Positions 1 through 24,766 of a stretch of DNA of 24,766 bases are shown here, one piece after another. The DNA is taken from the IMG/VR virus record IMGVR_UViG_3300029268_002517, positions 1-24,766 of that record; one strand, 5' to 3'. Each line of letters opens with the position of its first letter. Positions within the stretch are counted from its first letter, which is position 1. The notes under the pieces were generated by a model. That model worked only from the letters and a program-made list of their open reading frames with translations. It was not told the DNA's origin and searched no databases. The position numbers were made by a program, and so were the translations under genes. This DNA comes from a virus.

Positions 1-600
1 TCATAGAGGCGTAAATGTGAGTTCCCCGGCATTGAAGGTGACGAGACGCCAGGTGTTTGTGGCGGTGTCCTTGATTTCGAGTCCTGCGGCTGAGATCCGG
101 ACCGCGCCGCGAGCCTCGCCCTCGATCACGAGCTGCGTAGGCAGCGGATACGGCGGATCGGGATCTTCCGGCACCGGCTCGTCCTCGCGGTAGTAGTTGT
201 TTTCGATGACGAGCTGAATTGTTGGCAACACGATCCGCTTGCCGCTTTCCACGACAACGATCTCCAGCGCGAACGGCAGCGAGACGAGCGTGCCGAGAGC
301 CGCGTCGATCCCGGTGCTCACGGCGACGAAAGCGAAAATGTATCCCCGACCGTCGAGGGCCGGAGCGTCCCATGTCGTGTCCAGAAGCTTCGCCGAGCCC
401 GTGAAGTCCGCGACCGTCTTCACCACCAGCAGCCCGGTCGCGCCGGAGGCAAAAAGCTCCACCGCTCCGGATTCATTCAACGGGACCAGCTCGACCTCGA
501 CGTCCTGGTAACGTTTAACGATGATCTTTTGGACGTTCGTGGTCGCCGAGGCCGACGCGCCCAGGATGCCGGTGGCTTTGTTGTAAAATAATTTGCTCAT
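1..600 (-). CDS. Phage structural protein of unknown function (beta-rich, possibly tail or baseplate)
   Basis: A 199-residue protein that I cannot assign to a family with certainty. Its ATG overlaps the stop of the G-like gene by 4 nt (ATGA), and a GGAGAAT ribosome site lies just upstream, so it belongs to the same late operon. The sequence is rich in Val, Thr, Leu and Gly with alternating hydrophobic residues, which suggests a beta-sandwich. Residues 20-135 (RYQDVEVELVPL to IENNYYRED) recall the immunoglobulin-like N-terminal domain of some phage baseplate or tail proteins, but this is only an impression. A Pro/Asp/Glu-rich linker (about 137-153) separates it from a short second beta region. 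Its place right after the G-like gene, where Mu-type phages turn from head to tail genes, fits a connector, tail or baseplate role. The stop codon is the first triplet of the window, so the gene is complete. Confidence 0.7.
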   Translation of the reverse strand: MSKLFYNKATGILGASASATTNVQKIIVKRYQDVEVELVPLNESGAVELFASGATGLLVVKTVADFTGSAKLLDTTWDAPALDGRGYIFAFVAVSTGIDAALGTLVSLPFALEIVVVESGKRIVLPTIQLVIENNYYREDEPVPEDPDPPYPLPTQLVIEGEARGAVRISAAGLEIKDTATNTWRLVTFNAGELTFTPL

Positions 601-1211
601 GAGATTCTCCGGATTTCTGCCGCGATTTCCTTTTCCGCCTGGTCTGCCACGGCAGCAGCCAGAACGCCCTCTTCCGGCAACGCGGTGGGATCTGCGAGAT
701 GCCTCACGCTGGCGACGAGTTTATACCAGGCTTCGAGGCGCTGACCTTTCATGCCGCGTCCTCCGCGTCCACGGAACCCACGGTTTCGGAAAAGATATGC
801 GCCCTTCTTCGTCCGGATGAACGTGAGCTGGCCATCGCCCGGCGTGGACCATTCCCCAGGGGAGCCCGCCGCCTTCGCCTGGCTGCGGAGAGGAATTGCC
901 AACATGTGGCCGCTCTTCGCGCGGATCGTGCCGCCGCGCAGCTTGTGGACAAATTCCCGGCTCGCGACCGTTACCGTTGCCTCGTTCTCGGTCGCGCCGG
1001 TGAACGACGTGCCGCGCTTGACGACGCGGCTCCAGAAATTGGACCGCACCCAGCCGCGCTTGTTGCCTGCGGAATTCTTGCGGTCGAAATGGCGGCGCAA
1101 CTCGACTTCCACGCGCTTGCCGAGGGCCTGCATGCGGCGGCGGGCTGCGTCGGGATTCGAGAAAAGCGCCGGCATCCGAGGGGTCGCGTTATCGGTGATC
1201 GTGATATTCAC
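597..1211 (-). CDS. Virion morphogenesis protein, Mu gpG-like
   Basis: This 204-residue basic protein resembles the phage virion morphogenesis family (Mu G, P2 S), whose members act in head or tail completion at the head-tail junction. The N-terminal part has the helix RRRMQALGKRVEVELRRHF with a following Arg/Lys-rich segment. The middle has an alternating stretch (TVTVASREFVHKLRGG, about 80-95) followed by a Gly/Arg-rich loop, as expected for this fold. The start is GTG, overlapping the stop of the upstream F-like gene in a GTGA junction; the purine-rich GGAA heptamers just upstream probably act as ribosome-binding sequence. The gene order F, G matches Mu. I am fairly sure of the gene and moderately sure of the family; an HK97 gp10-like completion protein is the alternative. 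Confidence 0.7.
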   Translation of the reverse strand: MNITITDNATPRMPALFSNPDAARRRMQALGKRVEVELRRHFDRKNSAGNKRGWVRSNFWSRVVKRGTSFTGATENEATVTVASREFVHKLRGGTIRAKSGHMLAIPLRSQAKAAGSPGEWSTPGDGQLTFIRTKKGAYLFRNRGFRGRGGRGMKGQRLEAWYKLVASVRHLADPTALPEEGVLAAAVADQAEKEIAAEIRRIS

Positions 1212-2065
1212 GGGTTCCCCTTTCCGGTTTCCGCTTTCCCGCTTCCGCTTTTGAAAGTTGCCGTGTCGCCGTCCACCTCGGCCTGCGAACCGAGCGAGGC
1301 GAGCAGATCCGCGCGGATCTCCGGCGAGAACCGCGCCAGGCTCGCCTCGACTTTGTCATTGAACCCAACCTCCGGCATTTCGAGCTGGTCATCCGGTTTG
1401 AGCGCGCCGAGCGAGATCGCCTCTTCGCGCGAGATGTCGCGGATTCCCATGCCGCTGCTGTAATCGTAGGGCGGGAACGGAGTCTGGAAGCGGGAGATCG
1501 CCGACCAGATCGGAGAGTCCTTGCGCGCGATCATGCGTCCGCCGAAAAACTCGCCGCCGCGATCCGACCAGCGCGCGTGCCAGTTGCGCGGAACCATGCG
1601 GTCCTCCTCGCGATAAAGCTCCTGGCACGGGAACGCGTCGAGCGCGCCCTCTGCCTGTCCGGCCTTCCATCGCGCAAACTCCTGCGCCTCGCGTTTATTG
1701 AAAGCGTAGATGAGCCCGAGACGGCCGCGCGACGTGTGATCCCGCAGCGTGCCCTCGCGGCCCGGCTCCGGAATATAGCCCGAGTCCTGGAGCGCCTTGC
1801 GAATGTCGCGAACGAACGAAGAGCGCGAGACCAGGCGCGGGCCGTGTTCCACGTCCTCACTCTCCAGCTCCAGCGCGGCCTGGATCTTGTCATGCATGAG
1901 CTGCAGGAGATCCGCTTTCGCAAACCGCGCCGTCCAGAACGACCGCTCGCGGAAGGCCAGCGGCAACTGCGCCCACTCGGCGCTGGTGAGTTCCCGCGCG
2001 ACCGGAGTCTTCGCATTCATGCGGGCCACCGCTTCGGCAAGAGGCATGGGATCGGAGAGCGTCAT
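1208..2065 (-). CDS. Minor head protein, Mu gpF-like head morphogenesis protein
   Basis: A 285-residue protein resembling the F-like minor head proteins of transposable phages, which sit inside or at the portal of the capsid and help head assembly. The recognisable core is residues 105-225: a helical stretch ending FARWKAGQ, then FPCQELYR, RNWHARW, GGRMIARKDSPIW and SRFQTPFPPYDYSSGMGIRD. These Trp/Pro/Gly-rich motifs are what I know from F-like C-termini. The start overlaps the stop of the gp36-like gene (ATGA). Its place is odd: in Mu, F directly follows the portal and precedes the protease, whereas here it comes after capsid and gp36-like genes. The last 15 codons are built from a heptamer array (GSGKAETGKG), so the true C-terminus may simply have been extended by repeat DNA. 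Confidence 0.65.
   Translation of the reverse strand: MTLSDPMPLAEAVARMNAKTPVARELTSAEWAQLPLAFRERSFWTARFAKADLLQLMHDKIQAALELESEDVEHGPRLVSRSSFVRDIRKALQDSGYIPEPGREGTLRDHTSRGRLGLIYAFNKREAQEFARWKAGQAEGALDAFPCQELYREEDRMVPRNWHARWSDRGGEFFGGRMIARKDSPIWSAISRFQTPFPPYDYSSGMGIRDISREEAISLGALKPDDQLEMPEVGFNDKVEASLARFSPEIRADLLASLGSQAEVDGDTATFKSGSGKAETGKGNP
1215..1249. repeat. Heptamer array, unit TTCCGCT-like
   Basis: Five degenerate 7-bp units (TTCCCCT, TTCCGGT, TTCCGCT, TTCCCGC, TTCCGCT). In the sense direction they read as GGAA-rich purines just before the GTG of the G-like gene and also encode the end of the F-like gene. Confidence 0.7.
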
Positions 2066-2517
2066 AATCCGGACTGTGCCTCCCTTCCGAAATGTGATGG
2101 CCGCGCGGAAATCCTCGGCGATGGATTCTTTTTCTCGGCTTCCGGCAGCACCGCATCATCCGGCTGCTCGATGGTATCCTTGCCATCCGCGATGCGGTTG
2201 AGGTCCGCCTCCGCGCGGTCGAGCGTGCGGCGCTCGTCTTCCTTGAGCTCCAGACCGACCGCCATTTTCAAACGCGCGATGATCATGTCGACCGCCAGAT
2301 CCCGCAGCCCTTTTGGAATCCGGGCGGGATCGGCATCCACGCGATTGCTCGCGTTGCTGGCGATCTTCCGGCGCACGGTGTCGACGACGCCCTGGATCAC
2401 GCCAGGCGCACGGTCCGGCTGACCTTGTGCCTTCGCTTTTTCCGAGCACGCATCAATCACCTTCGCGACCTTTGCCTCGCGAAGAGTCTCAAGCGTTATG
2501 GGAATCCAGTTGCTCAT
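2062..2517 (-). CDS. DUF1320 family protein, Mu gp36-like
   Basis: A 151-residue protein starting MSNWIPITLETLREAKVAK, matching the start typical of the DUF1320/Mu gp36 family, small head-neck proteins encoded just after the major capsid gene. The first 105 residues are mostly helical: a DNA-adaptor-like N-terminus, a run of basic and acidic helices (VDTVRRKIASNASNRV, GLRDLAVDMIIARLKMAVG), then the DRAEADLNRIADGK helix characteristic of this family. The C-terminal 40 residues are charged and probably disordered. It lies one gene after the capsid protein, with the pilin-like gene intervening, and overlaps the F-like gene by 4 nt, so it is translated with the late operon. The family role is likely head completion by analogy with other gp36-like proteins; the sequence gives no direct proof of function. 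Confidence 0.75.
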   Translation of the reverse strand: MSNWIPITLETLREAKVAKVIDACSEKAKAQGQPDRAPGVIQGVVDTVRRKIASNASNRVDADPARIPKGLRDLAVDMIIARLKMAVGLELKEDERRTLDRAEADLNRIADGKDTIEQPDDAVLPEAEKKNPSPRISARPSHFGREAQSGL

Positions 2518-2563
2518 TTATCCAAGTCTGCGGCCCGGCGAGGGCCTGGCCGCAGGGTTTGAA

Positions 2564-3064
2564 TCAACGGTTGTAGATCGTGCTGGAAAGGCTCTCGATG
2601 GTGAGGGCCGCGTTGCTAGCCGTGTTCGCGTTCTGCACGTCCGCCAGGCGCAGGAATTGCACGTTTCGCAACTCGGTCGAATCGGTCGGCCCGAAGTTCC
2701 AGAAGTGCACCACGCTGTTTGTGCCATTGGCCGCGATGTTGCCGGAGCTGAACGGCTTCGTGGTTGTCCAGGTCGTGCCGTCCGCGCTCGCGTCAAATCG
2801 GAATACGACATTGTTCGTATCCGCCGCGCCGAGCTTGAACTTGGCGACGAACCCGACGCCCTCGCTGCCCCGCACATAAATGGCCGGGGTGGTGACGGTG
2901 GCGGTCGTATTCGTGGCAACGGTGTTCGTGCTCGTCGTCAGCGTCGCGACGTTGAAGGCGTCGACCTGGGCGTGCAAAAACTGCGTCGGCAGGGTGATCA
3001 GTGAGATGACCGCGATCATTGCAATCGCGATGATGAGTTCGATGAGGCTGAATTTTGATTTCAT
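2564..3064 (-). CDS. Type IV pilin-like N-terminus fused to a beta-rich domain, inside the head operon
   Basis: A 166-residue protein whose first 30 residues look like a type IV prepilin or pseudopilin: MKSK, then FSLIELIIAIAMIAVI, a long hydrophobic helix with Glu at position 5 counted from Phe, followed by SLITLPTQF. The residue before the would-be cleavage point is Lys, not the Gly that prepilin peptidase normally needs. The remainder (about 35-166) is Thr/Asn-rich beta sequence (VATNTTATVTTPAIYVRG, FRFDASADGTTWT) like a surface or fibre domain. It lies between the capsid and gp36-like genes, where Mu has no such gene. Its leader is a 7-bp-period A/C-rich array running right up to the ATG, with no Shine-Dalgarno site. 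It may be a head decoration, a membrane-anchored assembly factor or a captured pseudopilin. The gene itself is well supported; function unknown. Confidence 0.75.
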   Translation of the reverse strand: MKSKFSLIELIIAIAMIAVISLITLPTQFLHAQVDAFNVATLTTSTNTVATNTTATVTTPAIYVRGSEGVGFVAKFKLGAADTNNVVFRFDASADGTTWTTTKPFSSGNIAANGTNSVVHFWNFGPTDSTELRNVQFLRLADVQNANTASNAALTIESLSSTIYNR

Positions 3065-3092
3065 GGTTTTGGATGTTAGGTTTTTGATTTTA
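3065..3092. repeat. Heptamer array directly upstream of the pilin-like gene
   Basis: Four 7-bp units (GGTTTTG, GATGTTA, GGTTTTT, GATTTTA), equal to two 14-bp units. On the sense strand this is an A/C-rich leader ending right at the ATG, with no Shine-Dalgarno site. Confidence 0.55.
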
Positions 3093-3119
3093 CTAAGGAT
3101 TTATCCTTGCGCCGCCACG

Positions 3120-3148
3120 ACCCTGGCGACGCTTGCGCGCCCCAGGGT
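3120..3148. terminator. Inverted repeat after the capsid gene
   Basis: ACCCTGG (3120-3126) and CCAGGGT (3142-3148) form a 7-bp stem with a 15-base loop in the gap between the capsid and pilin-like genes; a second small repeat AAGGA/TCCTT lies at about 3095-3108. Partial termination or mRNA-end stabilisation after the abundant capsid gene is possible. Confidence 0.3.
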
Positions 3149-3187
3149 GTTGCGACTTGTCGGATCACGCCGACGCATCAGGTTTGA

Positions 3188-4114
3188 TCAGGCGATGTTG
3201 ATGAGCTTTCCGGCTTCGCCGTTGGTCTCCTTCACATCCATCGACCAGTCCATCTTCACGACCTCGCCCCGGTCGTCTTCCTTCCGGTAGGAGCCGGGAG
3301 CCATCCAGCGGTTGCGGACGCGGAAGGTCTTCATGAAGCTCGGGTCGCGCCGTGTGGGGCTCGGGTTCCGGGCGAAGATGAGGACCTTGCTCGCGAGAGC
3401 GAAGGCCATTGCCGCCGCCTTGCCCTTGGGCTCGGTGTCGGTGGCCAGGAAGCTGATCTTCGTGCTGGTATTACCAACGAAGAGGCGCTTCATGTTTTCG
3501 AGCGTGGGGGCGATGGCCTCGATGCCGGGGAAGTAGCCCTTCACCATTTTATTGGCGAAGAACGCGATCATCGTGGCCGGATCGATGACGATGCCGACTT
3601 CCATGCGCGACCCGCCGCCTGCGGCGAGAAGCACCGAGACGATGACCTCGTTCCACTTCGCGACCGGGTCGAAGTCCGCGTTCGAGAGCGTGCCCGCATT
3701 CGGGACAACCGTCGCGTTGGCGACGGCGAGCTCGATGACGCGTTTCTCGTGCGCCATCCCGCCCAGGCTCGCGGCCTCGTCGGCGGCTTCCATGAGCAGG
3801 TTCTCGCCCTCGGATTCCTCGATCTCGATGTCATCGAGAGGAACGTCGAGCGCGTGCGGGGCGCAGTTGAAGTCCGCGTCGGTGCGGTCGAAGGCGAGCC
3901 GTGTGGCTGGGCCTCCGAGCCCCCGGAGCGTCTCCGGCAACTTGAACCGGGTCTCCTTGTCGTAGACTTTGTATTTCCCGGTGTGCTTGACGACTTCGAC
4001 AGTCGGCGCGATGAAGTCGGCGATCTCGCCGGTCTCTTCGCGGGCACGTCCCTGGGCGTATGCCTGAACGGTCGGACGACCGCTCAGAGTGCTGAGTTTT
4101 GCTGTATCTCCCAT
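3188..4114 (-). CDS. Major capsid protein
   Basis: A 308-residue protein in the position of the Mu T-type major head subunit, directly after the protease/scaffold and decoration genes. Length and composition (Ala/Val/Glu-rich, no membrane segments, no Cys clusters) fit an HK97-fold capsid protein. Suggestive regions are an acidic spine-like segment around residues 95-115 (DDIEIEESEGENLLMEA), the long helix AADEAASLGGMAHEKRVIELA, the domain with GIVIDPATMIAFFANKMVKGYFPG, and a C-terminal strand FRVRNRWMAPGSYRKEDDRGE. It would form the icosahedral shell after cleavage and expansion. The leader is unusual: it has no clear Shine-Dalgarno site but a 42-nt heptamer array with two copies of a 14-bp unit. 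Identification relies mainly on synteny and overall form; conserved residues of the family cannot be verified by eye. Confidence 0.8.
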   Translation of the reverse strand: MGDTAKLSTLSGRPTVQAYAQGRAREETGEIADFIAPTVEVVKHTGKYKVYDKETRFKLPETLRGLGGPATRLAFDRTDADFNCAPHALDVPLDDIEIEESEGENLLMEAADEAASLGGMAHEKRVIELAVANATVVPNAGTLSNADFDPVAKWNEVIVSVLLAAGGGSRMEVGIVIDPATMIAFFANKMVKGYFPGIEAIAPTLENMKRLFVGNTSTKISFLATDTEPKGKAAAMAFALASKVLIFARNPSPTRRDPSFMKTFRVRNRWMAPGSYRKEDDRGEVVKMDWSMDVKETNGEAGKLINIA

Positions 4115-4124
4115 AATGGTGTTT

Positions 4125-4166
4125 TTTTGGTTACTGCGTTTTGACTACTGCGTTTTGGTTTTGATC
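4125..4166. repeat. Heptamer/14-mer array upstream of the capsid gene
   Basis: Six 7-bp units: TTTTGGT, TACTGCG, TTTTGAC, TACTGCG, TTTTGGT, TTTGATC. Two 14-bp units match at 12 of 14 positions. It forms most of the capsid leader. Confidence 0.65.
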
Positions 4167-4171
4167 TTCGA

Positions 4172-4588
4172 TCAGTTGACGGTGACGTTGCCGACCGCCA
4201 GGGGGCGGACCTTGACGAGCTGCCCGTCAACGAAGTCCTCCTCGGCGATGGCAACCACGCGGTAGGTGCCGCCAGCCACGGGCAGCGCCCGGAGCTTGCC
4301 CGCGTCGGCGGGCGTGGAGGGATCGGCCAGCACGAGCTGGTCGCCCTGGTTTCCGGCCCCTTTGGCAACCACGCGGCAGTTCTTCTCGCCGGTGAACGGC
4401 TCGAACTGCCCCGCGCTGTCAAGCGCCTCTCCGCTCACGCAGAGAAAGGACGGGATGTCGGTGATGGCCGTGGGCAGAAGTGCCCCGGTGCTTGCGAGCT
4501 TCACGAGGAAGCCCTCCTTGTCGGTCAGAGCCACGCCGCAATTGAGCGGGAGCTGGCCGATTTTTGTGTCGGACTGTGTGGGATGCAT
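4172..4588 (-). CDS. Head decoration protein (probable)
   Basis: A 138-residue, beta-rich protein with no membrane segment, lying between the protease/scaffold and the major capsid genes, the usual place of small capsid-stabilising decoration proteins (gpD-like or DUF2190-like). It shows the pattern typical of such proteins: an N-terminal extended arm (MHPTQSDTKIG), short strands with small residues (GVALTDKEGFLVKLASTGALL, YRVVAIAEEDFVDGQLVKVRPL) and Pro/Ala-rich turns. It probably binds the outside of the expanded capsid. The ATG has no obvious Shine-Dalgarno site and is preceded by a heptamer array starting about 12 nt upstream. Position carries most of the weight here. Confidence 0.7.
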   Translation of the reverse strand: MHPTQSDTKIGQLPLNCGVALTDKEGFLVKLASTGALLPTAITDIPSFLCVSGEALDSAGQFEPFTGEKNCRVVAKGAGNQGDQLVLADPSTPADAGKLRALPVAGGTYRVVAIAEEDFVDGQLVKVRPLAVGNVTVN

Positions 4589-4600
4589 GATGATTTTTTA

Positions 4601-4642
4601 GGTTCTTGGTTCTTGGTTCTTGGTTCCTGGTGCTTGGTTTAC
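4601..4642. repeat. Heptamer array upstream of the decoration gene, unit GGTTCTT
   Basis: Three perfect GGTTCTT units, then GGTTCCT, GGTGCTT and GGTTTAC. The array fills the gap between protease stop and decoration start and includes the protease stop codon. Confidence 0.8.
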
Positions 4643-5130
4643 TTGGCCGCTTTCGCCTCTTCCTCGGACCTGGCCTGCTCGAAGCAAGCGCGGTAACCAC
4701 GGGAGCGGTTGGCGGTGTGGAGTTCGTTGGCGCGGTTCGCGATGCGTCCGGCTGTGGCCTTGTCGGCTGCGGTTGCATCGCCTTCCTCCTGCGTGTCGCC
4801 AGTCACGGCGGGCGTTTTCACCGTCGCGCGATTGTGGATGACCGGTGTGGCCGGGGCGGTGACGGGCAATTTGCTTTTGCCCTTGGCGAGCAAGGCGAGC
4901 GCGCTGGCGCGGTTGCTCATGAGCAGGGGCTTCACAGCCTTGCGCTCTTCGACATCGGTGATCCCGGCTGCCGTGAGATCGCTCTCGGCAATGGAATCCA
5001 GCAACGCGTCGTGGTTGGTTTTGAGCGTGTCGTAAAGACCCGCCCGGTTTTTAATGGCCCCGATCTCCGCAACGGCGGCGTCTTCCGACGCATCCGGCTT
5101 CAAACCGAGGACGGTGTTGACTTTCGTCAT
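4639..5130 (-). CDS. Nested scaffold protein from internal start (Mu gpZ-like)
   Basis: An in-frame ATG at 5130, inside the protease gene, has its own AGGAG site 8 nt upstream and would make a 163-residue protein identical to the protease C-terminus. It starts MTKVNTVLGLKPDASEDA and contains only the Ala/Lys/Glu-rich helical scaffold part, without the protease motifs. In Mu, I (protease) and Z (scaffold) share a stop codon in this same arrangement, so a separate scaffold is expected in excess over the protease during prohead assembly. The site is seen in the sequence; that it is used is inference. Confidence 0.6.
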   Translation of the reverse strand: MTKVNTVLGLKPDASEDAAVAEIGAIKNRAGLYDTLKTNHDALLDSIAESDLTAAGITDVEERKAVKPLLMSNRASALALLAKGKSKLPVTAPATPVIHNRATVKTPAVTGDTQEEGDATAADKATAGRIANRANELHTANRSRGYRACFEQARSEEEAKAAK

Positions 5131-5676
5131 AGTGTTTTCTCCTGTGGTTTCGTCGGGGTTTTTCCCGGACATGGTTGACGCGGTGCCGCCGCGACGGTTT
5201 GACAGAGGCAATGCGCCTCTCAAATTTGGATCGTTGGTGAGACCGGCGCGGTCGATGACCGTGGGACGCATGCGGCCTTTGGAAATATCCGGGCCATCCC
5301 AGACCGGGGAAATGAAGCGGTAGCGGCCCCCCTTCAGCGCGGCCTCACCGGTGTCGGAAAGATTGATCTTTCCCCACAGCCCATCGGCGCGGTTCTGGAC
5401 ACCTACGAGCCAGCCGGCTGCGGCGCTGCTCTTCGTTTTGTCATGAGAGAAGTGATCGAAATCCACAAGCAGCCCACCAAAGTTCGGCGCGCCGGACTTT
5501 TTCTCAAAGTCCTGGACCAGCGCGGTGATCGCCGCGTCGTCCACGACCTGGAGCACTTCCTCGACTTTCCCGTCGTCATATTCCCGGTCGCCGGGAAATT
5601 CCCCCTTGGGTGAAAGGTGGAACCACCCGTCTGCCGGGATCTCGAACTGCCCGTTTGGAAGCCGGTTCAGGATCAT
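4639..5676 (-). CDS. Prohead protease with C-terminal scaffold, Mu gpI-like
   Basis: A 345-residue protein resembling the Mu I family, which matures the capsid by cleaving scaffold and head proteins. The N-terminal half (about 1-130) carries the protease signature: GWFHLSPKGEFPG, then LLVDFDHFSHD with the likely catalytic His75, AAGWLVGVQNRADGLWGKINL, and GRYRFISPVW with Ser123 as candidate nucleophile. The C-terminal half is charged, Ala-rich and helical, as a scaffold should be. I chose ATG 5676 because a GAGGAGGG site lies 7 nt upstream and the protease domain begins there; the open frame continues upstream through structured non-coding DNA to 5922, but that part has no protein-like character. 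It lies downstream of the portal, separated by an unusual 145-nt gap. An internal start probably makes the scaffold alone, as for Mu Z. Confidence 0.85.
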   Translation of the reverse strand: MILNRLPNGQFEIPADGWFHLSPKGEFPGDREYDDGKVEEVLQVVDDAAITALVQDFEKKSGAPNFGGLLVDFDHFSHDKTKSSAAAGWLVGVQNRADGLWGKINLSDTGEAALKGGRYRFISPVWDGPDISKGRMRPTVIDRAGLTNDPNLRGALPLSNRRGGTASTMSGKNPDETTGENTMTKVNTVLGLKPDASEDAAVAEIGAIKNRAGLYDTLKTNHDALLDSIAESDLTAAGITDVEERKAVKPLLMSNRASALALLAKGKSKLPVTAPATPVIHNRATVKTPAVTGDTQEEGDATAADKATAGRIANRANELHTANRSRGYRACFEQARSEEEAKAAK

Positions 5677-5821
5677 CGTCCGCCCTCCTCGTGAAAAATC
5701 GGGTTTGCAGGGCAAACGCATTGCCGTTGCATGCCCCTTGCAACGCCCCGCTGTGCCCTCGGACGGGCAGAGGCGGGGGTCTGTGCCCCCCAGGGGCAAA
5801 TTCGGGCGATTAGGCGGGTTA
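5677..5821 (-). other. Hairpin-rich 145-nt gap between portal and protease genes
   Basis: This gap is long for an otherwise tightly overlapped operon and I see no gene in it. It holds several short perfect inverted repeats: TGCCCC/GGGGCA (5784-5789 with 5793-5798), GGGGG/CCCCC (5775-5779 with 5786-5790), GTTGCA/TGCAAC (5726-5731 with 5739-5744) and TTTGC/GCAAA (5704-5708 with 5712-5716). There is no T-run after any of them in the sense direction, so a classic intrinsic terminator is unlikely. It ends in the strong ribosome site of the protease gene. A structured leader that sets expression or RNA processing between portal and protease is possible. Confidence 0.45.
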
Positions 5822-7444
5822 TCATGGCTGTTTGGATTGACTGGTTTTGACGGATGCGCGGACCCCTTCGAGCGCTGCCGCTCCGAGGGCGGATTCAAAG
5901 ACCCCGGCCATCTCCGCGACATCCATGTCGCCGAGCAGCTCCGGGAGCCGGGCCTGCGTATCCTTGAAAAACTGGAGCAGCTCCGCGTCGCTCACGTTGC
6001 CGTCCGCGACCTTGGCCTCCATCCGGGCCAGTAGATCCTCAATCGGAGACACCCAGCCGGAGGGCACGCCCAGCGTGTCGGCAACAAGAGCGGTCGCACG
6101 ATTGGAGATCCGGCGATTGGCCACCGGTGCATTGACCAGGTCGCCAGGATTTCCACGGGAGGGAGAGGCTCCTTCCGAGCCGACTTGTTGCGGCGCGGCT
6201 TTTACGACCACGTCGTATCCGGTCTTTTCCGAGATCTGGCCAGGGCTGACCTCAAAGCCCGCCAAGCTCAGATCCTTGACGCCGGTGATGAATTCCCCGG
6301 TGTCGGTCTCCTCTTCCGCCGCGATGGCAAAATACGCGAGGACCGGTTCTCCGGAGTGGCTCAGCTCCAGGATCTCTTTGTCAAACTGCCGCTGGAAGCT
6401 CTCGCTGATCCGCCCGGCCAGGCCGCGAGCAATGCGGTCAAAGGTTTCGCTGTGTGCTCCACCGGCCAGCGTGCCGCTGCCGCTTTCCGCCAGCATGGTC
6501 AGAAGCCCGCTCGTGATCGCGAGAACAATCTGTTCATCCTGATAGCGCAGGTGGTCGCGGAACGGATTCACTCCGCGAGCGCCATTGTCCACGCTCTTGA
6601 TATCGGCACCGTTCGGCAAAACGCCCCGTGCGTTCCCGATCACCTTTTCCGCGATCTCCAGATACTTGTCTTCCTCTCCAATCCGAACCTGCTGCGGCAT
6701 GATCGCGAAAATCGACGGGATGCCGTAGCTCTCGATGTAGCCGTCCCAATCTTTTTGCGAGAGGTTTTTCCGGACGAACGCGATCAGCGCGATTTCATTG
6801 ATTGGATCTTCGACCTCGCGAACCAACACCCGGCCGGGCGGGATCTCTTCGCCCTTGGTCCGACCGAACCTGGCATCCGGATTATATTGCCAATCGCCAT
6901 TGAGACCTTCGCGGACCAGATACCACTGCTCGATGGGTTCCAGGCGCGTGATTGCCCCGTCATTCTGCCCGCCCGCCGCGTAGCATTTTTCGAGATGGGC
7001 AAACCCGCGAAACTCAGCCAGGCAAAAATGTTCGATTGCCTGGCGAAGATTATCGATCCGGTCATACGCCGCTCGCAAGGTGTCGCGCTGTTTCTCGGCC
7101 ATCGCCTTCGTCGTGCCGGGCGGCAGCTTCTTTTCGTCCACCGTGCGGATTTCCCAATCCATGCTGCCCACGGATGCAATGAGCGAACGCTTGCCGCCAC
7201 GCAGCACCGCGTCGCGTTTCTCGATGAAACGGTATGTCCACTGCAGCTCCGCGTAGGCCCCGCGTTCCCCGGCCTCCAGGAGCGAGACCACACGCCGGAC
7301 GTTCAGGCCGCGAAGGGGATTGTAGGCATCGCGCCAGATGTTCGCGCGCTTCACATGCAGCGTGATATTCGCAACCTGGACAATCGTGCTGATCGTCTTC
7401 GTCGCGGACTCTTTGGCCCGGTTGAATATCTGCGAGAGTTTCAT
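5822..7444 (-). CDS. Portal protein, DUF935 family (Mu gp29-like)
   Basis: A 540-residue protein matching the DUF935/Mu gp29 portal family, which forms the dodecameric ring at one capsid vertex through which DNA enters and leaves. Typical pieces are the N-terminal region NPLRGLNVRRVVSLLEAGERG, the segment WTYRFIEKRDAVLRGGKRSL, the LEPIEQWYL strand, the region GYIESYGIPSIFAIMP that this family shares, and the helix with LAGGAHSETFDRIARGLAGRI. The C-terminal 100 residues are Ala/Glu-rich. The ATG overlaps the terminase stop (ATGA), so translation is coupled to the packaging motor. Length is normal for the family. High confidence. Confidence 0.93.
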   Translation of the reverse strand: MKLSQIFNRAKESATKTISTIVQVANITLHVKRANIWRDAYNPLRGLNVRRVVSLLEAGERGAYAELQWTYRFIEKRDAVLRGGKRSLIASVGSMDWEIRTVDEKKLPPGTTKAMAEKQRDTLRAAYDRIDNLRQAIEHFCLAEFRGFAHLEKCYAAGGQNDGAITRLEPIEQWYLVREGLNGDWQYNPDARFGRTKGEEIPPGRVLVREVEDPINEIALIAFVRKNLSQKDWDGYIESYGIPSIFAIMPQQVRIGEEDKYLEIAEKVIGNARGVLPNGADIKSVDNGARGVNPFRDHLRYQDEQIVLAITSGLLTMLAESGSGTLAGGAHSETFDRIARGLAGRISESFQRQFDKEILELSHSGEPVLAYFAIAAEEETDTGEFITGVKDLSLAGFEVSPGQISEKTGYDVVVKAAPQQVGSEGASPSRGNPGDLVNAPVANRRISNRATALVADTLGVPSGWVSPIEDLLARMEAKVADGNVSDAELLQFFKDTQARLPELLGDMDVAEMAGVFESALGAAALEGVRASVKTSQSKQP

Positions 7445-9048
7445 CCTTCAAGGCTCCTTTCGCGACGGTTGGCATAAGCGGCAGCGGCGCGGCCGGGATT
7501 CTTGAAGACGAAGAAGGCTCCCGCCTGTTCACAGGCAAACCCGTATTCCGCCAAGCCACCGGAGACGAACGTGTCTCCATGCGCTCCGCTGGTGGAATCC
7601 ACGTCGCATTCATAACGCCCGGCGCTCTTGATCGTGAGCCGCTGGTCTTTTTTGAAATACTCGCCAGCCGGGAGATCGTAGCGGTTCTCATTGACGGCCG
7701 CGCAGTAGATGTCTCCCAGGTAGGTTTTGAAATTGATCGGCTTGTCATATCCGGCCGGGTGGATGCCTTCGCTCTCGATCACGAGTGTCGTCGGAACCAA
7801 TAAGCCGAGATGGTCGGCCAGATCTTTTGAGAAGTAGCGCTCGTTCGTGGCGGCGGCAATTAGCCCCTTCGCGCGACCACCCTCCGGACGTGCCTGAATC
7901 GTCTCGCACACCTGCTTCATCCGGTCCCGAACGATGGCAGGCTCTTTTTCCTTCCAGCACATGACCAGGCGCTGCGCCCGAAATCCGCCGTTCATTTCCG
8001 TGATTGTCACGCCGGTCGGATTGCTCGTCTCTTTGGTCGTGGTCGCCGGGTCGAAGCCGATGGAAACCACGCCCGGCCCGAGGTTTGCCCGGAGAAGATC
8101 CAGGGCGCGCCGGAAATCCCGCTCGCTTTCCACATAGACAAAGGAGCACGTCTGCGCGCCGCGCTGCTGGGCGCTTAGCAGGGCAAGGAGATCGATGGCC
8201 GCGCTGCCGCCCATCTTGTGCTCCAGGTCGTAGTTGTAGGGCATCTGCGCGCGGTTCGATGCCTGGGAGGCGAACTCCTCATAGGTCATCGCCTTGCCCT
8301 TGTTGTCGTAGAGCACGTGGCCAGCGGCGTAGGCATCCCGGAGCGTGACGCGGTGGATGAGGATGTCATCCTGCCCGCGATAGAAATTGCCTGCTGGATT
8401 CACCGGCAGTTCCACCCCTGCGGGCGGCATGGTCATCTCGAAAAACGGATGCCGGTCGTCGCGGCAGAGGTTCGAGCCGTAGATCATCTTGAGATCCGGC
8501 ACGTCGCGGAAGATCGGGTCCACGGCCTCGCGCAGAGCGATCTCCAGATTGGCGGAGGTGAAGCCCGCCTCGTCGCGCAGCACCGTGCCGCGCCAGCCGC
8601 GCGCGGTCGCCGGGTTCGGGGCGATCACAAGCTGCCGTGAATAGTCCGTGCGCGAGTGATACAAGCGCATTTCCAACCGCTTGCTGCGGTAGAGGTCCGC
8701 GAAATCCTCGCGTGACATCACGCCATAGACCTTGCCGGTCTCGGCGTCCGCGCATTTGTAATCGAGCTTGTGCTCTTCCGCGCTCGACTCGAAGACGCTG
8801 TTCACCGCCTGGGCCTCGTTGGCGACCAGGATCGCCTGCTCGGCCGCGCTCACCGTCATGTTCACCAGCTCGGTGCCCAGGAGCAGCGAGGCAGACGCCG
8901 AGATCACCGTGCTCCCGGCCTCTTTCGACATTTCGTCGAAAGCGATGCTCCCCATCGTCGTGCTCTTGCGACCGCGCCGGGTCCAGAAAAGCACGGCCAC
9001 CAGGGCGGTGGTCTCATACAGGCGGCGGGTGAATCGTTTTGATGCCAT
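7441..9048 (-). CDS. Terminase large subunit (Mu gp28-like)
   Basis: A 535-residue packaging motor with an ATPase and a nuclease domain. The deviant Walker A is at residues 22-31 (WTRRGRKSTT), followed by ISASASLLLG. The Walker B-like strand is at 155-161 (TVLRDEA, Asp159-Glu160), and the coupling region IYGSNLCRDDRHPFF follows near 190. The RNase H-like nuclease begins at VVSIGFDPATTTKE with Asp333 as its likely first metal ligand. I chose ATG 9048, two bases after the stop of the small subunit; the frame is open far upstream but overlaps that gene and lacks terminase character. It cuts and pumps the DNA into proheads; in Mu-type phages it packages from the integrated copy and includes flanking host DNA. 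It overlaps the portal start by 4 nt. Confidence 0.92.
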   Translation of the reverse strand: MASKRFTRRLYETTALVAVLFWTRRGRKSTTMGSIAFDEMSKEAGSTVISASASLLLGTELVNMTVSAAEQAILVANEAQAVNSVFESSAEEHKLDYKCADAETGKVYGVMSREDFADLYRSKRLEMRLYHSRTDYSRQLVIAPNPATARGWRGTVLRDEAGFTSANLEIALREAVDPIFRDVPDLKMIYGSNLCRDDRHPFFEMTMPPAGVELPVNPAGNFYRGQDDILIHRVTLRDAYAAGHVLYDNKGKAMTYEEFASQASNRAQMPYNYDLEHKMGGSAAIDLLALLSAQQRGAQTCSFVYVESERDFRRALDLLRANLGPGVVSIGFDPATTTKETSNPTGVTITEMNGGFRAQRLVMCWKEKEPAIVRDRMKQVCETIQARPEGGRAKGLIAAATNERYFSKDLADHLGLLVPTTLVIESEGIHPAGYDKPINFKTYLGDIYCAAVNENRYDLPAGEYFKKDQRLTIKSAGRYECDVDSTSGAHGDTFVSGGLAEYGFACEQAGAFFVFKNPGRAAAAYANRRERSLEG

Positions 9049-9050
9049 GA

Positions 9051-9647
9051 TCAATCCGGAAGTTTCACTCCCCCCGAGGCTTCCAAGGCATCCACGTCCT
9101 TGAAGTATTCCGCGCGCAGCGCCGCGATCTTGTCGGCATTCGACATGCCGGAGTCCGCGATCTCCCGCGCCTTCGCATCCTTGAACCAGAGAAGGAATTT
9201 CTTGCAGGTCTCCGTCTCGAATTTCTCGCGGGCGAGGCTCAGAGTCTCTTTCTTCACGGCCAATTCCTGCCGTTTCAATTTCAACTTTTCCGTTTCCCCC
9301 TCCAGGATAAACTGATCCATGAGCTCCTTGTGCGAGAGCTCGCCCATCACGGCATTGAACCGCTGGTCGAGAAGCGACTTGCGGATCAGGGCGTCGATGT
9401 TCTTCGGCAGTCCCGCATCCATCGCAGCCTGTGCTTTCGCTGCCGCCGCCTTGCGCCACATCGCGGCTTCGGGCGAGCGGTGCAAGTTGTGGATCGCGTC
9501 GTTGCTGTTGGGCATTTCCACCTTCTCCAGCCATTTCTTGCGCTCCGCATACGCTGGCCGCTCCTGCAACCACCATGCAAAGTATTCGTCGAGCAATCCG
9601 GCGCGTTGAAGCTTCGCCGCCAGTGAGTCTGATCGTGAGTCGCCCAT
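9051..9647 (-). CDS. Terminase small subunit, DUF3486-like (Mu gp27-like)
   Basis: A 198-residue protein directly upstream of the large terminase, resembling the DUF3486/Mu gp27 family that recognises phage DNA for packaging. Its N-terminal half carries a helix-turn-helix-like stretch (LAAKLQRAGLLDEYFAWWL and the following helices). The region MELSHKELMDQ-like to ETLSLAREKFETET (about 103-145) is a long charged helix that probably forms the oligomerisation coiled coil. The C-terminus (KKFLLWFKDAKAREIADSG) is typical of these proteins. The start directly abuts the stop of the preceding winged-helix gene (TGA ATG). Confidence 0.85.
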   Translation of the reverse strand: MGDSRSDSLAAKLQRAGLLDEYFAWWLQERPAYAERKKWLEKVEMPNSNDAIHNLHRSPEAAMWRKAAAAKAQAAMDAGLPKNIDALIRKSLLDQRFNAVMGELSHKELMDQFILEGETEKLKLKRQELAVKKETLSLAREKFETETCKKFLLWFKDAKAREIADSGMSNADKIAALRAEYFKDVDALEASGGVKLPD

Positions 9648-9884
9648 TCATCTTCCCCCCGTGATGCGCTGTGAGCCCTTCGGCTCGATCTTCCACATGC
9701 GGTCGCCGGTGATCGGATCTTCCTCGGCCGAGACCATGCCCGCATTTTTGAGCCGGGCGAGATCCGCCCGGAACTGGCTCTCGCCGCCGCCGTTGCTCAT
9801 GAGACGGACCTCGGCCAGCAGAACGGTTTCGTTCAGCGGTTGTGGCGACAAATTGAAAAGGACCTGGAGAATCTTTGTGCTCAT
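9648..9884 (-). CDS. Small winged-helix protein of unknown function
   Basis: A 78-residue protein beginning MSTKILQVLFNLSPQPLNE. The order of elements fits a winged helix: helix 1 (KILQVLFNLS), helix 2 (NETVLLAEVRLMS), recognition-like helix (GESQFRADLARLKNAGMVS), then a wing (EEDPITGDRMWKIEPKG). It lies just before the small terminase subunit, where Mu has the small gp26, so it may be an equivalent of that protein or an accessory packaging protein. The start overlaps the upstream stop by 4 nt. The gene is well supported by packing and fold pattern; the function is not known. Confidence 0.75.
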   Translation of the reverse strand: MSTKILQVLFNLSPQPLNETVLLAEVRLMSNGGGESQFRADLARLKNAGMVSAEEDPITGDRMWKIEPKGSQRITGGR

Positions 9885-10249
9885 TCTTTTGCGATCCGGT
9901 TGACCTCGCCGCGCAACTCGCCGATTTTCTCGATGGCGACATTCACGCGGTCGTGGATCTTCGTCGCCCGGTCCTCGCCCGCTTGGATGATCTCCAGCTT
10001 GTCGGCATCCATCTTCAGGCGGATGACCCGCACGTCCTTTTCCAGGGCGCAGACGCGCCCGTGCAGCGGGCCGCAAAGCTCCTGGTGCCTGCCAACGGTT
10101 AGCGTCTCTTTTTCCAGAGACACGCTGAAGGGCTGCGGGCCGACGTCGCGTTTCTGCGATTTTCCGGTGAGCACTGCCCACGCCGTGACGAGAGTTCCCA
10201 TGAGGATCACAAGGTTCACGCCGCCCCAGAGCATTTCCGCCTGGCTCAT
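9881..10249 (-). CDS. Single-pass membrane protein with coiled-coil tail (possible holin or spanin component)
   Basis: A 122-residue protein with one N-terminal membrane segment (about residues 7-28, MLWGGVNLVILMGTLVTAWAV) and a long charged helical tail (about 60-120, with KDVRVIRLKMDADKLEII and DRVNVAIEKIGELRGEV) that should form a coiled coil. This resembles inner-membrane spanins and some phage membrane accessory proteins. It directly follows the M15 endolysin gene with an ATGA overlap, so a lysis role is likely. Whether it is holin-like, antiholin-like or an i-spanin cannot be decided from sequence. The start was taken at ATG 10249 where the membrane segment begins and the overlap fits. 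Confidence 0.75.
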   Translation of the reverse strand: MSQAEMLWGGVNLVILMGTLVTAWAVLTGKSQKRDVGPQPFSVSLEKETLTVGRHQELCGPLHGRVCALEKDVRVIRLKMDADKLEIIQAGEDRATKIHDRVNVAIEKIGELRGEVNRIAKE

Positions 10250-10674
10250 GACTCCACCTCCGCGACTCCCGCACCAAACCATCGGGCCTGGTGTCCGCGC
10301 ACGTCCACATGCACGAAGCCCTTGTAGAGCCCGAGGCCGAGCTTGTCCTGGTCCACGCCTGGCACCCAGCCGTTGTTGATCGCCCGGAATACTGTCAGAG
10401 GCTCCTCGCCGTCGATGTTGATGTCCGCCGCCGTGCCCAGCGTGTGCTGGCTTTTCGCGACTCCGCCGCATTTGCGGTTATAGGCAGGCGTGCGGTAGCC
10501 GCTCGTGATGCGCAATGGCGATGCAAAGTGATCGCGGATCGCTTGCAGCACCGCCACCAGCTCGTCGGCGATGAGGATCGTGTCGCTGCCGTCGTGGCAC
10601 GCGAACTCGCCCGCTGTCAGCCAAGTGCTCAGCCGCTTCGCCGCGTCTTTCTTGAGGGAGTAGGATCGGACCAT
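10246..10674 (-). CDS. M15 family peptidase, phage endolysin
   Basis: A 142-residue zinc peptidase of the M15 type (VanY/DUF882-like) that should cut peptide cross-links in the host cell wall at lysis. The motif set is clear: ITSGYRTPAYNRKCGG (about 56-71), the SxHxxGxAxD box with zinc ligands His77 and Asp84, and HVD with His122 near the C-terminus. There is no signal peptide, so release needs a holin or other membrane protein, several of which lie nearby. An upstream region (MVRSYSLKKDAAKRLS and a helix) could be a small wall-binding part. ATG 10674 is preceded by the hydrolase stop 4 nt away. Confidence 0.9.
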   Translation of the reverse strand: MVRSYSLKKDAAKRLSTWLTAGEFACHDGSDTILIADELVAVLQAIRDHFASPLRITSGYRTPAYNRKCGGVAKSQHTLGTAADINIDGEEPLTVFRAINNGWVPGVDQDKLGLGLYKGFVHVDVRGHQARWFGAGVAEVES

Positions 10675-10678
10675 AAAT

Positions 10679-11257
10679 TTAATCGCGGGCAAAAATGTTG
10701 GCCTCGCGCAGGGCGAGGGATTGGAACTCCGTCGAGTTGTCAATGCGGGTGTGACCGACCGGCACATAGCACCCGAGGCCGATCACCGTGCTGGCGGGAT
10801 CTTCGGCAACGAGGTCGTGGCCGCGCGGAAAATCTTTATCCTGCCTCACCCATTCGACACGCTGAACGCTTGCCGGGATCTTGATCGCCGGGCGCATCCA
10901 CGGGGAGACGGAGAGAGGGTTCAGTGGCAACCAGGCCGGGAAAACCCGAGAACGGAAAACCGGATCGCACAGCACAGCGACCGTGATCTCCACGCCCATC
11001 GCCTCGCACTCGCGGGCGAGCGTGGCGAAGGCCGCGCCGCAGCCCCACGAATACGCGATCACCATCACGCGGGGCGATACCGCCGAGTTACGCACGATGA
11101 ATTGCGCGAGCCCGCGCATGTCTTCCCACCACTCATACGGAGTGATCACGCAAAGCCCGGCATCCGCAAAGCCCCGCACGTCGCGCCACACGCGCTCGAT
11201 GCCGGTCGGGCGCGAAACGCTTTCCCGAAAACCCATGATTGGAACGATCCACTTCAC
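10679..11257 (-). CDS. Alpha/beta hydrolase-like protein in the lysis cassette
   Basis: A 192-residue protein with the layout of a serine alpha/beta hydrolase: strand RVMVIAYSWGCGAAF with candidate nucleophile Ser70 in an AYSWG elbow, a following strand ITVAVLCDPVF with Asp98, and the late His169 in VPVGHTRIDN. The elbow has Ala where most hydrolases have Gly. It lies directly upstream of the endolysin, a place recalling LysB esterases of mycobacteriophages, so an esterase or lipase acting on the cell envelope at lysis is possible; the substrate is unknown. I prefer GTG 11257 because a GGGAGG site lies 6 nt upstream; TTG 11263 would overlap that site. No signal peptide is seen. Confidence 0.7.
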   Translation of the reverse strand: MKWIVPIMGFRESVSRPTGIERVWRDVRGFADAGLCVITPYEWWEDMRGLAQFIVRNSAVSPRVMVIAYSWGCGAAFATLARECEAMGVEITVAVLCDPVFRSRVFPAWLPLNPLSVSPWMRPAIKIPASVQRVEWVRQDKDFPRGHDLVAEDPASTVIGLGCYVPVGHTRIDNSTEFQSLALREANIFARD

Positions 11258-11273
11258 AGCCAACCTCCCGGTT

Positions 11274-11301
11274 GGAATGCGAAATGTGAAATGCGAAATG
11301 A
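11274..11301. repeat. Heptamer array, unit GAAATGC-like
   Basis: Units GGAATGC, GAAATGT, GAAATGC and GAAATGA lie between the membrane-peptide stop and the hydrolase ribosome site. Confidence 0.75.
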
Positions 11302-11306
11302 GGGGA

Positions 11307-11408
11307 TCATTTTTTGAAGAAGGGGAGGAACATGACTGCGGCCCAGATCGCGAGGCAGCCTGCGGCGATCCAGAGGTTTGATGAAGTGCTGCGGCGGCGG
11401 GATCTCAT
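11307..11408 (-). CDS. 33-residue membrane peptide (holin-like position)
   Basis: A short gene starting MRSRRRSTSSNLWIAAG and ending in FLPFFKK. It has a strongly basic N-terminus, one hydrophobic segment (LWIAAGCLAIWAAVMFLPFF, about 12-31) and a Lys-Lys tail, so it is a single-span membrane peptide with the N-terminus probably inside. Its ATG overlaps the stop of the upstream lipoprotein (ATGA), which argues that it is real despite its size. Between lipoprotein and hydrolase in the lysis block, a small holin or holin regulator is the obvious guess. Confidence 0.6.
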   Translation of the reverse strand: MRSRRRSTSSNLWIAAGCLAIWAAVMFLPFFKK

Positions 11409-11833
11409 TTGATGATGGTTGAGAACCCGCTGCCGACCGCAGCGACTCCGGTGGATGAAAGAATGGCCCCGGTGACACCAGCGGCCCCCGCGTCGAAGAT
11501 CCGCGCCGTGGCCTCGCCCTGGGCTTTGATCGTGTGCGAGGGATACACGCCGGGCAGGTAAACTTGATTGAGCGTGCAGACATAATTTCCCTTGCGGTCA
11601 TAGATCGCTTCCTGCACCTGCATCGTCTGCCCGCTGAATGTCGCTTCCAGCTTGCCAACCGTGAGTTTGCTCAAGCCCGGCATGTCCGTGGCCACGGATG
11701 CGACCAGCTCGCTTTTCTGGTAAGTATGGCCGCTCTTATCGACCCGCGTGACCGGCTCGTAAACCCGGATGCCGCTGTTCTGGTGAGCACAGGCGCTGAG
11801 CGCAACCGCGAGAAACAGAAGGATTGTTTTCAT
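11405..11833 (-). CDS. Predicted lipoprotein of unknown function
   Basis: A 142-residue protein with a short lipoprotein signal: basic start (MKT), hydrophobic ILLFLAVAL and the lipobox LSAC, giving Cys15 as the lipidated residue. The mature part is beta-like and Gly/Ala/Thr-rich, ending in a run of small residues (FDAGAAGVTGAILSSTGVAAVGSG) that might associate with membranes. It overlaps the nuclease-like gene upstream and the 33-aa membrane peptide downstream, each by 4 nt. An outer-membrane spanin is a possibility given the lysis neighbourhood, but the mature length and the glycine-rich tail are not typical. Confidence 0.75.
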   Translation of the reverse strand: MKTILLFLAVALSACAHQNSGIRVYEPVTRVDKSGHTYQKSELVASVATDMPGLSKLTVGKLEATFSGQTMQVQEAIYDRKGNYVCTLNQVYLPGVYPSHTIKAQGEATARIFDAGAAGVTGAILSSTGVAAVGSGFSTIIK

Positions 11834-12393
11834 AATGAAGTGGCCTGGCGGCTATCGTCTGCAGACGACACGGAGAGCGTCCCCGCCGTTGCCGCCAGGC
11901 GCTTTGGTTGGTTGTAGATTGTGAGGGATGGAGTGGAGAGCGGAGCTCCGCGCTTCCACGCAGGAGCAACCGCAGATAGATTCTGAAACTCCAGGCCGTC
12001 CTGGTTGATTGGCTTGAGCACGACGACGACGAGCGGGAGCCGGTGGAATGCAATGAGCTTGCGCAGCCGTTGCAGGAACCGTGCATCGTCCTTGCTTTCC
12101 AGGATCAGCGCGACCGCCCCGGCCTTCCTGGTCTGCGATGCGTAGTTCAAACTTTGTCCGACTGCCTCGCACCATTTCGCGGCAAACTCGACCTCGACCG
12201 CATGCGTGGCGGTGAGCACATCGCACCGCGTGCCGTCGCGCATCCGGACTTCACTTTTTGCCCCGGACTCGGACGCCAGTGCATCCGCATACCAACTCTC
12301 CAGATGCTGGTGCCCGGCATAGACCGGCGTGCAGGAGGAAAGAACGCTGGCCACGGCGAAGATCACCGTGACCAGCGCTGCTATGCTACGCAA
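11830..12393 (-). CDS. Lipoprotein with PD-(D/E)XK nuclease-like core
   Basis: From TTG 12393 this reads 187 residues: signal MRSIAALVTVIFAVASV with lipobox LSSC (Cys21), then a domain with GTRCDVLTATHAVEVEFAAKW and EAVGQSLNYASQ. This order (Asp58, Glu67/Glu69, Lys73, then the Gln80-x3-Tyr84 pattern) is that of PD-(D/E)XK folds of the RecB type; strands AVALILES and LPLVVVVLKP complete the core. The exact DxK spacing is irregular, so catalytic activity is uncertain. The open frame runs up to 12528, but its first 45 codons pass through two heptamer arrays and look non-coding, so I place the start at the signal peptide. It is the first gene of the late operon. The combination of an exported lipid anchor and a nuclease-like domain is unusual. 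Confidence 0.65.
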   Translation of the reverse strand: MRSIAALVTVIFAVASVLSSCTPVYAGHQHLESWYADALASESGAKSEVRMRDGTRCDVLTATHAVEVEFAAKWCEAVGQSLNYASQTRKAGAVALILESKDDARFLQRLRKLIAFHRLPLVVVVLKPINQDGLEFQNLSAVAPAWKRGAPLSTPSLTIYNQPKRLAATAGTLSVSSADDSRQATSL

Positions 12394-12394
12394 A

Positions 12395-12422
12395 TTCCGC
12401 AATCCGCATTCCGCATTCCGCA
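12395..12422. repeat. Heptamer array upstream of the nuclease-like lipoprotein, unit TTCCGCA
   Basis: Units TTCCGCA, ATCCGCA, TTCCGCA, TTCCGCA. Its GGAA-rich complement lies immediately before the TTG start of the lipoprotein gene. Confidence 0.8.
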
Positions 12423-12490
12423 ATCGAAAGAGATTCCCGGACACGGCTGAGATGAACTCCCCACCACGGGCACAACCGTGCCGGGAAAGA

Positions 12491-12525
12491 AAAGGAGGAA
12501 GGCCGAAGGATGAAGGATGAAGGCT
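12491..12525. repeat. Heptamer array at the plus-strand gene start, unit GAAGGAT
   Basis: Units AAAGGAG, GAAGGCC, GAAGGAT, GAAGGAT, GAAGGCT. It contains both the AAGGAGG site and the ATG at 12510. Confidence 0.8.
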
Positions 12526-12818
12526 CACTTGGCTTGCCCTCCGACCGCCGCTTTCGCACCTTTCAGCGCATGGATCACTACCGTCCCCTTTCCTTCTACA
12601 AGAGCGCTGCCGAGCGTCTCTGCGAAGCAGGCTGGATCGACCGCGCCGTCGTAAGCCAGACTGACCTGCGGGTCCGCTGGACCGACAAGGGCCGCGCCCG
12701 CGCCGCTCAGCTCCTCGACCTTCTCGCCGAGTTGGAAGAGGACGGCCAATCCCTGGACTGCGAGACGCTCGAAACGATCTACGCGATCTGCGGCATGAAC
12801 GATCCTCGAACGCCGTAG
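12510..12818 (+). CDS. Small winged-helix-like protein next to the late promoter region
   Basis: A 102-residue protein (82 residues if it starts at ATG 12570). The part from MDHYRPLSFYKSAAERL has a helix, a strand-like segment (AVVSQTDLRVRWTDKG) and a long helix ARAAQLLDLLAELEEDG, a pattern seen in small winged-helix or phage regulatory proteins. Start choice is open: ATG 12510 has AAGGAGG 11 nt upstream but lies inside a heptamer array, while ATG 12570 is where protein-like sequence begins. The plus-strand reading is preferred over the antisense frame because its composition is protein-like. It stands alone on the plus strand, diverging from the late operon, and is a candidate regulator of late genes, but this is only position-based. 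Confidence 0.6.
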   Translation: MKDEGSLGLPSDRRFRTFQRMDHYRPLSFYKSAAERLCEAGWIDRAVVSQTDLRVRWTDKGRARAAQLLDLLAELEEDGQSLDCETLETIYAICGMNDPRTP

Positions 12819-12901
12819 GAATTCCATGAAGCGCGGATCAGGCGACATCGCCGTCCCAAAAACCGCCCGTTCACGCAGAGCCTCCGGAACAGCGTCCCGT
12901 T

Positions 12902-12936
12902 TTTCAGCTTTCCGCTTTCCGCTTTCCGCCTTATGC
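12902..12936. repeat. Heptamer array, unit TTTCCGC
   Basis: Units TTTCAGC, three perfect TTTCCGC, and CTTATGC, in the non-coding gap between convergent genes. Confidence 0.8.
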
Positions 12937-12964
12937 TTGCTTCCTGTGGTGAGCGCCGCGTTCA

Positions 12965-12985
12965 TGTGGCAGCGAACCTGCCACA
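12965..12985. terminator. Perfect inverted repeat, possible bidirectional terminator or regulatory hairpin
   Basis: TGTGGCAG (12965-12972) and CTGCCACA (12978-12985) pair over 8 bases around loop CGAAC. It lies where the plus-strand winged-helix transcript and the minus-strand moron transcript converge. No T-run follows on either strand, so a rho-independent terminator is doubtful. Confidence 0.35.
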
Positions 12986-13040
12986 ATCAAAATAAGCCGG
13001 GAAAAGCTACACGCGGCTCGCGGGACTCACGGTGAGAAAA

Positions 13041-14084
13041 TTAAACCGGCCCTTTTCTCAATGAACTCTCTGCCATCAATGCCAGCATCGCTGATGAAAT
13101 ACACCGGAGTTTTTGACACCGAGAAACCCAGTCTTGCAACGCGTTTTTCCATTCGTTTTTCGGTCTGACATATTTTGGGGAATACTTTTTAATAATGGAG
13201 GCAATCAATCCCGGTTGACTGCGAGCGAGAGTTTCCATCTCGCTGCGCTTCGCTGACTTTTTGAAATGAATTCCGGCAGCTTGTAGTGATTCGGAAAATT
13301 CGGCTTTTGTGACACCGTTCGGCTCGTCTTCATCAGTGGGTTCTTGGAAGCACCCAATCCATTGAATGAAATGCAGGTTCAAATCTGCGCTGCACCCGTA
13401 TTGCCGATCACCGTAGTAGAGATCAGGGCGGAGCGCCAATGCACCCCAAGTTCTCGTAAAATAATCTACTATGACAAGGCGGGCCATTGGGGGAATGCGT
13501 ATCATCCATTCCCCTACGGTCACAACTTCGTTTCCGACATCGCGCATCAACTCAACTACAGCCTCCTCTGCCTGCTCCACCTTCCGGCGCTTTTTGTGTG
13601 GCCCGTCTTCCACATCAGCTTGAATCGCTGCATTCTCCCGAAGAATATCCAGCATCCCGATTGGCGGCCGCCATGTGATGCTCGCCAACCTGCTGGAGAA
13701 TAAATCCGTGGTCGCGTGAGCTGTGCTGCATCGGTTCATGCTGTTGTCTTGCAGTGCCATTCTCAGTCCGAGGAGATTGATAGCTCGCAACTCTGCGCTA
13801 GATTCAGCGTCCAGACACCAGCGATCATCAACGCGAACACAAAACCCTCGCCGAAGAAGTTCTTTTTCTGCAACTCCGTTGCTCGTGAGAAATCCCCACA
13901 ACTCCACTATTGCCTCGAATTCTCCGTTCGCAACCCACCCTGCCACTACGGAGGTGAAATCTGTTACAGGGTAGTATCCTCCTGGGCTGTAGTTTGGATC
14001 CAAAAATGGATATTCTTGGTGGGACCACGGTTTGAGTTGGGTGAATAGGTTTGAAACAGCAACTGTTTTGAAAGTGTGTGTCAT
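13041..14084 (-). CDS. Uncharacterised repressor-linked gene, probable lysogenic-conversion (moron) gene
   Basis: A 347-residue protein I do not recognise. It has no signal peptide or membrane span. The N-terminal 120 residues are aromatic-rich (QLKPWSHQEYPFLDPNYSP, AIVELWGFLTSNG, VDDRWCLDAE). A basic patch (GPHKKRRKVEQ) lies at 161-171. Residues 258-300 (TKAEFSESLQAAGIHF, then SEMETLARSQPGLIASII) look like a SAP-type helix-loop-helix DNA-binding motif. It follows the repressor on the same strand with a 29-nt gap, so it is likely expressed in the lysogen. Its base composition is visibly lower in GC than its neighbours, which suggests separate acquisition. Superinfection exclusion or host defence is a reasonable guess from position alone. 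The stop is TGA near 13041. Confidence 0.75.
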   Translation of the reverse strand: MTHTFKTVAVSNLFTQLKPWSHQEYPFLDPNYSPGGYYPVTDFTSVVAGWVANGEFEAIVELWGFLTSNGVAEKELLRRGFCVRVDDRWCLDAESSAELRAINLLGLRMALQDNSMNRCSTAHATTDLFSSRLASITWRPPIGMLDILRENAAIQADVEDGPHKKRRKVEQAEEAVVELMRDVGNEVVTVGEWMIRIPPMARLVIVDYFTRTWGALALRPDLYYGDRQYGCSADLNLHFIQWIGCFQEPTDEDEPNGVTKAEFSESLQAAGIHFKKSAKRSEMETLARSQPGLIASIIKKYSPKYVRPKNEWKNALQDWVSRCQKLRCISSAMLALMAESSLRKGPV

Positions 14085-14113
14085 GTCTTTTTATGTCGCC
14101 GCAACATGGCGAG

Positions 14114-14425
14114 CTAAATTTTTTTGACCGCAGATTCAAGGTCGGCGCGTAGTTTTGTCAGCTTCTTCTCTGCGTCCCGCGCTCGCTGCCGCCAGTTGTC
14201 CTGAACGAACGGTTCGCCGCTCGGTGGGGCCGTGCCAGCAAGGAGCCACTCCATCGACACCCCGAGCAAGTCAGCCAGATTGAGTAGCTCTTTCGCCTTC
14301 GGAATTCTCCCGTTGAGGTATTTTGAGATTGCCGCCTGCGAGCATCCTGCCGCTGCGGCTAGGTCCTTCTGGGTCAAGTGGTGCCTCATCATCTCAGATG
14401 TGAGGCGGTCTCCAAATAATTCCAA
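14114..14425 (-). CDS. XRE-family helix-turn-helix phage repressor
   Basis: A helix-turn-helix protein of 103 residues from TTG 14425, or 92 from ATG 14392. The XRE domain reads LFGDRLTSEMMRHHLTQKD, then LAAAAGCSQAAISKYLNGR (the classic helix 2-turn-helix 3), then KELLNLADLLGVSMEWLLAG. The C-terminal 30 residues (RQRARDAEKKLTKLRADLE) form a coiled coil for dimerisation. No S24 protease domain is present, so control is not of the lambda CI cleavage type. I favour the TTG because it completes helix 1, but neither start has a good ribosome site. It lies head-to-head with the early operon, whose first ATG would directly abut the TTG. It most likely acts like Mu c or a Cro-like switch protein. Confidence 0.85.
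   Translation of the reverse strand: MELFGDRLTSEMMRHHLTQKDLAAAAGCSQAAISKYLNGRIPKAKELLNLADLLGVSMEWLLAGTAPPSGEPFVQDNWRQRARDAEKKLTKLRADLESAVKKI
14384..14405. promoter_or_regulatory. Near-perfect palindrome, candidate operator at the repressor/early junction
   Basis: The inner part CATCTCAGATG (14390-14400) is a perfect 5-1-5 inverted repeat, and the flanks CCTCA (14384-14388) and TGAGG (14401-14405) continue it, with one extra T on the left side. The two 10-base arms would fit a dimeric HTH repressor. It covers the tandem ATG codons of the repressor and lies about 20 nt before the early ATG 14426, so binding could control both directions. No clear sigma70 -10/-35 pair is visible. The palindrome is seen directly; its role is inferred. 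Confidence 0.5.
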
Positions 14426-14665
14426 ATGGCAATGATGCCGCAACCAAAGGCGAAAGCCAAAGCAAAAACCGCAGCTCCGGCGGCGGTTAAAACCCCGAAC
14501 GAAACCCAGCTCCGGCGCTACCACGTCATCTGCGACGGCCGAATGTCGGTGGTCCAGGCCGACTATGTGCGTATCGACGACAACCACTACACCTTCATCG
14601 GCGAGGACGGCGAGCCGAACGGATTCTTCCCGACTGACCGCACCGCCATCGTCCGCCTGTCGTGA
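14426..14665 (+). CDS. First early-operon protein, unknown
   Basis: A 79-residue protein I do not recognise. The first 25 residues are Lys/Ala/Pro-rich (QPKAKAKAKTAAP) and probably disordered or DNA-contacting. The rest (RRYHVICDGRMSVVQADYV, then HYTFIGEDGE and FFPTDRTAIVRLS) alternates hydrophobic and polar residues like a small beta barrel. It is the first gene of the rightward early operon, head-to-head with the repressor. The next gene overlaps its stop (GTGA), which supports translation. The ribosome site is poor; ATG 14435 is an alternative start. Confidence 0.6.
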   Translation: MAMMPQPKAKAKAKTAAPAAVKTPNETQLRRYHVICDGRMSVVQADYVRIDDNHYTFIGEDGEPNGFFPTDRTAIVRLS

Positions 14666-14808
14666 AGAAGCGCCGCTCCATCCGTTTCCCTGGCATCTGC
14701 AAATTCGCAGCGAAGGCCAAGGTCACCCGCATCCACGCCTACCGCGTGCTTGCGGGCGAGCGGCGCAGCCCGCGCATCGAAAAAATGTGGAAGGCATTTC
14801 AAAAGTGA
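14662..14808 (+). CDS. 48-residue Cro/Ner-like DNA-binding protein
   Basis: A short gene starting with GTG in a GTGA overlap with the preceding stop. It reads MKKRRSIRFPGICKFAAKAK then VTRIHAYRVLAGERRSPRIE. The segment FAAKAKVTRIHAYRVLAGERRSP has the helix-turn-helix pattern of small phage regulators: small residue at the turn, hydrophobic spacing, and the RVLxGERRSP ending common in Cro-like proteins. The N-terminus is strongly basic. At the very start of the early operon, next to the repressor, it could be the Ner or Cro equivalent that turns repressor and early transcription down after induction. Confidence 0.6.
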   Translation: MKKRRSIRFPGICKFAAKAKVTRIHAYRVLAGERRSPRIEKMWKAFQK

Positions 14809-14904
14809 GCGCCTTCCCTTTCCTCGCCGAGCCCGCGCCACTGCGTGCGCCGCGCGATCAAACGCGAACTCGGAATCTCTGAACCCGACGAACGCGCCGC
14901 CTGA
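14805..14904 (+). pseudogene. Possible frameshifted small gene
   Basis: GTG 14805 overlaps the stop of the HTH gene and begins MSAFPFLAEPAPLR, then stays open only to 14882. Shifting by one base near 14850 gives a convincing ending, RRAIKRELGISEPDERAA, stopping at 14904 just before the next gene. Either one base has been gained or lost, or neither frame is used. It would encode about 32 residues of unknown role. Confidence 0.3.
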
Positions 14905-14910
14905 AGATTT

Positions 14911-15147
14911 ATGAACACGAAAGCCACCACCAAAAAAGCCAGCCCGAAAAGCCCATCGGGGGAACCGCAGATCCACGCCGCCGAAATCCTTGAGGCCGTC
15001 GCCTATCGTCTCTACGAGCACGCCGACACCTGCTCCGAGCGAGCCGCCGAGCGTCGCGGAGACATCGATCCCCGCTGGGTCCTCATGTGGACAATCCTCA
15101 CCGACGAGCTGATCGCCCTCGCCGAGATCGCCGAAGGCCGCAAATGA
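14911..15147 (+). CDS. Small early protein of unknown function
   Basis: A 78-residue protein I do not recognise. A Lys/Thr/Ser/Pro-rich N-terminus (MNTKATTKKASPKSPSGE) leads into an amphipathic helical body: AAEILEAVAYRLYEHADTC, then WVLMWTILTDELIALAEIAEG. It has no membrane span or known catalytic motif. It lies in the run of short regulatory genes between repressor and transposase and is followed after 27 nt by a DNA-binding protein gene. Confidence 0.65.
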   Translation: MNTKATTKKASPKSPSGEPQIHAAEILEAVAYRLYEHADTCSERAAERRGDIDPRWVLMWTILTDELIALAEIAEGRK

Positions 15148-15174
15148 AAAAGCCGTTGAGCCAAACCGCCTGAA

Positions 15175-15516
15175 ATGAGCGAATCACAATCCTCCTGGGA
15201 CTGGCTGGTGCCGACGACGAAGGATCTACTTCGGACCGACGAGGTCGCCCGGTTCATCGGACGCAAGGAAACGTTCGTCTATGAGTTGGTCGAGGAGGGG
15301 AAGCTCGAAGCCTTCGAGCCCACCGACCGCGAGGTCAAGCGCAAGGTGATCACCTCGCGCTCCGTGCGCCTGGTCCTCGCCGAACAGGCGCGCAGCAATC
15401 CCGCCAACTTCGCCGAGCGCGTTCTCTCCCTCCTTCCGCACCTCGACTCCGCTTCCCTCTCCCGGCTCATCGCCGAGGCCACCCGCCTCCGCTCGAAAAA
15501 ACTCACCGCCATCTAA
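15175..15516 (+). CDS. MerR/excisionase-like helix-turn-helix protein
   Basis: A 113-residue protein with a winged helix-turn-helix at about 20-70: TDEVARFIGRKETFVYELVE, then GKLEAFEPTDREVKRKVITS and RSVRLVLAE. This matches the HTH_17/excisionase pattern in which the turn is followed by a short wing. The C-terminal 40 residues (FAERVLSLLPHLDSASLSRL) are helical and probably mediate oligomerisation. It precedes the transposase by one gene and may control early transcription or transposition. An excision factor for the downstream integron-type recombinase is also conceivable but unsupported. Confidence 0.75.
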   Translation: MSESQSSWDWLVPTTKDLLRTDEVARFIGRKETFVYELVEEGKLEAFEPTDREVKRKVITSRSVRLVLAEQARSNPANFAERVLSLLPHLDSASLSRLIAEATRLRSKKLTAI

Positions 15517-15519
15517 TCC

Positions 15520-16374
15520 ATGAAACCCCGTTCCACATTCCCCATTTCGCATTCCGCATTGCCGACGAAGTCGGCCAAAACTTCCGCCCCGCCCGTGGGC
15601 AGCAGCGATCCCAAGTCAGGTATCATCGTCGCAACGGGCAAACTTTCAAATTCCACATTGAGCATTTCGCATTCCGAGGACGCAGTCCTCGGCGAACAGC
15701 TCACCGAGCAATACCAGCTCGCGTGCGGCGCGATGACCGAGGTTCTCAAGTTCGGGGCCATGATGATGATGCTCCGGGAAAACCTCTCCACGCGTGGAGT
15801 CAACTCTGCGAAACGCGGTCCGGGAACCAAAGGCACCGGTCTGAAAGCCTGGCTGAAAGAGCACGCGCCGGAGGTCAAGGAGGCCACCGCCTACCGTTTC
15901 ATGAACGTGGCGATGGCGGTCTCGGAAAAATTCGCGTTGCCGAAGAAGATCAAGTTCGCGGAGCTGGCGTCGAAGAGCGCCGCAGATCTTCCGAAGGCGC
16001 TCCAGAAAAAGCAGCTTGAGCTGTGGGACTTTGTGAACGGCACGAGCCAGCGCTCCTGGCTCGACCAGTTCACGCCGAAGGGAGGATCGCGGGAGAGGCC
16101 GAATGGAACGAAGCGGCGAACGCGAGACATGAAGGATTTCGATGATGCGCTTTCGCAGGCGATGGACTGGTATGAGCTGGGCGTTGTGGGGCTCAAGGAG
16201 TCCTACCTTCACAGCGACGAGCGCTGGATGGTGCTGCCCGAGGTGCAGCTCGCCAACGTCGCCGACCTGGTGAAGCTCTGGGCCAAGAAGCTCGACGACG
16301 TGTGCCGCTCGCGCAAAGTCGTCCCGAGCAAACTGCGCGACTGGGACAAGGATCTTTCGGAGGCCGGGCTATGA
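15520..16374 (+). CDS. Unknown early protein upstream of the transposase, doubtful N-terminus
   Basis: The frame encodes 284 residues. The part that looks like protein begins near residue 57 (VLGEQLTEQYQLACGAMTEV) and runs through helical segments GTGLKAWLKEHAPEVKEATAY and a basic region GGSRERPNGTKRRTRD (about 190-205) to the C-terminus. The pattern of a helix, a Lys-rich loop and LKEHAPEVKEATAYRFM recalls DUF3102-type proteins of mobile elements, with low confidence. The first 55 codons contain two heptamer arrays 120 bases apart and low-complexity Ser/Pro sequence, so the true start may be downstream. The stop overlaps the transposase start (ATGA). Confidence 0.65.
   Translation: MKPRSTFPISHSALPTKSAKTSAPPVGSSDPKSGIIVATGKLSNSTLSISHSEDAVLGEQLTEQYQLACGAMTEVLKFGAMMMMLRENLSTRGVNSAKRGPGTKGTGLKAWLKEHAPEVKEATAYRFMNVAMAVSEKFALPKKIKFAELASKSAADLPKALQKKQLELWDFVNGTSQRSWLDQFTPKGGSRERPNGTKRRTRDMKDFDDALSQAMDWYELGVVGLKESYLHSDERWMVLPEVQLANVADLVKLWAKKLDDVCRSRKVVPSKLRDWDKDLSEAGL
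15531..15558. repeat. Heptamer array in the N-terminal codons of the gene upstream of the transposase
   Basis: Units TTCCACA, TTCCCCA, TTTCGCA, TTCCGCA, beginning 11 bases after the ATG at 15520. Confidence 0.7.
15651..15678. repeat. Second heptamer array, 120 bases after the first
   Basis: Units TTCCACA, TTGAGCA, TTTCGCA, TTCCGAG, the same unit family and the same reading frame as the array at 15531. Confidence 0.7.
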
Positions 16375-18224
16375 CACTCGATGCCTACCAGCGCGAGCGC
16401 ATTGGAATCCTGCGGCCGGTCATGCAGTGGATCGCAGATCATCCCAGCCGCGAAAACGCCAAGGCCACAGCAGCCGCACGCACCGGCTTTGGTTTCGGAA
16501 CAATCGAAACCCTCTTCCGTAACTGGAAGCGTGATGGAGACGCCGCGCTGATCAACCGCCGCAAGCTCAAGAAGGAGAAAAAGCCCGCGAGCGAATCGCT
16601 GGACATCACTGCCGCCGAGAGGAACAAACTCCGCCAGTTGGTGCTCCGCTGCAACAGCGTCCAATTCGCGCTGGAAGCCTTCGCGGATCTGCCCGACACG
16701 CGCCCCGAGCTGCGCGAGCTGATCACCCTCCATAGGGCGCGTAGAAATTATCCAAAGGTTTTGCGGCGCGCTGCCATGACCACTCCGGAGGAGCAGGATC
16801 TCGCGCGCGGCCCGAAGCGGTTTAATCTCCATGTGTCCACCCAGCTTCGCACGAATACCTGGATCGACTCAGCGGGAGTGGAGCACGAGCTGCAAGGCGG
16901 CGACTTGTATGAATGCGACGATATGAGTCTCAACCAGCCCTTCTGGTATGAGTGGCCGTATGGTGGAGATCCGCTCTCCGACATGTTCGGCGTCCGGCTC
17001 GGTCGCCAAATGCTCGCCTCCGTGGACACTGCCACTGGAAAATGGCTCGGCTTCGATCTCATCGGCCGGGTGCGCGATGCCTACCGCGCGGAGGACGTGG
17101 TCCGATTCCTCGGGCGCATCGGCGAGACGCACGGCCTGCCTCGCCTCGGGTTCCGCCTGGAGCGCGGCGTGTGGGCCTCGCGCGCCGTGCGCGGCGTGAA
17201 GGGGATCAGCGACGACGAGGAGCAAAAGGTTTTTGCCTCCGTGCGCGATGTGGTCGCGATCCACTACGTCCACAGCCCGAAAGCCAAGGGCATCATCGAA
17301 GGCAGCTTCGACATGCTGCAGACGATCCTCTCGCTCGACGGCATCCAGATCGGACGCGAGCGCGGGGAATACGAAAAGGCCACAGCAGCCATGCTGAAAT
17401 GCGCGGACGGGCGCATGCATCCGGCAAACGCGGGATTCCCCCACATCAGCGAAATCGCCCAGCGCATCGAGAATGCGATGAAGACAGCGGATGCCCGCCC
17501 GAAGCTGGGCCGTTTGCTGCGCGGCATCCCGCAAGAGCGGTTCGACGAATCCATCAGCGTGACTCCGTTGAATACCGTGCCCGAGAACTGCGCCCATCTT
17601 TTCCTGCCTGTCAGAAAGCCGACCCGCATCGACGGAACCTTCGTCCGCGTGAAGGTTCCGCATTACAAACACACGTTTTCTTTTTCGGTTCCCGACCGGC
17701 TCGCTTATCTCGGCAAGGGATACAGCCTTCTTGTTTGCTTCGATCCGGCAGATCCGCACGCGGGGGCGCGAGTGTTCGACGCCGAGACTGATGGGCGGTT
17801 GCATTTTGATTCCGTCGTGGGCCAAAGCTACGGGACCTTTGCTTTTGCTCCGGACGCCCCGCAGCTCAATTTTTCCAGCGCCGCAAAAGGCACGCAGCGC
17901 AGATCCTACGCCGCCGCCGCCCGCACGCACTTCCGCGCGACCGGCATGCGCCAGGGCACCGGCGCGAGCATCGACCAGGTCGCGGACGGCCACGGCTCCA
18001 GCGCACGGATCGCGCGCGGCCTGGACATCGCCCGGCCGGAAAACATCCCTGCCTCCAGCGCGCGCGCTGCAGAGGCCCTGCAGGCCCGGCGCAGCTTCGT
18101 GGAATCCGGCGAGCGCGCCACGGGCCGTCGCTTCCGCAATGTCACGAGCGCGGCACTCCTGGACGACGACGAGAACTACTCGCCCTGCGCGCCGTCGCGC
18201 CTCGGGGCGGAAGCCCTGCTGTAG
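16371..18224 (+). CDS. DDE transposase, MuA-like
   Basis: A 617-residue transposase that should cut and join phage ends during lysogenisation and replicative transposition. An N-terminal helix-turn-helix part (about 15-65, with FGFGTIETLFRNWKRDGDAAL) is followed by the RNase H-like core. The first catalytic Asp is Asp183 or Asp184 in YECDDMSLNQPFW; the Glu of the last motif is Glu310 in AKGIIEGSFD. Where MuA has its second Asp, this protein reads FRLERGVWAS with Glu264. A beta-barrel and Arg/Ala-rich tail follow, as in Mu. ATG 16371 overlaps the previous stop; the frame is open from 16302 but the upstream codons read inside that gene. Confidence 0.9.
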   Translation: MTLDAYQRERIGILRPVMQWIADHPSRENAKATAAARTGFGFGTIETLFRNWKRDGDAALINRRKLKKEKKPASESLDITAAERNKLRQLVLRCNSVQFALEAFADLPDTRPELRELITLHRARRNYPKVLRRAAMTTPEEQDLARGPKRFNLHVSTQLRTNTWIDSAGVEHELQGGDLYECDDMSLNQPFWYEWPYGGDPLSDMFGVRLGRQMLASVDTATGKWLGFDLIGRVRDAYRAEDVVRFLGRIGETHGLPRLGFRLERGVWASRAVRGVKGISDDEEQKVFASVRDVVAIHYVHSPKAKGIIEGSFDMLQTILSLDGIQIGRERGEYEKATAAMLKCADGRMHPANAGFPHISEIAQRIENAMKTADARPKLGRLLRGIPQERFDESISVTPLNTVPENCAHLFLPVRKPTRIDGTFVRVKVPHYKHTFSFSVPDRLAYLGKGYSLLVCFDPADPHAGARVFDAETDGRLHFDSVVGQSYGTFAFAPDAPQLNFSSAAKGTQRRSYAAAARTHFRATGMRQGTGASIDQVADGHGSSARIARGLDIARPENIPASSARAAEALQARRSFVESGERATGRRFRNVTSAALLDDDENYSPCAPSRLGAEALL

Positions 18225-18240
18225 CACCCCACCACACTTT

Positions 18241-19398
18241 ATGAACACAACCACCACCACGCCACCCGAACCCAACCCCGAGCCGCAGTCCAACTCCGGC
18301 AACAACGTCCGCGCGTCATGGAACTTCTCGCTTCATGACATCCGTGTGCACCTTGCGCACTGCTCGCACGAAGCGAAGGAGATCCTGATCTCCTGCTTCC
18401 TGTGGTGCATCGAAGCCAAGCACCCGGTCAGCAGGCCGGAGTTCGCCCAGGCCATCGGCTACGATGCCTCGACGATCTACCGGATCTACTCGGGCAAATA
18501 CATCAACGCCACGACGCGCGAGCGCCTGGAAGTGCCGCCGAAGATGGTCGAGGCCGCACGCGCCTGGCTCGCCCGCCAGCGCAAAGCCTACACGCCCATC
18601 GGCGAGTTCATCCTCACGCCCACGGCCGAGCGGATCTTTCTCGCCTGCAACCTCGCCCGCGAATCCAAGACGCCGGTGTTCCTGTGGGGCCGGTCCCACA
18701 TCGGCAAGACCTGGGCGCTGGAAAAGTTCGCCGCCGACAACAACCACGGCCGCACGATCTATGTGCGCATGAAAGCCGCCACCGGCCTGGGCGGGATGGT
18801 GAAGCGGATCAATGAGCGCTGCGGCAACTCCGACAAGAGCAACACGGCGGATTCGATTGACCGCATCAAGCGCGCGCTGAGTCCGGAGACGCTCCTCATC
18901 CTGGACGAGCTCCACCTCCTGCAATACACCTACCGGCTCAATTCCTTTTTCGCGTGCCTGGAGGTGATCCGCGAAATCTATGACGAGGTCGGCTGCGGGA
19001 TGCTCCTCTGCGGCACCGAGCTGCTGCTTGAAAAAATGCGCGGTGGCACGCACGGCGAAATGGAGCAGCTCCTGCGGCGCGGTGTGCACAAATTCCACCT
19101 GCCGAAAATGCCGAGCAAGGATGACATCGGCGCGATCCTCGGCCACTACGGGATCAAGTTCCCGGCCAAGAAGGAAGTGATCAACATCGAGGTCGACGGC
19201 CAGCACCTCAACGAGATCCCCTACGATCTCCTGCGCCAGCTCGCCAAGGACGACGGCATCAAGTCGATCACCGAGCGCCTGCGCTACGCGGAGAAGCTCG
19301 CCAGCAAGGCCCGCACGTTCGCCACGATGGCCCACTTCATTGAGGCCGACGCGCGCATCAAATCCAACCGCCACGCGGATAACTCGGACTGGGATTGA
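18241..19398 (+). CDS. AAA+ transposition ATPase, MuB-like
   Basis: A 385-residue ATPase that selects target DNA and activates the transposase. The first 30 residues are Thr/Pro-rich and disordered. An HTH-type domain follows (about 60-110, VSRPEFAQAIGYDASTIYRI). The AAA+ core has Walker A at 150-157 (GRSHIGKT), Walker B at 218-223 (LLILDE) and a sensor strand near GMLLCGTELLLE. The C-terminus ends after a helical lid (YDLLRQLAKDDGIKSITERL). It directly follows the transposase gene, as B follows A in Mu. The leader is C/A-rich with no Shine-Dalgarno site. Confidence 0.9.
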   Translation: MNTTTTTPPEPNPEPQSNSGNNVRASWNFSLHDIRVHLAHCSHEAKEILISCFLWCIEAKHPVSRPEFAQAIGYDASTIYRIYSGKYINATTRERLEVPPKMVEAARAWLARQRKAYTPIGEFILTPTAERIFLACNLARESKTPVFLWGRSHIGKTWALEKFAADNNHGRTIYVRMKAATGLGGMVKRINERCGNSDKSNTADSIDRIKRALSPETLLILDELHLLQYTYRLNSFFACLEVIREIYDEVGCGMLLCGTELLLEKMRGGTHGEMEQLLRRGVHKFHLPKMPSKDDIGAILGHYGIKFPAKKEVINIEVDGQHLNEIPYDLLRQLAKDDGIKSITERLRYAEKLASKARTFATMAHFIEADARIKSNRHADNSDWD

Positions 19399-19403
19399 CC
19401 GCC

Positions 19404-19517
19404 ATGAAGACCGATCCTTACGCACCGCTGACCGAGCAGCAGATCGCCAGATTTCGCGAGCTGCTCCCACACATCGTCGCATGGCTGCGCGCCCGCGAGG
19501 GCAGGAGGGCGCAATGA
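19404..19517 (+). CDS. 37-residue early peptide, unknown
   Basis: A short gene, MKTDPYAPLTEQQIARFREL then LPHIVAWLRAREGRRAQ. The sequence is one long amphipathic helix with a basic end. It begins 5 nt after the ATPase stop and ends in an ATGA overlap with the next gene, whose ribosome site AGGAGG lies inside its last codons. It could be a real peptide or simply a coupling cistron; function unknown. Confidence 0.5.
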   Translation: MKTDPYAPLTEQQIARFRELLPHIVAWLRAREGRRAQ

Positions 19518-19717
19518 AACAGCCTGCCATCGACGCCACACGCCGCGCGGTTTGCCTCGCGCTCGAAGACTTGGGCGGGGTCAACACGCGGCTCCGCGAG
19601 ATCGAGGACGGCCTGATCACCGGAGACGAGGTCAACGAAATCATCAGTTGGTTGGAGAACGCCGCCGAGACGCTCTCCACCACTGCGCAGACAATCAAGG
19701 AGGGGATCAAGTTATGA
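19514..19717 (+). CDS. Small acidic early protein, unknown
   Basis: A 67-residue helical protein (MKQPAIDATRRAVCLALEDL, then VNTRLREIEDGLITGDEVNE). I do not recognise a family. The ATG at 19514 overlaps the previous stop and has AGGAGG 6 nt upstream, the best ribosome site of this stretch. The next gene overlaps its stop as well. No catalytic residues or membrane spans are seen. Such small cistrons lie between the B-like ATPase and Gam in other Mu-like phages. Confidence 0.65.
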   Translation: MKQPAIDATRRAVCLALEDLGGVNTRLREIEDGLITGDEVNEIISWLENAAETLSTTAQTIKEGIKL

Positions 19718-19971
19718 GCGCGGCCACTCTCTTCATCCACGTCCGCGAATATGGCGGCGCGTATATCGCGCGCTGCAACGGCAAGACAGCTAGCTCGACG
19801 GCTATGCCGATGTTTGCCGCAGAGAACGCGGCTCGCAAAGCGGCCGGAGTGCTGCTCTCGCTGGGCGTGATCGCGGCCGTTCCCGAAAAGCTCGTGCTCA
19901 AGGGAATCGTGCAGGGCTCTCTCTTCTCTTGCGAGGTCGGCCCCTGTCTCCCCCGGAGGTCCTCGAAATGA
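19714..19971 (+). CDS. Small early protein, unknown
   Basis: An 85-residue protein starting MSAATLFIHVREYGGAYIAR. The strand-like N-terminus (LFIHVREYGGAYIARCNGKTA) and the following Ala-rich helix (AAENAARKAAGVLLSLG) suggest a small alpha/beta fold, a layout I associate with short early proteins of transposable phages. The C-terminus (FSCEVGPCLPRRSSK) has two Cys. The start overlaps the previous stop (ATGA) and the stop overlaps the next start, whose ribosome site CGGAGG is embedded here. Function unknown. Confidence 0.65.
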   Translation: MSAATLFIHVREYGGAYIARCNGKTASSTAMPMFAAENAARKAAGVLLSLGVIAAVPEKLVLKGIVQGSLFSCEVGPCLPRRSSK

Positions 19972-20303
19972 ACGACCTGCGCGCCACCCTCACGATTAAC
20001 GGCACCAGCCTGCCCAGCATCTTCGCTGCAGCGGGCTCGCTGCTGCAGGATCAGCTCGTCGGCGAAATGAGCGGCATCCTGCGCAGCCAGGGCTACGCGG
20101 TGGAGATCCCACAGGCGTGGGAAACCCCTCGCGAACTTAGCGCGCGGCTGGGCATTCACATCGGAACCTTCTCCCGCAAAATTAACATGGGCGCGTGCCC
20201 GAAACCTTACGATGTGATCCGCGACAAGCGCGGCATCGCGTCGCTCCGCAGTCACAGCGTCCTGGACGCATTCCTAACTAAACCCCAACACCGCAAATCC
20301 TAA
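19968..20303 (+). CDS. Early helix-turn-helix protein, unknown target
   Basis: A 111-residue protein. Residues 49-80 (WETPRELSARLGIHIGTFSR and KINMGACPKP) form a helix-turn-helix with a basic recognition helix. The N-terminal half (LRATLTINGTSLPSIFAAAG) is Ala/Leu-rich. The C-terminus is basic and disordered. ATG 19968 overlaps the previous stop; GGAGG lies 8 nt upstream. It precedes Gam in the early operon and may be a regulator or DNA-binding accessory factor of transposition. Confidence 0.65.
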   Translation: MNDLRATLTINGTSLPSIFAAAGSLLQDQLVGEMSGILRSQGYAVEIPQAWETPRELSARLGIHIGTFSRKINMGACPKPYDVIRDKRGIASLRSHSVLDAFLTKPQHRKS

Positions 20304-20307
20304 TCCC

Positions 20308-20832
20308 ATGAAACCAGAAGACACCGACCAATACAAAAACCTCGTCGATCTGCTCGCAGTATTCGCCGAAGCATCCAACCGTCTCGAAGTCCTGCAATCC
20401 GACATCCAAGGAGGACTGATCGAGATCGTTGATGAGAAACGGAAAGAGTATGCCGAAGCGCAGGCCGCGCTCAGCCAGGCGGAAAGCGCCATTGAGCTGA
20501 TCGCAACCTCGCATCCCGAGTGGTTCAGCGAAAAGCGCCGCAGCATCAAAACCCCATACGGGACGGTCAGCTTCCGGCGCTCCACGAAACTGATGGTCTC
20601 CAATGAAGAGGCCAGCATTATCCTCATTGAGCAGCTCTGCGACAACGAAGCCGCCGCGCAGCTCGTGCGTCAGGAAAAGGCCCTCAACCTCGAAGCCTTG
20701 GAAAAACTCACCGATGCGGAATTGAAGCAATACCGCATCCGACGCGTCACCGAGGACAACTGCAGCGTCAAGCCCGCCAAGATCGATCTCGGCAAAGCGG
20801 TGAAGGAATCCGCAGAGCAGGAGGCCGCATGA
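20308..20832 (+). CDS. Host-nuclease inhibitor Gam-like protein
   Basis: A 174-residue Gam family protein. Mu Gam binds linear DNA ends and protects the infecting phage DNA from RecBCD-type exonucleases; it is related to Ku. The N-terminal half forms a long coiled coil (residues 10-65, DLLAVFAEASNRLEVLQSDI and following). The centre has the family segment FSEKRRSIKTPYGTVSFRRS with aromatic and basic residues. Residues 95-160 (IILIEQLCDNEAAAQLVRQE) are helical. Length fits the family. The leader is A/C-rich without a Shine-Dalgarno site; the stop overlaps the next small gene. Confidence 0.92.
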   Translation: MKPEDTDQYKNLVDLLAVFAEASNRLEVLQSDIQGGLIEIVDEKRKEYAEAQAALSQAESAIELIATSHPEWFSEKRRSIKTPYGTVSFRRSTKLMVSNEEASIILIEQLCDNEAAAQLVRQEKALNLEALEKLTDAELKQYRIRRVTEDNCSVKPAKIDLGKAVKESAEQEAA

Positions 20833-21017
20833 TCGCCAGCGCGACCTACACACTCACCGCCGCTGACGCGCTTTCGCTGAGCGTTGCCAGCGGGTTCGCG
20901 GGCGCGGCAGCGATCATCATCGTGCTCCTCGTGTGGGTGCTCATCCGCGACGCGCGCGACGCACGCGACCGGCGCGACCACTACGTCTCCAGCCGCCGCA
21001 CGCCCACCGGGATCTGA
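20829..21017 (+). CDS. Small single-pass membrane protein, unknown
   Basis: A 62-residue protein with one membrane span (about 16-39, SVASGFAGAAAIIIVLLVW) followed by a charged tail rich in Arg and Asp (LIRDARDARDRRDHY). The tail is probably cytoplasmic by the positive-inside rule. The start overlaps the Gam stop by 4 nt. Its function is unknown; small membrane proteins occur in early regions of other transposable phages. Confidence 0.65.
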   Translation: MIASATYTLTAADALSLSVASGFAGAAAIIIVLLVWVLIRDARDARDRRDHYVSSRRTPTGI

Positions 21018-21019
21018 TT

Positions 21020-21211
21020 ATGAGCTTCCTCACAAAACCTCCCTACGATCAGCCTCTCCGGTGCGTCATTCCGGTGCCGCGCGAACTCACGCCCGCCGAA
21101 GCCCGGCGCGTGCATGTGCTGCATCTCCGGCGCGACTCGCTCCTCAAGTCGCTCGCCTTCGTCGAGGCCAAGCTCGCCCGCGAGCTCTCGGCCCTCGCCC
21201 CGCTCCCATAA
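21020..21211 (+). CDS. Small early protein, unknown
   Basis: A 63-residue protein starting MSFLTKPPYDQPLRCVIPVP. It has a Pro-rich N-terminus and a basic helical C-terminus (EARRVHVLHLRRDSLLKSLA). It begins two bases after the membrane-protein stop. No family recognised. A 9-bp-period repeat covers its stop codon and the start of the gp16-like gene. Confidence 0.6.
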   Translation: MSFLTKPPYDQPLRCVIPVPRELTPAEARRVHVLHLRRDSLLKSLAFVEAKLARELSALAPLP

Positions 21212-21241
21212 GTCCTATCCGTCCTATTCGTCCCATGTTAA
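21206..21241. repeat. 9-bp-period repeat at the gp16-like start
   Basis: Four 9-bp units: CCCATAAGT, CCTATCCGT, CCTATTCGT, CCCATGTTA. They span the stop of the 63-aa gene and the ATG of the gp16-like gene. Confidence 0.6.
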
Positions 21242-22020
21242 CTCCCAAACAAATCCAGAAATACTGGCGGACCTGGGCGAAGATCCTCGCCTGCCAGGGA
21301 TGGTCGCACGAGACGGCCGTGCGCAAGGACGCGCGCCGGAAGGCGACGCACATCATGTGCGGGCTCAGGAACCCGGACGGATCGGGCCGGAGCATGAAGT
21401 CGTTCGAGAACCGCGATTTCTCGCGCTGGCTGGCCGCTACAGCCCACCTGTGCGGCGAGGTGGACATCCGGGACCGGGACCGCGAGAACGCCGTGTGGAC
21501 GATTGAACGGCTCGCAGCGGGCTTTGAGAAACTCCTGGGCACCGACTATGTGAGCGCGCTGAAACTCGACTGGCGCGACACCGAAGACCTGGACAAGTTT
21601 CCGGTCGAAGATCCGCTCCGCTACCTGCGCGACGAAAAGGGCCGCATCGATCCGCGTGATGCCGGGCGCATGCTCGATCTGCAGAACCTCCGGAACACTC
21701 TCAAGAATCGCCTCGGGCGCGTGATCCAGCGCCTGAAGGATGGAGCGCTGAAGCCCGGCCCGGACTGCCCGCGCTTCTACGACCGCAGCCAGGAGGAAAT
21801 CATTTCCGCCCTGGTCAACAAAGAGGCAATCACTCCGCGCCCGCGCCTAGTCATCACTCCGAATGGTGCAGTTCCTGTGGAAGTGCCCGCCACGCCCTCG
21901 CAGCCGCGCCGCAAATACATCCTGGACGGAGGACGCAGATCTTTTGGAACGCCTGTCGAATCACCACCGCTAAGGAGGAACGTCCTATGCCACCACGGCA
22001 GAGAAAGCCTGCCACCGTGA
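21235..22020 (+). CDS. Mu gp16-like protein, DUF1018
   Basis: A 261-residue protein whose first 150 residues match the DUF1018/gp16-like regulator family of transposable phages: MLTPKQIQKYWRTWAKILAC, then ATHIMCGLRNPDGSGRSMKS and FENRDFSRWLAATAHLCGEV. The role of the family is unclear, although it is often annotated as regulatory. The C-terminal 60 residues are a linker rich in Pro and Arg (ITPRPRLVITPNG) and look disordered. I start at ATG 21235, which lies in a 9-bp-period repeat; the frame is open far upstream but those codons are another gene. Its end overlaps the start of the next gene by 34 nt. Confidence 0.85.
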   Translation: MLTPKQIQKYWRTWAKILACQGWSHETAVRKDARRKATHIMCGLRNPDGSGRSMKSFENRDFSRWLAATAHLCGEVDIRDRDRENAVWTIERLAAGFEKLLGTDYVSALKLDWRDTEDLDKFPVEDPLRYLRDEKGRIDPRDAGRMLDLQNLRNTLKNRLGRVIQRLKDGALKPGPDCPRFYDRSQEEIISALVNKEAITPRPRLVITPNGAVPVEVPATPSQPRRKYILDGGRRSFGTPVESPPLRRNVLCHHGRESLPP

Positions 22021-22163
22021 TGGGTCCCACCCCCGTTGCGCCTCCGGCGAAAAGCAAATACTGCACGCACGCGACCCCGCCGCCCACGAAGCTCCCTCCC
22101 GCGCCACTCGCCCTGCCCGCTCCCGAGCCGGTGCACCACCTGGCCGACAACGAACCGTCCTGA
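21987..22163 (+). CDS. Proline-rich 58-residue protein overlapping the gp16-like gene
   Basis: This gene starts 34 nt inside the gp16-like gene in another frame. It has the strongest ribosome site of this region, AAGGAGG, 8 nt before ATG 21987. The protein (MPPRQRKPATVMGPTPVAPP, then KSKYCTHATPPPTKLPPAP) is about one third Pro and surely disordered. The strong site argues for translation, perhaps as a coupling cistron for the next gene. Function unknown. Confidence 0.55.
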   Translation: MPPRQRKPATVMGPTPVAPPAKSKYCTHATPPPTKLPPAPLALPAPEPVHHLADNEPS

Positions 22164-22166
22164 GCT

Positions 22167-22526
22167 ATGGACTACGGAGAACTGGCAATCCGCATCGAGA
22201 GCTTCCTGCTCACGGCGAAGCGCTGGTTTTCCACGGCTGAAATCTGCCGGGCATGCGGATGCCAGGAGCGCCTGCTGCGGGCTGATGGCAAACGCCGCCC
22301 GATCTTCCGCAAGTTCGCGATCAGCTCGTCCGCCAAGGGGCTCAAGCATCTGAATTTCACCACGGTCACGGAGCGGCTCACTTACAAACACGCGCGCCTG
22401 AAAGTCCTGATCTCGAACCGCCGCGCGCTCGACGATTTGGCCGAAGCCACCCGCTGCTGCCTCACAGGGAAATTCCCCGACCAGCGCGAGCGCTTCACCC
22501 AGCAGGCAACTCTTTTTCCTTTATGA
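22167..22526 (+). CDS. Early HTH-like protein with a clamp-binding-like C-terminus
   Basis: A 119-residue protein of unknown family. The N-terminal half (ESFLLTAKRWFSTAEICRAC, then GCQERLLRADGKRRPIFRKF) has an HTH-like pattern with a basic wing and two Cys pairs (Cys27, Cys30, Cys32). The C-terminus ends TQQATLFPL; residues 113-117 (QATLF) match the QxxLF form of bacterial sliding-clamp motifs. It sits between the Pro-rich peptide and a SAP-domain protein and overlaps the latter by 4 nt. Confidence 0.6.
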   Translation: MDYGELAIRIESFLLTAKRWFSTAEICRACGCQERLLRADGKRRPIFRKFAISSSAKGLKHLNFTTVTERLTYKHARLKVLISNRRALDDLAEATRCCLTGKFPDQRERFTQQATLFPL

Positions 22527-22831
22527 GCCTGTTCAACGAGCTGCTCTGGAATTTCGACCATGAGGGATGGAACGAGGATGACATCCCGAAATTGAAATTG
22601 AAGGAGATCCAGTTTCTCTGCCAGGCGCTGGGCGCTCCGAAGTCCGGCACGAAGGAAAGGGTTTCCACCCGCTTGCTCGCGGTCCGGCAGGTGCGCATGA
22701 AGATCTCAAAATATCCGTCGACCTCAGATGGCGTCCATGCCCTGGTCGCAGACTATCCGAAGGAAGCCCTGAAATGGATGGCCAAGGAGGCTGGGCAGTG
22801 GAGATCCGGAAACAAAAAACGTCAGTCGTGA
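22523..22831 (+). CDS. SAP-domain protein
   Basis: A 102-residue basic protein. Residues 24-53 (LKLKEIQFLCQALGAPKSGT, then KERVSTRLLAV) fit the SAP motif, a small helix-extended loop-helix that binds AT-rich or branched DNA. The remaining C-terminal part is Lys/Trp-rich. The ATG overlaps the upstream stop. Within an early operon it may act in replication or DNA condensation during transposition; no partner is visible. Confidence 0.7.
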   Translation: MSLFNELLWNFDHEGWNEDDIPKLKLKEIQFLCQALGAPKSGTKERVSTRLLAVRQVRMKISKYPSTSDGVHALVADYPKEALKWMAKEAGQWRSGNKKRQS

Positions 22832-23310
22832 GCAATCCCAGCCGGGGACGCGCTCCGCAACTCAATAAATCTATGGAAATGCCTGAAAACCAAAACTCGG
22901 AACGGGCTGGGATTGGCTCGACGACATTGTTCGGCGATTTCCCGACGCAGCGCACAACCTCGGACTGCTTCTCTGCATGTCTCTCTTGGCTGCTCGGCCT
23001 GCCGCAAGATGATGTGCCTGACTTCACCGGCCCCGATGACGGCTTTTACCGCCGAGTGGCGGAATGGCTTCGCCCCCGTGGACTCCGCATGCTGCTCATG
23101 GAGTGGGACAGCCTCCCGGCAATGCTCGGCGGTCCGATCATCGCTCGCGGAATGACTCGCCGCCGGAAGTATCACGCAGTCCTTTGGGATGACAACGGGC
23201 TACTGCACGACCCGCACCCATCAAGGGCCGGATTCAGCGCACCGCCAACACACGCGATGCTGATATTGATTTTTGCGAACAGTGTAATCAACAAACCGAG
23301 TTCGGATTAA
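22828..23310 (+). CDS. Papain-like cysteine-peptidase-fold protein
   Basis: A 160-residue protein (from GTG 22828; ATG 22873 or 22879 also possible). It shows the order of a papain-like (C39-type) fold: RTTSDCFSACLSWLLGLPQ with candidate Cys47 or Cys51, a domain with WLRPRGLRMLLMEWD and GGPIIARGMT, then KYHAVLWDDNGLLHDPHPS with His116 and Asp128. The HDPHPS ending is a pattern I know from small C39-like proteins of phages and bacteria. It could cleave a phage or host protein, or be catalytically reduced. It begins in a GTGA overlap and is followed after 3 nt by the integrase. Confidence 0.65.
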   Translation: MSNPSRGRAPQLNKSMEMPENQNSERAGIGSTTLFGDFPTQRTTSDCFSACLSWLLGLPQDDVPDFTGPDDGFYRRVAEWLRPRGLRMLLMEWDSLPAMLGGPIIARGMTRRRKYHAVLWDDNGLLHDPHPSRAGFSAPPTHAMLILIFANSVINKPSSD

Positions 23311-23313
23311 TTC

Positions 23314-24270
23314 ATGGGACTCATTGATCAATTCCGCATCCAGGCAAGCTGCCGGGAACTGCAAAAGCGCACGGTTTCCACGTATGAATTTTGGATCCGG
23401 AAATTTTTCAAAGACATGGGAAAGCCTCCGGCCTCCGAGTGGACGGGAGAAATGGTCTCGCGATGGATGCACCGCCTAGACCGTGAAAACTACTCTTCCG
23501 TGTCGCGCAAGCAGGCGCTGTGCGCCTTGGTGTTCGTCTTCCGGCATGTGCTGATGGTTGACGTCGGGAACCTTGGTCTGCCAAAGCCTCCGAGGGAAAA
23601 CTTTCACTTGCGCACGATCCCGAGCCGGGAGGAACTCGGGCGCATTTTCTCTGGCCTGAAAGGGCAGCCGCGCTTGATGGCTGCCCTCATGTATGGGGCT
23701 GGCCTCCGAGTCGAAGAAACCTGCAAGCTCCGCGTCCAGGACATTGATTTCGATGCCAAGACGATCCGGATCCACGGCGGAAAAGGCGACAAAGACCGCC
23801 TGTGCCTTCTGCCTGAAATTCTCTTTCCACACCTTCAGCGCCAGATCGCCTGGCGCGCAGCGCTGCACGACCAGGACGTCGCGGCAGGGGCGGGATATGT
23901 CGATCTGCCTGGAAGATTGGCTATCAAATATCCATCTGCGCCTCGCGAGCTACGGTGGCAGTTTCTTTTCCCCAGCCAGGCTATCCGCGATCAGCGGAGA
24001 TGGCATGCTGTCCCGGAGGGAGTCCAGAAGGCCATGCGCGCGGCCGTTCGGGCGGCTGGGATCACCAAACGCGTCACCCCGCACACCCTGCGCCATGCCT
24101 TTGCCACCCATGCGCTGCGCGCAGGGAATGATATCCGGACGATTCAGGATCTCCTCGGGCATGAGCACATCGAGACGACGATGATTTATCTGCACGGCGA
24201 TATGGCCAGGGGGGTGTCACCGCTGGATCTTCCTCCACCTGCGGTCATTCGCCATCAAGCGTTGTGCTGA
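23314..24270 (+). CDS. Integron-type tyrosine recombinase (IntI-like)
   Basis: A 318-residue tyrosine recombinase. The N-terminal SAM-like domain covers about 1-90. The catalytic domain has Arg132 (GAGLRVEE), Lys157 or Lys160 in GGKGDKDRL, His257 and Arg260 (PHTLRHAFAT), His283 (LLGHEHIETT) and Tyr292 (MIYLH). Between the Lys and His-x-x-Arg boxes lies an insert, GYVDLPGRLAIKYPSAP then WQFLFPSQAI, which matches the extra domain that marks IntI integrases and is absent from XerC/D. It lies in tight order with early genes of a phage expected to integrate by transposition. No attI or attC is recognisable in the window. Confidence 0.9.
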   Translation: MGLIDQFRIQASCRELQKRTVSTYEFWIRKFFKDMGKPPASEWTGEMVSRWMHRLDRENYSSVSRKQALCALVFVFRHVLMVDVGNLGLPKPPRENFHLRTIPSREELGRIFSGLKGQPRLMAALMYGAGLRVEETCKLRVQDIDFDAKTIRIHGGKGDKDRLCLLPEILFPHLQRQIAWRAALHDQDVAAGAGYVDLPGRLAIKYPSAPRELRWQFLFPSQAIRDQRRWHAVPEGVQKAMRAAVRAAGITKRVTPHTLRHAFATHALRAGNDIRTIQDLLGHEHIETTMIYLHGDMARGVSPLDLPPPAVIRHQALC

Positions 24271-24271
24271 T

Positions 24272-24766
24272 ATGCCCGCCGATTCCCTCGTCAAAAACTG
24301 GCTTCACCGGCTGAAAAACCAGTTCTATCCGGACAACGCGAAGGATTTCTACCAGCAGCGCAGCGTCCTCATTACCGCCATCACGACCCCGGCCCGGTGG
24401 CTCGACGAGCGCGGGGTCCGGTTGCCTGAAAAGCGCCTGGACGCCATTTTGACCGACATCCTCCGGGGAATCATGCACCACGGCGACACGGCCCGGATCG
24501 GTTACTTCTGCCGATACTACCTGAAGGCCGTCCAGGACCACATGACCCACCAGGGCGAGAAATACTACGAGGAGGGCAAAAGCCTCCGGTTCATCGTCGA
24601 TACCGCCCTCGAAAACCTCTCCAAGAAGCAGGCCGCAAAGCTCCCGGATGCCCAGGACCGCACCACCGCCGACCTCGCCGCCCTCAACCGCCTGGTGGAA
24701 TCCACCCGCGTCAAGAAGAGGAAGGCAGCGGCGGTCAAAACCGACCTTCAGCAGGAGCTATTCTGA
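24272..24766 (+). CDS. Uncharacterised protein downstream of the integrase, clamp-binding-like C-terminus
   Basis: A 164-residue basic, mostly helical protein I do not recognise (ADSLVKNWLHRLKNQFYPDN, then DAILTDILRGIMHHGDTAR and YFCRYYLKAVQDHMTHQGEK). It begins one base after the integrase stop, so the two are probably co-expressed. The last residues LQQELF resemble a sliding-clamp-binding motif (QxxLF). There is no membrane span. The stop codon is the last triplet of the window. It could be part of the integrase module or another replication gene. Confidence 0.7.
   Translation: MPADSLVKNWLHRLKNQFYPDNAKDFYQQRSVLITAITTPARWLDERGVRLPEKRLDAILTDILRGIMHHGDTARIGYFCRYYLKAVQDHMTHQGEKYYEEGKSLRFIVDTALENLSKKQAAKLPDAQDRTTADLAALNRLVESTRVKKRKAAAVKTDLQQELF

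What the first reader, a model, noticed from the sequence alone, without database searches (positions are those of the whole stretch)
1215..15678. Degenerate heptamer arrays with different units at many gene junctions
At least ten short arrays have a strict 7-bp period but different units (TTCCGCT, GGTTCTT, TTCCGCA, GAAGGAT, TTTCCGC, GAAATGC, TACTGCG+TTTTGRY). Each is locally near-uniform, 28-42 bp long, and lies at a start or stop codon or in a gap. Unlike CRISPR there are no spacers, and unlike ordinary microsatellites the units differ from place to place while the period stays 7. Cyanobacterial STRR heptamers are the only named analogue I know. An unknown process, such as slippage or repair with a 7-nt step, or selection for leader properties could create them.
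Basis: partly seen in the sequence, partly recalled or inferred. Interest (0 to 1): 0.7.

Follow-up and report, generated by a model that had tools for sequence, protein, structure and literature searches.

The report
Seven-base repeat arrays between phage genes
This bacterial virus, related to phage Mu, carries many short stretches in which a seven-letter DNA word is repeated between its genes; the pattern is real and recurs in related phages and in Verrucomicrobiota bacteria, but it belongs to an already described class of bacterial repeats that probably grow by local copying slips.

Summary
The window is part of a Mu-like phage whose relatives lie in Verrucomicrobiota genomes. Lag-7 arrays score far above local dinucleotide shuffles (5 against a mean of 0.01). 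Only lag 14, its echo, and a single lag-9 array also rise among lags 4-20. The same 7-bp bias appears in 23 related phage contigs (23 arrays at lag 7, 8 at lag 8, 3 or fewer at most other lags) and in some Verrucomicrobiota genomes. It is absent from phages Mu and B3, a Nostoc phage, 50 kb of E. coli, and 21 Mu relatives of other hosts. Arrays are about 13 times denser between genes than inside them. Three claims need correcting. The "different units" largely collapse into one family (TTYCGCN) plus GGTTCTT and GAAGGAT. Two sites are 14-bp duplications. Units are shared within a genome more than between genomes. Neighbouring copies are most alike and arrays come and go at orthologous junctions, which points to local tandem duplication in 7-bp steps, tolerated in spacers. 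I found no evidence of a leader function. Heptamers as the commonest long bacterial repeat, with a polymerase-slippage explanation, are published. Prophage enrichment (12 arrays in 41 kb against 14 in about 358 kb in one genome) appears new.

The parts
1211..1251 (-). 7-bp array, TTCCGCT family (sense GCGGAAA), covering the last codons of the minor-head-like gene and abutting the GTG start of the next gene
   Evidence: TRF period 7 and 14; lag7 22/34, lag14 23/27
4127..4158 (-). 14-bp two-copy duplication (TACTGCGTTTTGAC) between the gene in the MCP position and its neighbour; weak at lag 7
   Evidence: lag7 11/25, lag14 15/18; the L002 junction has a single copy
4601..4639 (-). 7-bp array GGTTCTT (sense AAGAACC), 5.6 copies, filling the gap between two genes
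   Evidence: lag7 28/32; no array at the orthologous junction of L002
11276..11300 (-). 7-bp array GAAATGC, one mismatch from the TTCCGCA family, just upstream of the gene that starts near 11260
   Evidence: lag7 16/18
12396..12425 (.). 7-bp array TTCCGCA in the region between oppositely oriented genes
   Evidence: lag7 21/23
12492..12523 (+). 7-bp array GAAGGAT at the possible start of the gene at 12510-12818
   Evidence: lag7 21/25
12902..12938 (+). 7-bp array TTTCCGC (a rotation of TTCCGCT) downstream of the gene at 12510-12818; the same site in L011 holds five units with different letters
15526..15560 (+). degenerate 7-bp array ATTYCGC at the 5' end of the ORF before the transposase gene
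   Evidence: lag7 22/28
15646..15678 (+). weak array of the same ATTYCGC family
   Evidence: lag7 16/26
3188..4114 (-). gene in the major capsid position (no Pfam match); 82% identical homologue in L002
4639..5922 (-). Mu I-like head maturation protease
   Evidence: PF10123, E = 9.8e-25
5822..7444 (-). Mu-type portal protein
   Evidence: PF06074, E = 3.2e-39
7441..9048 (-). large terminase-like protein (by position next to the portal gene; no Pfam match), used to find relatives
   Evidence: homologues in viral and Verrucomicrobiota contigs
16371..18224 (+). Mu A-like transposase
   Evidence: phrog_310, E = 6.6e-08
18241..19398 (+). AAA transposition protein (Mu B / TniB-like)
   Evidence: PF13401 and PF05621
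20308..20832 (+). Mu Gam-like end-protection protein
   Evidence: PF07352, E = 6.7e-13

Best explanation
These are heptameric tandem repeats of the kind already known from several bacterial phyla, carried here by a Mu-like phage of Verrucomicrobiota. SHOWN: the strict 7-bp period, the location in gene spacers, sharing of units within a genome, gain and loss at orthologous junctions, and neighbouring copies being most alike. INFERRED: each array grows by repeated local duplication of one or two units (7 or 14 bp), most simply strand slippage during replication. The step of 7 is set by host replication or repair rather than by the unit sequence. Arrays persist in spacers because frame-breaking 7-bp changes are removed inside genes. 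A few starting words spread within one genome, by exchange between arrays or because similar short seeds lie at many junctions, and prophages draw on the same words as the host. No function of their own is needed.
For: Lag 7 is singled out in the window, in 23 phage contigs and in G071, G004 and G003. Period specificity is strong in intergenic arrays of about 2.6 copies or more: G071 34 at period 7, 2 or fewer at periods 8-13, 12 at the period-14 echo; phages 14 against 4 or fewer. Mean mismatches between units rise with distance in 5-7-unit arrays (1.10, 1.28, 1.52, 1.95, 2.7 for separations 1-5), the mark of stepwise local duplication. Orthologous junctions between the window and L002: the GGTTCTT array and a 14-bp duplication are present in one phage and absent in the other. 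Units within a genome are alike (15% at one mismatch or fewer) more often than between genomes (5%) or random heptamers (1.7%). One array of G071 matches dozens of places in that genome. Prophage and host of G004 share GCTGAAA and GGGAGAT. Location outside genes: p = 4e-11 for phages, 1e-21 for G071.
Against: No slippage event in exact 7-bp steps was seen between near-identical contigs (the near-identical stretches show no indels). At the GGTTCTT junction the window and L002 gaps differ by 18 bp, not a multiple of 7 (counted by eye). Two-copy duplications in the phages are also raised at periods 8 and 9, so the 7-bp preference may act on expansion or retention rather than on birth. Sharing of units between loci is more than independent local slippage predicts, so an extra dispersal step has to be assumed. 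Why 7 and not 8 remains unexplained.
Confidence: 0.55

Rival explanations
1. Dispersed mobile heptamer families: whole arrays are copied from place to place, by recombination, template switching or an unknown enzyme, and phages pick them up from the host.
For: The same unit family lies at dozens of loci in G071 in both orientations. Units are shared within genomes and between the G004 prophage and host. The prophage is enriched: 12 arrays in 41 kb against 14 in about 358 kb, p = 3e-6.
Against: Arrays grade into one another by single substitutions in blocks, which fits local expansion. The L002 junction already holds a similar seed where the window has an array. No candidate enzyme was identified, and shared flanks were not tested systematically.
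Confidence: 0.25
2. Selected leader elements: arrays act as unstructured or protein-binding translation leaders at start codons, as proposed for TAACTGA repeats in Beggiatoaceae.
For: Several arrays end 1-13 bp before a start codon in the sense direction, and sense strands lean to C over G.
Against: MFE of array leaders is close to that of array-free leaders (-8.1 against -9.0, permutation p = 0.38), SD-like motifs are not depleted, and array-free gaps show the same C>G lean. Some arrays lie downstream of genes, between divergent genes, or inside genes. The unit letters differ between orthologous sites. The leader test had only 10 arrays.
Confidence: 0.1
3. Chance or composition: G+C-rich, codon-biased DNA makes apparent heptamers.
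For: Lag-7 identity over the whole window is not raised.
Against: Local dinucleotide shuffles give 0.01 arrays against 5. Control phages and E. coli have none at lag 7, including 21 Mu-like phages of other hosts, 414 kb.
Confidence: 0.01

Closest known systems
Heptameric long simple sequence repeats of bacteria (2007 survey of long SSRs cited in PMC4692102 and PMC4679880)
   Same: 7-bp unit is the commonest long repeat class, mostly intergenic, unit letters differ between genomes; polymerase slippage with a 7-nt footprint was proposed
   Different: here in a Mu-like phage group of Verrucomicrobiota, with several unit families in one phage and enrichment in a prophage over its host
GGGAATC repeats of Xanthomonas and GGGGA(C/T)T repeats of Nostoc (PMC4692102)
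   Same: degenerate heptamer arrays of 2-26 units, intergenic, near starts and stops, inverted pairs, length and sequence turnover between related species
   Different: one G-rich, possibly quadruplex-forming unit type per genome; here mixed, mostly not G-tract units
TAACTGA direct repeats of Beggiatoaceae, Cyanobacteria and Bacteroidetes (PMC4679880)
   Same: short heptamer arrays often just upstream of start codons
   Different: a single exact unit, with one-mismatch variants rare as arrays; here variants are the rule
Cyanobacterial STRR heptamers
   Same: 7-bp tandem units in intergenic DNA (general knowledge; PMC4692102 mentions three heptamers in Calothrix)
   Different: host phylum; unit consensus not compared here

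Membership tests
Bacterial heptameric simple sequence repeats | tandem unit of 7 bp in excess over other unit lengths | tested here: met
   Lag spectra of the window, phages and Verrucomicrobiota genomes
Bacterial heptameric simple sequence repeats | mainly intergenic | tested here: met
   18/29 phage arrays and 29/35 G071 arrays outside genes, with 11-12% of bases intergenic; gene calls by a simple home-made caller
Bacterial heptameric simple sequence repeats | length changes by slippage in units of 7 | tested here: inconclusive
   Near-identical contigs show no indels; neighbour similarity fits
Cyanobacterial STRR | cyanobacterial host | tested here: not met
   All five genomes with a related terminase are Verrucomicrobiota; the window's own host is not known directly
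Cyanobacterial STRR | specific STRR consensus units | not tested
   STRR consensus units were not compared
TAACTGA repeats | unit TAACTGA | tested here: not met
   Unit lists for the window and relatives
CRISPR | repeats of about 21-40 bp separated by unique spacers | tested here: not met
   Contiguous 7-bp units without spacers (sequence)
Replication iterons | conserved repeat at an origin or in a replication-protein gene across relatives | tested here: not met
   Arrays lie at many junctions and differ between orthologous sites; protein binding not testable here

The most novel reading that the evidence does not exclude
Cells of some Verrucomicrobiota have a replication or repair activity that adds DNA in 7-nt steps at any short seed in non-coding DNA. 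It acts more strongly on Mu-like prophages, so that a phage's spacers are rewritten with the words of its host and could serve as a record of past hosts.
Probability: 0.12. Interest if true: 0.75.

Novelty: new member of a known kind. Interest (0 to 1): 0.4.

Why it matters
It extends heptamer repeats to phages and to Verrucomicrobiota and gives a natural test set for an old question: why is 7 bp the favoured long-repeat unit in bacteria? Unit letters vary while the period stays, so the period is probably set by the machinery rather than by the sequence. If prophages really carry an excess of the host's words, the arrays could also help to assign hosts to uncultivated phages.

Tried and rejected
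(1) Selection for unstructured or SD-free leaders: no difference in folding energy or SD motifs from array-free leaders. (2) Orientation coding: the C>G sense bias is also present in array-free gaps. (3) A universal unit preference: the exact (AAGAACC)n pattern hit 119 or more viral stretches against 8 and 14 for scrambled units, but after clustering 47 of 64 clusters have the array inside a gene, several of them confirmed DUF1376 genes, so this is a separate phenomenon and does not show a preference for this word in spacers. (4) Step-of-7 polymorphism in near-identical contigs: no indels at all in the near-identical stretches. (5) Orthologous arrays in the genus of G071: no other genome in that genus is held. 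(6) The window's own host: a terminase profile in 388 Verrucomicrobiota genomes found only distant relatives apart from G003. (7) Two control phage accessions (meant for BcepMu and Xp10) were not in the collection.
Full report
WHAT THE WINDOW IS. The record is a 24,766-base virus contig. It encodes a Mu-type portal, a Mu I-like protease, a Mu A-like transposase, a B/TniB-like AAA protein, a Gam-like protein and a tyrosine recombinase. The terminase-like protein has no match in 50,697 catalogued phage records. It has relatives in uncultivated viral contigs and in five genomes, all labelled as Verrucomicrobiota or groups within it. The host phylum is therefore inferred; the window's own host is unknown.

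THE OBSERVATION. Whole-window autocorrelation at lag 7 is not raised (0.2564). The signal is local: at a segment score of 12 or more there are 5 lag-7 arrays, against a mean of 0.01 and a maximum of 1 in 100 shuffles that keep local dinucleotides. Lag 14 has 4 (the echo), lag 9 has 1, and the other lags 4-20 have 0. Tandem Repeats Finder lists seven period-7 arrays. By rotation and strand, TTTCCGC equals TTCCGCT, ATTCCGC equals TTCCGCA, and GAAATGC is one mismatch from TTCCGCA. The firm arrays therefore form one dominant family plus GGTTCTT and GAAGGAT.

RELATED PHAGES. In 23 distinct related contigs (416 kb, window included) there are 23 arrays at lag 7, 8 at lag 8, 11 at lag 14 and 3 or fewer at the other lags. 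Each phage has its own words: GGTGACT in L010, GCTGAAA in L017, AACATCC in L022, CCCTCTT in L031. Ten of the 23 contigs have at least one array, so this is not universal. Phages Mu, B3 and Nostoc phage A1, 50 kb of E. coli, and 21 Mu relatives of other hosts (414 kb) have no lag-7 array.

HOST PHYLUM. Selected Verrucomicrobiota genomes show the same bias. In G071 (420 kb contiguous) the primary periods are 24 arrays of 7, 5 of 14, and 3 or fewer of any other. G004 has 22 at lag 7 (part of them in its prophage), G003 has 6, and G104 only 3 in 400 kb with no preference for 7. In 20 further genomes sampled for up to 20 kb each, 3 had lag-7 arrays. The trait is patchy. G071 was chosen because it was rich in one word, so its density is not representative. 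G071 uses the same words as the window, including GGTTCTT, GGATGAA and TTCCGCN.

WHERE THEY LIE. With a simple gene caller of my own, 18 of 29 phage arrays lie mostly outside genes (10.7% of bases; p = 4e-11), and 29 of 35 in G071 (11.9%; p = 1e-21). Some arrays counted inside genes are probably caller errors: the window array at 12902 falls in a called minus-strand ORF that conflicts with a plus-strand gene conserved in L011. Many arrays fill the few dozen bases between a stop and the next start codon.

HOW THEY CHANGE. Between the window and L002 (portal 89% identical), the GGTTCTT array and the 14-bp duplication are absent from L002, although a similar seed is there. Between the window and L011, the array after the gene at 12510-12818 is kept in place with five units but different letters. 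At the junction near 21212 the window has 9-mers and L011 has 7-mers. Within arrays, neighbouring units are the most alike. In long G071 arrays, blocks of one unit give way to blocks of another that differs by one or two bases. This is what repeated local duplication with point mutation leaves behind. Near-identical contig stretches show no indels, so the step itself was not seen.

SHARING OF WORDS. Pairs of arrays in the same genome are within one mismatch in 15% of cases, against 5% between genomes and 1.7% for random heptamers. One G071 array matches dozens of sites in that genome, on both strands. Independent slippage alone does not predict this; it needs common seeds or exchange between arrays. 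Distinct units are also more one-sided in purine content than random heptamers (78% with five or more purines or pyrimidines, against 45%).

PROPHAGE ENRICHMENT. In G004, contig C3 holds a Mu-like prophage; its left part carries head-protease, neck, Gam-like and L-alanyl-D-glutamate-peptidase-like genes. Taking 123.9-165 kb as the prophage, 12 arrays lie there against 14 in the other 358 kb examined (p = 3e-6), with the same words (GCTGAAA, GGGAGAT) inside and outside. The prophage ends were not determined, and this is one genome.

FUNCTION. Array leaders are not less structured than array-free leaders, do not lack SD-like motifs, and share the general C>G lean of spacers. With only 10 array leaders the folding test is weak. 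I see no need for a function.

WHAT IS KNOWN. PMC4692102 and PMC4679880 both cite a 2007 survey in which heptamers were over-represented or the commonest long-repeat class in many or most bacterial genomes, and its suggestion that 7 nt reflects the stretch in contact with DNA polymerase. Xanthomonas, Nostoc and Beggiatoaceae have detailed examples. I found no report for Verrucomicrobiota or for phage genomes in the searches made; that is a limited search of open-licence papers.

VERDICT. A real, non-random pattern that belongs to a known kind, extended to a new phage group and phylum. The mechanism is most likely local duplication in 7-bp steps; the reason for 7 and the spread of words within a genome remain open.

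Noticed in passing
L199:2009-2836, L260:8498-9331, L212:11177-11920 and many other loci: The exact array (AAGAACC)n recurs inside phage genes (47 of 64 sequence clusters), several confirmed as DUF1376, mid-gene in a linker, in viruses of 36-68% G+C and in more than one reading frame (20 motif-positive frames: 12, 7, 1). The nucleotide sequence, not only the peptide KNQEPRT, appears conserved, as for origin repeats in phage lambda gene O.
   Followed up: partly
2564-3064 (minus strand): An ORF in the structural module begins with a prepilin-like hydrophobic N-terminus (MKSKFSLIELIIAIAMIAVISLI by eye); a 57% identical homologue lies at the same place in L002.
   Followed up: no
16371-18224 and 23314-24270: The contig carries both a Mu-like transposase and a tyrosine recombinase; L011 keeps both (65% and 86% identical).
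   Followed up: no
L015:5673-5696, L031:6229-6252, L014:2284-2316: Octamer arrays (CACGAAGG, CACGGAGA, ACGCAGAG) form a second, smaller repeat class in the related phages.
   Followed up: no
L044:14718-14825, L064:9901-10425, L135:16404-16866: Inverted pairs of heptamer arrays of related units, as reported for Xanthomonas; in L135 the pair flanks one small gene.
   Followed up: no
21212-21233: A 9-bp array (GTCCTATCC) ends close to the start codon at the junction where L011 has a 7-bp array.
   Followed up: partly

Follow-up and report, generated by a model that had tools for sequence, protein, structure and literature searches.

A probable phage-owned integron with attC-bounded cassettes in the early operon of a Mu-like phage

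The window analyzed in this study is the entire IMG/VR viral record IMGVR_UViG_3300029268_002517 (24,766 bases), a fragment without visible transposon ends. Its structural genes lie on the minus strand (1-14600) and its early genes on the plus strand (14900-24766), the two blocks diverging, which contrasts with the mostly one-way layout of phage Mu. The early region encodes a Mu-type transposase (16302-18224, plus strand; phrog_310, E 7e-8; 63% identity in the related phage contig G002), a MuB-like DNA transposition protein (18229-19398, plus strand; 88% to a G002 protein that itself matches phrog_296 with E 6e-29), and a Gam-like end-protection protein (20308-20832, plus strand; phrog_491, E 7.2e-8). 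On the structural side, family searches identified a Mu-like portal protein (5822-7444, minus strand; PF06074, E 3.2e-39), a major head protein, and a head protease. Judged by its transposase, MuB, Gam, and Mu-type structural genes, the phage can be assigned to the Mu-like transposable phages.

At the right end of the early block, a gene encoding an integron-type integrase (intI) is preceded by an attI-like site and a cassette region. The last gene common to G002 on the left of this array (22167-22526, plus strand; 35% to G002 20810-21148) has a weak HTH match just below the cut-off (PF08280, E 1.6e-4). On the right, gene Y (24272-24766, plus strand), the next gene of the operon after intI, is 89% identical in G002, where it adjoins the G002 intI; it had no family match in Pfam, NCBIfam, or PHROG and no match in the phage collection. 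The genes common to the window and G002 therefore flank the array on both sides, with the transposase, the MuB-like gene, and the gene at 22167 on the left and IntI and the next gene on the right. Because phage genes lie on both sides of it in these two phages, the array is not host DNA, and a host origin of the intI region, the doubt raised with the original prediction, was rejected on this ground.

The intI gene (23314-24270, plus strand) begins with an ATG and encodes a protein of 318 amino acids. This protein scored 282.9 bits against the integron integrase model TIGR02249 (curated cut-off 265), versus 124.3 bits against the XerC model (cut-off 335) and 123.5 bits against the XerD model (cut-off 330). 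Among PDB structures, the integron integrase 2a3v matched best (E 4.5e-52), with an alignment spanning the IntI-specific insert. Residues R132, K157, H257, R260, H283, and Y292, which we take to be the catalytic residues of a tyrosine recombinase, are invariant in the seven phage IntI proteins aligned. The original prediction of an integron-type integrase in a Mu-like phage, with the IntI-specific insert and all tyrosine-recombinase residues, was thus borne out, and the integrase is, by sequence, the one expected of an integron.

Relatives of this IntI were found in other viral contigs, at 86% identity in G002 (locus L003), 84% in G003 (L018) and G004 (L019), 67% in G001 (L002), 65% in G005 (L020), 60% in G006 (L021), 59% in L105, 57% in L106, and 53% in G015 (L030); the others, some of them fragments, stand at 35-49%. 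G003 and G004 are 99.995% identical across 20,864 bases. A scan of bacterial and archaeal species genomes yielded 23 loci with an IntI relative, with identities of up to 42% among full-length proteins and up to 46% among fragments. In a tree of 44 rows, the IntI proteins of the window, G001, G002, G003, G005, G006, and G015 form one clade (support 100/100), which falls on the IntI side with respect to XerD (100/100), as the original prediction had anticipated, and is sister to the other sampled IntI (84/88). This tree omits L078, L085, and L088 (odd ends), L084, L086, L087, and L089 (partial or weak), the fragments L031 and L032, the XerD locus L091, the near-copy L019, and L105-L109. With Xer scores below the cut-offs and XerD split off in the tree, the window protein does not belong to the XerC/XerD group; the phage proteins make up, at the sequence level, a phage-specific IntI clade apart from every bacterial IntI sampled. 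One database sequence, L079, is titled as a Bifidobacterium breve MAG while its IntI groups with those of acidobacterial MAGs, and it is probably a mis-binned contig.

Matches to a Mu-type transposase or portal were obtained for the window and for G001-G006, with a MuB-like gene in G001 and G002. Family searches gave no match to a Mu-type transposase, a portal, or a MuB-like protein in G015, and the integron system is therefore not confined to Mu-like phages. The G003 contig (L018) also carries, at 23244-24683, beyond the genes downstream of intI, a second transposase-like stretch with 32% to the window transposase, which falls past the point where the match between G003 and G004 ends.

Immediately upstream of intI lies the attI-like site (23274-23310, minus strand), with the box TGCGAAC at 23274-23280 and a predicted G|TT crossover on the minus strand. 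The integron junction is given as G|TTRRRY (PMC9892861). Related sites, reading ACTG|TT on the minus strand, are found just upstream of intI in all seven clade phages, and the distance from G|TT to the intI start is 30 or 33 nt in the 7/7 members examined (33 nt in the window). When the window was compared by blastn with G003 and G004, the only common stretch was 23278-24230, which begins at the AAC of the attI box and stops shortly before intI ends, and the DNA on the left of the site is unrelated. The bases left of AAC differ among the seven phages (TGCG, GGCT, GGCC, GCCC, GCAG, GCCT, and CTCT). Variable left bases next to a constant right part give the look that should be expected of an attI that has received cassettes, the appearance of the junction after insertion being a general integron rule. 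Present beside the 5' end of intI in 7/7, the site is a candidate attI; a plain phage attachment site was rejected, as its left half varies and matches cassette boxes.

Scanning with an attI motif returned 11 stretches, and besides the phage loci named in this text, the rest look like chance matches. The motif is also present in contig G018 (L009, 3544-3562, minus strand), where an ORF resembling an acyl carrier protein by eye runs into the motif and no intI was detectable beside it. Two other contigs, L106 (1-108) and L107 (1-99), both have their first base roughly 100 nt to the left of the attI box (located at 102 and 93, respectively), which could reflect an assembly break caused by several cassettes on one attI in the population.

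The window holds a single, worn cassette. In its attC (22814-22935, minus strand; R'' GCCGAAC, R' worn down to GTTTTTT), the inner helix is stronger than any other in the window, ranking first on both strands (plus, -36.0 with the next at -26.8; minus, -33.8 with the next non-overlapping one at -28.3); the L'' arm has two bulges and the L' arm none. It was first noticed by eye, then ranked top by a scan ignoring the variable box bases; the exact arm had no other occurrence in the viral contigs. The cassette gene, gene X (22873-23310, plus strand), starts at an ATG inside the attC within a frame open from 22774, and its stop codon lies in the attI-like site. The form starting at 22873 matches phrog_5845, a family with no assigned function (E 4.5e-19), from residue 25, just past the attC, while the gene X DNA had no match in the phage collection. 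The original prediction placed intI 3 nt after an early gene: the spacing is correct, since the ORF 22774-23310 stops 3 nt before intI, but this gene is the attI-proximal cassette gene, because its phrog_5845 match begins just past the attC. Upstream, an ORF whose stop codon is within the attC (22523-22831, plus strand; weak SAP-like match, PF18953, E 0.0058, below the cut-off) could represent either another cassette or a gene of the phage.

In the relatives, attC hairpins with R'' and R' boxes were found upstream of intI, four in G001, four in G002, three in G003, one in G005, three in G006, and four in G015, which with the one of the window gives 20 in seven phages. In an integron array, each R' is expected to be complementary to the next R'', and the attI box to be identical to the first R''. 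Exact box matches were observed at 18/20 junctions (6/7 at attI and 12/13 within the arrays), the two inexact ones being that of the window at attI (two mismatches) and that of the most distal G001 attC (one mismatch). In 200,000 permutations of the boxes, the mean was 1.8 exact matches and the maximum 10. These 20 attC were hand-chosen; in a less selected set of 25, detected by arm structure alone, 11/25 junctions were exact for a permuted maximum of 8. With its single attC, worn distal box, and two mismatches to attI, the window is the weakest member of the group.

A strict attC scan, whose counts include both readings of a single hairpin, was compared with the mean of five shuffles. It gave 1 hit against 2.8 for the window, 6 against 4.0 for G001, 7 against 1.6 for G002, 1 against 1.0 for G003, 0 against 4.2 for G004, 1 against 3.6 for G005, 4 against 3.8 for G006, 5 against 5.4 for G015, and 0 against 4.4 for G018. 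Only G002 stood out from the shuffles, and the window fell below its shuffled mean; relaxed scans of other parts of the contigs gave 2.3-6.2 hits per 3.5 kb. Most contigs were indistinguishable from chance in the strict scan, and it is the box chain, rather than single hairpins, that carries the case. The box-chain finder missed the first two G003 attC, which were added from a separate hairpin scan, and on bacterial IntI loci it gave scattered hits, mostly with one mismatch, that were treated as noise. Among more distant phages, exact chains were found in G013 (four attC), G009 (two), G011 (two), G012 (one), L105 (one), and L108 (two), and an inexact one in G007; the same search found no box chain in G010 and G014, and the attC search found no attC in L106, L107, and L109.

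The order of intI, attI, and array is kept in the seven phages, at least six of which are different. The attC-bounded cassettes and the adjoining attI-like site, for which the original prediction had suggested searching, support its proposal that cassettes could be captured into the phage, whereas nothing observed pointed to the other two functions it offered, the resolution of cointegrates and the targeting of host integron sites; attC-bounded cassettes are, by their sequence features, present in the group, with only the one worn cassette in the window. We found no sister phages differing only in cassettes among the relatives. The window and G002 have flanking genes and IntI (86%) in common and unrelated cassettes, which fits exchange and also fits long divergence.

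The direction of the cassette genes was examined against two polarity controls. The aadA1 attC of a P1 record, read gene-wise, is GTCTAACAA...CGTTGGGC and its L'' arm is the more bulged; by the same criterion, the attC close to intI in Shewanella phage M16-3 lies on the strand opposite intI, as do the cassette genes there. Relative to intI, the phage attC are oriented as in these controls, with AA after R'' in 12/20 and the L'' arm more bulged in 14, equal in 4, and less bulged in 2. A reversed attC polarity was rejected, being contradicted by the bulges and by the bases beside the boxes as checked on the aadA1 attC and M16-3. Pfam matches were obtained for 5/20 plus-strand cassette ORFs versus 0/10 minus-strand ORFs: four methyltransferases, two of them barely above the cut-off, and one HTH protein, the other 15 plus-strand ORFs giving none. 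Gene X, with its PHROG match, also speaks for the plus strand. At the 13 junctions between successive cassettes, the stop codon of the upstream gene falls within the attC that follows in 11, and in 6 it overlaps an in-frame ATG of that attC. Stop-free length alone leaves the direction unclear (plus longer in 11, minus in 1, equal in 7 of 19 cassettes). In the cassettes of the relatives, the first possible start is inside the attC in 9/19, before it in 5/19, and after it in 5/19, and an in-frame ATG is found within the attC in 13/19. Cutting frames at the attC border gives higher counts (plus longer in 17/19, start in attC in 14/19), and the uncut recount given above is the weaker one. Taken at the sequence level, the attC polarity is ordinary and the cassette genes are reversed, running toward attI on the intI strand and along the early operon. 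A gene in the sense of its attC, with the attC at its 3' end, is the usual arrangement and was not found here, but we know of no requirement of this trait for the name integron.

Several attC recur in different phages. An attC of G002 and an attC of G018 share 91% identity over 98 bp, and the same attC family is found in G002, G018, and L102/L103 before different genes. In G018, the frame starting in the attC continues into a protein with methyltransferase motifs, as seen by eye. In L102 and L103, the shared attC carries a nearly identical leader (MTAALDSA...GGHVLAHS), whose frame continues into another protein resembling methyltransferases, also judged by eye, and AGAGGAG ends 6 nt before the ATG. 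The G015 contig (L030) has a second array of attC-like repeats at 46109-46794, about 5 kb downstream of intI, and one of these repeats shares 92% identity over 75 bp with a G006 attC. The arm of this G006/G015 attC occurs exactly in 12 stretches (L113-L124) of 10 viral contigs; most of these stretches contain no IntI, and a long frame does not cross the attC in all of them. This recurrence of a single arm sequence in 10 contigs suggests a conserved attC family in circulation among phages.

Altogether, the original observation was confirmed and is larger than first noticed, and its interpretation is supported by the sequence analyses. We consider it likely that the locus is a phage-owned integron placed within a Mu-like early operon and serving cassette exchange, with several methyltransferases as cargo. 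In such a system, IntI would recombine folded single-stranded attC with attI, and circular cassettes would enter or leave at attI, probably during phage DNA replication. Cassette expression would come from read-through of the early operon together with start signals in the attC rather than from an integron promoter, and IntI would be made last, directly after the attI-proximal cassette gene. The cargo, which includes several DNA methyltransferases, could provide changeable protection, counter-defence, or regulation in the host, while the phage would still integrate by transposition.

A step further, and to our minds evenly balanced, is the proposal that these systems form a separate integron class, in which the attC at the 5' end of the gene would act as an expression cartridge and cassettes, methyltransferases included, would pass from phage to phage through a pool of their own, largely independent of bacterial integrons. 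In this cartridge, the hairpin would bring the ribosome-binding site, the start codon, and a leader peptide, plus the stop codon of the previous gene, and a captured cassette could be translated at once within the phage early operon.

As an alternative to a phage-owned integron, the phages could have accidentally acquired fragments of host chromosomal integrons, the array being passive baggage, as proposed for Vibrio phages (PMC9892861). Such a capture has been described for two Vibrio anguillarum prophages (PMC9892861), the window array looks worn, and G018 has the site with no IntI found in that contig. We nevertheless judge this unlikely, since the IntI clade stands apart from all bacterial IntI sampled (42% for the best full-length relative, 46% for the best fragment), the order of intI, attI, and array is constant in seven phages (at least six distinct ones), and the gene direction differs from that of the control integrons. 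Many phage attachment sites have inverted half-sites beside the recombinase gene, and the site described here, with two inverted half-sites adjoining intI, could belong to an IntI with another task in the phage, for example resolving cointegrates or dimers at a site of its own, with the hairpins being incidental; this is very improbable, as the boxes match attI and one another at 18/20 junctions, which resolution would not need, and the left half of the site varies. Least plausible of all is an ordinary attachment site through which IntI would integrate the phage into a host attC or attI: many phage tyrosine recombinases do adjoin their attachment site, but phage genes run on past both sides of the site in the window and G002 with no host DNA seen starting there, the Mu-like members have a transposase, and ORFs resembling other integrases by eye are present in the distant phages G009 and G007.

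If a phage-owned integron is indeed at work, some phages would have a site-specific means to add, drop, or reorder single early genes, beyond random mosaicism, which would offer a testable mechanism for the rapid turnover of phage genes such as methyltransferases. It would add one more setting for the circulation of attC cassettes, an integron design whose expression comes from the operon and the attC itself, and an IntI lineage outside the sampled bacterial groups that would be useful for the question of integron origin. In agreement with the original prediction, the PMC articles searched yielded no described Mu-like phage with an IntI; nor did they yield a description of an IntI clade specific to phages, of a Mu-like early operon that contains an integron, or of arrays whose genes point to attI.

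In common with known Mu-like phages are the transposase, the MuB-like and Gam-like proteins, and the Mu portal; the differences are an integron in the early operon and, in the window, diverging early and late genes. Integrons in phages are already known: Qi et al. 2023 (PMC9892861) reported integrons and attC clusters in phages, the complete ones being of host type (Vibrio, Shewanella, class 1), and phage attC sites worked with IntI1 in an assay. IntI, attI, attC cassettes, and methyltransferase cassettes within phage genomes are common to both studies, whereas the available part of that article names no phage-specific IntI clade, Mu-like early operon, or attI-directed genes; what would be new here is the phage-specific, operon-embedded form with reversed cassettes. 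In the Treponema integron (PMC3607928), intI is transcribed toward attI with the cassettes beyond attI, so that intI and the cassette genes have the same direction as they do here; the phage order is in contrast cassettes, attI, and intI, with attI 5' of intI in 7/7, which sets these loci apart from the Treponema type. Finally, with classical integrons, whether class 1 or chromosomal, the phage loci share an intI transcribed away from attI, the attC polarity, the G|TT crossover, and the matching of boxes along the array; unlike in those integrons, the cassette genes here run to attI, the attC precedes its gene and often holds the start codon, and the array is part of a phage operon.
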